Assembly: GCA_034440615.1 (NCBI GenBank)
Contig: JAOTOM010005125.1
Coordinates: 268,001 to 332,000, forward strand
Direction: 5' to 3'
Length of the DNA stretch: 64,000 bases
Source of the DNA: Ashinkailepas kermadecensis
Taxonomy: Eukaryota > Arthropoda > Thecostraca > Neolepadidae
Shown: positions 1 to 64,000 of the stretch, in pieces
Numbering within the stretch: the first letter of the stretch is position 1
Layout of the letters: each line of letters opens with the position of its first letter
The notes under the pieces: generated by a model
Told to the model about the DNA's origin: nothing
What the model saw: only the letters and a program-made list of their open reading frames with translations
Databases searched by the model: none
Position numbers and translations under genes: made by a program

Positions 1-199
1 AGTTCGTGGGCTCCGTTAAGTTCGTCATGAACTGTCCTGTTTTACCTCCCTTTTTAAAATACACACAACATATTTTACACGCTACATACACGTTGTCAAC
101 CCATGCACTCACTGTTTCTACAATGGACCCTTGGGTCTGTGCGATTGTTATGTGATAGTAACTGTGATATCCCTACATACCTACTCTAACTCGTTTTAA
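1..199. other. Left edge, upstream of LINE copy 1 ORF2
   Basis: No reading frame is recognisable here. By position it should be the ORF1-ORF2 spacer or the end of ORF1 of the LINE that begins in earnest at 200; the element continues off the left edge. Confidence 0.4.
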
Positions 200-3100
200 A
201 TGGATCAGCCACGGTTCATTTTACAGTGGAACTGTAGGGGGTTGAGGACTAGCATCGCAGAGCTGCAGGCGCTTTTAAATCGCCACTCTCCGGCGGCCAT
301 CTGTCTGCAGGAAACGAAGTTGACACCAGACTACTTGTTCAACCTCAAATGCTACTCCGTTTTTCGAAAAGATACGCCCTCCGACACAATTGCACACGGT
401 GGTGTGCACCACAGCGTCGCAGCGCGGAGCTTAGTGCTCCACGCCAAATTGCAGGCCGTTGCAGCAAGAGTGCATTTTAACCATTGGGTTATATCTATTT
501 GCTCGCTTTATCTGCCGCCCGGTTCTAGGTTCCCATCCAGTGAGCTTCTACACCTGATGTCTGAGCTCCCCCATCGGTCTTACTGCTAGGCGATTTCAAC
601 GCCCACCACACGACATGGGGATGTGATGACATTAATACACGTGGATAGCTATTATAATCATTGATGCATGATGAATCGTTATGCATTTTAAATATCGGAA
701 CCCCGACCCATTTTACCCTGCCCTCCGGCCGTACTTCGGCGTTGGACCTAAGTCTATGCAGTCCACAACTCACCCAACTTTTTGACTGGACCGTGGCCGA
801 TGACCCCCTCGGCAGCGACCATTTCCCACTGTGGTTGAACTACCAAGATGGTGTTGTACTTGGGACGCGACCACGCCGATGACATTTTAGGAAGCTGACT
901 AGTCAAAATATTAAACACAACTGGAGGAGATTTTTTCCGTATCGCCTGATGATGCACCTGTGTCGATGGAGGAATTTACGAACGTTCTGGTCCAAACCGC
1001 TACTGATTCCATTCCTCTTACTTCTGGCGCTCCTCGTCGCACACCCGTCCCGTGGTGGACGGAGGAGTGTCGTAAGGCAATCAGGGCAAGATCCGCGCCT
1101 TCAGAGCTTTTGACAAGTCTTGTAGCACGGTCACCTCATCGCCTTCGGGCAGGCTAGGGCCTTCGCACGGCGAACTATTCGAGAGGCAAAGCGTACCTCG
1201 TGGAGGGACTACGTTAGCACGCTAAATCGCACCACACCCGTCTCACAGGTGTGGTCTAAAATCAAGCGAATCGCTGGCAAATTCACCTCTCCCCCTCTGT
1301 CAGCACTACGGGTTGGCGGTCGTGACGTCACCAACCCGGTCGACGTGGCCAATGAGATGGCCCGCACAATGTCTAGTCGATGTCGGTGCAACAGTGGAAA
1401 TGATGTATTTGCACGCCGCAAAGCAGACTGTAAGAGCCATTGAACTTTTCCACTCCTGAGATGTTACGCTATAACGAACCATTCACCATGGATGAGTTGC
1501 TTTCTGCCATTGGAACCCTTCGAAGCGTTTCTGAAGGTCCCGACCAAATACATAACGACATGCTGAAGCATATTCCATCACGTGCACTTACTACTATGCT
1601 GAAGACCCTGAACTTCCTCTGGGTCAATAGCGACTTTCCCACAACCTGGCGTGAAGCTAGTATGATCCCAATCTTAAAGCCCGGCAAGGATAGCCTAGAC
1701 CCGACGAGCTACCGACCAATATCATTAACATCATCACTCTGCAAACTGATGGAGAAGATGGTAATGTGCGTCTGACGTGGTTTCTGGAACGATATGGCAT
1801 TTTAAATAATGCACAGTGTGGTATTAGGAAAAACCGCAGTACTGTCGACCATCTATTAACTCTTGACACCGTGGTACGAGCAGCCTTCCATCAAAATCGT
1901 CACGTTGGTGCAGTGCTCTTTGATATTCAAGGAGCATATGACACCACTTGGCTCCGCGGCATTCTCATGAAGGCATTCAGGTATGGAATCCGTGGCTCCA
2001 TGGGACTCTTCCTCCAGAACTTTTTGTCAAGACGAGTTTTCCGTGTACGTATTGGAAACCACCCGTCGGAGAGATATCCGCAGACGGAGGGGGTACCCCA
2101 GGGCAGTGTGCTAAGCGTTGCACTGTTTGCCATCATGATTAATGATATATGTGAGTCGTTTCCTCGACAGATTGGCAGGTCACTTTTCGTGGATGATGTT
2201 GCAATTTGGTGCTGCACATCCAGTGCACCATCGATGGCCCGGCAATTGCAGCTAGCAGTAACCCACTTGGAAAACTGGGGCTCTGAGAACGGGTTTCGGT
2301 TCTCGGTTGAAAAGAACGTTGGGATGCATTTTTGTCGGCGTCGTCGAAGCTGTCCAGACCCAACTATCCAGCTGTATGGGGAACCCATTCCCTTCCAGCG
2401 CGCTGCCCGGTTTTTAGGAGTCATTTTTGACACCCGTCTTACTTACAAGGAACATTTTAAAGCACTTCGGGAGAAGTGCTTTACATCGCTAAACCTACTG
2501 AAGATGGTTGCACGCACGTCCTACGGAGGAGACAGAAGAACCATGCTGCTGTTGTATCGTTCCCTCATCCGAGCAAAACTGGAATATGCATGTTTTGTGT
2601 ATATGACAGTGCATGTACAACAAGCAAACGCACACTGGACACTGTACACCACTCGTCCCTCCGCATTGTGACCGGCGCTTTTCGCACTTCGCCTTCCGTA
2701 AGCCTTCTGGCTGAAGCCCATGAACCGCCACTCTCGCTCCGACGTGAAATGTCTCGGGATGCGCTACGCTTGCAAGCTGCGTCAATTCCCCGACCATCCT
2801 ACATATGCGCACGTTTTCTCTCGTCGCCTAATCTCATCATTCTATCGAGGACGTACTATGCATTCCACCCCCTTTTGCGTTAGGATACGTAGGATCTTTG
2901 AGGACAGTGGAATTCGACTGAAGGGAATCATGCAGTCCAATTTTACGCAGACGCCGCCATGGCAAGTGACCGCTCCGGTAATAGACATGTCGCTTTCTTC
3001 GGTAAGGAAGGAGGATGCTACACAACTAGACCGTCTGTCACGTGCCCTAGAACATATAGCCTCATTCGAGGGATACGTCCCGATATATACAGACGGATCT

Positions 3101-3846
3101 AAGACTGACGCTGGTGTGGGCAGTGCATTTGTTTCGGGGTCTCTGTCAAGATCTTTTTCCCTACCACCAGATGCGACGGTCTACACATCCGAGCTGGTTG
3201 CCATCACGAAGGCCCTCAGTGTTATCGAAGTGTGGCGGGAGGCCTCGCATGTCATTTTTACCGATTCCCTTAGCAGTCTCTGGGCGCTAAGACAGTTTAC
3301 CCACCTGGCCCCATTGTACAAGATGTTTTACGACGTCTTAGACTGCTGGCTCAAGCCGGAAAGGCTGCTGTCTTCTGTTGGATCCCGAGCCATGTCGGCA
3401 TCGTGGGGAACGAGGAAGCAGATGCTGCTGCGAAGCGAGCATGCCCAAGCCCCATACCTACGATCTATGCCTCTCCAAGCGAGAGAATATTACCGCTCTA
3501 TCGTGACCTTTGTTTTTTTTTAAAATGGCAGTTTAACTGGGATACGTTGCAGGACAACAAATTACGAGCAATCAAGCCATGTCTTGGAGAGTGGCCTTCG
3601 TCCTACCGTAGGACGAGGCGAGACGAGGTTGTACTCTGCCGCCTTCGGCTGGGGCACATCCACCCAACACACCACCATCTGCTTTGTGGGGAGGACAGGC
3701 CAAGCTGTCTTCGATGTCATGCACCGCTGTCAGTGCGTTACGTTCTGATTTCATGCCCCCTGCTTGCCAATGATCCAAGACGTATTTTGGAGGAATGCAG
3801 ACGCTGTCACTCCGCGATCTCCTGGGTGACCAATCGCCCATTGTAA
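200..3846 (+). pseudogene. LINE family A, copy 1: broken ORF2 (endonuclease, reverse transcriptase, RNase H)
   Basis: Non-LTR retrotransposon polyprotein, normally about 1200 residues, which nicks target DNA and reverse-transcribes its own RNA. Pieces appear in order in several frames. The APE-type endonuclease begins with QWNCRGL and CLQETKL just after the ATG at 200, has GDFNAHH at 589-609, and SDHF at 814-825. The reverse transcriptase has DIQGAYDTTW near 1923, GVPQGSVLSV near 2089 and the catalytic FVDD at 2186-2197. RNase H has YTDGSK near 3086, FTDSLSS near 3259 and the IPSHVGIVGNEEAD block near 3381-3423. A C-terminal Cys/His segment (CLRCHAPLSV) is near 3700. Many frameshifts, and a TAG just after the start of the GDFN block, make this copy dead. 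RNase H plus APE endonuclease places it in the I/Jockey superfamily; the exact clade is not determined. Confidence 0.93.
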
Positions 3847-4091
3847 CTTCAGGACAACTTTTTCGCTTTATCTCTGATGTCGACTTCAGAGCAATTTACA
3901 CCCCCCACTGACATACACACTAGAAGCTGCCTCACGTGACGCATGAAATGACCTCCTTTTATTGTGAAGGCTCGTGTGTTACTGTTACTGTCGGAACCAA
4001 TCCTCTCAAGCTGTTCATCTAATATTGTTATGGGCGCTGTATGACCAACGCAGTCGATGCGCCTCTAAACCCAAATAACCAACCAACCAAC
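3847..4091 (+). other. 3' UTR of LINE copy 1 with terminal stem-loop and AACC tail
   Basis: The LINE ends with a short untranslated region. Its last 60 bases (4032-4091) are a block that begins GGGCGCTGTATGACC, runs to GCGCC, and is followed by CCAAATAACCAACCAACC. GGGCGC and GCGCC can pair, giving a terminal hairpin. The same block recurs as about ten independent insertions elsewhere in the window, so it is the signature 3' end of this LINE family. Confidence 0.8.
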
Positions 4092-4125
4092 TCCATGAAA
4101 GAACTCACCCAAAAAATTTTTACCA

Positions 4126-4300
4126 AGAAGCGAAAAAAAAAAACCCCCAAAAAAAAAAAAAAACAAAAAAGGAACCCTTAAAAACCCCCCAAAAAAACAC
4201 AAAAAAACACCCAAAAAAAAAACCCCAAACAAAAAACTCTTCCTTTTTTTTTGGTGTCCCCCTTGCCGCCGAAGAAAAAAAAAAAAAAAAAAAAAAAAAC
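4126..4300. repeat. Low-complexity A/C-rich tract
   Basis: Long runs of A broken by short C runs, ending in a stretch of about 25 A residues. This could be a decayed retroposon tail or an assembly-noisy homopolymer region at the join between LINE copies 1 and 2. Confidence 0.7.
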
Positions 4301-4329
4301 CCCCAACGTGAGGTACAGTGAAGAAACCG

Positions 4330-4936
4330 CCCCAGCAAGTCCCCGGCTCCCCCCTCGTCACCCACGTCTCAAACCCTCCAATCCACCAACGCCCAACACT
4401 CCCCAGACCACTCACGCCTCACATCCCCCTCCAACTCCATATCCACACGTCCATCAGCACTACCCCCTGTGCCCAAATCCTTGCCACCTACCTCTATACA
4501 CCCTACCTCCAACACATCTTCCAAATCCTCCTACCCTACCTCAACATCCCAATCCACCACCCGTTCGCTCGCACAGACGTCCAGACAGCCCCCGGCGGTT
4601 GTACTGACTACCAGAGCATCTGGGGTTGAGGCACAACCCGGAGCCCCGGACTTGGGAGCCCGGGGACGTATATCCCGACGTGTGTCAGTCTCTCCGGGCC
4701 CGGTGCCCGAGGGCCAATGCCCAGCAGCGACGTCTCCGCCTTCACCCTCGAGCGTGATGGGACCGCCTGAAGCCCCTCCACGCCGAGCCGGACACGCCCC
4801 AATATCCCCCCCGACCCCAAGCCGAACTACGAAGCGGGCCCTGCCCGGGGCGATGTCGCCAACCGAATTTGGCAGTACACGGTCGCGCTCACGAAGTCAG
4901 ACATCTCCGGCTGTGAAATCGGGAGCAGAGCAATGT
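4330..4936 (+). pseudogene. LINE family A, copy 2: C-terminal part of ORF1
   Basis: A proline-, serine- and arginine-rich frame ends at a stop at 4934-4936, about 70 bases before the ORF2 of the same element. The segment around GAPDLGARGR (near 4640) matches GAPDLTARGR in the minus-strand copy at 58.8 kb, which identifies it as the low-complexity C-terminus of the gag-like ORF1. The zinc knuckles that belong upstream are missing, so this copy is 5'-truncated, apparently at the A/C-rich tract. Confidence 0.65.
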
Positions 4937-5002
4937 TAGCTTATACCTGGTGTTGAATCATTTTAGCATCATTTATTTTATCCCCTTTTAAACTACAATT
5001 TT

Positions 5003-6957
5003 AATGCCCCTTTACATGGCATTTTACAGTGGAATTGTAGAGGGCTTCAAACTGGACTGCTGGACCTCCAGCCTGTCATCAGAAATTACATCCCAGCTGC
5101 AATCTGCCTCCAAGAGACGAAGTTAGCACCATACGCTCGTTGTACCATCAAATGGTACTCTGTTTTCCGAAAAGACGTCGTGTCTGACACTGGCTTGCGG
5201 TGGCGTCCTCATTGCTGTTCACCACAGCTTACCTGCACATGCAATAAGTTTGCAAACTAGTCTTCAGGCTGTTGCGGCCCGTGTAAGCATGAACAAACGA
5301 GCAATAACAATTTGTTCTGTGTACTTGCCGCCTGGATGCGCTCTTCCTGCCACAGATCTCCGTCTCTTAATGCTGGAACTCCCTCCCCCAGTTTTACTGT
5401 TGGGATATTTTAATTCGCATCACACCGTATGGGGATGTCTCGCCACGAACTCACGTGGCCGCATTTTAGAATCTTTCATTCACGATGAAGCTCTCTGCCT
5501 TTTATACACAGGACCTCCGACACATATTGCTCTTCCATCCGGAAATAAGTCTGTTTTAGACCTAAGTCTGTGCAGCCCCCAGTTGGCCCAATCTTTTACT
5601 TGGCCGGTAGCCGACGACCCATTAGGCAGTGACCATTTTCCAGTATGGTTGGCCTATCAAGATGGTGTAGTTCTTGGGCCAAGACCAAGGCGATGGAATT
5701 TTAAAAGGCTAAGTGGTGTGAGTTTGAAAATAAACTGGAGGCGGCCTTTTCTTCCAGCCCCCAGAGGCTGCCCGTATCCATGGAAGATTTTACCTTTAAG
5801 GTAATCGACTGTGCTGCTGAGTGCATCCCTAGAAATTCTACTACCCCTCGACGTGCCCCAGTCCCGTGGTGGACCGACGAGTGCGGGAGGGTTATCCGTG
5901 CTCTCAAGCGAGCCTTTAGAGTATTTAACCGTAACTGCACCACAGGGAACCGTATAGCGTTTATCCGAGCCAGAGCTGTCTCCCGTCGGACATGTCTGTA
6001 GGCCAAACGAGCATATCTGCAATCATTTTTAAACACGCTAACCTATCGAACTCCAGTTTTCCAGGTATGGACACGTATTAGGAGGATCGCGGGGAAATTC
6101 TCGTCCGCACCACTTCCTACCTTGCATGTAGGAAATTGTATCATTTCTGACCCCTCCGAAGTCGCAAATGAGATCGGACGCGCACTATCAGAGCGTAGTC
6201 GACAGGGAAACTCGGAACCACAATTCGCGCGTCACCGACTTCGCCATTAACGGTCCACCATATATTTCTCAACGTCCGAGACACTCATACAACTGAGTTC
6301 ACCGAAACTGAGCTGATTTCCGCCATTGGCGGCCTGAGAAGTGTATCCGAGGGTTCTGATAACGTGCATAACGATATGCTGAAACGCCTCCCTCACAGCG
6401 CGTTCCAGGTACTTCTATCAATTTTCAATCGGCTATGGGAAAATGGAGGATTTCCACCTGCATGGAGAGTAGCTACAGTGATAACGATCCTGAAGCCTGG
6501 TAAGAGTGGATCTGATCCATTGCATTATCGGCCCGTTGCGCTCACATCATCAATATGCAAGCTGGTGGAGAGGATGGTTCATGTACGCTTTATGTGGCTC
6601 TTAGAATCCTCAAACATCTTTACAAACGCCCAGTGCGGTTTTAGGCAAAGCCGCTGTACAGTCGATCACATTGTGTCCCTGCACACAGCCATACGAACTG
6701 CGATGAAGAGGAAGCGACACATGGGTGCTGTCTGTCTTCTTCGACATTGAGGGCGCGTATGATACTGCCTGGCGCCAAGGCATTCTTTTGAAGGTTTTTA
6801 AGCACGGCATACGTGGTCACATGGGCACATTCTTGCAAAACTTTTTAGCTGATCGGTCCTTTTTCGTTCGAGTGGGAAACCAGCTCTCAGATCGATACCC
6901 ACGGTTCAATGGGGTACCACAAGGTAGCGTCTTGAGCGTTCCTCTGTTTGGGATAAT
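5003..6957 (+). pseudogene. LINE family A, copy 2: ORF2 truncated inside the reverse transcriptase
   Basis: This is the same polyprotein as copy 1. ILQWNCRGL is at 5021, AAICLQETKL near 5096, and the endonuclease SDHFPVWL near 5629. The RT finger region runs 6300-6640, FFDIEGAYDTAW is near 6737 and GVPQGSVLSVPLF near 6912. No in-frame ATG precedes the endonuclease, and several frameshifts separate the pieces. The copy stops abruptly at about 6957, within motif B of the RT and before the catalytic aspartates. There the 5' end of another copy of the same family begins, so this is either a nested insertion or a broken junction. Confidence 0.9.
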
Positions 6958-7705
6958 GATCCCCGCAGTGGGGTCAGCCTCGTTGCTCGGCTGGCTAGAG
7001 AAGTGGCGCTCTCTCGGGTTACCACAGCCTCGCTCGTCCTTCCATCCATACGCTCCCATTCCGATGCCCATCTCATCTCAACATCCATGTCCTTCACCTG
7101 GCCCTGCAACATCAACTCTCCCTATCATGAGCAGGTAGGACAACTTCCCTGGTCCTGCCCACCAGCTCAGTTTTATCGGGGTAGCCGCGCCCACTCGGCC
7201 CGCCCCCCGGGGTTGACGGAGTCCTGGAGGCTGAGGTCCTCCGTCGCACGGTGCTAGCTGTGACGGGGGACCAACACGCCTCTTTGGTCCTAATATCCCG
7301 GAGGGGCGGGCGGGCCCGTAGGGCCCCATACGGGTCAAGTGACCGGTCGCCACGGGCCGGGGACCTGGGATTCGTTCCAGTGTCTGCCGGCCCGGCCGGC
7401 TGGGGTCAAGGGGTGGGCGGCGCTGGATTCCGGCCGGGGTGGTGAGTCTCTCTCTCCCGGCCGGGCGAAGGCGCCGCCTGCCCCGTATAACTCCTCGGGC
7501 GCCTGGCGTCCTCCCGTCCGCGGGGCCCAGGCGTCCCCCCTGTTGGGCCCCTGTGTGGTGGGGCGCCCGAGGAGCCGAAACAAATCACACTTCCATGGCA
7601 ACATGAAACACAAAAAACTCTCCTGGTCCCTCTCGTAGGGACCAGACTACTAACCCAACACCTGCAGAGGCATATCGCCCTGCACATCTCTCTCCCCGTC
7701 GCGTT
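6958..7705 (+). other. LINE family A, copy 3: GC-rich 5' UTR
   Basis: This begins with CCCCGCAGTGGGGTCAGCC and contains the block CCGGCCCGGCCGGCTGGGGTC near 7388. Both blocks occur, in the same order but on the minus strand, at 61.19-60.59 kb. That comparison defines the 5' end of the family. The region is GC-rich and has no credible coding frame; by analogy with other LINEs it should hold an internal promoter, which I cannot locate. Confidence 0.75.
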
Positions 7706-8570
7706 GTGACTACCACTGCTTCCCATAGCGGGAATGTAGATCTGAGTATGAGTTCGGAACCTCGGTTGACATCGCCGCGAATACTAATACTGAAATCGAG
7801 TGACCCTGGAAGAAGTTTGTCTGCTCTTTCGCCCTTTGAGCGGAAGCGTGGGTGTGACAGATTTGGAGACGTCGCCAGATGCGAAAAACTACGAGATGGA
7901 GGAATCGAGGTGGAATTTCGGAGCGTTGATGACGCCAAGAAAACCCTAGAGGCAACAGAATTTACTTACTATGTGAGAGACCAGGGCAGGATGAGGGATG
8001 TCACTATACCTATTTTAATTCAGCCACATAAGACAAAGAATCACTCCAAGGGTGTGATAGGCTGTTTCGATTTGAGGAACGTATCGGACTCTGACATTGT
8101 CGACGGCCTGGCGGAATTCGGTGTCATTGAAGCGCGTAGGATCAAGGTGAGGAGAGGAAATGAACTATAGGCGACGAACATTGTTTTGACTTTTAATTCT
8201 ACAGACCTCCCCTCGGCAATACACGTAGGCTATGTCAAGGTGAAGGTGCGTGTTTTTATTCCAAACCCCATGCGGTGTTTCCGGTGCCAGAGATACGGCC
8301 ATACTACTCAGTACTGCCGTGGTCGCCCGTCCTGTGGTAGGTGTGGCACGGTAGAACACACAAGCGAAAAATGTGAAGCTGAAAGCGTGTGGTACGTCAA
8401 TTGCGGCCAGGGACAGGTACCGCACACGGCCTTTGACAGGGCCTGTCCAGTAAATGTGAAGGAAAGGGAAATACTAACCTTGAAATGCTCAAGAAATATA
8501 TATATTTTCAGCAGGCGAGAGAAATATATGCGGATACCCATCCCAGCGTGTCCTACGCAAGCAAGGTAAA
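7706..8570 (+). pseudogene. LINE family A, copy 3: gag-like ORF1 with CCHC knuckles
   Basis: Nucleic-acid-binding ORF1 protein of the LINE, interrupted by a TAG at 8168-8170 and resumed in another frame. The first half (7706-8170) carries LSPFER (near 7828) and the RDGGIEVEF segment, which match LSPFQR and SDGGIKVEF of the minus-strand copy at 60.2 kb. The second half has zinc knuckles beginning with CFRCQRYGHTTQYC at about 8276, then CGRCGTVEHTSEKC. A further Cys/His-type stretch, VNCGQGQVPHTAFDRAC, follows. The copy ends near 8640 with no ORF2, so it is 3'-truncated or rearranged. Confidence 0.85.
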
Positions 8571-9000
8571 AAAAACACAGCATGTCGCCACTTACGGAAA
8601 GCCTGCCAGTGCCTCTCAGTTTCTCTCCCAACTCAGTCATCTGCTAGGATAAGTTAGCGGTCACGCGAGAAACGATGACTTGCATTGGCGAGTGGCTTGT
8701 TTGCTATATGAGGTTCATCATGAACTTACTCCAGCCAGCAAAATGCTGCAAGTGGCGGGCAAGCTAGATGTAGTATATGCAGCCCCAGTAAAAGACTGAG
8801 GTCAACGGAGTGTCGTCAGGTGTGTCCAGCGTGCTCGGAACGTGAGAATGGAATGTGGTTAGGGGATACGCGCAAAGTCGAGTTTTAAGAAAACGGTAAT
8901 TGTGTCGCTTCTCATGGGTGATGGGTCAATGGGTCATATAATTACATGGGGGAAACCCGGGCCAGCTGCCAGCAACGCTTGTGAGCCTGTATTTAGCACG
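8571..9000. other. No recognisable feature
   Basis: Beyond the broken ORF1 I see no coding frame, repeat or RNA gene here. Confidence 0.4.
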
Positions 9001-9200
9001 GAATGTTGTCTACACGTTTGCGCACATGCATCAACTGTTGTTTTGTTTACGGCCGTTCCCCATATGGTGTGGGTTCGAATCCCGCTACCAACTGCAGGAC
9101 CTATCCCCTAGCGGGCACGGCGTGAGAGATGCCTACGCTAAATAATCATTGCAGTTGAAAACGTCGTTAATTAACACGTTCTGATTATTATTAAATGTTG
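9000..9200 (+). mobile_element. Diverged tRNA-derived SINE fragment
   Basis: A B-box-like GTGGGTTCGAATCCC near 9068 is followed by GGCGTGAGAGATGCCTACGCT, which parallels GGCGTGAGAGATTGGCGACGCT in the better SINE copies at 17.6, 24.1 and 48.8 kb. The A-box half is not clear and no target-site duplication was found. It is not a functional tRNA gene because no acceptor stem or cloverleaf can be drawn. Confidence 0.5.
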
Positions 9201-11130
9201 TTTGGGCTTGATTATCTTTGCGACACCGTTGCGTGGACGGTGGGGGTCCGGCACGTGAGTTCTGTCAATGACAGGGGAATTATCCAACATCAGGAACCCT
9301 GCTTCGCTGTTTACAACTCGGCCTTTTGGGTTCGATTCTTAGATGCACCGCCATGGGGTTAATGTTAAGCTTTCACGAAAAGTGTTGGGGGGGGGGGTCC
9401 ATGGCGCCCACGGTCCCCCTGCCTATGCCTTAGCCAATGTTCCTATACCTATCTCTGGGTATGCACCGGCGGCTATGACGGCGTATATAATATCCCGGAA
9501 ATATTATAATAATGTTATAATACTATTAATATATGATAATGTTATATACCTGGCGTATCTCAATGCCAACCACATTCACAAAGGTAATGTAAAATTTTAG
9601 TACAACAGTTGCGGCAACCGGTACCGAAATAGTGCCCGCTGCATCGGAGTGGTGGCCGGGCTGACAATGTTGGTACTTTGCCGCTACCAGGAAATGTTGA
9701 CCGAAATTGTCCGAAATTCGATACCGATGCCGGCACCAGTCAAACGCGCCGGTTCTTTTCCGGCACCCATACAACTAGGTTAACGATGAGATCGTTGCAA
9801 GACGTTGCTAATGTGCAACATATGAATGGCTGATCTCAGAGTGAGCTTAGGCCAGTGATCTATGATGGCCTTTCGGCGCTAAATATCACTTCCAGTGTCA
9901 GTGGGACACTAGGTCAGTAGCACAGGATGACCTCAACATGTAATTTGTGTCTGGGGGAGTGACAACATTTTGTGGAAGATCTAACAGAACCGCAAAAGTA
10001 TCCTAGTACACCTTTCCGGTAAATGTTGCATAACCGTTTCTAATCTAGCCGAATCTACCTAAAATAGGCATTTATCATTTTATCCCTTCGCCCTTCTATT
10101 CGAACTACCTGACCGCTAACCTATCCTTAATTTCCAACCAACGTGGTATTGGGTCTCAGGAGGCTTCATATATTTTACCGCGCAAAAGGCGTGTTTCAAC
10201 TTTTGTGAATTTTGTGTTTGTGGCGTCAGAAGAGGAACCGCTGTTAAAATATTGCTCACCAATATTTCTGCATCGGAAGATTAGTTTTGTCCACTCCAAA
10301 GGCGCACGAAAATTTGGGCAGTAATCGCGTATGACGTGCTTACCTATGTGTCTGTTATTCTTCGGTTGTGATCGTGGTCGGTATTTTGACTCGTTAAAGA
10401 GAGATATTGATATATTTGTCTTCGAAAAACTATACATCCGAGCTATAGGAGTGGGGATGTTTACGAAGCATTTGGTTAATTATGCATTTTACTATGTTTG
10501 TTCACTCATTTTTGTGCTAACATTTAGTTGTATTGGTGTAGACGTTCGTTAGGGCCCGTGGACGTACATAAAGGACTGCAAACGTTCAAAGGTGCAGCAG
10601 ACTTTGGCAATGGCCCTGGCACATGCGTCATTGCCCGTAAACGCTTGTGGATTCCCGTAGATGTTCGTAATAACCATTTCGCAACTTACATTCCATAAGA
10701 GATATTATCCTGAATCTTTCAGCGTGAACAGGTCCCCAGACGTCAATAATGCCCAATAGATTTCATGCCATTCGGTTTAGAAACAAAAAGTTAGCGGGTC
10801 GACTCCTTGATCGCCCAACCAATATGAAGGAGAATCGGAAAGCTACCAATGGGTCTACACTCGATCACATTTTATTTAAGAAGTTAGTCACAATAGTCGG
10901 TCGATCTATGATCCATCGATAATGACTAAACATGTCAGGCTCAAAACCATAGGTACAAAAATATCCAATTTGGATCACACGACACATATCTGGTATGAAT
11001 TCCTCGGCCTGCCGCATTTTGCACGAACTCATCGACCTGCCATCTGTTGACTAGAGTTGAACTAGAGGTCTCTAAGTTTGCCGGTTTGCAACGCCAGTAC
11101 GATAAGGTCGAACATGATTTCACGGATCAT
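9201..11130. other. Unassigned, partly AT-rich DNA
   Basis: This contains an isolated GGGTTCGATTC B-box-like motif near 9330, a poly-G run near 9389, and an ATATTATAATAATG stretch at 9490-9550. No exon, RNA gene or known mobile domain could be supported. Upstream INTS3 exons could lie here unrecognised, but I found none. Confidence 0.35.
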
Positions 11131-11134
11131 ATTT

Positions 11135-11612
11135 TCGCGGACACGGTGTGGACATTGTGACCTGTGGACATTATGAACTGTCGATATTATGAACTTGTGG
11201 GTATTGTGACCTGTGGACATTACGAGCTGTGGAAGTTGTGAGCTGTGGATAATATGAACTGTGGACATTATGAACTGTGAACGCAATGAGCGTGTGGACG
11301 TTACGAGCTCGTGGACATTATGAACCAGTGGACATTATGAGCTATGGACACTATGACCTGTGGACATTACGAACGCGTTGATATTATGAATTCGTGGACA
11401 TTATGAACTTCTGGACGTTGTGAGCTTGTGGTACTTACGAGCTGTGGACACTGAGCTGTGGACGTTATGACCTGTGGACATTACGAGCTGTGGACATGTG
11501 GATATTGTGAGCTGTGGAAGTTATGAACATGTGGACATTGTGACCTGTGGACACTACGAGCGTGGACATTATGAATTTGTGGACACTGCGAGCTGTGGAC
11601 ATTCTGATGTCA
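11135..11612. repeat. Degenerate minisatellite, GTGGACATTATGARCT type
   Basis: About 25 imperfect copies of a 16-20 bp unit (GTGGACATTATGAACT and variants with ACGAGCT or GTGACCT). The array ends where the first Helitron-like module begins at about 11636, so it is probably the internal or flanking minisatellite of that composite element. Confidence 0.85.
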
Positions 11613-11635
11613 CCAAATGAATGAACGTTACGTTC

Positions 11636-12915
11636 AAATGGACATAGCCGCCGAACCATGTGACCGATTCACATGAAACCAACATCAAATTTGTTGTCTT
11701 AACGCAGCGGAGCAAGTGCCGAAGGCGCTTGTCTACTATATTATTTCAGTAAAAAAAAACTTTGTTTGTCTGGATGTCTGTCTGTCGTCTTTTGTCCTTT
11801 TGTGTGTTGACATCGTGTGTAGTTTCGAGTATTTGCCGCACGTGCTTGCAATTTTCACACGCAACAGACAATCGACGTGTGACGTGCTGTGCCGAGTTTC
11901 GTTGTCGTGGGTTGTATGTCTGGCACGTGGCACGTGCGCAAAGTTGGCACTACCCCGTCATTGGCTTAACGTGGGATTTGGGAAATTGCATGCGGCGAAA
12001 CATATTGGCGCCTGGCATGGCTCACAGCAGAGCCACAGAAATATGGCCGACATCACGCGAAAGCCCCAGATGTTGGCTATCACCGGGATGAAATTTCGTC
12101 ACGATCGCGTCAACGTGCTGCGCGTGAGCGTCACGGGGGTCCTGAGCGGACGGGTCGTCGGCCGCCCATAGGAATAGCACGTAAAACCGGGATTTTTTCA
12201 CCAATTTTCACGCTCCCAATCGACCCGATTCACACCGCCATATCTCGACAACCAATGGACCGATCGACACCAAACAAACACCATAGTGTAGCCACGGCAA
12301 TTGCCAACATCGCCACGGCAGCTATTAACGGGTTACCCCTCACGCGCACGCGAGGGGGTGTGAAAAGCGGAAGTGACGTTTTTCAGCGTTTTTCACGATT
12401 GGGTCTGGTTCTCGGAAACGGCTCAACTTGGCGACTTGCCGTCACTTGCATCACCTGGGCGGATGTACCGGCTACCATTTTCCCATAGACTATCGTTGGC
12501 TGCAGTGTGTGCGCGCGCCGTCATCGTGACACGGGCTGCACGTGTTTCGGTCCGTGAAAAAAACGTCCGCTCTACACTGTCCCCACACCACTGTCCGATG
12601 ACATTTCGTGACGAAAGTTGCATGCGCAGATAGCCCCAAGCTTTGTGATGCCCAGGGTTCCTTCGGATATTCCACATCGCAAGTAGTTTGGTAGCAATCG
12701 TCGAAGCCCGCAACCATTACCGGGCGACATTTTTCGCCGGCGATTTGCGCTTCAAGCTGGGAGCCATTCTGATCGAATTTCTTCCCACGCCATTTCCCAT
12801 CCAATTTCTTTCTCCAGCCGTCAAGACAACAATGGCGGCACGCGCGTTATCGGCGGCTACACCTCCGCGGGAGAGACTCTGTAAAGATATATATTCGCGG
12901 GAACAGGGAAATTAA
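11636..12915 (+). mobile_element. Helitron/HINE-like composite repeat, module 1
   Basis: A non-coding module of about 1.28 kb that recurs at 14353-15515. Landmarks include CATAGCCGCCGAACCATGTG at the left, GCGGAGCAAGTGCCGAAGG, a GTCTGTCTGTCGTCTTTTG tract, CATATCTCGACAACCAATGG, and CACGATTGGGTCTGGTTCTC. The GC hairpin GGCGGCTACACCTCCGC is near 12854, and ATTCGCGGGAACAGGGAAATT marks the right end. The module is followed directly by another copy of the left-end motif (TTCCACTAAAATGGGCATAG), so modules abut one another. No transposase is encoded. Non-autonomous Helentron-associated elements combine a terminal hairpin with internal minisatellites, which is the basis of the tentative family name. 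Confidence 0.55.
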
Positions 12916-12954
12916 TTCCACTAAAATGGGCATAGCCGCCGAACCATTAGAGTT

Positions 12955-13885
12955 GCACGTCGTGTCTGTCTTATCTGCGCCACGTTCGTCGCGTCTGCGC
13001 CCATCATGTCACGTCTACGCCGCGTCTGTCGTGTCCGCGCCGCGTATGTCGCGTGTGCGACGCGCCTGCCGCGTCCGTCGCACCTTTTGCGCTTGCGCCG
13101 AGTCTGTCTCATCTGTGTCGCGTTCGTCGCGTCTGAGCCGCGTATGTCGCGTCTGCGCCGCAACAGTCACGTCCCCGTCGCATGTGACAAGTCTGCGCCG
13201 TGTCTGTCGCGTCTGCGCCGTGTCTGTCGCATCTGCGCCAGAACCATAGCGTCTGCCGCGTTCGCGCCGCGTCAGTCTGATCTGCGCCGCGTTTGTCGCG
13301 TCTACGCCGAGTCTGTCGCGTCTGTGCCGTGTCTGTCGCAACCGCGGGACGTCTGTCGCACACTTGTCGCATCTGCGACGGTTCCGTCGCGTCTGTCGCG
13401 TCTGCGCCGCATCTGTCTTATCGGCGCCGCGTTTATCGCGTCTGCACGGCGCATGTAGCGTCTGTGCCGCGTCTGTCGCATCTTCACCGCGTCTGTCGCG
13501 TCTGCGCCGTGTCTGTCGCAACCGCGGGACATCTGTCGCATCTGCGCCGAGTCGGTCGCACCTTTTGCGCTGGCGCCGGGTCTGTCTCATCTGCGTCGCG
13601 TTCGCCGCGTATGTCGCATCTGCGCCGTGTCTGCGCCACAGCAGTCACGTCCCCGTCGCATGTGACGAGTCTGCGCCGTGTCTATCGCGTCTGCGCCGTG
13701 TCTGTCGCGTCTGCGTCGTGTCTGTCGCGTCTGTGCCACATCTGTCGCATCTGCGACAGATCCATCGCGTCTGTCGCGTTCGCACCGCGTCAGTCTAATC
13801 TGCGCCGCGTTTGTCGCGTCTACGCCGCGTCTGTCGCGTCTGCGGCGGGTCCGTCGCGTCTGACGCGTCTGCTCCGCGTGTGACG
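12955..13885. repeat. Minisatellite of GTCTGCGCCGCGTCTGTCGC units
   Basis: About 60 imperfect copies of a 15-bp core, TGTCGCGTCTGCGCC. A higher-order repeat of roughly 300-450 bp is visible: the block ACGTCCCCGTCGCATGTGAC occurs near 13170 and again near 13648. The array is open in several frames on both strands because the unit is a multiple of three, so the long Arg/Ser/Val-rich frames here are artefacts. Confidence 0.9.
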
Positions 13886-13889
13886 CGTG

Positions 13890-14240
13890 GCTCGATTTAA
13901 ACCGGAATAGCGGCCGAACTAATGGACCGATCGACTTGAAACCAACAACACTTTGTAGCATAAAATATTGCATTCTTTCGCTCAGCGAAGCGAGCGGGAC
14001 TGCGCTTGATATATGAATGAATGATGAGAATATAACCAATGTTACACCAAAATTGGCATAGCGACCGTACCATAAGACCGGAATTTGTCTTACCAAAGCG
14101 GAGACGGCGCGCGATTTCGCGGCGGCGACATCTCCGCCGGACAGATTTCTTTTTAAATGAAATATTCTGGAGCAGGGAAATGAATTTCCCTACGCCGCCT
14201 CTGTCGCGTCTGCGCCGTGTCTGTCACAAACGCGGGACGT
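13890..14240 (+). mobile_element. Helitron/HINE-like composite repeat, short module
   Basis: This carries the left-end motif GAATAGCGGCCGAACTAATG, then TGAAACCAACAACAC, GCTCAGCGAAGCGAGCGGGA, and the right-end GC hairpin GCGGCGGCGACATCTCCGCC near 14120. An ATTCTGGAGCAGGGAAATGA end follows. It is much shorter than modules 1 and 2, so the central 900 bp are missing. A few units of the GTCTGCGCC minisatellite follow at 14190-14265. Confidence 0.5.
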
Positions 14241-14267
14241 CTGTCGCATCTGCGACGGATCCGTCGT

Positions 14268-14352
14268 GTAGGTTAGGTTAGGATAGGTTAGGTTAGGTTA
14301 TGTTATGTTATGTTATGTTATGTTATGTTATGTTAGGTTAGGTTAGGTTAAT
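14268..14352. repeat. TTAGG / TTATG pentamer array
   Basis: TAGGTTAGGTTAGG units change to TTATG units and back to TTAGG over about 80 bp. TTAGG is the arthropod telomere repeat (established knowledge). Here it is embedded between two repeat modules and is not a chromosome end. Confidence 0.85.
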
Positions 14353-15515
14353 TAATTCCACTAAAATTGGCATAGCGGCCGAACCACTAGGCCGATTCAC
14401 ATGAAACCAACGCCCAAATTTTTAACCGCAGCGGAGCAAGGGCCGAAGGCGCTTGTACTATACTATTTGAGTTAAAAACTTTGTCTGTCCGTCTGTCGTC
14501 TTTTGTCCTTTTGTCTTTTTGTGGATTGCTATCGTGTGTAGGTTCGACTATTGGTCGCACGTGCTTGAAATTGTGACAGCCGACAAACAATCGATGTATG
14601 ATGTGCTGTGCCGAGTTTCATTGTCGTGGGATGTATGCCGGGCATGTGGCACGTGCTCAAAATTGACACTACCCCTCATTGGTTTAACATGTGATTTGGG
14701 AAATTGCATCCGGCGGACGAGACGTGAGCATATTGGCGCCTGGCACGGCTCACAGCAAAGCTACGGATATATGGCTAACATCACGCGAAAGCCCCAAATA
14801 TTGGCTATCCACGGGACAAAATTTCGTCATAATCGGGTCAACGTGCTGCGCGTGACCGTCACGGGGTCCTCGGCCGCCCATAGGAGGACGGGTCATCGGC
14901 CGCCCATAGGAATAGCATGTAAAATTGGGATTTTTCACCAATTTTAGCGCTCCCGATCGACCCGATTCAGAGCGCCATATCTCGACAACCACTGGACCGA
15001 TCGACACCAAACCAACACCTTCGTGTTGCCACGACAATTGCCAACATCGCCATGGCAACCGTTTTCGGGTCACGCGTCACGCGCACGGAGGGCGGTGTGA
15101 AAAGCGGAAGTGACGTTTTTCAGCGTTTTTCACGATTGGGTCTGGTTCTCGGAAACGGCTCAACTTGGCGACTTGCCGTCACATACACCACCTGGGTGGA
15201 TGTACCGGCTACCCTCTTCCCATTGTCTATCATGGGCTGCAGTGTGTGCGCACGCCGTCATCGACACACAGGCTGCACGTGTTTCGGTCCGTAAAAAAGA
15301 CTCCGCTTTACACTGTCCCCACGCCACTGTCGAATTAAGTAATTATTCGTGGTCAATTTTCGGTTCACAATGTGAGCCAATATAATATGACCATAGATTC
15401 CCACGAATTTTGCCAGCCGTCGAAAAAAGGATGCCGGCGCGCGCTTTCTCGGCGGCGACACCTCCGCCGGAGAGATTATTTAAATAAAATATTCGGGAGC
15501 AGGGAAAGAATTCCA
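14353..15515 (+). mobile_element. Helitron/HINE-like composite repeat, module 2
   Basis: A close relative of module 1, with the same landmarks in the same order: GGCATAGCGGCCGAACCACT, GCGGAGCAAGGGCCGAAGG, CATATCTCGACAACCACTGG, CACGATTGGGTCTGGTTCTC, hairpin GGCGGCGACACCTCCGCCG near 15450, and ATTCGGGAGCAGGGAAAG. Two differences are obvious: the CGGCCGCCCATAGGA segment is duplicated at 14871-14910, and the right part (15330-15420) has different sequence from module 1. There are no coding frames. Confidence 0.6.
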
Positions 15516-15732
15516 CTAAAATTGGCATAGCGGACGAACCATGTGACCGATTCACATTAAATCAACATCAATTGTTTTGTCTTAACGCAGTGGAGCAAGT
15601 GCCGAAGGCGCTTGTCTCTATACTATTTGAGTAAAAAAAACTTTGTCTGTCTGTCTGTCGTCTTTTGTCCTTTTGTCGAGTGCCTTCGTGTGTAGGTTCG
15701 ACTATGGGTCGCACGTGCTTGAAATTTCCAAG
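15516..15732 (+). mobile_element. Helitron/HINE-like composite repeat, truncated module 3
   Basis: This repeats the first 200 bp of modules 1 and 2 (GGCATAGCGGACGAACCATG, AGTGGAGCAAGTGCCGAAGG, GTCTGTCTGTCTGTCGTCTT, GGTCGCACGTGCTTGAAATT). It breaks off at 15732 where the splice-acceptor array of the INTS3 exon starts. The composite element therefore lies in the intron directly upstream of that exon. Confidence 0.6.
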
Positions 15733-15733
15733 T

Positions 15734-15889
15734 CCGTGTATGGAGTTGTGACCCCGCTGTCCGTCTCAGTCCGTGTATGGAGCTGTTGTGACTCCGCTGT
15801 CCGTCCCAGTTTGTGTATGGAGCTGTTGTGACCCCGCTGTCCGACCCAGGCCGTGTATGGAGCTGTTGTGACCCCGCTGTCTGTGCCAG
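15734..15889 (+). repeat. 40-bp tandem array carrying copies of the INTS3 exon start and acceptor
   Basis: Units of 38-40 bp start at 15734, 15771, 15811 and 15851, and a fifth starts at 15891 inside the exon. Each reads approximately CCGTGTATGGAGCTGTTGTG then ACCCCGCTGTCCGTCCCAGG. They therefore repeat the polypyrimidine tract, the AG and the first 10-13 exon bases of the genuine junction at 15889/15890. Several units could serve as alternative acceptors. Confidence 0.85.
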
Positions 15890-16355
15890 GCCATGTATGG
15901 AGCTGGTGCGGCCGCTGCTGCAGCGGACAGCTGAACAGCCACACGACGTGTTCGTGGCGTCCGTGCTGAAGTACTGGTCCACCGAATACGAGGAGCAGAC
16001 GGCGCAGCTGATAGCCAACCTCATCAACCGCACCAGTCTGACGCCGAGCAAGCGGCGGCGGAACTCGCCTCGCGCCAACTTGCCAACCACCGAGCAGATC
16101 CTGGGTCACCTGGACCAGATGCGCGCCGTGCTGCGCACCGCCTCATTCTGGAGCATAGACGAGGTGCAGACGGCACTGAGTGTGGCACAGAGCGGCTCAA
16201 ACGAGGCACAGCGCAAGCGGTTCGCCGATCTGTTCGCGCTGATCGAAGTGGAAGAGGAAGCGCGCACGCGGCGCGGCCGCAAGGCGGCGGCTCGCGGCCG
16301 CGCCACCACCAAGAACATACAGAAGACGGAGACTGACTCTGACGTCTCGACTGAG
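15890..16355 (+). CDS. INTS3: Integrator complex subunit 3, penultimate coding exon
   Basis: INTS3 is a scaffold subunit of the nuclear Integrator complex, which processes snRNA 3' ends and attenuates transcription. It is also the core of the SOSS single-stranded DNA sensor. The exon encodes about 155 residues: the end of the helical repeat region (ELVRPLLQ, DVFVASVLKYWS), then SPSKRRR-like basic text (TPSKRRRNSP), then EQILGHLDQMR and RKRFADLFALIEVEEE. An Arg/Lys-rich tail follows. These last blocks are characteristic of the INTS3 C-terminal domain as I know the family. The acceptor CTGTGCCAG|G (15889) gives a one-base start; an acceptor in an upstream array unit, or CTGCTGCAG at about 15920, is possible. 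The donor is GAG|GTCAGT, phase 0. Upstream exons are not in the window. Confidence 0.85.
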
Positions 16356-17226
16356 GTCAGTGGTGGCTGTGCGGTGGCGACGTTGCCGCGGTGTTCTCAT
16401 TGGATTATGGTGTCCTGTTGGTGGTGTTCGGAGAGCTCGCCCGCAGCTGGGTGTACCGTTTTTCGTCGCAGACACAGGGTGTCTATCGACCTGTTGCCAT
16501 TTGGTGATCGCTCGCGCTGGCGATGGACTGAGACAGCGGCACATGTCTCAGGAGCATTCTTTTCGTGAGGGGAAGGTATATCATCCTGAGCGCAGGTGGT
16601 TGTTCGGATAGTAAACGGAACAAGTATCCCGGCCGGGTGATACTTTGATTGTTAGAGCCCATCGGCTTATGGTGACGACGCGTGTTTCTGGATGTTTCGG
16701 TGTTTCCCATCGTGCGTGTATTAGCTGGCGATGACTGCGACGGGCAACTATCCCCCCCCCGGCTGGTTGTTCGTCCATCGACAAGGGTGCGTTGCTATCG
16801 CGAGGTGTTGGCCGGCTGATCCGCCATTGAGTACCTCTGCTGCCTTGTTCTGCCTCGGGCGACGCCGATGGCGACTGTGCGGTAGAAAATCGCCGCCTCG
16901 TGGCATGAGTGATCCAGCTAATCGGTTTTCCGCGGTCGAAGTTCATGTTTTCGAGCACCGTAATTACGCGAAATTATTGCGTGGGCACTGTTCTTGTTCT
17001 CCTTACGATTGACACACGAGTATCTCCGCCGCAGCGTTACGTCTATTCTGCGGCATCGAGATTGCATCGCCTGGATTGCCGTCCCCTTTCGTTGGCTTGC
17101 GTGTCGGTCGTCTGGCTTTGCTAGGCGTTTGTTCTGCATCACTGGTGGTGTCCTTCAGACCGAGGTTGCCGATCGACACGGCCGCCCAGCATCTGCACTC
17201 GAATGACTGTCTGCCCTGTGTTGCAG
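16356..17226 (+). other. INTS3 last intron
   Basis: The donor is GTCAGT and the acceptor TGTGTTGCAG. Phase 0 on both sides lets the two coding exons join in frame. The interior is GC-moderate and has no recognised repeat or coding feature; a poly-C run of nine lies at 16753-16761. Confidence 0.8.
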
Positions 17227-17298
17227 GACGAGGAAGTCATCAAGAAGCCGGCCAAGAGGAGACGACGGAACAACCAGCTCAACTCAGACAGCGACTGA
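17227..17298 (+). CDS. INTS3: Integrator complex subunit 3, terminal coding exon
   Basis: A 24-codon exon that reads DEEVIKKPAKRRRRNN then QLNSDSD and stops at TGA 17296-17298. The acidic start, lysine/arginine patch and SDSD terminus match the acidic-basic tail expected at the INTS3 C-terminus. That tail was shown for family members to contact other Integrator or SOSS partners (general knowledge). Phase 0 agrees with the donor at 16355. No AATAAA was found in the next 300 bp, so the polyadenylation site is not placed; retroposons start at 17552. Confidence 0.85.
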   Translation, partial: DEEVIKKPAKRRRRNNQLNSDSD

Positions 17299-17551
17299 CG
17301 CTAACCTGTGATGTACTGAACGGTTGCAGCGCGAGTGACGTGCAGTGCACACATCGAGTGTGCGGTGCGCCAGTGGTGTGTTTTACGGCAACAGTGAACG
17401 CAGGTTTTGCGGAAGTGTTTTAATATATGCATTCGATGTACCTGTGGACCAGTGTGTGGCTCCTGCTCGCATTCTCAAGAGTGTGGTTGTGTACGCATTA
17501 AGAGCAGGCGCGACATATATCAAATTACAACTGTCACCTGTATTGGCGTGA

Positions 17552-17795
17552 TGGGCGCTGCATAACCGACGCAGTCGATGCGCCCCTAAACTCCAATAAT
17601 AGGGGACGAGTGGTCTAGGGGTAAGATGCTCGTCTCGCAATCGAAACATTGTGGGTTCGAATCTCACCTGTCGCTACTCTTCACCCGCGACCAATCGGCG
17701 TGAGAGATTGGCGACGCTATATGACTCAACGGTCGATGTGTCGTAAAAACCAATAACCAACCAACCAACCTAAACTCCAATAACCAACCAACCAT
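17552..17795 (+). mobile_element. Short stem-loop retroposon, interrupted by a SINE
   Basis: GGGCGCTGCATAACCGACGC starts at 17553, followed by GCGCCCCTAAACTCCAATAA and an AACC tail at 17784-17795. It is flanked by TGTATTGGCGTGA (17539-17551) and TGTATCGGCGTGA (17796-17808), a 13-bp target-site duplication with one change. Removing the nested SINE leaves an element of about 60 bp. It lies downstream of INTS3, probably in its 3' UTR or flank. Confidence 0.85.
17600..17770 (+). mobile_element. tRNA-derived SINE (family S1)
   Basis: The head reads GGGGACGAGTGGTCTAGGGG with an A box (TGGTCTAGGGGT) and a B box (GGGTTCGAATCTC near 17650), so it should be RNA polymerase III driven. The body contains GGCGTGAGAGATTGGCGACG and ACGGTCGATGTGTCGTAAAA. 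The tail is CCAATAACCAACCAACCAACC, the same AACC pattern as the LINE end. A 13-bp duplication TAAACTCCAATAA flanks it (17587-17599 and 17771-17783), showing that it inserted into the stem-loop retroposon. Confidence 0.88.
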
Positions 17796-17808
17796 TGTAT
17801 CGGCGTGA

Positions 17809-19336
17809 CGAAATGTGTCGTTGCGATATTCGATTTAAAACCTGCAAACGACAGCGGAGCATGCGCTTGGTAGGTTTAGGGTGATTGGTGTGCAAGTGTT
17901 TGGCTTCTCGAAGAAACGCAAGTAAGACAGCGTAAGTTCTTTACCTCGAAGCGCACATACGAACAGCTCAGTTGATGAGTTTCATTCAGCAAAGGTGGTA
18001 TTTTGCAGTTTTCTTCCATGCCAATCAGAGTACGGACCCAGCGAGTCTTGCCCGTGTATATGCGTGGGGAGGTTCATCCGGATGACTGCATCCGATTCCT
18101 ACCCGATCGTCCTTCTTTTGGAACCGCATTCACTGCTTTTTTAGGCGTTTTAGGTCCTTCTTTCCTCACCCAGAACACTTAATTAAACTTACTTTTGATA
18201 CCTGGTTTTTGGTAACTGGCATCAAAATATCATCCTTAGTGAACGCATTATCGCCCCAACAAAAGATACTCCAGACAGCATTTCTGGCGCCCATGCAATG
18301 CGCCACACCTCGCTACGTTCGTGACCTATATTGTAACCCGGAATGTTTTTTTTACAGGTGTCGCCGAGATGGGACAGTTGCCGTTGGTCCACAAGTGCTC
18401 TACCAATAACGGTATGATACTGATCACGTGTCTGCGTCACGGGCACACCAAAGCTGCGTTCATACTCCCGGTACACTTGCCTCTAGTGTCATCTTGTATC
18501 GTTAATATCCTTTGTGAAACTAGTAGCTCTCTTGCCTCTAGAACGGTAGCACGACATAAATGCTAAGAGCAAAGCTGCTACAAAACTACAACCGGCATTA
18601 CTTCCGACGCAAAAAAAAAAACAAATCAAACTTCAATTTCAAGCGACAAGACTGCTGATCCGAGGAGCTATACGCGACACCTTAAACTGCGCCACACAAC
18701 ATGTACGTGGCATTATGTGTAAAACAAAAACTTCAGCGAGCCTCGCTTCCAAACGACGCCTCCTAATAACAGCCCGCGAGCTTCGTGAAACTATATGCCC
18801 GGAAAGACGAGGACCAAAAGTTGAGAGTTCATGATGAAAGGCAATCCAAATATATTAAGTTACAGGAACGTTTCATTTCGGCATATTCCAATTATGGTCA
18901 GTGGCTACAAGTACCAAGAAAAGTTCAGCACATCTTAATGTGCCCGCATCCATGGTTTCGTACATACAGCTTTGTTGGCGAATCCTCTCACCGTAAAACA
19001 GTAATACTAATATACAATAAAACATTCAAACCAGCGCATGCAAATGTAGCCACATTTGACCTATCACAAATCAGCACGTGAAGAACGGGCCAGAGGCTCC
19101 AATTCGCCATTTCGCTCATAATCACATGCATAGTCAGTACTCCACTCCATAAAGGTTCTCTCGGGGAGAAAAGCATTCGGCTTGCGATTAGCGAGTTAGG
19201 CCTTTTCAGGCGGAGGCGGCATCATCTGCCGATTTGGACGGCAGCGTAGTGCTCTATGTTCGTGCCCCGTCATATTCCAGCTGGGAAAGGCGGCGAGACG
19301 TCATCTGCTGGCTGGGGACGGCGGAGGTACCGTCTG
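17809..19336. other. Intergenic region between INTS3 and the CTC1-like gene
   Basis: The two genes converge here. I see no additional exon, RNA gene or clear mobile element; short AT-rich tracts and a poly-A run near 18610 are present. The 3' UTRs of both genes must end in this interval. Confidence 0.5.
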
Positions 19337-19428
19337 CTAGTGTGCCGGCTGGGTCGGGAACAGCTGCTCCACCAGAGCCGGAGGCGCCGACATGACAGCC
19401 TCGCAAAACACCGACTTGACCGGCCCGC
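19337..19428 (-). CDS. CTC1: CTC1-like gene, exon 11 (terminal coding exon)
   Basis: The acceptor is CCACTGTCCAG|GCGGGCC. Two bases complete the glycine codon opened by exon 10, then 29 residues run through PVKSVFCEAVMSAPPAL and end in FPTQPAH before TAG at 19337-19339. Phase agreement with exon 10 (one base left over, two supplied) is the main support. I do not recognise the tail by itself; it is assigned to the CTC1-like gene because it is the only open continuation. A different frame of the same stretch runs past the TAG, but it does not match the upstream phase. Confidence 0.6.
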
Positions 19429-19930
19429 CTGGACAGTGGATATCGCAACGTCACACCCATGCGCACTCGCGTCTCGGTACGCACCCAGGAAATTATTTCA
19501 GAGGGGTGAAACCTACGTAACAAAATCCAAGTAGACAATAGCACACAATGAATGCCACTCCCCACACCCACAGACATCCAGATCCCGACACCGTAAACCT
19601 ACGTGTCACTGTACAGAAGGAACAAGAACTCCGTATTTAGGCATAGAAAGGCCAGATCATAAAAATGAGTGAATGCGACATGAAGAAAAAGAAGCTCCAT
19701 GCTGTCGCCACCGCCAGGTGCCTTATGTCAGAGAACATGGTGTTTTACAAACCTGCCAGGGACAGGACTTAAGTTAGGAATTACCTATTTAATAAAATAA
19801 GAATAATAGAATAAGCAAATAAAGGAATAGTAAAATCGCGTGAAATCCGTCCGCTAAAATTAAATTTACATTTTCCACTAACTGGTGAGAAATGACAGAC
19901 CACCTGTTACGTCATACGGCGGACCGCGAC

Positions 19931-20025
19931 ATGTACCGTACCTGCGGCACCCTCCAACACGGCCCAATGGGCAACTGGACCCCGACATGTACCGTACCTG
20001 CGGCACCCTCCGGCGCTGTCACGTC
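19931..20025 (-). repeat. 56-bp duplication of the exon 10 donor
   Basis: The block ATGTACCGTACCTGCGGCAC followed by CCTCC occurs at 19931 and again at 19987. On the minus strand it is the last bases of exon 10 plus the GTACGG donor. The genuine exon therefore has a second complete donor copy 56 bp downstream in its intron. Confidence 0.85.
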
Positions 20026-20115
20026 GAACTTCTTCAGTTCGCAGATAATTGGGCGTCGGATGCTGGGCGCCTGACACAGCGAGCCCAGCAGGTCGGTGGA
20101 AGGCGCTTTTTTGTT
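19998..20115 (-). CDS. CTC1: CTC1-like gene, exon 10
   Basis: The acceptor is CCCGTATTCCGCAG|AACAAA and the donor GCCGCAG|GTACGG. The 118 bp give 39 codons plus one base, phase 0 in and phase 1 out. It reads through STDLLGSLCQAPSIRRP and IICELKKFDVTAPEGAA. This has the alternating hydrophobic pattern of a final OB-fold helix and strand. It joins in frame to exon 9 (phase 0) and exon 11. A second frame is open across the exon, but only this one satisfies both neighbours. Confidence 0.68.
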
Positions 20116-20144
20116 CTGCGGAATACGGGATCTGAGAGGCAGGG

Positions 20145-21030
20145 TCAGGTTGTCACAGCCACCCCTGGCACACGGAGCGGCAGTCAGGTGGTCAGAGCCA
20201 CCCCGTCAAACGGAGCGGAAGTGCCAGGTTGTCACAGCCACCTCGTCAGACGGAGCGGCAGGGTCAGGTTGTCACAGCCACCCCGTCAGACGGAGCGACA
20301 GGGTCAGGTTGTCACAGCCACCCCGTCAGACGGAGCGGCAGGGTCAGGTTGTCACAGCCACCCCGTCAGACGGAGCGGAAGTGCCAGGTTGTCACAGCCA
20401 CCCCTGTCAGACGGAGCGGCAGTCAGGTAGTCAGAGCCACCCCTGTCAGACGGAGCGACAGTCAGGTTGTCACAGCCACCCCGTCAGACGGAGCGGCAGT
20501 CAGGTGGTCAGAGCCACCCCTGTCAGACGGAGCGGCAGTCAGGTTGTCACAGCCACCCCGTCAGACGGAGCGGCAGTCAGGTGGTCAGAACCACCCCTGT
20601 CAGACGGAGCGGCAGTCAGGTTGTCACAGCCACCCCGTCAGACGGAGCGGCAGGGTCAGGTTGTCGCAGCCACCCCGTCAGACGGAGCGACAGGGTCAGG
20701 TTGTCACAGCCACCCCGTCAGACGGAGCGGAAGTGCCAGGTTGTCACAGCCACCCCTGTCAGATGGAGCGACAGGGTCAGGTTGTCACAGCCACCCCGTC
20801 AGACGGAGCGGCAGGGTCAGGTTGTCACAGCCACCTCGTCAGACGGAGCGGCAGGGTCAGGTTGTCACAGCCACCCCGTCAGACGGAGCGGAAGTGCCAG
20901 GTTGTCACAGCCACCCCTGTAAGACGGAGCGACAGGGTCAGGTTGTCACAGCCACCCCTGTCATACGGAGCGGCAGGGTCAGGCTGTCACAGCCACCCCT
21001 GTCAGATGAAGCGGCAGTCAGGTGGCTATT
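20145..21030. repeat. 40-bp minisatellite filling the exon 9-10 intron
   Basis: About 22 copies of a 39-40 bp unit, GGGTCAGGTTGTCACAGCCA then CCCCGTCAGACGGAGCGGCA. A 39-bp variant has GTCAGGTGGTCAGAGCCACC. The array ends 25-30 bp before the exon 10 acceptor. Because many units keep an open frame, it produces plus-strand frames of more than 300 residues that are not proteins. No unique spacers are present, so it is not a CRISPR. Confidence 0.95.
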
Positions 21031-21408
21031 ACGTCACTGGTCGCCCCCGGTGTAGTCGGATGGGGCTGCTTCAGGACTCGACGTTCAATAATAAGGCGCT
21101 TCGTCACTTCATTGGAGAAAGCAACATAAACAAAGCGTTGTGCAATACCAGAGTTTCCAACCCATCGACAAGCACGCATACAAGGCTGCTTCTATAGACG
21201 TCTCAATCAGCTCGATAGCTAGTGCTAGAAAATTACCCTTAAAAATTGCACACAACCCAGCGCAAAACTAGCCTGACTACGTAGATTGACCGGCGGCCAG
21301 GTCAATCTCTGTGAGGCCGGCAAGCAATGTTTGATTGGCTGCCAGCTGGTGTCTGTCTAACCGACCGGTCTCGATGTTTGGCCATCGTCTAAGTGGGGAG
21401 TAGAGTAC

Positions 21409-21559
21409 CTGCCGCGGCTGGATGTGGTATATCTCGCCGTGCCGCCCGGCCTCGGCCGTCAACATCTGCCATTGGTCGGCAGTAGCGTCCAGCAACTGGC
21501 GAACACTGTCGCCCACCAAGTGCGCCGCCACCACTGCGGTACCGTCGTCCAGCATCACC
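21409..21559 (-). CDS. CTC1: CTC1-like gene, exon 9 (OB-fold strand pair after the zinc ribbon)
   Basis: The acceptor is CACCTGTCTACAG|GGTGATG and the donor CCGCGGCAG|GTACTC. One base completes the arginine codon of exon 8, then 50 residues begin VMLDDGTAVVAAHLVGDSVRQLL, where the hydrophobic-DDGTA-hydrophobic pattern is typical of an OB-fold strand 3 region following a zinc ribbon. The segment WQMLTAEAGRHG and IYHIQPRQ follow. If the donor is ignored, the frame runs on to a stop at 21277. I prefer splicing because exon 10 is phase-compatible and coding-like. Confidence 0.7.
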
Positions 21560-22020
21560 CTGTAGACAGGTGAGTGACGTCATGCAGCATCACGCTGCAG
21601 ACAGGTGAGTGACGTCATGCAGCATCACCCTGCAGACAGATGAGTGACGTCGTCCAGCATCACCCTATAGACAGGTGAGTGACGTCACCCAGCGCCACCA
21701 TGTAGACAGGTGAGTGACGTCATCCAACACCACCCTGCAGACAGGTAGGTAGTAATCCAGCGCCACCCTATAGACAGGTGAGTGACGTCACCCTGTTACA
21801 GACAGGTGAGTCCAGCACCATCCTGCAGACAGGCGAGTACCATCATCCAGCACCATCCTGTAGACAGGCGAGCAACGTCATTCGACACCATCCTGTATAC
21901 AGGCGAGCAACGTCATTTAACACCACCCTGTAGACAGGCGAGCACCATCATCCAGCACCATCCTGTAGACAGGCGAGTAACGTCATTCAACACCATCCTG
22001 TAGACGGGACACTGTCGTCA
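21550..22020 (-). repeat. 35-38 bp array repeating the exon 9 acceptor
   Basis: About 13 copies of a unit that on the plus strand reads CAGCACCACCCTGTAGACAGGTGAGTGACGTCATC in imperfect form. On the minus strand each copy carries CACCTGTCTRCAG followed by GGTGRTGCTG, i.e. the acceptor with its tract plus the first exon 9 bases. Copies decay with distance from the exon. The first copy overlaps the exon itself. Confidence 0.9.
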
Positions 22021-22305
22021 TCCAGCACAACGTCATACGATGGACAGTCTCACCGATCAGCACCATCCATTAGAAAGTCTCATCCATCCTGTTATCAAAC
22101 GTCACCCTGTACACGGGAAAGAGGAGACATCCTAGCTCGCGCAATCAATTGTCTAAAATCCAGTTTGAGCCCGAGCGCGTAAACGGAAATGAATTCTTGA
22201 AAAAGTAGCGTGAGAGTAAATTAATTCTAAATTAATTAATTATAAAATTAATTAATTAACTTACAAAAGGCATTCATTCCCCTCAACCCAGCAAGCAGCA
22301 TTAGC

Positions 22306-22348
22306 GTGGGGGGCTTTAGGGCGCTTCGACCAGAATTGATCATTCGCG
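22306..22348 (-). mobile_element. Short stem-loop retroposon (tail-poor copy)
   Basis: A minus-strand copy: GGGCTTTAGGGCGCTTCGAC then CAGAATTGATCATTCGCG. It is flanked by AGCAGCATTAGC (22294-22305) and AGCAGCATAAGC (22349-22360), a 12-bp duplication with one change. The tail is nearly absent, so insertion may not need a long tail. A closely similar variant (TTCGACCAGAGTTGATCATT) is at 41.0 kb. Confidence 0.75.
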
Positions 22349-22360
22349 AGCAGCATAAGC

Positions 22361-23149
22361 TTGTTGGCCATGCACGTCTATACAGGATGGTCTACTCTTC
22401 TTCATGACGTGGCATGATTAGTGAAACACTGGGCAGGATAATAATGGTCAGTAAGGGAATGGATTTGGTGGTGGTGGCCTGAACTTACTGCATGTGCCAT
22501 TTTTAATGACGAGGAGTGGGTAATGATTCGCTGTGGTGCCGCTTTCCATCCGATTTAAGTAACTTCGGGACAATGCGCGCAATACTGCGGGTACTTTTAT
22601 CCACAGTGATCTTTCTGCACCAGTAGTCACAGTAACTTAGTCCAGAATTTCACATTTTCAGTACCTGTTGCTAATTAAACTTCGATGGTCATAGATCAAA
22701 ACCGGGTCCATAATTGTGCATATTTACATTATAGTCATGGAGGCGTGCGTCGCCTCAGCGACAGCGCTGTAGCACCAGACTGGTGACGTCGCGACGTACG
22801 CAGCACCCGCACGATCTGTTTGTTGGGCACAGTAAAGCAGTCCCCGGCGCCGGCGACCACAGACACAATATATATGGTTTAAGACGATGTACCTGATCTG
22901 ACAAACCGGAATTGACGTAAGAACGGATTGAGATGGTGAAGTACCGTGTGACGTAGTTGGTCACTTAGAGGGCAGAACGATGAATGAGCAACTTTCGGGA
23001 TAATGTAGATGTCCCATACCAAACTATAGACGGTTCGGAAGTCTCAACCGGGTGACATTGCCCAGAGGTGGTAAACCAGTCTCCAGACTGGTGTACTGTT
23101 GCGGCCGCCAGCCCCACGACAATTAATCATCAAAGCGGCAAAGACCGGC
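22361..23149. other. CTC1-like intron 8, unassigned part
   Basis: A cysteine-rich open frame at 22755-22870 on the minus strand was examined as an exon and rejected (see rejected list). Nothing else is supported here. Confidence 0.45.
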
Positions 23150-23216
23150 AGTTAACTGGCCTGGGCAGCGACGGTCAGAGGCTACCTGACGCGGGTAGCG
23201 ACGATCGGGAATTACC
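23150..23216 (-). repeat. About 30-bp imperfect repeats of the exon 8 donor
   Basis: On the minus strand the sequence GTCACTGCCCGCGCCAG|GTAATT at the true donor is followed by GTCGCTACCCGCGTCAG|GTAGCC and GTCGCTGCCCAG|GCCAG. The exon end and donor are therefore copied twice more at about 30-bp spacing, with decay. Confidence 0.7.
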
Positions 23217-23425
23217 TGGCGCGGGCAGTGACGGTCGACTGCCGCTGACCTCGACAGCCGACGAAGGTGCAGACCCCGGCCGTCACATTGCGCTGACAGA
23301 GCGGGCAAACGGCCGACAGAGACGCCCGACACAGGTCCATCACACAGGCCAGCGTTACCCAGCGGGACAGCGTTGGCTCCGACAGGGCGGCGCACAACAG
23401 CTGCAGGGGCAGGTGTAGCCGGGGT
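23216..23425 (-). CDS. CTC1: CTC1-like gene, exon 8 (zinc ribbon)
   Basis: The acceptor is AATGTTGACAG|ACCCCGG and the donor GCGCCAG|GTAATT. One base completes the arginine of exon 7, followed by 69 codons and two leftover bases. The sequence includes LQLLCAALSEPTLSRW and the ribbon CPLCQRNVTAGVCTFVGC, a C-x2-C-x8-C-x4-C arrangement. It leads through exon 9 into the DDGTA OB strand. A zinc ribbon inserted in an OB-fold is known for CTC1 and RPA1; the long multi-OB context and lack of RPA1-like DNA-binding domains favour CTC1. A later acceptor (CCCCTGCAG, 9 codons in) would break the phase. Confidence 0.7.
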
Positions 23426-23487
23426 CTGTCAACATTTACAGACCCAACACAACACGGTCAGTTCGGGTCAGTAAACAGTTGTGGAAG

Positions 23488-23525
23488 GGACAGCTATCGA
23501 CATAATGGCATGTCGATAGCTGTCC
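23488..23525. other. Perfect 15-bp hairpin in intron 7
   Basis: GGACAGCTATCGACA at 23488-23502 is the exact reverse complement of TGTCGATAGCTGTCC at 23511-23525, with an 8-base loop. The stem is short for a miRNA precursor and has no obvious flanking continuation. Its role is unknown. Confidence 0.85.
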
Positions 23526-23714
23526 AGTGTTAAAATAGTGGTTTTTCGTTCGGTGTGAGATGTCTAATCGAATACAGTTTGATGTACAAATTCGTACTGA
23601 AAATGCCATTTTCAAATACCCCGTATGGCTTCGACGCTCAGTTTTAAGCCGATGGCGTACCTGTAAGGATATCTTTTCCCTTTTCACACATACCTATTTA
23701 TGAATAGGTACCTA

Positions 23715-24004
23715 TGTTAACGACCACAATCAAAATACAAATACGATAAACTGGTATTGAACAATAGACCACATCATAGGTAATTACTTTACTCGGAATT
23801 GTGTTAGGAGATATTTATGTTTTACAATCCACAATGTTAAGCGGAAGCATAATGTGTTAAGCACATGACATACTGGTACAAATGAGACATATCAATTTCA
23901 TAGACACACATGAAGAAGAATGATGACAATACATCTTTGGAAAAGATGTTGATTGCGTGTTCAGAAAGTGGTGTATTCCGCCCTATTTCAGGGATAATTT
24001 ATCA
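23715..24004. repeat. About 290-bp dispersed repeat, copy 1
   Basis: This aligns with 28180-28475. The shared blocks are TAAACTGRTATTG, CATCATAGGTA, GTGTTCAG then AAGTGGT, and the common right end AATTTATCAC. Both copies lie in introns of the CTC1-like gene in the same orientation. No coding capacity or terminal repeats were seen. Confidence 0.65.
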
Positions 24005-24097
24005 CAGCCTGTACAACCGGCACGCTACTACCAGTGTCGGAGTTCGAGCGCCACAGCCACAGGTAAAATCATGGTCATCGGATGAGTCATTAGGATG

Positions 24098-24260
24098 GTT
24101 GGTTGGTTATTGGTTTTACGACACGTGGATCGTTGAGTCATATAGCGTCGCCAATCTCTCACGCCGATTGGTCGCGGGCGAAGAGTAGCGACAGGTGAGA
24201 TTCGAACCCACAATCTTTCGATTGTGAGACGAGCATCTAACCCCTAGACCACTCGTCCCC
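24098..24260 (-). mobile_element. tRNA-derived SINE (family S1), intron copy
   Basis: A minus-strand copy of the S1 SINE: the reversed tail GTTGGTTGGTTATTGG, the body, the B box as GAGATTCGAACCCAC and the head at CTAGACCACTCGTCCCC. It is flanked by a perfect 14-bp duplication GAGTCATTAGGATG (24084-24097 and 24261-24274). It lies in intron 7 of the CTC1-like gene, in the same orientation as the gene. Confidence 0.92.
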
Positions 24261-24767
24261 GAGTCATTAGGATGAAGATTACGGTCAGGGCCAGGGTCAA
24301 GGTAATATTAAAAATTAATTTCCGGGTCAGGGGCGCCAGTTCTCGGTCTGTCCAGCCGCAGATAGAAGCCAGGATCGGTTAGACCATGCGTCATAGCTTC
24401 GTGTAGACAACAGCCTGGTTACGATAGACTTACAAAAATCATCCCTTCGGGTACCGGTAATCTACAGGGAAATATGAGCTACTGTCATGGCAGCACGTCA
24501 TTCTGAGCTGATGATGCACAATACCTGACATACCACAACCCACCGCATCAACAAGAGACGAGGTCCACGAGTCAGAGACCAATAGCCCATCTGCTCACCT
24601 AGCATGTAGACCACCTCCACTCGCTCGGCAAGACACTTGTGCCGGCAACGTCTCTGTTCCCACTCCATTCAAACCAATCCCAATTTTTTGTAATCAATTT
24701 TGGCGGGACCTAGCGGCGTTAGTCCACACAAGCAGTTTATAATCCGGTGGCCTCAACTCCCGCTGAC

Positions 24768-25005
24768 CTTTTGACTGTGTTCTGCACCGTCTGTGGCTGC
24801 CAGTCGGTGACCTCCAGGTCAGAAAGGACGGTGGTGACCAGGTGCGTGGAGCCGCTAGTGGTGACACAGCGGATACAGCTGGCAGTCAGGTGCGAACCGG
24901 GCACCAGGCCGAGCAGACTGAGCCACTCGGCCGGCTCAACCACGTACAGCACCACCTCGGCACCGCTGACCGGGTCACCCAGCCGCAGCACCACCTTGTG
25001 GGTGT
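24768..25005 (-). CDS. CTC1: CTC1-like gene, exon 7 (OB-fold segment)
   Basis: The acceptor is CGTTCGTCAG|ACACCC and the donor GTCAAAAG|GTCAGC. Two bases finish the asparagine codon of exon 6, then 78 codons and two bases. It reads through VVLRLGDPVSGAEVVLYV, EPAEWLSLLGLVPGSHLTA and a later SDLEVTDW. A W-x-x-L-x-x-L-x-P-G-x-x-L block followed by a hydrophobic strand is the pattern of the C-terminal OB-folds of CTC1, where a P-G turn precedes the conserved strand. The donor GTCAGC is weaker than the others, but the phase fits exon 8. Confidence 0.72.
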
Positions 25006-25170
25006 CTGACGAACGACGGCAGCTGTGTCATACGCAGCACCACCCTGTAGGTGTCTGACGGGCGACGAAAGGTATGCTACTCACACAGCACCACATTGTG
25101 GGTATTCAGCGGGCGACGAGAGGTTTGTCGCTCACAGCACCACCATATTCGTGTCTGACGGAGGATGAGT
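25006..25170 (-). repeat. About 50-bp array repeating the exon 7 acceptor
   Basis: Copies of CAGCACCACCYTGTRGGTGT followed by CTGACGGGCGACGA start at 24986 (in the exon), 25035, 25086 and 25135. On the minus strand each carries TCGTCAGACACC, i.e. the acceptor AG and the following exon bases. Further decayed copies (GCATTACCTTGTGGGTGTCAG) reappear at 25610-25720 beyond a CA-rich stretch. Confidence 0.85.
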
Positions 25171-25189
25171 AGTGTGCTACACGAACAGC

Positions 25190-25750
25190 ACATACACCTA
25201 CACACACACACACACACATCTACACCTACAGCACCAGCTTGTGGATGTCACACACGCACGCACGCACGAACGCACACACACAGTTACTATGTCCAAATTT
25301 GGAAATTTGTGTTGGAAGCAACACATAGCAGGACAATTAATTAAATCTGAAGTCAGACATTTTACTTTTGTTCACATGTTGCATATGTCTACATCAATGC
25401 ACCAAAGAGATGGGTGTTTGGTGATTAACCCCACCAGCATGAATGATCTCAAATTGCCACCGACTGGTTTTAAGGCGATGGTGGGCTGCATGTAGACCTA
25501 GCATCATGCAATACAGTTACATACAAGACGCATGATGTACCATTCGACATCTTAGTTACATCTTTAAATACGGGTGACGAGATGGGTGTCACACACACGC
25601 ACACACACCTAGCATTACCTTGTGGGTGTCAGACGGGTGACGAGATAGGTGTCACACACGCGCGCGCACACACGCACGCACACACCTAGCATTACCTTGT
25701 GGGTGTCAGACGGGTGACGTGATGGGTGTCACACACACACATCACCACAT
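25190..25750. repeat. CA-rich microsatellites with decayed acceptor-array units
   Basis: CACACA runs occur at 25198-25222, 25250-25280, 25590-25607 and 25650-25685. Between them is about 280 bp without a recognisable feature. At 25600-25735 are two or three more GCATTACCTTGTGGGTGTCA units related to the exon 7 acceptor array. Confidence 0.75.
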
Positions 25751-26256
25751 TGGTGCTGTGTGTGACATCGGTCACGTCCTAAAAGCTCACGATACCATTA
25801 GTTTACGATACCGTTTAGTTTACCTATGTTGAACCTATAAACTCACGTTTCCATTATTTATTGGGTGGTTCACGACGCACTTTATGCACGATCACGGCTA
25901 ATGATGCCGTCCACCCTGTTTCGCCGGCGGGCCACGGGATTGGGAAATGTCCAAAGTGGTGCGAATGTTGTAAATCCACGTTTCGACAACGCTTTCTTCA
26001 ACTATCCTGACAAAGGCGTTAGCGGAACGTGGGAACAATGAGGAAAGGAACTTGTTTGGACTTTTTGGGTTCCACTATCTTTAATTTAAGCACACATGTC
26101 CGTATTAACTAACATATGCAATCTACAACTTTTGTAGGAAACGCATCGCGCGTTTCTTTACGTCTGACCACCATATGAGAGTAAATTTGGCTCCACTGTG
26201 CCCAGGCCAGCCAATATTGGACACCGCACCAGGCAGCGGCCGGCCACGAATACCCC

Positions 26257-26575
26257 GACGGTAACTCACTGAGGCTGAGCGGCGCCGGCCCGCGGTATCG
26301 GACAGCCAGCCACCGACACCCCGACGGTAACTCACTGAGGCTGAGCGGCGCCGGCCCGCGGTATCGGACAGACAGCCACCGACACCCCGACGGTAACTCA
26401 CTGAGGCTGAGCGGCGCCGGCCCGCGGTATCGGACAGCCAGCCACCGACACCCCGACGGTAACTCACTGAGGCTGAGCGGCGCCGGTCCGCGGTATCGGA
26501 CAGCCAGCCACCGACACCCCGACGGTTACTCACTGAGGCTGAGCGGCGCCGGCCCGCGGTATCGGACGAATCTGT
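26257..26575 (-). repeat. 66-bp array of the exon 6 end plus donor, five copies
   Basis: Near-identical units start at 26257, 26323, 26389, 26455 and 26521, exactly 66 bp apart. The unit reads GACGGTAACTCACTGAGGCT then GAGCGGCGCCGGCCCGCGGT and continues to CACCCC. On the minus strand each unit contains the last 40 bases of exon 6 and a complete donor (CCTCA|GTGAGTTACC). The last unit is the real exon edge. A 22-residue periodic frame across the array is a by-product of the unit being a multiple of three. Confidence 0.95.
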
Positions 26576-26631
26576 CGCGCGCGTGGGTCCGCTCCAGAAT
26601 CACGCCGCGAACGGTCAGCAGCAGGTTATCG
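26534..26631 (-). CDS. CTC1: CTC1-like gene, exon 6
   Basis: The acceptor is CAGCCTATCGCAG|CGATAAC and the donor AGCCTCA|GTGAGT. One base, 32 codons and one base; the frame reads DNLLLTVRGVILERTHARD and RYRGPAPLSL. LLLTVRGVILER is a typical first OB-fold strand. Phase fits exon 5 (AG plus C gives serine) and exon 7 (A plus AC gives asparagine). Four extra copies of its 3' edge follow in the intron. Confidence 0.7.
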
Positions 26632-26639
26632 CTGCGATA

Positions 26640-28179
26640 GGCTGTCAACTCACCGACGCTGTGCGGCAAACACGCGAGGCTAGGTTAAGTCACCAGCACT
26701 GCGATGGAAACACGTCGGTTCACTCACACCATCACGGGTGCCAGTCAGGTCAAATGAAGTGACTCTACTAACTAGCACTGCCACTCATGATCGGGTCACC
26801 GACCCGACTTTCTCAGATTGCCACGCTTCTGATACCTTAATAATCTGCTATGAAAAGACGAATTGTCTTCGATGAAAATTACACACACTCGTAAAATTAT
26901 TTTTAACTAAATTTATAAATTTATTTTGAAGTAATTGCGTTAAATGTTCAATGGAAGGGTTCATAGGGTACCTCCCACAAAACCCTTTACTCGTGTTGTG
27001 CCACTTTTCCGTGATACATTTGTCTCCAGTAATCTTTAAAAGATGGGAACAGCGCTTGGTCAACAAGCTTTCTTCCGAAAACGGTGTTTTGCCTGGCTGC
27101 GTCCACAGCGTAAGTGGTGTTCTGTAATTAGCTAATAATACGGATTCAGTTGGAAACCCTTCGCGCACCGGACACAATTGGTGCGCCCCCAGAGCCCTGG
27201 TCGGTGCTCCCATGCGGACGCGATAAGTAGCACGTTGACGCTAGTGCGCGGTACGTTCACACCGATACGTAGACGAAAAACTGCCGCGTGCATGAGAAAG
27301 GAAGGAAAAGAGAGAAAACACTCATTTACAATGAAGGCCGCGACCATCGACCAGATGCGCCACATTTATCGCTAGCAGTTCTTGATTTTCACCTTCATTG
27401 CTACCAGATTTTGCTACCAAATGATTAAATAAATACAGATATTTGTTACCTCCAAAGAAAGCACCATATTTGTCGTAATGAAGAGCTGTCCCTAAATTGG
27501 CTTCCGTTTTTCAAAGAAAAATGGGTGAGAAAACTTGAATGTGATTATTTCGCTACTTTAACACCAAAGTGGAAGCTAAGGCACTTTTTCAGTGATTTTA
27601 TAACTGAAAACATTTTTATCTTCAGGTGTTTTAACTTTAGTACTTGTTTTATATAACATTAGTACGTATTTTCTAGTGTTTTAACTTAAGCTTGGTTTAA
27701 CTTGTTAATCTTTAGGTCTTTTATCTTTTATCTTTTAACATTTTTATCATTTTTATCTAGAAAGGATCGAAATGTTTAGTGTTCTTTGCTTTAGTTTTCT
27801 TTCTTCTGTTCATAAATATACCTGTTAACCAATCGATGCAAGGCATTGTTGGTATGACGACGCAAAAAGTTAGAAATTGTATTACACATTGAGCACACGG
27901 CCACATGAGTTTTGGCACACAAAAGTTTTGCTGTCGAGTTGTCTGCATTGCAGTATAAATTTGTGCTATTTTGATTGCATTGCAGCATTTTGATAGCTGT
28001 CTGTGCTTGCACGTGTGGCTACAGTAGTGGAACTGGTGAGTGATAGTTTTTTGTGCACTGCGCTTGGTGTGCTTTTTCCCAAGAGTTGGTACACCCGTGA
28101 GCCTTTTTGGCTTTTTTAGACAATTGCGTACATACCACTGTTCCCGCTACGCGTGATTTGAGAGGTACCTAATTTGAGG
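26640..28179. other. CTC1-like intron 5, unassigned part
   Basis: Several medium-length frames on both strands around 26850-27380 overlap one another and show no recognisable domain. An AT-rich tract with repeated GTTTTAACTT motifs runs 27595-27760. No feature can be supported. Confidence 0.4.
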
Positions 28180-28475
28180 ACGCCGATATCAACGATAACG
28201 ATACAAACACCTATGCTATAAACTGATATTGTATACCATAGGACATCATAGGTATTCCCTTCACCTGGAAATGCGCTATGGAATGTCTGTTATGACGACC
28301 CCGGATCCGTTTTAGTGAGCATTAGCATGATACTTGTAAACGGAATACAGTTAGAAACGAGGAATAAATACTTCACAAACATGCGCCAAGAAGCACGATG
28401 TCGATATTCTTTTGGGATGAATGTCGACTCAGTGTTCAGTAAGTGGTACATTCCACCCTACTTCGCGAATAATTT
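28180..28475. repeat. About 290-bp dispersed repeat, copy 2
   Basis: This aligns with 23715-24004 and has the same right end AATTTATCAC. It is interrupted by several indels and abuts the exon 5 donor array at about 28490. Confidence 0.6.
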
Positions 28476-28489
28476 ATCACTGGTGTGAC

Positions 28490-28608
28490 GTCACAGTATT
28501 ATGGTGCCGCCGTGGTGCGCGGGTGTGATGTCACAGTACCATGATTCCGCCGTGGTGCGCGGGTGTGACATCACAGCACCGTGGTGCGCGAGTGTGACGT
28601 CACTGTAC
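28490..28608 (-). repeat. 35-45 bp array of exon 5 donor-flanking sequence
   Basis: Three to four copies of CCGTGGTGCGCGGGTGTGAY followed by GTCACAGTAC. On the minus strand each carries GTAC(A/T)GTGACRTCACAC, the first intron bases after the exon 5 donor. Here the duplicated segment is mostly intronic. The copies contain TGACGTCA, a CRE-like palindrome, which I regard as incidental. Confidence 0.8.
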
Positions 28609-28686
28609 CTGAGCGCCTCGGTCGTGTGCGGGAGAAACGTCGGCGACGGGTCGACGCGCGGTACCAACTGAAGGTCGTTCGGGGCG
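28609..28686 (-). CDS. CTC1: CTC1-like gene, exon 5 (acceptor uncertain)
   Basis: The donor is GCGCTCAG|GTACAG. The frame APNDLQLVPRVDPSPTFLP then HTTEAL is open. The strongest acceptor by eye, CTTTCCACAG at 28701, would give a phase-0 start that clashes with exon 4, which leaves two bases. The weaker GTGCTGAG|CGCC at 28687 restores the phase and makes the whole gene divisible by three. Either a short exon lies undetected between exons 4 and 5, or the weaker acceptor is used. Confidence 0.5.
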
Positions 28687-28700
28687 CTCAGCACCGCACA

Positions 28701-29405
28701 CTGTGGAAAGCATGAGACGAGTCTTTCTGGTAGACCGCAATTCCCTTGTCTGTGGACACACAGAGTAGTTTACTGCATCATCACCATTGATTAAAATGGC
28801 AAACACATGTCTCTCCAACAGATTGAACACATTGGAGTTAAATGAGCACATATAACTTATCACACATATAACTACCATGGCTTTGCAAATAACCCTGCTA
28901 AAACCGAACCTTTGAAAGCTACTGCTCAAATCTCACAGGAGAAATTGACATAAGAAGCCGGAAAACTGTCTAGCAGCTGACAGTTGTCCTTCGGTTTTAA
29001 TAAGAACATGATTGGCCTGCTAACAGAAGTTGCGAGACATCAACAGTTAACTACAGCATACGCACACATTACACATTGAGCACATCGGCATGTAGCGCAG
29101 CCGCTGTTGGGCAGCATAGTATCGTATGCCACTTAACCCAGTGATCATTTGTAAACATAGTCACTATCGTTGCGTAACAAATGTCCCTTCATTCCCACTT
29201 GCATTCTATCCTAACAGACAATAACATAATTAAAGAAACATCACACATCTATCGGGCTATCGCCATCAAGCAGCGTTGGACCAATGGCAAACACCCACCG
29301 CCCCAATGTCCACCAATTAGCACCGTGCTGTAACTCGACAGAAACGAGCGGCGTCCTTGATTGGCGGCCGTATCAGGCGCTCGGTACCAGGCTACTCAGA
29401 CTCAC
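28701..29405. other. CTC1-like intron 4
   Basis: No repeat or RNA gene is recognised. If the strong CTTTCCACAG acceptor of exon 5 is the real one, a small phase-changing exon should be hidden here. Confidence 0.4.
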
Positions 29406-29995
29406 CGCCTGGCTGTCCAGAGCCGGTCCGACGAGAGCAGGGCATATGAAGCGGCCGGCTGGAGGTTGCCCGCCAGTCTGACCGCGTTCCCGGACAGCAG
29501 CAGCAGGACGGGACGACTGCAGCCCGCCTCCTGCAGCAGGCCATGCAGCCAGCGACGAGTACCGCCGGGGCTGGCCCGCGGTGCACTGCTCTGGTACAGC
29601 AGCAGCCGCGGCGCATCCGGCAGCGGCTCCTGCTGCTGCTGCTGCTCACACGCCTGTGGCCTCGCCTGCAGCCGAGTGGCGGCCTGCCGGTGCGTCATCA
29701 GGTAGTGGAGGGGTGGCGCCGCCGGCAGCTGCTCCCACACGACGGTCGGTCGCAACAGACTCACCAGCCCGTCCAGCCCCTCGGTGGTGGCCGGTCCGCC
29801 CAGCAGCAGCAGCGGCACCGAGGTAGCGCCCGCGCTCAGCCGCCAGCCGCCGCTGGCGTCCCGGCCCAGCACGGCCACCAGTCGCCGCTCGGTTGTCGCT
29901 GCGCCGTGCCGCCACCTGTTTACCGACTCCGGCACGTCGGGCTCGCCCGTCGACAGAACGTCCGGCAGACGATGCAGCTCGAACGGCGGCTCGAA
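29406..29995 (-). CDS. CTC1: CTC1-like gene, exon 4 (largest exon)
   Basis: The acceptor is CGCTCCACCTCAG|TTCGAG and the donor GCCAGGCG|GTGAGT. 196 codons plus two bases, phase 0 in. The frame begins FEPPFELHRLPDVL and includes ERRLVAVLGRDASGG, VPLLLLGGPATTEGLDGLV and a run of five glutamines (GCTGCTGCTGCTGCT on the plus strand). It ends through RPVLLLLSGNAVRLAG and SYALLSSDRLW. The alternating hydrophobic pattern fits two OB-folds separated by a Gln-rich linker. GC content is far above the flanking introns. I do not recognise a specific motif in this exon; assignment to CTC1 rests on the downstream exons. Confidence 0.68.
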
Positions 29996-30334
29996 CTGAG
30001 GTGGAGCGTACCGCGCAAGTCATACGGGCCGCAGGGGGATGGAATGTCGCAACTGCATGGAGTGCCACTGCCGCACGGGTGAAGAGCATGCGGGACATTA
30101 TTCGAGTTAACATCATTCATCATCAAAGGATGATTCAAGATCATTATGATTGAGATGCATTGATGAACTGCTAGTAGTAAGCTTCTTGTTGCTGATTACC
30201 TTCATGTAAATAACTCGTCTCGAATGGGGCACGGTTGGAGCAACACCCTTGTGCTTGATATTCATCACTCAGAACGCCAGAAAATTGTGCTCTCCTTTAT
30301 TTTGCTGAACGGTTGAATGGTGTTGCTCGACAAT

Positions 30335-30392
30335 GGGCGCTCTATAACCAATGCAGTTGATGCGCCCTAAAACCATAATAACCAACCAACGA
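30335..30392 (+). mobile_element. Short stem-loop retroposon
   Basis: GGGCGCTCTATAACCAATGC through GCGCCCTAAAACCATAATAACCAACCAAC, a complete 58-bp insertion flanked by a perfect 14-bp duplication TGTTGCTCGACAAT (30321-30334 and 30393-30406). It lies in intron 3 of the CTC1-like gene. Confidence 0.93.
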
Positions 30393-30810
30393 TGTTGCTC
30401 GACAATAAAACGGAGGACTGTTTGCTCTTCGATACAAAATGTCTAACCCTGCGGGTTATTACACTTGGGCTTCCATTTCAACAGTAGTGCATTGCACTGC
30501 AGTACACTGCAGTTGGCGGCTGGCGAAATAACACTAGGTTTACATCACATATTGATGGATGTCTTGATCCACCTGTTATTCCTCATCCGTTATGCTGAGA
30601 TTATAAATGTCAACAAAGCATCCCAAGTCTAGACGAGAAAAGTGGTTTCCAATATCAAAATTTAAAACAAAACTATCCTCTCCCACTCTGATGAACTCCT
30701 AGTTATTAACACTCCAAATGCAGGATTACCGCATTCAAATCCAATGTTCGTCCGAGCCGACTGTTCGTGGCTCCAGGCTGTTCGGTTCCGGTCCCGATCA
30801 GCGGTATTAC

Positions 30811-30937
30811 CTGGACGGAGGTGACGCATCGGTGGGGTGTGCAGGCGAATTCTCTCACTAAGCCGCGCTCAACGCCCCGGTAGCCGGTGGTTCGCAGCAG
30901 CTGGAAGACGGCGCTCTTCTCACCGTCCAGCGGCACC
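30811..30937 (-). CDS. CTC1: CTC1-like gene, exon 3
   Basis: The acceptor is GCGGGTGTCTCAG|GGTGCCG and the donor CGTCCAG|GTAATA. One base completes threonine from exon 2, then 42 codons, phase 0 out: VPLDGEKSAVFQLLRTTG and ERGLVREFACTPHRCVTSVQ. Both splice sites are strong and both neighbours fit in phase. No domain can be named from this piece alone. Confidence 0.66.
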
Positions 30938-31358
30938 CTGAGACACCCGCCAGACGGACGTCAACAGCAGCACACGCTGGCACAACTCTAGTGGTGGTGG
31001 TGTCCTGCGGCTTAGGTGCGCTTCGACCACGCGGGACAACTGTCACTCAACACACATTAGCAGAGCTCACCGGGATAACTCTACCCAAACAAACCTCACA
31101 CAACAGAGTATAATGTGGGAAAATACAAGCATATACCAGGGAACGGTGCACACTGGGAGAACTCTCACAACATATCCAGAATGTGGTTATATTTCATATG
31201 ACTGTTAGGACAAATCCCGACGGTTAAATAGTTCGCCGGCCGCCGTCGCAACCTCGACGTATCAATGGCTTCCAAGGACATTGCAATACCAGAGGTTTCC
31301 TGATGCAGCTCACATCAAACCCCATATACTCTCTGTTCCAACTCTTACAGATGCTCGC

Positions 31359-31564
31359 GGGCGGGGATGGCCGAGTGGTTAAGATGTTGGGCTCTGGGTG
31401 CCAAAGGTACCGGGTTCGACACTCGCACCGCTCGGGACATTTCCCAACCCCGCGGCCCACCGGCGAAGCAGTATGGGCGACGCCATTAGCCGTGAATGTG
31501 CATAAAGTGCGTCGTGCGTCGTGTCATAAAGTGCGTTTCTTCATTCACCCAATGAACAAACTGG
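31359..31564 (+). mobile_element. tRNA-derived SINE, second family (S2)
   Basis: The head GGCGGGGATGGCCGAGTGGT has an A box (TGGCCGAGTGG), and the B box is GGGTTCGACACTC near 31412; together they resemble a tRNA-Ser/Leu-type head. The body includes GCATAAAGTGCGTCGTGCGT with a partial repeat of ATAAAGTGCGT, and it ends near CACCCAATGAACAAACTGG. An 11-bp duplication CAGATGCTCGC flanks it (31348-31358 and 31565-31575). It has no AACC tail, so it probably uses a different LINE. Confidence 0.82.
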
Positions 31565-31717
31565 CAGATGCTCGCCGGGGACAGCAATCGCACAGTGCGA
31601 GGGCGACACCAGTTTCACATCCGGGGAAGGGGCAGCAGAGTGACTGAGTAGTGGGACTGTGGTGCTGCTCCAGCCACCGTCCAGCAGCAGCAGGGTGGCA
31701 CCAATCGAGTGTGATGT

Positions 31718-32130
31718 GGTCGGTACTCATATGGTGACGCTGTATGATGCAGCGGTACTCACGTGGTGTCGGCAGCGGCGAGTATGATGTGGTCGGTACT
31801 CATATGGTGACGCTGTGTGGTGCAGTGGTACTACTCACGTGGTGTCGGCAGCGGCGAGTGTGATGTGGTCGGTACTCATATGGTGACGCTGTGTGGTGCA
31901 GCGGTACTCACGTGGTGTCGGCAGCGGCGAGTGTGGTGTGGTCGGTACTCATATGGTGACGCTGTGTGGTGCAGTGGTACTCACGTGGTGTCGGCAGCGG
32001 CGAGTGTGATGTGGTCGGTACTCGTATGGTGACGCTGTGTGGTGCAGCGGTACTCACGTGGTGTCGGCAGCGGCGAGTGTGATGTGGTCGGTACTTATAT
32101 GGTGACGCTGTGTGGTGCAGCGGTACTCAC
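31718..32130 (-). repeat. 73-bp array of the exon 2 end plus donor, six copies
   Basis: TACTCACGTGGTGTCGGCAG occurs at 31756, 31832, 31905, 31978, 32051 and 32124, i.e. every 73 bp (one interval 76). On the minus strand each unit has the exon 2 end GCTGCCGACACCAC followed by the donor GTGAGTA. Six intact donors therefore lie in a row; the last is the genuine exon edge. A second internal GGTACTCATATGGTG resembles a decayed half-unit. Confidence 0.95.
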
Positions 32131-32262
32131 GTGGTGTCGGCAGCGGCGAGCGCCACCAGATCGGTGGTGCGACGGTACCAGTCAGCAGCCGACGGAGGCA
32201 TGGAAAAAGTGTGGAACGTATGCACGGCTGTATCGAGATGCGACACGGACGCAGTCAGTTCC
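32131..32262 (-). CDS. CTC1: CTC1-like gene, exon 2
   Basis: The acceptor is GATGTCTGTTTCAG|GGAACTG and the donor GACACCAC|GTGAGT. One base completes arginine of exon 1, then 43 codons and two bases: ELTASVSHLDTAVHTFHTF, SMPPSAADWYRRTTDLVAL. Splice sites are strong, and the phase fits exons 1 and 3. The segment is not recognisable alone. Confidence 0.67.
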
Positions 32263-32479
32263 CTGAAACAGACATCAGACAAGCGTGTCAGGTCTGGGTC
32301 ACTTCTACCCCCCCTCCCGCTTTCGCTCTCTCCCTCTTCCTCGCTCCCGACCTTGTTCTCTATATCCTGCTCTATCGCTCTCAAAACTCGCTCTCGCAAC
32401 AAGATCATCGTGAACAAAGCATACTGATATGACACTGGATGTCCATGAGCTGCACCGAACAGCACTGCAAATATTTGAC

Positions 32480-32760
32480 GCCTTCGAAAATAGCGAATCA
32501 CACCGTCGTGGCCTTCTTCTATCACTTCAGGATCTATCATCGGATATCATGGGCGGCTGCCTTTGCGAAGATCACGCGACTGGGCGTCCCTGATTGTGCA
32601 ATCCGTTGGGCCAAGGTCATTCTATCGTAGTACCGTGCTCGGGTGCGCGAGGTGCAACTCTCAAAGGTCCAGAGTATTTCAAATCGACAGGGATCCGCTT
32701 GGCCCTTTTTTAGACCAGTTAACTCTTACCCCGTTCGCTCTGCCTTGGTGGTGGTGCTGA
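32480..32760 (+). pseudogene. Reverse-transcriptase relic (CR1/Jockey-type fragment)
   Basis: The plus-strand translation AKITRLGVPDCAIRWAK, then YRARVREVQLSK and a shifted RDPLGPFLDQL, resembles the RT fingers-palm stretch L-G-V-P-x-x-x-I-R-W ... R-V ... G-P-L-L-F. It has an internal stop and at least one frameshift. It lies in intron 1 of the CTC1-like gene, antisense to it, and differs from LINE families A and B. It is short, so the call is tentative. Confidence 0.45.
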
Positions 32761-33805
32761 AATGGTAAATGTGATTGGAAGACGTTCGGAGCTAATTGTT
32801 TAGTTGGTCTTCCGCGTCACTTCGCCAACAAGATTCTCCGATACAAATGCGACATCCGGGGTGACCATGCCGCGGGCAGCAGGACTTTCTTGTGTGAGGG
32901 TGCCGTCCTGCACGCAGGTGAAGCGCAAAGTGGTGGCCCGATCGTCCATCTAATGTCCGAATATATCCTGCTGTCGTGGAACCCACACATTTATTATTAT
33001 CGTGACATCGTGCTTCCACGATTGAGAGGGCTTGGTGCACGCAGCAGGGACATCTCCGCCTGTCGCGAGTGTGCTACGGGTGTGGCAATCGGCTGGGAAC
33101 AAATTCTTCCCTCACAACCGTAATGACGCCTTTTGTCTTCTCTTGATCGGCATATGCCCATCTTTTGGTAGTGGATAGTTATAATCATGTTATTGGTTAC
33201 GAACACCTAAAACCTCCTATATTTAGCTGAATGCATAGTTCACGTCAATGCTGCTCGCATTACAAGCCTATTCGGTGGATTCCCTGGGACACTTGCTTTC
33301 TGAGACATTCTTACCTAAGTCTTCATCAGGTTATGATAAAGCCAAAACTTGAGGGAGCATTAACGTTAAAAGCAGAAATGACAAGTTAACAGTATTTCAA
33401 TACCCCAATGTCACCAGCCGTCGTAATTGTGTAACATAGGTAGAGCACAACTCGTACTTGATACTGCGGCTCCTGTCGGTCTCAAATGCGTGACACTGGA
33501 TCACATCCTCGAGCTGCATCTCTGCCTCCATGCAAGTTCATGATCACATGGATGTAGGCTGCCACAAGGATGCAATGCTGTTTTAATGCTCAACAAAATG
33601 ATACGATCAGCCCGTACGTGTATCCCAACACGTTTTGCACAATACTTGACTCCACTCTAGTCAGCATGCGCACACCCCTCCTACACACATCATTCCCCAC
33701 ATGAATCCCACCTGACTTCACCTGGTCAGTACCACCCCCCCACCCCACCCCACCCGCCCATCTTGAACTCGCACCCACCTGCAGCCGGTTAGTACCGGGA
33801 CCTAC
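32761..33805. other. CTC1-like intron 1, unassigned part
   Basis: A plus-strand frame at 32890-33123 has no recognisable domain. The stretch 33660-33790 is C-rich (CCACCCCACCCCACCC). Nothing else is supported. Confidence 0.4.
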
Positions 33806-34008
33806 CTGTTGAGCACCTCCACCCAAGTGCAGGCGCACGCTGTCAACCGACGCTGGGCCGACGTCCAGTGGACGTTAAACACGACGACATTATCCCCGAC
33901 CAGCAATTGCGGACAGCTGGTCACTCCAGAGATGGCCGTCAGTAGCAGCTGGACGTCGTTGTTCAGTTGGAACAGCTGCAGCGATGAGTCCGCCGATGTC
34001 ACCACACC
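33806..34008 (-). CDS. CTC1: CTC1-like gene, exon 1 of those visible
   Basis: The acceptor is GATGCGTCCGTCTCAG|GGTGTG and the donor CTCAACAG|GTAGGT. It has 67 codons plus two bases and opens in phase 0, so at least one coding exon lies further upstream. The frame GVVTSADSSLQLFQLNND, LLLTAISGVTSCPQLLVGDNV and VFNVHWTSAQRR shows OB-fold-like alternation, with an L-x-G-D-x-V-x-x-x-N-V block similar to the P-G-D-x-V turns of telomere OB-folds. Family CTC1 proteins are about 1100-1200 residues; the visible exons give 678, so about 450 N-terminal residues are unaccounted for. Confidence 0.65.
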
Positions 34009-34210
34009 CTGAGACGGACGCATCACTGTCAGAGGCTGTCGGCATGCCTAGGTACGGAGCATCATTGTCAGAGACTGTCATCGTGCCGGAGTGTCACTCT
34101 CAAAGGCTGTCGCCGTGCCTTGAGATGAGCCGTCACTCAGGGTCTCCAAATCCATTTTCGCCGTGCCTTGAGATGAGCCGTCACTCAGGGTCTCCAAATC
34201 CATTTCGAGC
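34009..34210 (-). repeat. 43-49 bp repeats at the exon 1 acceptor
   Basis: Three diverged copies of CATCACTGTCAGAGGCTGTC then GGCATGCC (34020, 34063, 34098), followed by two near-identical 49-bp copies of GCCTTGAGATGAGCCGTCAC then TCAGGGTCTCC (34117 and 34166). CCTTGAGATG-CGTCACT resembles CCCTGAGACGGACGCATCACT at the true acceptor, so the units probably derive from that junction. Confidence 0.65.
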
Positions 34211-37200
34211 TTGGGTGCCAAAGTGGAAAATTATTCTTCAAATAGTAACGTAATGGTGCAAAATTGAGGTTCAAGTTGCACCAAACATTATTTCAGTTCA
34301 ACTTATGGTCTTCGACCATAATTTCACATTTCGTGTGCAAAAAATAAATGGTGGCAACATACAGTTTTCATATAATTCCTGATTTTTTATTTCTTCAGCT
34401 TAGTCGCCAATTTGAAAACAGGAGCAATACCAGATAGCAGTGGAAATTTAGTGGTGGGATCTGGAGGTAGGAGTGGACAGTCATACCCAACTGGGTGACA
34501 TTTTCCATTTTCCATTTTCCGGGGACCATCAATAATCTTGCATGGTTACGATCAGTAATTTTTTAGACAAGTCAGCTGTGTCCAGGGTTCGATGTGTGTT
34601 TCATCATGCTAAATGTGGAGATAAAATTTTTAGGCAATTGATTTTGGAAGACATATTTGTCTTCAAACCTGTCAGTGTCAGCTTGTATTCCAGTCAATCT
34701 TGAGCACTGTATCACATAGTAGTTAATTGTCAAACAGCTTTATTGAACCTCCTATTGAGAAAAATGGCAGAATGATTTTCTAGAAACAGGGTTCTCAAAT
34801 TCATGCAGCTGGGTGTAAATTGACACCTGCCAAATTTTTGCTTACATCGCTTCAGATATCTTTTCTACATCCTGACACCAACCAAGCTACTTGTCAATTA
34901 TGTGAATGTTAGTGGATATAATCATGCATTATATGTAGACATTTTCTTAGCTGTAGATATTGCATCTCAAAAATGTTGGCCGATGTTGTTGTATTCACAC
35001 ATGAAAATGGTTCTTTCCTTCAATCACATTCAACAGCTGTAGTTGGGATTCAGTGTTTCATGTGCACCAAAATGTGCGTCTAACGTACCACTATTTTACA
35101 TTTTTACTCATCCCTGGCATCATTTCTTACTTATATCGGACACCTAACACAAAATGAACTGAAGAACACTGTCTGGTGGATAACACTCCAGAAGAAGAAA
35201 AATCCAGGAGTCTATTTTTCCAACCATTGAGGTGTCACCGTTACAAATCACGAGATGTGGTTCTTAATACAGAACGAAGTGTAAAAGATAGAGCCATTTC
35301 GAAACCAAGACAAACGTCTCCCCCATCTGGATGGAAGACCTGGAAGATGACTTCTTAGAGCGTAATGGTACCATAGGAATGCTTTATGCTTACGTTTATG
35401 TTCTCAAATTCAGTTTGAGTTAGATGTCCGATGTAGGAAAAAATGTTACGGATGAGGAAAAACTAAAAATAACGGAAAAAATAGTCAAGAGCATGGTATC
35501 TGTTCATGGAAAATATTTGGGGAAGCATTGGATTGGGCCACGAGGCGAAACCATTCATGAGGCCCAGCTATCGGATGTCAGATTAGGTTATGAAAATATT
35601 GGGGAGCCACTCAGATACAAATCGACACCAGCGAGGCACGACACCCATGGGGGAATCTATCTTTCCGTCTACCACCACACAGTAGGATATGATTTTACAT
35701 CACCCCAAATGGGATTTCCGTAAGATACAGTGTTAAAATCCCCTCCCCAAAGTGACGTCTTTATCTCCCAGCCATATAATCATTAAAACATGGCCCATCC
35801 TATATTACTGGTCCATCCTATACCCATCCTATCCTATACTCTGGAAGAAACATGGCGTTGTGCCTCACCATCCACTGACAAATAAGAACGGCGGGTGGTA
35901 GACTGATAGGACCCATTAATTATTCGTGGAATCAGTGAGGGCACAGGGGGCGTGTTCCTGCCCCTCTCTCGATAAAAAACGACTCATCACCGATCGGAAA
36001 GTGGCGCTCCATTGCGAAGGCTTTACCGCCCCAGGGGCAGATATAGGGGAGGAAATGAGAGGCATGTGCCGACTCCAGAGAAGTGGCGCCCAAGTGAATC
36101 CTCGAGTTAACCCTTCCCCACTGCTCAATGGATTTTTCAACTAGACGCCCATCTCAGAAGAAAGGTGTCCCTTGAGAGGCAAAGGAGATTCTCAGTATGA
36201 TCGAGTCCATTCCCCTACCCCTCAACAAAGGAGATAGGATGGCGGAGCTCATTCCTCCCCATCCCTCAACAACTCTTCCCAGCCTTCATGTGCGCATCAG
36301 CCAGAATTTGGGGAAATTATCGGGGAACATTTGACGGTTTATCGCAAGTTGTCCCATCCCCGCCCGACATTGACCGGCTGGGTCCGCCCTTAAACCTACC
36401 TGGCTAAATCCACAACCATGGGTTCAAGTACCTCAAAGGAAGCAAGATGTCTTGACTAGCCATGGGCGGCTTCAGGACACTGGGGGCGCTCCCCGTCCCC
36501 CCCCCATGGAATATGGTGGCTCCCTTTCGGCCAGGAAAAGCGCAATTTCAGGAAGGCTCGAGTGCACTACCCCCCATCCAAAGGTCAGCGGATTGTTCAT
36601 ATAAAAGCGACCTTTTAAGACGAAAGGCTATGCTCAAGATGCTCGAGTGTACTCCACGGTCAACATTTTTTTTTCGCCGAAGAAGCCCCTCCGAGGAAGG
36701 AAATGTGGCCCGCCCCCGCCCCACGAACACTGCTGGATCCGTCCCTGTACCTACCCAGCTACTCTCCATTCCACACAGCACGGCTATATCAACACTGGAT
36801 GAAAGGTAACCTTACTTATCTGTAAAGCTGGCAATAACACCGGTGTCAAACATTCACGATGCGTTACTTCCCAGCGCGTCATGCAACCAGTCAAATTATT
36901 CCTGGTCTTGAGATGGTTATGGTAGGGTTGCATCCCGGTTCCAGCTCAGAACGGCTTACTGGGCGCATCCTGTAGTTACTGGACGTCTTGAGATTCGACT
37001 GGTTGATGAACGCCGGATGAGAATTTCTAAGTGATGCAAAATTGTCATAGATCAATACAGAATAATACGATATGCTCAGCCGGGCCAAATTTGCATCCTG
37101 TAGATAGTGGATGTTCATACACCACATTGATTCAGTTAGGTGTCGTGCTCCGCGAACCACCAGAGATGAGGTTATTTTGGATGAAACTGAAGTCCGATGA

Positions 37201-37680
37201 ACACAAAACAAGAGTAGTAGAACCCATGCCACTTGGTGCACGCTAAAGTGCATGGATTGCTCGCTCTGTTTAGCTAATTTGAGGAAAAAGCCTGTCAAAT
37301 TATTACTTGCAACACGTTGAATAGAATGCAAGGAGTTTTTCGCGTGTATTGCTCTTCACTGCCATGGATTCATGTATAGTTATACTTCAATATCTGCATC
37401 GTTTTACTGCGTAAAATATCAAGAAATTGATATGGAATGACGTACAATTGTATTCCGCTTCAATTGATGGTCTTCTGCACCTCATTGGTTTTTTTTCATC
37501 TATAAGTTAGCTCCGAAGTTAGGTGCCAGTTAGGTGTCGAAAGCACATCCCTGCTGTTTTCACATCACCCTGTTAGGTTTTGTTTCCCTTCATTCTCGCT
37601 AGATGGCAATCGCTCAAAGATTCCGGAATGCGTTTGTTTACAAAGTCAGCTGACTAACTGTTGAATGACAGACAGTCCCA
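34211..37680. other. Gene-poor stretch upstream of the CTC1-like exons
   Basis: AT-rich with short frames only. The frames at 35424-35723 (plus) and 35916-36144 (both strands) have no recognisable domain. Runs of C and T near 36495 and 36665 are noted. The missing 5' exons of the CTC1-like gene should lie here or further right, but I could not find phase-compatible candidates. Confidence 0.4.
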
Positions 37681-37682
37681 AA

Positions 37683-37850
37683 GTAATGTAGGATGCCCTG
37701 TAACGGAACGGTATTACTTTGTTTAAACATTAAGGTGAAAATATGTATTTATTACAACTCCCGACGCTCCGGTGTCATACCTTTTTCAAGAGCAATCAGA
37801 GTCCTTCCTTGCCCTTGAAGAAGGTATGACACTGAAACATCGGGTCAAGA
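37683..37850. repeat. Inverted partner of the LINE-B 3' end, plus local palindrome
   Basis: AATGTAGGATGCCCTGTAAC ... CATTAAGGTGAAAATATG then TATTTATTACAAC is an imperfect reverse complement of 43150-43250 (TTGTAATAAATAAATATTCT, CACCTTAATG, GGCCATCCTACATT). Next to it, GGTGTCATACCTTTTTCAAG (37770-37789) and CTTGAAGAAGGTATGACAC (37815-37833) form an imperfect hairpin of about 20 bp arms. It marks the left boundary of LINE B. Confidence 0.7.
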
Positions 37851-38115
37851 CACGAAGAGATCCAGGGACCCTAGAGGAGCACTCCTGCGAATCTAGAAGG
37901 AAAACCTCCCTCACCAAATCCCCCAACTTCTCTCTGTCTCCCAACTAACCTTTACCCCCCGGAGGAAACCTAACGGTGTCGAGCCCACTGTCTTGGGCCA
38001 TTACGGCCGGGGCAGGGACCAGAGAGCGAAAGCTCGGTCCAGGGTGCAACGAATCCGGATAGTTCTTCAGTCAGGAGGGACACTTGCGGGGGGTGGAACA
38101 AAACCATTACACACC

Positions 38116-39300
38116 ATGGCGCCCGCCGCCAGCACCACACAAGGCATCTACCTAGTAGGTACGTACACAGAGACAGGACACAACATCACACAGGAGTCTC
38201 CTTTCACTCTCGAGAGGACACTCAGACACATTCTTGATTCAACACACTTCAAGGTCCACATGCACACCACACACATCATAGTCCAAACACAGAGCAGCGC
38301 GGACACACAAACTCTACTAAACACAACCACCTTGAGCAACCAGCACTGCTCCTTCACGTTACAGCGCACCTTGAACACCAGCCGCGGCTACATTTACGCC
38401 CCGGAGCTGGATAGCTTACCACTTGACAGCATCGCCGCACTATTCGACGCCTCAGCCATCCTGGATGCCACAGTTACAATCAGCCAGATTAAACGGGGGG
38501 CACGTTCGACTCAGTACTGACTTTCGACTCACAACACCTACCATCACACGTCCACGTACACAACAAGGCCTACGAGGTCCGCCTCTACGTGCCTCTGCCA
38601 CTATGGTGCCGGTTCTGGTTGTGTTATGGACACGGCGAACGCGCATGCGCGTCACCAACTCCCAGATGCAGCCAGTGCGCCGGTCACCACGCGGCATCCG
38701 ACTGCAACTCCTCCGAAAGGCGGTGTGCAGGCTGTGATGGGACGCACCCCGCCACCGACCCCGACTGCCCCAAGTGGGCATACGAGAGGGAGGTGTGCCG
38801 GAATGCGGCAACTCATCGGGTGCCACACGCAACAGCACGACAGCACCTACGCCACACCACCACTGACACTCACACAGCCACAATTGCACCTCTCCACACC
38901 GCACCTACCGCCGGGCGAAGCTACGCAGCGACGCTCTCCACACCTAAACCCACACCCCCTCCAACACCAGCTCCCACCCGCCCAACCATCCCACCAGCAG
39001 CCGGCTCCCGGAGCACGGAGCACGGCACACCTCCCTCCGCAACGCTCCTCCGATCCTCGCCTCAACCGCCCCACCGATCCCCGACCTCCCCGGCCCACCG
39101 CCCCTCGACCTCACCGATCACCACTCCTTCCCACCCCACCCCGCCCCACCCAGGACCTGGCCTCCTCCCACATCCATTTCACTTCAGACCTGGCCTTTAT
39201 CCACATCCCTTAACCCTCGACCCGGCCTCCTCCCACACCCTTTCCACCGCGGGCCCGGCTTCCCACGACTCAACGACCTGCTCCCTGCTCCCAACGACTT
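38116..39300 (+). pseudogene. LINE family B: gag-like ORF1 relic
   Basis: From an ATG at 38116 the frame runs to a stop at 38518-38520, then continues in other frames. The second part holds three knuckles: CYGHGERAC/CSQCAGHHAASDC (near 38660) and CAGCDGTHPATDPDC (near 38728). A long Pro/Thr/Ser-rich tail follows to about 39250. It differs from family A in having the extra C-x2-C-x4-H knuckles and no LSPF block. The true endonuclease start is missing downstream, so ORF1 is joined directly to the end of the endonuclease. Confidence 0.8.
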
Positions 39301-39312
39301 AGCTCACTATTT

Positions 39313-42300
39313 GACTGGTCAGTTTCAGACGTTCCCGGGCTCAGCGACCACTACCCAATCACAATTAGGATCAGCACGGACGCTTATCCACCACACTAAG
39401 CTATTTAGACAATCTTGGAACTTGAAAAGAGCAGACTGGGCTAAATTCGAGGAACAGGTGGACCTCAACTTAACAACTTCAGAGACCGGTAAGATCGAGA
39501 CAATCCTAAGGGCCATCAGTTCAGCAGCACGAGACTCAGTCCCAAAAAGTAACCAATCTAGGAAAAGGCATCTACGCCATGGTGGACCCCGGGCTGTCAA
39601 AGGGCAATCGCCGCACGGCGCCGTGCCCACAAACAATTCAAAAGATGCGTGTGCGAAGCACACCTATCAGCATACAGACAATCTCAAAAACACTGCGGTA
39701 CACAATTCGAACAGCACGACAAAACTGTTGGCAGTCTTTTGCCTCTCAATTCAATAGGTTCACCCCTACCGGCAGAATATGGGACCTGATGAAGCGTTTA
39801 AACCTGAAACGCCCACCACCAGGCCCCTTCCCCCAGCTGACGGTGAAAGGACAGGACATCACAGACCCACATCAAGTCGTAGACCACTTTAAACTACACT
39901 ACGCCAGCGTATCTGGCAACAGCAACTACGACACGACTATAGTAAGCGCTCTAGACGCCCTTGCTTCCAAAGCAAATTTTAGCTCTAGCAATAGAGAAAT
40001 CTACAATTAGTCGTTTACTATGCACGAATTACACCTTGCCCTCAGCAAGTGTGGAAACACGTCGGTTGGGCCGGACGACATCCATTACCAGTTTCTTAAA
40101 CGACTTAGCAAAAACTCCCTAACGTACCTAATATCGGCCATAAATGAACTGTACCAAAGCGACACGTTTCCCGCATCCTAGCGAGAGAGCGTAAGCATTC
40201 CATTGCAAAAGCCGCACAAAGATTACTCCACCCCAAAAGGTTATATACCCATCTCACTTACTAGCTGTGCTAGCAAGTTAGTCGAACGCATGGTCAACAC
40301 ACGATTGAGGAAATTTCTGGAACACAACGACCTGCTCGACGAATTTCAGTGCGGCTTCCAGCGTCAAAAATCAACTACAGACAATCTCATTAGATTAGTG
40401 TATGACATAAAAAGTGGTCTACGCATCAAACGCACAACAGTAGCTGCCTACTTAGACATCACTGCCACATTCGACCGAGTACACAAGTCCGCACTGACAC
40501 ACATACTCCACAAGATGGGCATACGCGGACACATGGCACACTTCATTCTCAATTTCCTTAGAGACAGGACCCTTAAGGTCCGATGCGGCAGTGTCACATC
40601 AAACACAACAACTCAGGAGCAGGGCCTGGCCCAGGGGAGCGTGCTCTCACCGAGCCTCTTCATCATCATGATCAACGACTTACTTGGTGACCACACTGAC
40701 ACTTCACTTCAATACTCACTTTTCGCGGACGACATAGCCATTTGGACATCACAATGCTTCCTTAAAGCTGAAAAAAAAACATTCAAGCAGGACTAGACCA
40801 CATTGCAGTGGTGCAATACTTGGGGCTTCACCCTGGCCGCAGAAAAATCGGCCACCGTCACATATAGTCGTCTCCGCCCGACACCCAAAACTCTACTTAA
40901 AATCGATGGCAAGGCCATCGAACAGGTGTAATGCTTCAAGTTCTTAAGAGTACATTTAGACGAAAAACTCCGTTTCAACACCCACATCACCTCCATTTAG
41001 TTAGCTAGTTAATTTGGCTTTAGGGCGCTTCGACCAGAGTTGATCATTCGCGCCCATCACCTCCATCACCTCCATCTCGAAGCGATGCGCGAAGCGCGTC
41101 AACATACTACGTGCACTTGCAGGCACAGACTGGGGCGGAGACAGGAAAACACTACTGCGACTGTACACATCAATCATACGACCCATCTTAGAATACAACA
41201 GCATCATTTTTGCCATCATTTCAGAAAGTCAGAGCCGAAATTTATAAATCATCCAAAACAGCTGCATCATCAGAGCAGCCACAGGTGCCCTCAGCAGCAC
41301 ACCGATAGCCAGTCTTCTAGTGGACTCAAACACGCCCCACTCCACGTCAGGAGGACAACACAGCTGTGCCGCTACCGCATCAAAATCAAATCCATTAAAA
41401 ATCATCCAGCACAGCGCTGCTTTACGCCTGACAGATACGACAAGAGCCGATTTGCGCGCAAACTTCCACCATATAGCATTCAAATTGCCACGGCTCTCTC
41501 AGATCTTAACTTCGCACTGCCATCCACTGCAGCTCGACCGCCCACTAGGCCGTTCTGGACTTTCCGTCAACCAAAGGTCGAGTACTTGCTCTCGGAGAAG
41601 AAATCCGCTATCAATCGGCGGAAATTCTTGGCTTCTTCCACAAGCTCGCCGATGACAACAATCACAAATCACTCGTATTCACGGATGGGCCGAAACACGA
41701 GGCTCAGGTAGGCATCGGCATCACTGGACCAGGTCTCAGACTTTCCAAGCGTCTACCAGATAACTTCTCCATCTACTCCGCTGAACTTTTCCTTCCTCTG
41801 GATTCCGGGCCTCGCCAACATCCCAGGTAACGAAGAAGCAGACCGGCTCGCAAAGCAAGCCTTAGCATTGACCAATTACCCTAGCGTGGAATATTCGGTA
41901 GACGATTGCAAAGCACTCCTACAACGCCACATTCGCCAAAATCAACAGAACACATGGACACAACACAACTCAACACAACACAAATCCAACCACACCCACG
42001 CAATCAAACCAACAATAAGCACATGGAACACATCAAATCAATCTCACCGACAAAAAGAGGTCATCCTCACTAGACTTAGAACTGGTTGCACAAAACTAAC
42101 ACAGCCTCAATTAGAGGGTGACCAATATACAACACCGCACTGCGGCACCTGCAACACCACATTAAGCATATGCCACATCCTGCTAGACTGTGGTAGCTTT
42201 AGCTCTCAAAGACAACCACTTAAGGCATTCTGCCAAAGAAAGGGCATCACCTTATCGTTTCCATCGCTTATCGGTGACAAGCACCCAGCACTCCTTGAAT

Positions 42301-42345
42301 TGCTATTTGAATATTTGTATGCCACAAAACTAGCCGGAGCACTGT
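39313..42345 (+). pseudogene. LINE family B: ORF2 relic lacking most of the endonuclease
   Basis: It starts at DWSVSDVPGLSDHYPI (39313), the last strand of an APE endonuclease, so about 200 residues are deleted. The reverse transcriptase follows: SLTSCASKLVERMV near 40255, QCGFQRQKST, LDITATFDRVH near 40454 and GLAQGSVLSPSLF near 40624. The catalytic FADD is intact at 40722-40733. RNase H has FTDGPKHEAQVGIG at 41678 and SIYSAEL. The C-terminal CGTCNTTLSICHILLDC is at about 42144-42194, and the stop is at 42343-42345. There are several frameshifts, and a short retroposon interrupts it at 40997. It is of the RNase H-bearing I/R1-like type and clearly distinct from family A. Confidence 0.9.
40997..41054 (-). 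mobile_element. Short stem-loop retroposon inside LINE B
   Basis: Reversed tail TAGTTAGCTAGTTAATTTGG and core TTTAGGGCGCTTCGACCAGA ... GATCATTCGCGCC. It is flanked by CATCACCTCCAT at 40985-40996 and 41055-41066 (12-bp duplication), with the target partly repeated once more downstream. It is younger than LINE B, which it interrupts between the RT and the RNase H. Confidence 0.85.
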
Positions 42346-43200
42346 AGGCACCACACCACCAACACTCACATGAACTCGCAATGCATGACCGCGAAACACT
42401 CGTAGGAACGCGTAAATAGCCATCTCCGCATGGCGTCGGACGTACATGGGCCGATTTGCTTCTCAATTAGAAATAAATGGTTACCTAGCGGTGCCCTCGG
42501 AAGTAGATGAGCCGACTTGCTTTAGGAAAACAGACAAAAACTAAAAATAAAAATTAGCATAACGTAAAACGACTACCCAGAGGAGCCATCGGACATAGAT
42601 GAGACGATTTGCCTTGCAACTCATAACGTAAACGGCTACCCAGAGGTACAGCGGACGTAGAAGAGCCGAATTGCAAAACACCGTACTAACCCAACTGACA
42701 ACCCTGCATGGCATGCTAGACTAACCCGCTACTAACAACTAACACGCGACAGCCGGCGTGATAGGCGGTGTGGGCAATTACCTGCTTGTTCGCACGGTAA
42801 AGATCCCTCGGTGCTCTTCGATAAGAGTAGGCTAAAGCCGACACTCTAGCAAAATCAACTTCTCGCCACTCTCAAAACACCCCCACCACCACCCAAACTA
42901 CGAACTATTTTGTGGAGGGGTAAAGTAAAACTAAACGATTTAGACATCAGGGAGATGGCCCCAACCCAGACCCTCGCCTTCAGCACCTAAAATATCACGC
43001 AAACTATAACGTAAAATTCCTTAACGTAAACGTCCACTTGCCTGCACCTTGATCGCAAACGTTCGCTTTATAGACAGACATGTAACGTACTCGCTTTAGA
43101 GGCGACGCAAATGAGCTTTATGGTCCGCCACGCCTTGAAAAAAATCACTCCCCCCCCCTCCCCAACGTCGGGTGTTGTAATAAATAAATATTCTCACCTT
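42346..43200 (+). other. LINE family B 3' UTR with internal repeats
   Basis: Four diverged copies of a unit such as TACCCAGAGGAGCCATCGGA followed by CATAGATGAGACGATTTGC occur between 42405 and 42675. The region ends with CCAACGTCGGGTGTTGTAATAAATAAATATTC near 43190, which is the probable LINE 3' end. The tail is AATAAATA-like rather than AACC, another difference from family A. Confidence 0.65.
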
Positions 43201-43259
43201 AATGTTTTTTTTAACTAATACTGTTACAGGCCATCCTACATTACAGCCGACTAACGAGC

Positions 43260-44140
43260 CGCTGGGCATTATACGGTTATGGCGCAGGGTTTTGTGGTGG
43301 TTTTAGCAGTCTTCGGCACCGGAACAACTCCCAGGTTCTTTTGACACGTGAATGGAAAGTATTATGGCGATATTTCAGGTGCATTGAATGTGCGATTCTG
43401 AGGATGTTTATGTATGTATTTTCTATCGACATCTATAATTGTATTATCAACATTATTGATATTTATAATACTCAGAATCAACAGCGAAACATTCTGGCGC
43501 TTGAACACATAACGAGTAGCTTGGGGCGCGTTTGCGGCTCGGATCCTGTGGAAAATGTTCTGTGTGACGTCATACTGTTGGATCAAATCCGGAAATTCAC
43601 TGTTCGAAGCTAACAGGATCAGGAAAATTATCCGGATCCTGCGGAATTTTTTGTCGACGAAATATATAGGTTGTGTGACGTCACTAGCATTAGCGGCACT
43701 TGTGGCGCACAAGTTCATTCAGCACGCGCCATGTTGCTTTGAGCCATTGCAGTCATGGTGCTCGATGATGGGAAGATGTAGGTAATTTTCCAGTTTCAAT
43801 TTGGATGTATATGATATTTTGACATTTTGGGGCCCAGATAAATCAAGGGAACACATTCTTAGGTTACAATAAGCTGGTAAGTATTCTAGGGCCAGCATTA
43901 CCAAGGTACCAAACCAAGGGTCCGGACCCCTCCAACCCACCCGAGATCTCCAACCATTGTGCCATGGTCTTCTATATGTAGCCTTCATGATGCCTTGCAG
44001 ACACCATTCAGCTTCTTTCATCCAGCATTGAAGGACCCATGCATCACTCCGGGTAAGATAGCACCAAGGGTCCCTTTGTCGGAAGTGTCGGACTCGGGAA
44101 TATACGTAACCACATCCAATAACCTCCCAGTGAACATGCC
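43260..44140. other. Unassigned
   Basis: No recognised feature. The minus-strand frame through 43719-44213 overlaps the palindromic repeats that follow and is not considered coding. Confidence 0.4.
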
Positions 44141-44700
44141 GACAGCGGTTCACTGTCGCTGTCGGCACTTCCCTCTTTCGGCTGGGGAGTGGATTGTCCG
44201 CCAATGCCGACATGCAGCCGACATGTAGCCGACGTGAGGCCGATGTCGGGAAGATGTCGGGAAGATGTCGGGACGCTAGGGGCCCGCTGTTGGCTGGGTA
44301 GCGAAATGTCAGACCTCGGCCCGACGTTGGCTGGCCGCTATTGACATCCCGAATTCAACCCGACACATGGTGTTGATATCAGGGGTGTTGTTTTATGTAG
44401 TTTTGATGCCATTTCCCCCTCAATGTTGGCTTTGCCCCCCCCCCCGATAATTTCAACTTTTAACATGGGACCCAATGGAGTGCGCCCCCAATATATTTGG
44501 GTTTGCTCATTACCTTCATGTATTTTGCCCCGCCCAATAATATTCAGAAATCACCACCCGTGTTTGATATTCCAGGTCAGTATGCCGATGTCGGGTCGAG
44601 AACCGCCTGGTGTCGGCATGTCGTTAACGAGATACCAAGCTCGCACCGACACATGCCGACAGCGCGGCGACATCGGCATGTTTACTGGACTGTTCATCCA
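44141..44700. repeat. Cluster of CCGACAT palindromes (possible MITE pair)
   Basis: TGCCGACAGCGGTTCACTGT then CGCTGTCGGCA (44137-44167) is a perfect 11-bp stem. GCCGATGTCGGGTCGAGAAC ... GGTGTCGGCATGTCG (44583-44622) and ATGCCGACAGCGCGGCGACATCGGCAT (44653-44680) are further TGCCGA/TCGGCA inverted pairs. AGATGTCGGGAAGATGTCGG repeats in tandem at 44251. The cluster spans the 44410-44575 block shared with 55.7 kb. Confidence 0.65.
44405..44580. repeat. Dispersed repeat shared with 55640-55800
   Basis: CAATGTTGGCTTTGCCCCC, AATTTCAACTTTTAACATGGGA, and CTTCATGTATTTTGCCCCGCCCAATAAT-TTCAGA match ATGTTGGCCTTGCCC, AATTCCAACTCCTAGCATGGGA and CTTCATGTATTTGCAATCCCAATAATTTTCAGA at 55.68-55.79 kb. Both copies begin next to a poly-C run. 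Confidence 0.7.
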
Positions 44701-47700
44701 AGATACTTTTGCTGTACCCGCTCAAACCCCGTCAACCGCTCCTGAACTCACGGCAATAATACTGGCGATGCAAGCAAGCATGCGACGTGCAGATTCGCTG
44801 CACGGTCACCATATTTAACTCACAAGCGCACTATTTGTGCCAGATATTTGGAAACCCGGCAGGATCCGGCTGTAAACTAACGCCGGACGGAAAATTTTCT
44901 GTTCTCGCAGAAATTTTTATCCGAGCTGCAAACGCGCCCTTGTATAAGGAGCCGAAAATATATTGGAAGCGATGTCAGAAAAAGCTGTTAGGTGTCAATT
45001 TTCACCAAGCTGCAGGAATTTGAGAACCCTGCTTGCTGAGTCGTCCGGGTGGTCCGTGTTTGTGCACTCTACCAAGTCTCGGGAGACGCACAAATCCAAG
45101 CTCACAGCCTTGCTGCCTGAGGGCAAGTCAGGTCATACCGATTGGCCACATGGGCACATCACATTACTTTACAGTGTCGGAAACATTGTGAATACATAGA
45201 CGAGTACCGGCCAGTGTGGCCTACAAACATTTCTGATTAAAATGTGAACACTCATAGAGAAATATACTTGGCTATGTCCCTCTATTCTGGTGCCACTCAC
45301 ACTAAAAGAGAGCAGATGGGATGGAGTTGGCTCTTCTGCCTGTTGAATCGCCTCACATGGTGCTATCTCAGTCTTTGAAGTCGTTAGAAGAACCTCAGTT
45401 TCATACTCAGTATTCTGAAAGAGAGCAGACAGTGTGATTGATTCAATCAGACTGTGCTACAACTGATTACAACTGTGCTACAACTGTGCTGATATCAGAC
45501 TGTGCTACAACTACAACTGTGCTACATTTGAACAAAAAGCGAACTGGTTACACAAGCTGGTCACCTTAGCATGTCATAACTGATACAACAGTAACAAGGA
45601 GTAGGACACCACACCGTGATTAAATATACTACAGTGACACACTGCAAAATGATGGCTTCCGGTCAATGGCATGCAGTTGACACTAATATTCCACCAATGC
45701 CTCCCAATTACAATGGACAAGTGTCATGTCGGGACAGGCTGTATTTTTTCCAGTTTCACTAGTGATTTTTAATTTCAAAGACGATGGTGGCATTCATTTA
45801 TTTCTTAAAATCCCTAAATTACTTAAATAATTCAAAGAAGCACCTCACAATGCTACGCCTCGTATATGGTCAATGATGGCATTCCTTTATTTTTTAAATC
45901 CCTAAGTTACATAAATAATTCAGAGAATTATTATTCGCCTCAGAATTCCTCGCATTGTGACTGGTCAAAATATCTGTGACGACACATATGTAGAGTTCAG
46001 CGATGCTCAACTGCCGCCCATCATATCTTCCATTTGGGACGATGCCGGTTTGTAATAATCGACAGTTTTAGCTAAGATCACATCCGATGGTTAGGGGCAA
46101 ATGGATCATAGAAAACGGCGCTGTTATTATTCTTTGTGCCAATGTATACAAATGCAACTGCAAGTAAGCCAGAAACAATGTTCAACGGCCTCCCGACGAC
46201 TTACAAGATGAGGACGTTGTAGAGCGATTCTGCACGCCGAGATAGTCCGCTGATCTCTGCTAGTAGCCCCGCTTGCTGCGACGAACATTTATATGTATAT
46301 GTATACCACTGGCAGCGTTGGAAAAATGGCAATTTTTTTGGACATTTGGCTGTCCAAATAATTATACACTCCCAAAAAAATATACTTCTTGGGTTGCCAA
46401 ACATCAGATGAAGAGCTAATGCATAACAAGCAACTCCAACTAGTTCTGCCACTATCAAATAGTGATAATTGTTAACATAGCTCACAGAGCAGCATGCTCT
46501 ATGGGCTATATGGTGACCTTTGGCTAGTAGTGAGAATGAGATCCACCAGTTCTAATAATCTTCATCTTGTGTAACCATTTTTGGTCCTTGGCACAACAAC
46601 TTGGCAACATCATTGAGAATAATGTACATTTGGTATTTCAGGTGATCATCAGAGCTGCAGGAACATTCGAAGATAATGCAAGGAGCAGAACAGAAGAATA
46701 GATGCCTGTGAGAGTTGAAGAATGACAGCATACCAGCAGAACGGAAGCTAAAGTTGGGATCACTATGCATGTGACCATAACAACATTGAATATGTTAAAA
46801 TATAATGGTGCAAGTCAAGTGTATAATGGTACAAGTGTAATTACCTGGTACAAGTGAATACATAAACATACATGCCATCATTCATATACTTTCCATTCAC
46901 AAAAAAAATGCCCTGACCAGAAGTGCTCAGAAGAATGCAAGTCCAAAACTAGAAAGAGAACTGGAGTAGGCTGTACACAACTCGCGATTAGAGGAGCATG
47001 ACGGGAATGATTTTCCGAATATCTCAGTAGGTGCAAGTCATGCTTTGGCATGGCAGTTTTTTATGAGGTGGGAGGCAAAAGCAAAAAACAAAATTGTACT
47101 CAGTGTGGGATGCACCCAACAATTTCCTGAAACACTTCATAAGTGCACAATCAATGTGCATGAATGCATACTTTGGTGCACTGGAGGGACACCAAACCCA
47201 TAGGAGTAAAAATTAATGTATTCAGACCCCAAAATAAGCAGACCAGCCCCTAACTCCAAAGCATTTGTCTGCTGAAAACGATTGTTCCTTCAAAACTTAA
47301 AAAAATTAAACAATTTTGTCCAAAGAAGAACAAAACAATCAGAAAGCTTCATCCATTACAGAGCCACCAATGAATGATGACCCTAGGTATGCCACTGGGT
47401 GCATATGCACTTGCATGGGGATGCAGATGCACCGAGATGAAACTTATCTACCTAGATTTGCACCAAGTAGTAGGTAGGTAGGTACCTACTAGGCAACCTA
47501 CCTACGTCCGTGCAATGTATCTATAGGTAAGGCATCGCAATTTTATCATGGTTCACCCTTTCACACCAACGGCAATGAGAGGCATTCAATTTGAACAATT
47601 CAATTGAACCTAATTTCTTACGTAGGACGACTCCCACCGACGGGTCGACACCACAACACAGCAATTACTAGTCTCACTTAAGGGCCTTGAGTCTCACTTC

Positions 47701-48640
47701 CCGCCTCCCGGTCCATTAATTATCCAAATACCTACATCCTAACACCAGCGCACTGCACAACTAACATTTACCACAAGATACCATCTCTGGACTTCCAAAT
47801 TCAAAACATGAAGTAATCCCTCGTCAAATGAAGGAAGCTTCCATGCGTCGCCTGGCTAGTAAAGAAAACTACCACTCTCCGGGACGAATTGGAAATTTAC
47901 AGGCTCTTGGCCGGGGGTGAATCATGCCTCTCCAGCTTCCACTCTTTTGGGAGCTTTTTAAACCACTCCGAAGAAAGGCAATGAATACTTAAATTTGGAA
48001 TGCTTCCTGAAAGATTGGGATGTTCTACATCAGCTAACGGAAAATAAAAGTTATATTTCTGAATGTTGAAGCAATCACAAGCGATCTAAATAAAAGATAT
48101 CAGCTAAAATTCACGCGTGAAAATTAGCCAAATCCGTCCAAGACATTCTCCAAACCTGTTAAGCCTTTGTGACAAAACAGACCACCAGATAACCAGAAAT
48201 TTCGGTGTCTTTTGATTTTATGACATACATTGCTTCAGAACGCCACGTATTCGTGACACAAATACTGTTTATGGAACTCGGACAAAGATATTCTAAAACT
48301 CCGCAAAAAAATAAAATTTGACTGTGTTGATTTAATTTGGGTTGCCCAGAGTTAAGATACCAAGGTACAGAGTTAAGATAATTCAAGAAAACAATTATTC
48401 CTTTAGTTTTTTTCGAGATTTGTTTTATCACATTGTAATTTTGAGCCTTTTTGTAAGTCATAGTTCCCCGCCGTGCTATGCTAATTGTCCATATCCGCCG
48501 CACTAAATGCCATTAACCCCGATTGCCGTACTTCCCTTGGTTACTTGCATTGTTTTTCCGTCAGGTGAGATAAGGTTGGGTCCATCGTTCTTTCGGTTTG
48601 TTTGTCTGTTTGCGAATTGCAAGAAAATCGGGTGCTGTAA
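44700..48640. other. Gene-poor stretch
   Basis: A plus-strand frame at 44963-45199 (78 codons) ends in GHTDWPHGHITLLYSVG and looks more protein-like than its surroundings, but I cannot name it or find splice partners. A 55-bp direct repeat (GATGGTGGCATTCATTTATT / GATGGCATTCCTTTATTTT) is at 45783 and 45885. Nothing else is supported. Confidence 0.4.
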
Positions 48641-48767
48641 TTTCTCATTCCTTGGACTTTATTTTTTTAATGCAATGTTTATGAATGTGCTGAACATGAT
48701 TTGACCACTTGTCTCCTCTGCAAATGCATGCTTTTCACTTGCGAGGAAAAATAACACCCAAAAAGGG

Positions 48768-48928
48768 TGGTGGTGGTTATTGGTTTTACGACACGTCGAC
48801 CGTTGAGTCATGTAGCGTCGCCGATCTCTCACGCCGATTGGTCGCGGGCGAAGAGTAGCGACAGGTGAGATTCGAACCCACAATCTTCGGATTGTTAGAT
48901 GGGCAACTTACCCCTAGACTACTCGTCC
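48768..48928 (-). mobile_element. tRNA-derived SINE (family S1)
   Basis: A minus-strand copy with the body GTCGCCGATCTCTCACGCC and the B box as GAGATTCGAACCCAC. Its head ends CTAGACTACTCGTCCCC. An 11-bp duplication CCCAAAAAGGG flanks it (48757-48767 and 48929-48939). The reversed tail is GGTGGTGGTTATTGG rather than clean GGTT repeats. It is inserted in a copy of the AT-rich dispersed repeat. Confidence 0.9.
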
Positions 48929-48969
48929 CCCAAAAAGGGGCTTGGAGTTGGGTAATTACTAATATAGTT

Positions 48970-49020
48970 AGTTACTAGGGCTTTAGGGCGCATCGACTAC
49001 ATCGGTCATGTAGCGCCCAT
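48970..49020 (-). mobile_element. Short stem-loop retroposon
   Basis: AGTTACTAGGGCTTTAGGGC ... ACATCGGTCATGTAGCGCCCAT, 51 bp. It is flanked by a perfect 15-bp duplication ATTACTAATATAGTT (48955-48969 and 49021-49035). The tail is degraded (AGTTACTAGGG). Confidence 0.93.
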
Positions 49021-51111
49021 ATTACTAATATAGTTTAAGAAGTAATGTTCACAATAACAAAAGATGATGGGGCATATCCTAACTTAACCTCCCCTAACCT
49101 TCCATTCATTAAAGCAAATTTTTCTCAAAATTTCCAACCAATTCTTTTTCTCTTAAATTTCAAAATGAAAAACCTAACATAGGATAGCCTGAAATGTTTT
49201 TGAAGAAAATAAACAAACCTTTTTTCTACAAATTTCCCATAAAAAAAATATTCAAACTTATCACAAAAGCCTAACCTAACATAACTTAACCAAACCTTAC
49301 CACTTCTTTGTATGATTCATGGAGGTAAAATAGGTAAATTTGTGCTTTAATGTGTTTTATGAATTCTTGGAATTTATAATTCCAATGCAATGTTTATCAA
49401 TATGACTAAGATGATGGGAGCACCATTTTTCTTTTGGCAAATGCTTACTTTTCAGGTTGTGAGCAAAATAACACCAAAATAGTTATGCAACATAGCATAA
49501 AAGGAAATGTGTAAAAACTAAAATAAAAATGCAACATAACCTAACCTACCCTCCCATTGGAGAAAAGTCCCCAAAAAAGAACAATGCAAAGGAATTCGTT
49601 TTCTTTTAAAAAATTTCAAAATTTAAAAACCTAACCAAACCTGAACTAACCTAACATTAGCTGCTTTTGGAGAATTTTTGTTTCCTATTTATTAATTATT
49701 TAAAAAAAATTCCAAACATGTTCCAACTTAAAAAAACTGAACTAACACCTAACCCATTTGCTTGCTTTATGGAGGAAAATGTGTATACAAACTTGCCTTG
49801 TTATCACCTTAAAGCATAATAATACCAGTAAAATGTGTGCAAAACTTGCCTTGTTGTTAGTTTAAACTGCAATAATACCCAAACTAATCAGCTATGCTGT
49901 GGACAAATCTCGCCAAGATTCTTGGTGTTGCCGCTAACAGCATCACAAAGAATTTCTGGGCTTGTTGGATTTTTTCGAGGACCATGTTTATGAAGTCGAA
50001 GTATGAAGACGATGGAACCACTTATTTTCTGCGCAAATGCTTACTTTTCAGGTTGTGAGCAAGATAATGCCAAAAAGGCTTTGAGTTAGGCAACATAGCA
50101 TAACATGATTGGATGGTGTTTTATTCTTCTTTCCAGGAAACATCCAGTGCATTTTAGGAAATGTGTACACTTCATTATTTGTAAAATGTATACACTCCAT
50201 TACTTAGTGTTTCAAGGTATACACCATATTTTGGCAAACCCAAAAATTATACCCTCCATTACTTCGTGCTTCTCAGGGTTATACACTCCATATTTTGGCG
50301 AGCCCAAAAATTATACACTCCGAGCCCAAGACTGAAAAGTGAAAAACCAACACTGACCACTGGTATACAGGGGTACAATATACCACTGGTATATTATACG
50401 ATTACTTTGATAGGCGTGGGCACACCTTAGGATGAGGGGGGGAGACTGGAACCCACAGTACTTTCCTCAGAAGTGTAAACATTGACGTTTTTCACATCAA
50501 AGTCTAGCTTGAAAACTGTGATTTTACCTTCCATTTTTGTGAAAACTCCCACAAAATAGAAGTATACTTTTTCTTAACAAAGATGGGAACAGTGACTTGT
50601 TAGTATCCATCTTGTCGGAAACATGGATGTCCACAGCCCTTTCATATTATCATTAAGTGCAGAGAATTGACATTTTCTAGCTGAATCCAGCATGCTGAAG
50701 CTTTCAAGACATTTTGAAAATTTGTGCTATATAATTGTGGAATTCTTGGAATTTCTTTTTCCAGCACAATGTTCATGAATGTGGTCAACATGATGTGGCC
50801 ACTCGTTTTCTCTGCAATTGCATACTTTTCAGTTGGCTGGCAAAATAACACCAAAAGTGGGCTTGGAAATAGGTAATATAGCACAAAAATAATGGGAAAA
50901 AAGATAAAGTGTAGCATAGCCTAACTTAACATAACCTAACATCCCATGGAAAAATAATCGAAAAATGCACCAAATTCAAGTAATTTCCCCCTACAAAAAA
51001 ATACTCGAAAAAAAAACCTAATGTAACATGGCATAAACTTTCCTTAGGATTTTGTTTTTAATTCAAGATAAAAAAAACCTAACCAAACCTAATATAGCCA
51101 AACCCAGGGGG

Positions 51112-51515
51112 TGCGCTCCAGCATTGTAGTCCAATAAAAAAAGAGAGACGCTTGAGCCGACCAATCAGCGTTTGACGACCTCCGTCGGTCGTGACAATGG
51201 TAAACAAACACATTTTGTCTTTAGTGCGGCGAAACCGGTGACATTCACACCAATACCAAATTTGTTTCCCTGTCAGCGGTGACATTGTGATAAAGTAGTA
51301 TTAAAGATCAAGATTAAAGTAGCAAGAATATCTTTGTAGAAAATTAGCACGAAAAAATGGAATAACATGAATAATAGCTTCCACAAATTTTTCCCTACAG
51401 CCTTTACTATTGCCACGATCGGCGGAGGTCGTCAAACGCTGATTGGTCGGCTCAAGTTTATAGAATTGATGGTCCTCTCAAGCGTCTCCCTTTTTGGGAA
51501 GCGGAGCGTTCTACC
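51112..51515. mobile_element. Inverted-repeat (MITE/foldback) element
   Basis: The left arm contains GAGACGCTTGAGCCGACCAA, TCAGCGTTTGACGACCTCCG and TCGGTCGTGACAATGG (51149-51201). The right arm is the near-exact reverse complement from about 51411 to 51456, then continues to TCAAGCGTCTCCC at 51480-51492 after an extra 24 bp. The outer ends (GCGCTCC at 51113 and GGAGCGT at 51502) also pair. The loop is about 210 bp with no coding capacity. No clean target duplication was found. Confidence 0.82.
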
Positions 51516-54500
51516 TGGTGTTCTATAGCCTTGGCCAAACCTAACCACTTTGCTTCATGCAGGTAAAATGCATGCAAAATTTGTATCGTGAATACCTATA
51601 CCTGCAGGTAGCTGATCATGTATGCCTACACTGACTGATATTGACTACATGAACTGCTACACATGCACAATGTATATATCCCTGCAAGTAAGCTAATTAA
51701 AATTCCACAACATGCCTGGCATTCCATGTCACGATCAACCTGAAAACATGTGTCTAAAATCCATAGCATATAGAAAATTATCCCTGCAATTTGTCATTTG
51801 ATAGCAGACACTTTTTGCAATATCTCCATGGACATCATCAATATATTGCAGTAATTGGAGTAAGAATCTTACCCACTCTGTTCCATCACAATGCTGCTTG
51901 AAGGTACGCTATGACAACTGCCGAACTATCACAATACACATACGCATTTCAACTGCATCTATATGTATTTGGCCATATATTTTACCAATCAAGTGATGTG
52001 AGATCTGCAATATTCACAACTTAAAATAAACTTGGCATGCTATTCATTGATCATTTATCAAGTACTTACATTGGGATGCAGCTTGCAGTTTACCCCACTA
52101 TGGAATGCCAGTTACAGAACTAGGTATAAACAGCTTCTGTTTTGCTGAGGGGAAGCCATGGTGTGTGTTCAGCTAAGCCACATATAATGTATGTCATTGT
52201 CTTTTCCATTATTTTACTCATTTTACCCATAAACATAGTACAAGCTTTTGCTGTTTGTACGCACCGCATTGTGCCAGATTTCAAACAAAAATGTTAGTTG
52301 CTGTATTACCACCATAATAGAATACCTACCCTTCGAAGCTTCATATTTTCGTTAAAATTGGTAACATTTCAGTATCACAAGCCCTCGTCTTAGTATCCAT
52401 GACGCGAGTCGGTTGAACAACTTCGCATGGAACAATCCAACGTATTCCCTGTGGTTCCCTGTGCTTCAGGCTCCCTGTGTGGTTCCGTGTTTCAGGCTCC
52501 CTTTTTTCGCAACCAAAAACCCATTACGTGAAACTTGTCCATTGTCTCCTTGGGAAAAGTGAAAGAAGCTCAACTAGTGCAATGCTTACAGGCCTACAAA
52601 GTTCCTATGCTGCAGCCACATGATCATGCATCATACAACTGTGGGAAGAAACCTGGTGTGGACTTGTTGCAACTGTGCTCTCTAGGCAGTGCATGGAAAT
52701 ACAAATGTCAGGTTACAAGGTAGCAGATGTGGTAGCATGGTCAAGCAAAGTATCACCATGGCTGCATATTCTTTTAAACAAATATTAGGGAAACTTCAGA
52801 AGAAATAATGCTTCTGAAGCTTGTAAAACTCAAAACATAGATATATTGGATTATGGTAGCAAGAAAACAGGACCCTACAACAAGGAAGTGCAAAAAGAAC
52901 TTCCCAAGGTTTAAAATCGTGACGGTTGGGTCCGGTCCGGTGTGGTTCGGATTGGGTCAGGTGGAGCTACTTGTGACTTGTCGATGTATAAATGGCAGAA
53001 GATATATTGTAGGTTTACCGGTATATTTGTAGGATGAGTTGGCATATTTGTAGCTTGCTATGCGTATTTGTCATGGCTTTGTTCTTCATAGTAAGACTGC
53101 TATTTGGTTCATATCTTAATAGTTATAGAAGTTTTCAACCAACACACTTTTCTTCCTCATTTTTATGCTGACATCATTGCTGATAATTATATTTGGCTCA
53201 CTTGGGCATAATATGTGCAAATATATTTTCAGTGGAGGGGGTGAATCACCAAAATTAAGGGTTCAATAAACTAACTTGTGTGCTATCAGCCAGTGGTAAA
53301 GGTTTCCCACAAACAACATTATTGCTGAAGGCTGAAGTTTGACAGTCATCGTTTGTTGAGATCTTAACACTAAACAGTCTGGAGCAATTCTCCAAAGTGG
53401 GACTGGGCGCCAAATGACCCCGTAGTCGGCGCGCCCTTAAACCCAAATAATCAATGAATCCAAAGTGGGATGATTGGATTGAATGATGGCTTTGGGAGTT
53501 ATTTATGAAGTTGCAGGAGGATGAAGCTATTAAAAATAATTATAAGTCATGTTTGTTTGGTACATGAGAGGAAATACAGTACAATGATTAACCAGGAAAA
53601 GGTTAGAATAACAACTCCAAGGGGTTAAGAATCAGTGGAGTACTACACACATCAAAAGAATACATTGAAGATTGTGTGGCGTAAGGAAATCAAATTAAGC
53701 GGTATCGGATTGGGTTTTACAAGCACATCAGTACCTGGATAATTTGGCACTTGAGCTAAGTGAAGACACCTTCCAACCATCCTAACAATGGTGATTTTCA
53801 TGGTCCTGAATACCAGGCTACCAGGCCTCCAGGCAAGTGAGGACCAAATATTCTTGCATTAACGATCCCAAGCACCACACAAATATGAATATGGTAACAA
53901 AGAGGATGTATTGTGCTCTTTGAATTGAAAATATCTGTAAGTCTGTTTAGCAACTGCATCCTACAGCAAGGGGAACAACACCTCATCTGTACACAGTGGT
54001 GAATCTAGTGCAAGTAGCAAAGGGGACAGCACATCAATCCCATGTACTGGCACATTGATGTGAACATAATAAGTGCAAGCAGTATGCATGCCACATGCAA
54101 CACCACAATATTATATAATTTCATGTTATCAGCTTGCTGTGGCTAGGTTAGTGCATATAGCTGTATCTGTACCCTGGCAAGCATGCTGACTGAAACCAAT
54201 GCTTAAGCTTCCCTTGATCATATGGTCGACTATGGGACATTACTGCTCCACTAGATAGGTGACCCATCAAACACAACATCTGAGGTCTCATATTGCACAT
54301 ACAGCAGTTAAGGAACGACCAGATACCTTAAATAGTCTTCCTTTCCTCAGCCTGGTGAGCATATATGCAGACCCAATTTTCAAGTGCTTCTGCCATGACA
54401 ACTGGGAATGTCTCCGAACAAAAACAGCTATTGATGTTGAGGATGGCAAAATCCTGATAATGAACACCTCCTGCTGTTTCAGTCTGAAACAAGAGTTGTT

Positions 54501-54714
54501 TAACGTTACCAATCAAGCAGTACAAACATTCAACTACACATACAACATAATTTTCAGAAGCATAATATAGGGCGACTGCTGAAAGAATTGTCTTACCTAA
54601 CCTTACCTTGTGGTAATTAGGAAATGGAAGGTCACTTGGCCTGTAGGTCCCAGTCTCATCGAGCAATTTTTTTTAAGTTCTTTGCTCGATGTAAAGGTTT
54701 GCAAATTTCTTGAG
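51516..54714. other. Gene-poor stretch
   Basis: AT-rich unique-looking DNA apart from the short retroposon at 53403. Frames of about 100 residues at 54259-54666 on both strands show no recognisable domain. A GGTTGGGTCCGGTCCGGTGT low-complexity stretch is at 52923. Confidence 0.4.
53403..53458 (+). mobile_element. Short stem-loop retroposon
   Basis: CTGGGCGCCAAATGACCCCG then TAGTCGGCGCGCCCTTAAAC and an ATAATCAATGAA tail. It is flanked by a perfect 12-bp duplication TCCAAAGTGGGA (53391-53402 and 53459-53470). This is the most diverged plus-strand copy. Confidence 0.88.
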
Positions 54715-55640
54715 TTGAATCCTGCACCTGGTTTGTTATATGTTAACCAGGATGATCACAAACAGATTCTAGTTCCGGCTGTGGTGGTGGTGGTGGATTT
54801 GTGATTTAGGGCGCGTCGACTGCATTGGTCATTTTGCGCCCATTAGTTCAAGCTGTCTTGGTCAACATGGTTTTAACTGAGGTACACGATAATGAGTGGC
54901 CGGAACACTTGGACGTGAATAAGACGCTGGATAAGGTCGAGGAATGTTTCTACTGGCCAACTGTCTGCTGACGTCACAGCTAACGCGAAATCCTGTTCCT
55001 TGTGATGTCAAAAGAAAAGTCCTACCCAGCCTTTCAGAGCATCCTCCGGAATGATGCCCATGTCATCCCATCCTCTGGAATGGGCTGCCACTGATGAAAC
55101 GGGGCCCTTTCCGCCCTCGGGCAGTAGCAATAGGCACATTACGGTTGTGACTTCTGGGTTCCCGAAGTAGATGCAGGTTTTCCTAATTCCAAACCAGGAG
55201 GTAGAAACAGTGGTGAAGGTGCTAGTGAATCTGCCGTCCTCTTGGCATGGCTGTCCGTACGTCAGCCGACCAAGGACGAAATTATTAATCTCTCCCATTT
55301 CGGGAGGTACACTTACGCATCGGTGCAAAGAAGACTCAAACTTCCAGCTACCATACGCAATCGAATGGTCAAGTAGAACGATTCAACAAGACGGTATGTG
55401 GGATGTTGGAAATGTTGGTGGGAGACAATCAGCGTGAATGGGAATATATTTTGCCAAAGGTTGTGTTTGCGTACAATACCAGTAGATATGAGACAACAAA
55501 TGACCTCATTCAAACCATTCATGGGCCACCCTGCTTTGTTTCCTCTGGATATCTGCTGTGGTATGGATCACTGTCCTGTCCACTCTTTGCATTCCATATC
55601 AGAGGCAGGAAGTGTAGCTTTGAATGTTTTGGAAGGGTAC
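54715..55640 (+). pseudogene. Ty3/gypsy retrotransposon pol relic (integrase)
   Basis: Degraded integrase with many stops. LYVNQDDHKQILVPA (near 54737) is the pre-integrase segment, interrupted by a short retroposon. Next are HLDVNKTLDKVEECFYWP (near 54910, HHCC zinc-finger start), GNRHITVVTSGFPKWMQVF-like text (55125-55180), EVETVVKVLVN (55201), and a frameshifted SYHPQSNGQVERFNKT equivalent near 55345. MLEMLVGDNQREWE, then LPKVVFAYNTSRYETTND are at 55403-55505. No LTRs were found; RT and gag are absent. Confidence 0.82.
54791..54842 (-). mobile_element. Short stem-loop retroposon inside the gypsy relic
   Basis: GTGGTGGATTTGTGATTTAG then GGCGCGTCGACTGCATTGGT ... TTGCGCCCA. Flanks CTAGTTCCGGCTGT (about 54768) and TTAGTTCAAGCTGT (54843) look like a diverged 14-bp duplication. 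The insertion splits the integrase N-terminus between ILVPA and LVQAV. Confidence 0.75.
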
Positions 55641-55800
55641 TTACTTACCCCCCCCCCCCCCCCCCCCACCCACCCCCACCCCATGTTGGCCTTGCCCACA
55701 AATAATTCCAACTCCTAGCATGGGATCTTGTGTGGTATGCCCCGTCCATTTAAGCCTTCATGTATTTGCAATCCCAATAATTTTCAGACACCGACACTTA
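55640..55800. repeat. Poly-C run and dispersed repeat shared with 44405-44580
   Basis: About 20 C residues at 55648-55668 precede the block CCCCATGTTGGCCTTGCCC ... TTTTCAGACACC that matches 44.4 kb. It terminates the recognisable gypsy integrase, so it is an insertion or a breakpoint. Confidence 0.65.
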
Positions 55801-57659
55801 TAATTGGAGATCGATGGCATCAAGTTCAAAGTCGCCAAAGCCATAAGCCATTCGGAAGGGCTTCAGAGAGACAAGACGTCACGCGATCACACGCCAGGTG
55901 GACTGCATGGCTGGGGACTCCATGCGCGTGTTCCGTTTTATGAGACGTAAACGTCTTTCCCAAAACTTTAGTGTCTTCGGGTTGAATCGTACCAGATTGT
56001 TGGTGTTGTCTCAACAAACCTACTCGGTTATGCTTGCAGATTCGAGGAGCCACTCGTCCATGGTAATTCATCACTATAGACTCAAGCTGTGTATCGTTCG
56101 GGAGGATAAGGCCTGCAACGCACCGTCGGAGAGACCTTGTGCAACGGCGTTCATCGACTCGATTGTACCACTTGGTTATAGCAGTACACAGTGTGATAAC
56201 GTGAGATATGAAACGATAGGCGAGAGCATCCTCATTAAGTTAAGCAATTTAAAAAGTAATATAACTGTTCAGAATATGCTATCTTTAATCAAACGGCATT
56301 GCAATGGTCGTTCAACTTTTTAGTGACCCCAATTTCCAATAAGGGTTAAACACGCACCACAGCGCACAACCGGAGATCAACACCAATTAAATCATCGATA
56401 TTTCAATATGTACCGTACGTTTCAGTTGCAACTAGCTGCCCCAACACCGATAGTGATCAATTGTATCCAGGCAGGTCGCGGTGCGATGCGGTGGCCGGAC
56501 GGGCGGCACGGGAAAGCCCGAGCCGGACGCCGCGACGCGCTGGCTGACGGAATGTTTTGAACGGATAACCTGATCCAGCGGTCGTTGTGCACAAAAACCT
56601 GTCCTAACCGACGAGACGGTTGAGCCGAGATAGACCACGTACTGAGCTTTTCCCATGGCAGGAGAGCTGTCCTTGCCTGTAAGGGTCTGGTCAGTGCAGC
56701 TGGATTTTGCCTACAGTGAACATGGAGGTCCGCGTCAGCAGATATAAATTAGCGTGTTTGGGCGTGGCAGATATTGTGATCATGCGTTTAATTATAGTTT
56801 GCAGTTGGCTAAGGAGAGAGTGAGTCGCCGATCGTGGACATGAAGAAGGCGACCGGCTTGATCGTCAAGAACCTAAAATGAAAGTGGGTTAAGTGTAAGA
56901 GAATCCAGGACAAATTCAGAAGTCAGTATGTGCCTTATCTTTCGGGAGACGAGGTGTTCTCCGTGTCCCTGAAGCGTGGTGACCACGTCGTGAGAGATGA
57001 TGAAGCCAGACCGGGCGTGATGACAAAGCCGTGGAGGGAGCGCGAAAACGACCGGTTAGAATCTACGATCAGCTCAGCGTCCGCTCTCAGAGTCGGGCAA
57101 CATCAAGAGTTGCTCAACAGCACAGTTATTTGCAGCTAGTGGAGGCTGCCAGGCAGTGCTCGTGCTGAAGACATGATGAACCCGGCTTTCATGCTGCAAC
57201 AGGTGGGGGCAACACCGAATTGGCCCAGCAAGATTTGCCGGACTCTGAGAAGCTCTAAAGTGAGCCAACCAGTGTGCATATCAGGAGAGCGGGCGCTGGC
57301 AATGTGTGTCACCTGACTTGTCTGTGCATGGCTACCGCATGGTTCGCCAAGTGAGGAATGGTGCGGTGAAGACATATATCCTGCCCGCCCATGGGATGGT
57401 GCATGAAACCGAGGTAGTGCTATCCGGCAGCCAGCAGCATGCTGGCTGCCGGACATCGAGACATCAGATGAGGTGACAGTGCAGGCTCTCCTGTATCATA
57501 CAACGCAGCGGCTGGTGGCATGCCTGCCGTTTGTCACCCGCACCGACTCAGCTTCACTTGCCGACCAGCTGTCCACGTCATCTAGCACCTAAACCTCGGC
57601 GGTGCTTCACGTCAAATGGGGATTTGACGAGGCCACATAACAATCTGTATACAAATAGA
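55801..57659. other. Unassigned, with one 141-codon frame
   Basis: A plus-strand frame at 55898-56323 (starting MDCMAGDSMRVFRFMRRKR) has no recognisable domain. From about 56900 to 57560, protein-like fragments in several frames (YLSGDEVFSVSLKRG, YRMVRQVRNGAVKTYI) may be the decayed N-terminal part of the transposase-like relic that follows, but the link is uncertain. Confidence 0.35.
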
Positions 57660-58570
57660 CGAGAGACGGCGATGAAGCTGCAGAACAAAATATGTTCTGC
57701 ACCTCTTTGGTGCCTTTGCAACTGACGGTAGGTGGTACTTGCGTCTGGACCAACCCAACGCGTCTTCAACCCGCTTATCCCGGCCGTTGCGGATCCAGTA
57801 CAACCACGGGGCAGCAGAGGCCTCCCGGGAAGAACGCGAGTGTTGAATCCGAGATACGCCTGCTGAGGCGGACCTACGTCACCGAAACAGACGGCACCAG
57901 TCTCAAAGTGGTATACAATATTCAACTCACCATGATTGACGGCAAGGTGGCGAACGCTCTGACTAATACCGGCAGCAGCATAACATGCACCATCTGTGGG
58001 ATGCACCCCTCGTCAGATGAATGACCTGTCTGCTGCCGCGGCTCGACTTGCCTGCGAGGGTACATGCCAACTCGGTCTCTCAAATATGCATGCCTGGATT
58101 GGATGCTTTGAATGCCTTCTCCATATTTCTTACTCAGGTCAAAGTCAAAGGAGGTCAAAGTGTGCGCAGTGTCTAGCGAAGAAAACAAGAGGCGTGTGGA
58201 AGAAAGGAAGAAGAAATTACAACAGCAGTCCCGGGAGAGACTGAGTCTTGTCGCGGATCATCCACGTGCGGGTGGTTCGGGTACATCTAACAACGGGAAC
58301 ACGGCTCGACGTGCCTTCAGAGACCCAACTGCATTCAGCGAGATCACTGGGATCGACGAGTGTCTCATCGTCCATTTTTCAGTGATTCTCGCTGCTCTAC
58401 ACAAATACGAGCCCTTGGATCCCGACAGGTACGGCAAGAACGCCATGGATACAACTCAGCTGATGGTCCAGCTGCATCCATGGTTCTACATGCCCGATTC
58501 CATGCAATTGTTCCTGTTATGGCGGTCGTCTGTCCCAAACGTCCCAAACGTCCATCACGGGCGACTCAGC
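57660..58570 (+). pseudogene. Transposase-like relic with CxxC and GNTARR blocks
   Basis: Three frames carry one protein. Frame 1 (to 58022) has YNIQLTMIDGKVANALT then CTICGMHPS. Frame 2 (57996-58130) has LGLSNMHAWIGCFECLLHIS. Frame 3 (58112-58570) has a basic linker ENKRRVEERKKKLQQQ, then GTSNNGNTARRAFRD, SEITGIDECLIVHFSVIL and QLHPWFYMPDSMQLFL. I recognise the same series of blocks from uncharacterised, multi-copy proteins in arthropod genomes. The spacing of the CxxC and the N-G-N-x-A-R motif recalls the RAG1/Transib transposase core. Family assignment is uncertain; the gene is broken by two frameshifts. Confidence 0.6.
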
Positions 58571-59282
58571 GCGGGACCGAAGCAAATCGGGACTTGCGAT
58601 TTGCTTCGGTCGGTGGCGAGATATGCATCTGCTTATGGCTTGTAGGTGGTGTGATTGGTTGACCTGTTAATGGGACTGGAGGTGAAAGTGGGCCCTTTAT
58701 TTGTCCAGAGGGGCCAGGTGGTGCGCGCGCACCGACGGCGAGCGTTCTCGTGCACCGAGCCTCGCAGCATGGGAGATTTTCCCACCACTCCTTTCCCACC
58801 GTTGTTTGGTGTCACACTCGTATTTCGCTCTGCTCGACCTCGCGCGGTCAGGTCCGGAGCTCCACTTTGCACAGGAATTATCAGTGACAGCAATGAGTTG
58901 GTCGATCGGACAGATGAAATAGTCAATAGGGATGGTAGCTTAGGGACTCCTGCAGGAGTTGTTTGAGTGGATGCCACCATGGTAGGTTCAGTCACATGAG
59001 TTGCGGGAGCGTCAGTTGGGCAAGCGACCGTGCGCGGCTCAGGACGACGCTGTCTTGGGGAATTACACGAAGCTTGTGTCTGCACGGCAGCAGAGCTAGC
59101 CAGTAAGACGTAGCCGGCTGCAACTCCAGATACTGCCGCCTGGATTCCAACCCCTGAGTTTACCTGGATGATAGCGAGACCACATTCCTTTACCAAGGCA
59201 ATCAATTGGTGGGCTGTCATCTTGTCCAGAGCATTGCTGCCAGGACCATAGCTTCGCGGTGCTGGCGCAGTAGCGCAGTCTG

Positions 59283-59341
59283 TTAGTTAGTTATTGTGGT
59301 TTAGGGGCGCATCGACTGCACAGGTCATATAGCTCGCGCGC
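59283..59341 (-). mobile_element. Short stem-loop retroposon inside LINE A copy 4
   Basis: TTAGTTAGTTATTGTGGTTT then AGGGGCGCATCGACTGCACA ... CATATAGCTCGCGC. It is flanked by GCGCAGTCTG (59273-59282 and 59342-59351), 10 bp. The GCGC end is expanded, probably by slippage. Confidence 0.85.
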
Positions 59342-59414
59342 GCGCAGTCTGCTCGCTCCTGGGATGATACGGGTTGAATGGGATGGATGGAGTTGGCCAC
59401 CACGACCGCATAAA

Positions 59415-59466
59415 GTTAGTTATTTGGGCTTAAAGGGCGCATCGAATGCAATGGTCATATAGCGCC
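59415..59466 (-). mobile_element. Short stem-loop retroposon inside LINE A copy 4
   Basis: GTTAGTTATTTGGGCTTAAA then GGGCGCATCGAATGCAATGG ... TATAGCGCC. It is flanked by a perfect 14-bp duplication CACGACCGCATAAA (59401-59414 and 59467-59480). It lies 75 bp from the previous copy. Confidence 0.93.
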
Positions 59467-60365
59467 CACGACCGCATAAAAGCGAGGTGTAGTGACCGTC
59501 TTGGTCATTTCCCGAGCTTCTCGGAATGACACGCCCCTGTCACACTTCAAGTTTATGATGTTCTGTTCCCGTTTTAAAACGGGGCATACTCGATCACAAG
59601 CAGAGTGATCAACCCTGCAGTTAAGACAGCACAAGGTTTCCGATGTGCAAGTGTCCACAGAATGCTCCGAGGAAGAATATTGCAAACATATTGGCTTGGA
59701 TTGGCAGTGGCGGTTGGTGTGTCTGTACCTATGACAGGCAAAGCATCTCATTGAGATTGGTCGATAAACGCGGACCATGACCCCAACATGTCTGATTCTC
59801 ACTTCGGTAGGCTGAGTTTGGGAGTTATAAGTGAGTACAATATTGTATGTGTCATGTCTGTGCCGTCCCTTTTCGTTTGCAATCTCCTAGCTTCCAGGAC
59901 GCCGAACCCTGCAAGATCCAGGACAATTTCTTCACATGGCACACCTTGTGGGTCATACCAAGTGATGACACATCTGGAGCAGTTTTAGCTCGATGAGTTT
60001 TCACATGCAGGGGCAGTCCTTTGCACGCGTTTCCCATCGATGGTGTCCGTAAATGTAAAGAGAGTGGCTTTTAACATCCGCCCAGCTTCCTCCGGTTCCG
60101 GAAATTCCACTTTGATGCCACCATCACTCAATCTGTCGCACCATACCACTGTACCAAATCGCTCGGTGCCCTCACGCCGTTGGAAAGGGCTGAGGTCTGA
60201 CAGTCTGAGCTCTGAACCCGACAAAATCAGGACAGTTAAGTCGACGAACTCGGGCTCTACTTCGGTTTCACGTTCAGGTGTCTTGCCAGGTCGCGTCGCC
60301 CCGACGGGACGAGAATCCCTAACAGAAGGGCTAGCCGAGACAGCATCAAAATCGAGCCTCACCAA

Positions 60366-61190
60366 AGAGGAGCGGGACGGGGATGGGATGGGGAAGACGG
60401 CAACGACGAATCGTCCGAGTCAGTGTGAGGGCGAGGGTATATTTGTGTGTCAAAAGAATCCATGAAGTGTTTTGTTTTGGCCCTGCGCGACGTTCCACCA
60501 CAATGGGTCCTACGGGGAGACGCCTGCTGCCGTAGCTGCAGGACATCAAACGTCCACAAAGCTATATGTGGCAGGCAGTGCCTTTGAGCGGCCGGGAGAG
60601 AGAGGCTCACTACCAAGACCGCACGTCAGCGCCGCCCACTCCTTGACCCCGGCCGGCCGGGCCGGCTGGCTGGCACTGGGAAGAAACCCAGGCCCCTAGT
60701 CCGAGGCGACCTGCTACTTGGCCCGTATGGGGCCCGCCCACACCTCCGAAATATCGGAACAAAGAGGCATGTGGGTCCCTCGTCACAAGCACCGTGTGAT
60801 GGGGGACCTCAACCTCCAGGACACCGTTAGTTAGTTATTGGAGTTTACGGGCGCATCGACCGCGTCGGTCATGCAGCGCCCATTCAACCCAGGGGATGGG
60901 TCGAGGGGGCGCGACTACCCTGACAAAACTAGTGAGCAGGTAGCCCAGGGAAAGCTGGTCTACCTGCTTGTGACAGGGTAGGGGTCATTGCTGCAGGATT
61001 TGATGAAAGGCATGCAAAGGGACGTCAGCATTGGATGGATACTGGTAAGGGAAGGGAGAGATGGGCGATGAAGACTGTATGAACCTCCAGAAACACCCCT
61101 TATCGGGGCAGTTGTGGCAACCCAAGGGAGCTCCACTTCCCTAGCCAGCCGAGTAATGAGGCTGACGCCACTGCGGGGGTGTATCTGATG
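60366..61190 (-). other. LINE family A, copy 4: 5' UTR on the minus strand
   Basis: The reverse complement matches 6958-7705: CCCCCGCAGTGGCGTCAGCC at 61185 and the CCGGCCGGGG block near 60650, with the stretch around 60900-60980 in between. The 5' end falls at about 61190, equivalent to 6958. A short retroposon sits at 60826-60883. Confidence 0.75.
60826..60883 (-). mobile_element. Short stem-loop retroposon in LINE A 5' UTR
   Basis: GTTAGTTAGTTATTGGAGTT then TACGGGCGCATCGACCGCGT ... GCAGCGCCCAT, with a clean reversed tail. Comparison with copy 3 near 7205-7222 shows it splits GGGGTTGA from ACGGAGTCCTGG. No clear target duplication is seen. Confidence 0.82.
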
Positions 61191-61339
61191 GTGTAAGATG
61201 AGGAGAAATGTTACTGCTGGGATACCAGTTGTTGCATGCTTTTACTGTGATGCCTCCCAGTGCCAGGTGAAGGTCCATGCTTAGTGTAATATTTGCATGT
61301 CCTTCCACAGGTGATGAACTGGGGGTAAATATATGCAAT

Positions 61340-62225
61340 CGGGGGTGTATCCGAGCGTCTAAGGATTCAGAGCATCGAATAGTTCAAAACTTCAAAAACC
61401 CTCTAAAGTTCAATTCCTCTAATGGTTCAAAACCCCTAATCGGCGGAAACGTCCTCCTGTTGGGGACGTTCAAGACTTCTAACATATCAAAGCATCTAGC
61501 AGTTCAAAACCTCTAAAACGGTCAAATCTCCGAACGTTCAAATCAACTAACTGTTCATTAAACCTAACGGTTCAAAATTACTACTGTATCAAAATACCTG
61601 GAGTTCAAAGCCTCAAAGTGTGCAAAGCATCTAACGTTCAAAACCTCTAAGGTTCAGGAACTATAGCGTTCGAAATCTGAGCATTCAAAACCTCTAAACC
61701 TTGAGAAGTAATGCACGTTCAAATCATATAAATCAAGAACTATAGTAAAATTAGTGACTGCACGTGAAGCGCTCGGTATCGTCGTCGGGCAGGTGAACGT
61801 TATTCCGGTTGAATTGCTTGTGTGGGAGGGAAGGGTGTGAAGTTGGCACGTGGAAACTTGGGAAGGAAATGCTTCCTTGGATTTTATCGCTCATGCGACA
61901 CCTTTCGGAGCAATATCACACTTCTTCAAGGCAAAAGTTCTTGATTAGTGGTTTTGAACACGTTAGAGGCTTTGATCGCTAGAGGTTCTGAACTCGTTTG
62001 CTATTAGACGGTATGAACTCTTGCTGTTTTTGTGGATTCGATGTTTTGATACCTTCGAGGTTTTGAACACCTAGAGCTTTTTATCGTTCGTGCTTTTGAG
62101 TCTTTAAATGCTTTGAACTCCTAGATAATTTGAATGGTTAGAGGTTTTGAACTCTTAGTCCTTTTGATTCCTAGGTGTTTTGAACTGTTAGAGGCTACGA
62201 GCATTAGAGGTTCTGATATAGACCC
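61340..62225. mobile_element. Foldback element built from short tandem repeats
   Basis: The left arm (61370-61740) is an irregular array of GTTCAAAACCTCTAA-type units, about 16-20 bp each. The right arm (61945-62215) is an array of the reverse complement, TTAGAGGTTTTGAAC. The middle 180-200 bp are unique, with no frame. Long inverted arms made of short tandem repeats are the hallmark of foldback (FB) transposons (established knowledge); no transposase or target duplication is visible. Confidence 0.72.
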
Positions 62226-62278
62226 ACCCATACAATCCCCTAGACCAAATTTTTAGTCCAAAATCTTTTCCTGGTGCT

Positions 62279-62328
62279 TCCTGATGTGAACTGAATATAT
62301 TTTATATTCATTCAGATCACATCAGGGA
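62279..62328. other. Near-perfect 50-bp palindrome
   Basis: TCCTGATGTGAACTGAATAT then ATTTTATATTCATTCAGATC and ACATCAGGGA. The arms pair over about 22 bp with one or two mismatches around a TTT centre. It lies just right of the foldback element and could be the end of an inverted-repeat element or a cruciform site. Confidence 0.8.
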
Positions 62329-62329
62329 A

Positions 62330-64000
62330 TTATTTCTTGGGGAAACGAAAACTTTTTATGGATAAGTAAATCAAGTGAAAGTACCTATAATCAATAAGTA
62401 GTCATTCAATCAAGAACAGAACATTAAATTAACTGAAATAACATCCCAAAACACCAGAAAAAAAAAAATATTATGCCATGCATATGCATATTAATCCCCT
62501 TATCGCCAACAAAATATTGGAAAAGCATGTCAAAGAGTGGGATTTGGTGGAATAATACATAATGAAGAATAATGCAAAATAACAAAAAAAAAATATACCC
62601 TGTATTGTGCTTTAACGTGTTCAAGAGACAGGTTTTACAGACAGTTTACCTCCATGAAGCAAACAAAGGAGTTAGGTTAGGTATGGCTACGTTGGGATTT
62701 TTTAATTGGAATATATTGAGAATAAAAATTTGGGATTTTTTTTCTTTGTTTTCTTCAAAAGCATATTTTGGTAGGTTGCCATAGGTTGGGCTAGGTAGTT
62801 GTAATTTGGAAAATATTAAGAAAAAATATTTGGCATTACAGTCATCAAGTCACAAAGCATTCAGACTTAATGGGGATCTCAAGGGCCCATCCAGTAAGGT
62901 TAAGTCTGTAAAGGGAAGATACCATGAGCCTGGATAAAAGCCACTCATTACCCCAACCAACACCACATCCCAAATTCCAAAGAAACCATCCAACATCCCA
63001 CATACCCATCGACCTTACCTATCCAGTCTTATTCAATCTACCATGTGTTACATACACATGGGTCAAGTGTCCCACCAATAATTGCCAAACTCCATCCATG
63101 TCTGCTCGAAGGGGCCTGCACAGTGCCCACCAACTTAGCACATCTCACCCCATCCACCACCAACTAGAACTCAAAAACAAGTTTTTCCAGCCTAAAAAAA
63201 TGTATCCACACTATTTTTTTAATGCATTCAAGAAGGGATTCCCCACAGCATCAACCTAGCCTATTCCATTAATCACCCACCCTCTGACTGAAGACCTGTT
63301 GTCATTTAACTATCTTACACCTTGATTTGTCTAACATGAATTGATGACCCCAATGTGATACCCTAAATAGGATGGCAAATTTTTATAAAAGGTGTTACGG
63401 GAATTTTTTTTTCTTCTTCTTCAGAATGCAATGTTTCTGAACGTGATTTGGAAGATGTGACCACTTGTTTTTGGTGCTGATACTTCCTTTTCAATTTGAA
63501 TGATGACATCACATTGGTACAGTTTGATGATGTCATAGGTATGGCACAGAGGCTTCGACTGGCTAACTCTACAAACGGTTCACATACCTTAATGAGATGG
63601 TCGAAGTAGCTTAACCTAACCTAACCTAACCTGCTTACCTCTTGGCTTATCATAGCTATATTTTATGTAATGTGCCATCCATGCCACTCTACTGTTTTGG
63701 GTGATAATTTATCCATTCCTCACCTGGTGCTTCTCAGATGTGATGAAAGGGACATTCAACATTCCATGCAGTTGATTCAACACTTCTTCACATTGAAAAT
63801 TTTTATTTTCTGCCTATATCACACAGATCATGTACCACCATTACTTGACAAGAACACCGACAGAAACTGCACAATGCTGACAGAAACTTTATGGGTTGCA
63901 GCGATCAGGTTTGTGTTTTTAGATTACAATATATTAGTTGATATTACTTTATATTAGTTTCGATTATAGCATATTGTATTATATTAGGTTAGGTAAGCTT
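62330..64000. other. Gene-poor right end with reverse and forward copies of the AT-rich repeat
   Basis: A reverse copy of the 49-kb repeat is at about 62430-62800 (ACCTCCATGAAGCAAAC, GGTTAGGTATGG) and a forward one at 63395-63490 (AATGCAATGTTTCTGAACGT, GACCACTTGT). A CCTAACCTAACCTAACC run is at 63612-63632. The last frame (63670-63957) has no recognisable domain. Confidence 0.45.

Follow-up and report, generated by a model that had tools for sequence, protein, structure and literature searches.

Why do minisatellites in two neighbouring genes of Ashinkailepas kermadecensis lie at splice junctions, with the exon edge itself inside the repeated unit? We addressed this question in a stretch of 64,000 nucleotides (hereafter, the window) that carries the 3′ end exons of one gene and, on the opposite strand, a second gene. 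The assignment of the former to INTS3 is certain: the penultimate exon matches the PF24566 profile (E 1.3e-29) and INTS3 in the PDB, and when the query was extended upstream, the PDB alignment began with the acceptor codon, residue 33. A scan of viral_contigs with the INTS3 exon confirmed nothing. The second gene, which we refer to as CTC1-like, forms a single 708-codon frame of 11 exons, in which all introns are GT-AG and in phase; exon 1 may simply start at the in-frame ATG at 34024. Its C-terminal piece (exons 8–11) matches Pfam CTC1 (PF15489) weakly, with E 1.7e-5 and 23 bits, under the cut-off of 27.8. No homologue was found among the 8000 candidates scored from a large protein set, nor in the PDB, where the sole match was one thymidine kinase (E 1). 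Matches to a Pfam toxin-peptide family (E 0.6 and 0.016) were below the family cut-off and were taken as chance.

Table 1 Exons and tandem arrays in the window. Exon numbers are those of the CTC1-like gene
Feature	Position	Strand	Basis
INTS3 acceptor array, 40-bp unit, ~4.6 copies; unit includes acceptor and ~19–28 nt of exon	15727..15905	+	TRF, spanning copies
INTS3 penultimate exon	15890..16355	+	PF24566, PDB INTS3; donor GT at 16356
INTS3 last exon (acceptor without array)	17227..17298	+	
CTC1-like gene, 11 exons	19336..34024	-	Frame-consistent splice model; weak PF15489 match
Exon 11	19428-19336	-	Splice model
Exon 10 donor duplication, 56-bp spacing, 2 copies; 14 nt of exon and donor	19931..20011	-	Spanning copies, exon-blind scan
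Exon 10	20115-19998	-	Splice model
40-bp, 22-copy array ending 18 bp before exon 10 acceptor; unit without exon sequence	20134..21018	-	TRF, splice model
Exon 9	21559-21409	-	Splice model
Exon 9 acceptor array, 35-bp unit, at least 12 copies; 17–24 nt of exon and acceptor	21543..22068	-	TRF, spanning copies
Exon 8 donor array, 30-bp unit, about 2.5–3 copies; 21 nt of exon and donor	23163..23236	-	TRF, spanning copies
Exon 8	23425-23216	-	Splice model
Exon 7	25005-24768	-	Splice model
Exon 7 acceptor copies, ~50-bp spacing, diverged; ~22 nt of exon	24984..25200	-	Spanning-copy search, exon-blind scan
77-bp array with diverged copies of exon 7 acceptor region, >580 bp from exon	25592..25736	-	TRF, copy search
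Exon 6 donor array, 66-bp unit, ~5 copies; 34 nt of exon and donor	26252..26567	-	TRF, spanning copies
Exon 6	26658-26534	-	Splice model
Exon 5 donor array, 40-bp unit; repeats intron side of donor only	28482..28608	-	TRF; no spanning copy
Exon 5	28749-28609	-	Splice model
Exon 4	29995-29406	-	Splice model
Exon 3	30937-30811	-	Splice model
Exon 2 donor array, 73-bp unit, 6 copies; 20 nt of exon and donor	31706..32150	-	TRF, spanning copies
Exon 2	32262-32131	-	Splice model
Exon 1	34008 or 34024-33806	-	Splice model
Repeats of 32 and 48 bp, 5′ of exon 1; no exon edge spanned	34055..34205	-	TRF, copy search

The original prediction was that arrays span the junction at nine places. Copies that span the exon edge are present at seven of these, namely the donors of exons 2, 6, 8 and 10 and the acceptors of exons 7, 9 and the INTS3 penultimate exon; at the exon 5 donor only the first intron bases recur, and no copy in the 43–49-bp array proposed for exon 1 spans that exon's acceptor. 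Spanning copies thus occur at 7 of the 24 exon ends searched in the two genes (four donors and three acceptors) and at 6 of 20 junctions in the CTC1-like gene, where 12 of the 20 show no spanning copy and have no array next to them. The longest share of exon sequence per spanning array, in the window and in other genes, is ~12–34 nt. The splice dinucleotides are passed on to the copies: of 12 intronic donor copies (exons 2, 6, 8 and 10), 11 have GT, and of 18 acceptor copies that could be scored (exons 9 and 7 and INTS3), 14 have AG. Of the 13416 intron bases examined, 2763 belong to arrays, which supports the proposal that introns have grown by such arrays.

The arrays at exons 8 (about three copies) and 10 (two copies) are small cases. 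Two arrays had not been listed previously: the 22-copy array before exon 10, and the 77-bp array, which holds two copies of the exon 7 acceptor region (88% over 25 bp). Minisatellites also occur away from recognised exons, for example at 11147-11607 and 12974-13862. There is a short TTAGG-like array at 14269-14350; perfect runs of four TTAGG or three TTAGGG were absent from the 364 kb searched. Set against the GC content and telomere motif of amphioxus, this array and the GC content of 29 sampled loci (0.37–0.61) hint at a host outside the cephalochordates.

We consider it probable (roughly 0.7) that these are mirage-type minisatellites, of the kind described in amphioxus (which the original prediction did not name), seeded at GC-rich exon borders and able to grow only into the intron. 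Tandem duplication over an exon–intron border would arise by replication slippage or repair of staggered breaks, with unequal exchange acting later. Copies would build up on the intron side only, because the outermost splice site would define the exon and purifying selection would keep a single exon copy; surplus donors and acceptors would become intronic decoys. The continuous 708-codon frame, which was built with the exon-proximal sites, is indirect support for normal splicing despite such decoys. Since exons are GC-rich within AT-richer introns (GC content of 0.666, against 0.472 in non-array intron) and spanning arrays are GC-rich as well (0.55–0.71), exon borders would be the chief GC-rich sites at which a duplication can both start and be tolerated.

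How strongly arrays favour exon ends was measured in the CTC1-like gene. A point test, in which 8 of 24 exon ends fell in repeat-positive sequence compared with 20% of CTC1-like positions, was too weak because the arrays are long, and we therefore used tests based on clusters. In an exon-blind repeat scan, 9 of 11 clusters touched an exon end, whereas nulls that let clusters reach no further than 30 or 65 bp into exons, whether or not GC was constrained, expected 0.80–3.15 (P 2e-9 to 4e-4). With the threshold relaxed, 9 of 15 clusters touched, against 1.0–4.0 expected from the exon-limited nulls (P 1e-7 to 7e-3). Both sets are restricted to CTC1-like clusters and thus contain neither the cluster at INTS3 nor those within INTS3 exons or in the intergenic interval; the looser set also omits two paired clusters inside exon 4 and, for the original 11, retains the boundaries from threshold 33. 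The suspicion that the pattern is too regular for random minisatellites is therefore upheld, most clearly against nulls that bar arrays from exons. GC seeding and exon avoidance explain only part of the pattern: such nulls expect at most 3.15 against 9 of 11 and 4.04 against 9 of 15.

The original prediction had also proposed comparing junctions with random intron positions across the genome, and we ran a comparison of this kind on 300 kb of the same genome. Chaining of exons ab initio reproduced 13 of the 21 known junctions on the minus strand without error and lacked power on pieces of 10 kb; hence, we used coding segments, scored by a codon model trained on the two genes of the window. The test left out 3 of the 106 arrays found (those of at least 1500 bp), along with coding segments that were mostly array sequence or were shorter than 20 aa. 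At a coding threshold of 12, 9 of 103 arrays had a coding-segment end no more than 25 bp away; random placement gave 2.0 (p 0.0005), and a null matched for flank GC gave 3.5 (p 0.001). The excess held at a threshold of 10 (matched p 0.0035) but weakened at 15 (matched p 0.064); unmatched p values were 0.0005–0.005. The nine adjoining arrays are on six stretches, with five on just two of them, L028 and L029, which belong to one contig. For the other 94 of 103 arrays no coding-segment end was nearby at threshold 12, exon detection being incomplete.

Other genes carry spanning units too. Among 11 hand-picked junctions, units clearly span the junction at four, weakly at one more and not at all at six; because junctions were picked for having arrays beside their genes, these four positives should not be read as a frequency. 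Three of the spanning junctions are supported by homology and lie in two genes, two in a GALK2-like gene, whose exon edges agree with PDB alignments, and one in a glycerol-kinase-like gene, where the alignment reaches 12 nt from the acceptor, within the repeated unit. These three are acceptors; a fourth, less certain, is a donor. On the stretch that carries a gene with HCO3-transporter exons there is one array, and the exons seen have none. That the phenomenon is general is partly supported, by its recurrence in other genes and by the 300-kb excess, although the junctions were hand-picked and six of them are negative.

The part of the junction preference left after GC and tolerance might be caused by a process that targets junctions, with transcription, R-loops or spliceosome-bound nascent RNA leading to duplication of border DNA. 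The nine exon-end clusters, under nulls already limited for GC and exon entry, and the association that persists at thresholds 10 and 12 once flank GC is matched speak for such a process. However, the samples are small, with one fully modelled gene, the association weakens at threshold 15, and minisatellites are common off recognised exons. Moreover, array units at large lack splice-motif enrichment: for 63 of the 106 genome arrays, those with units of 25–120 bp, comparison with shuffled units gave p 0.92 for donor-like and p 0.32 for acceptor-like motifs. We regard a targeted process as distinctly unlikely. We likewise doubt the broader idea that exon–intron borders genome-wide, outside cephalochordates, are preferred targets of active duplication that feeds intron growth, alternative splicing and occasional new introns.

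That the arrays are ordinary minisatellites of a repeat-rich genome, which merely halt at exons and have no preference for borders, is in our view improbable. The background is high, and if clusters may land freely, the nulls expect 3.6–5.8 of 11 (P 6e-4 to 0.04) and 4.1–6.8 of 15 (P 4e-3 to 0.17), the largest P values being reached with GC limits. But free landing predicts arrays that run through exons, and there are none among the clusters counted, the deepest exon entry being at most 55 bp, blur included. The exon-avoiding nulls at both thresholds and the unmatched 300-kb sample also argue against this explanation, and exon sequence lies inside the units rather than merely abutting them.

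It had further been suggested that introns are gained in this way. Under the model of Rogers, introns are made by tandem duplication of segments bearing splice sites, as described for potato RdRp and suggested for amphioxus globins and Drosophila, and the units here do contain splice signals. However, none of 10 introns has end flanks (40 nt either side) more alike than the 95% level of shuffled sequence, and the CTC1-like introns, of 0.57–1.95 kb, are mostly non-array sequence. Intron gain is unsupported because no intron has similar ends, and we consider it very improbable; junction arrays lengthen introns, and present evidence does not support the creation of new ones. An assembly or sequencing artefact, which the almost identical copies at exons 2 and 6 in the assembly might suggest, is just as improbable given copy-specific differences at exons 9, 7 and 8 and INTS3, and spanning units on separate contigs. 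It is from near-identity at exons 2 and 6 only that duplication could be thought ongoing, as first proposed.

We conclude that seeding at exon borders with growth into the intron best describes these arrays, which match the mirages of amphioxus. In the open-licence literature searched, we met no description of minisatellites that span junctions throughout a genome; mirages are described there from few amphioxus genes, with cephalochordates the sole host group. Mirages that recur across unrelated conserved genes would give a direct measure of how exon borders seed minisatellites. Such a genome would also bear on how splicing handles rows of near-identical decoy sites, and on whether duplicated splice sites ever turn into new introns.

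The variable internal tandem repeats of human segmental duplications, with a mean unit of ~30 bp, occur in young paralogues and can form introns; half lie inside coding exons, and some are at exon–intron boundaries. The arrays here are likewise minisatellites at such boundaries, but the exons remain in frame. In potato RdRp, an intron was gained through a tandem duplication that crosses the intron–exon boundary and carries splice signals; the duplicated segments here share both properties, whereas no new intron is evident and the intron ends are unrelated. Amphioxus mirages are reported from Adh3, the globins BflGb6 and BflGb9, TnC and PGBD5, with units of 10–72 bp in Adh3 and ~150–160 bp in the globins, many copies with AG/GT signals, and regular splicing retained. 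As in amphioxus, the tandem unit here spans the exon–intron boundary, and donors and acceptors are both affected; the present case, known from one sequence per locus, differs in that it affects six of the 20 junctions in a single gene and has had its recurrence tested with nulls on 300 kb.

At 24 exon ends in the window we aligned the edge, as 60 exonic and 12 intronic nt, to the adjoining intron-side sequence, and detected junction-crossing copies at seven of these ends: the donors of exons 2, 6, 8 and 10 and the acceptors of exons 7 and 9 of the CTC1-like gene, and the INTS3 acceptor. The original prediction had listed nine junctions with splice-site-bearing arrays; these seven stand, and at the other two no copy crosses the junction. 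At the exon 5 donor the intron start alone is repeated, and the same edge comparison revealed no junction-crossing copy at the exon 1 acceptor, where an in-frame ATG at 34024 could serve as a plain start. The spanning arrays are GC-rich (0.55–0.71), and splice dinucleotides are retained in 11 of 12 donor copies and 14 of 18 scorable acceptor copies. Within the exon 6 array, the exon-nearest copy alone has an in-frame TAA just past the donor (window 26526–26528), the other copies having TTA; read-through from exon 6 would therefore stop translation. A repeat-family copy at window 15519–15740 (also at 11636 and 14364) is truncated at ~15726, the start of the INTS3 acceptor array.

The window is animal DNA (mean GC ~49%), with retrotransposon pieces, and includes the last two exons of INTS3 on its plus strand. 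The 11 exons of the minus-strand gene form one 708-codon frame, with GT-AG in every intron, and have a GC content of 0.67 versus 0.47 for non-array introns. This exon model, drawn by eye from the sequence alone, is consistent with frame, splice dinucleotides and composition. Searches of PDB and a large protein set with the whole protein found no homologue. The C-terminal piece (exons 8–11) matched the Pfam families CTC1 (E 1.7e-5) and CDC24 OB3 (E 5.9e-4); since both matches are below the curated cut-offs, the name ‘CTC1-like’, taken from the original prediction, is reasonable but not proven.

We scanned the CTC1-like gene by self-alignment, blind to exons, at a threshold of 33, which corresponds to the 99.9% level for flanks after shuffling. 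Nine of the 11 clusters within the gene touch an exon end, where touching allows up to ~20 bp of blur and one of the nine touches exon 1 at its 5′ end, which is itself doubtful. Strictly spanning junctions number only 6 of 20, because the touching count includes that 5′ end together with the exon 10 acceptor and exon 5 donor, where the unit lacks exon sequence. With placements allowed to extend no more than 30 or 65 bp into exons, 0.8–3.2 touching clusters were expected, depending on GC limits, versus the nine observed (P 2e-9 to 4e-4); wholly free placement raised the expectation to 3.6–5.8 (P 6e-4 to 0.04). At a looser threshold of 27, 9 of 15 clusters touch an exon end; P is then 1e-7 to 7e-3 where placements avoid exons and 4e-3 to 0.17 where they are free.

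Given that the outermost splice site would still define the exon, a unit straddling the border could be copied into the intron harmlessly, and exon-internal copies would be purged by selection. Exon borders, as GC-rich spots next to AT-richer introns, may be a second factor beside this tolerance. Together, tolerance and GC predict at most 3.15 of the nine junction clusters in the CTC1-like gene, about one third, and with the looser threshold at most 4.04 of nine, under half. The remaining excess may be a small-sample effect or a genuine additional preference. Of the 13416 intron bases examined, 2763 lie in arrays, and introns have thus grown in this way, as had been proposed; the companion idea of intron creation is not supported, with matching ends in 0 of 10 introns.

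A sample of 300 kb from the same assembly (30 stretches of 10 kb) was rich in minisatellites, with 106 arrays of period at least 20, for 104 of which GC was computed. With coding segments called without masking arrays, 9 of 103 arrays lay at coding-segment ends, versus 2.0 for random (p 0.0005) and 3.5 for flank-GC-matched placement (p 0.001). A coding threshold of 10 gave 11 arrays versus 3.1 and 4.8 (p 0.0005 and 0.0035), and a threshold of 15 gave six versus 1.7 and 3.0 (p 0.005 and 0.064). Individual junctions were chosen because arrays adjoined their genes; four have spanning units, and six other hand-chosen junctions have none.

Spanning units at junctions in 10-kb stretches (L numbers) of the assembly outside the window
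Junction	Position	Unit (bp)	Remark
Glycerol-kinase-like acceptor	L015:6386	61	
GALK2-like acceptor	L020:4261	45	9 copies listed
GALK2-like acceptor	L020:5717	47	
Donor, presumed ACAP-like gene	L029:2596	31	donor position without homology support

The GALK2-like edges match alignments to N-acetylgalactosamine kinase (PDB 2a2c), and the spliced pair aligns unbroken (E 3.4e-25); exon B as sole query gave no match. The glycerol-kinase alignment reaches 12 nt from the acceptor, within the repeated unit. For the gene that we take to be ACAP-like, Pfam recognises ankyrin repeats in an adjoining segment; the exon with the spanning donor gave no Pfam match, and its acceptor has weak copies only. No arrays were seen at the detected exons of a gene with HCO3-transporter exons (stretch L003), and splice motifs were not enriched in array units at large. 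Given these positive and negative cases, we conclude that spanning arrays recur across genes, but do not occur at every junction and are not established as the source of most arrays.

Other repeats and oddities were also seen. Two similar, oppositely oriented elements, whose heads by eye resemble a tRNA, lie at window 17600–17780 (+) and 24095–24280 (−); ARAGORN calls a tRNA-Val at 24185–24260, within the latter, and both look like tRNA-derived SINEs. Repeat-rich DNA at 11147–11607 and 12974–13862, away from recognised exons, contains long arrays that are diverged and have periods of 16 and 20 bp. A short array at 14269–14350, built of five-base units such as TTAGG and TTATG, resembles the arthropod telomere motif; this array and the base composition argue mildly against an amphioxus origin of the DNA. 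About three fifths of stretch L004 (1–6367) is GC-rich tandem repeat, chiefly of 105- and 221-bp units. In stretch L012, an exon that we take to be cyclin-Y-like appears to switch reading frame internally (5820–5830), apparently through a sequencing error, a variant or decay of the copy.

The junction-spanning minisatellites of amphioxus known as mirages have the same anatomy as the arrays reported here, compared from sequence alone.
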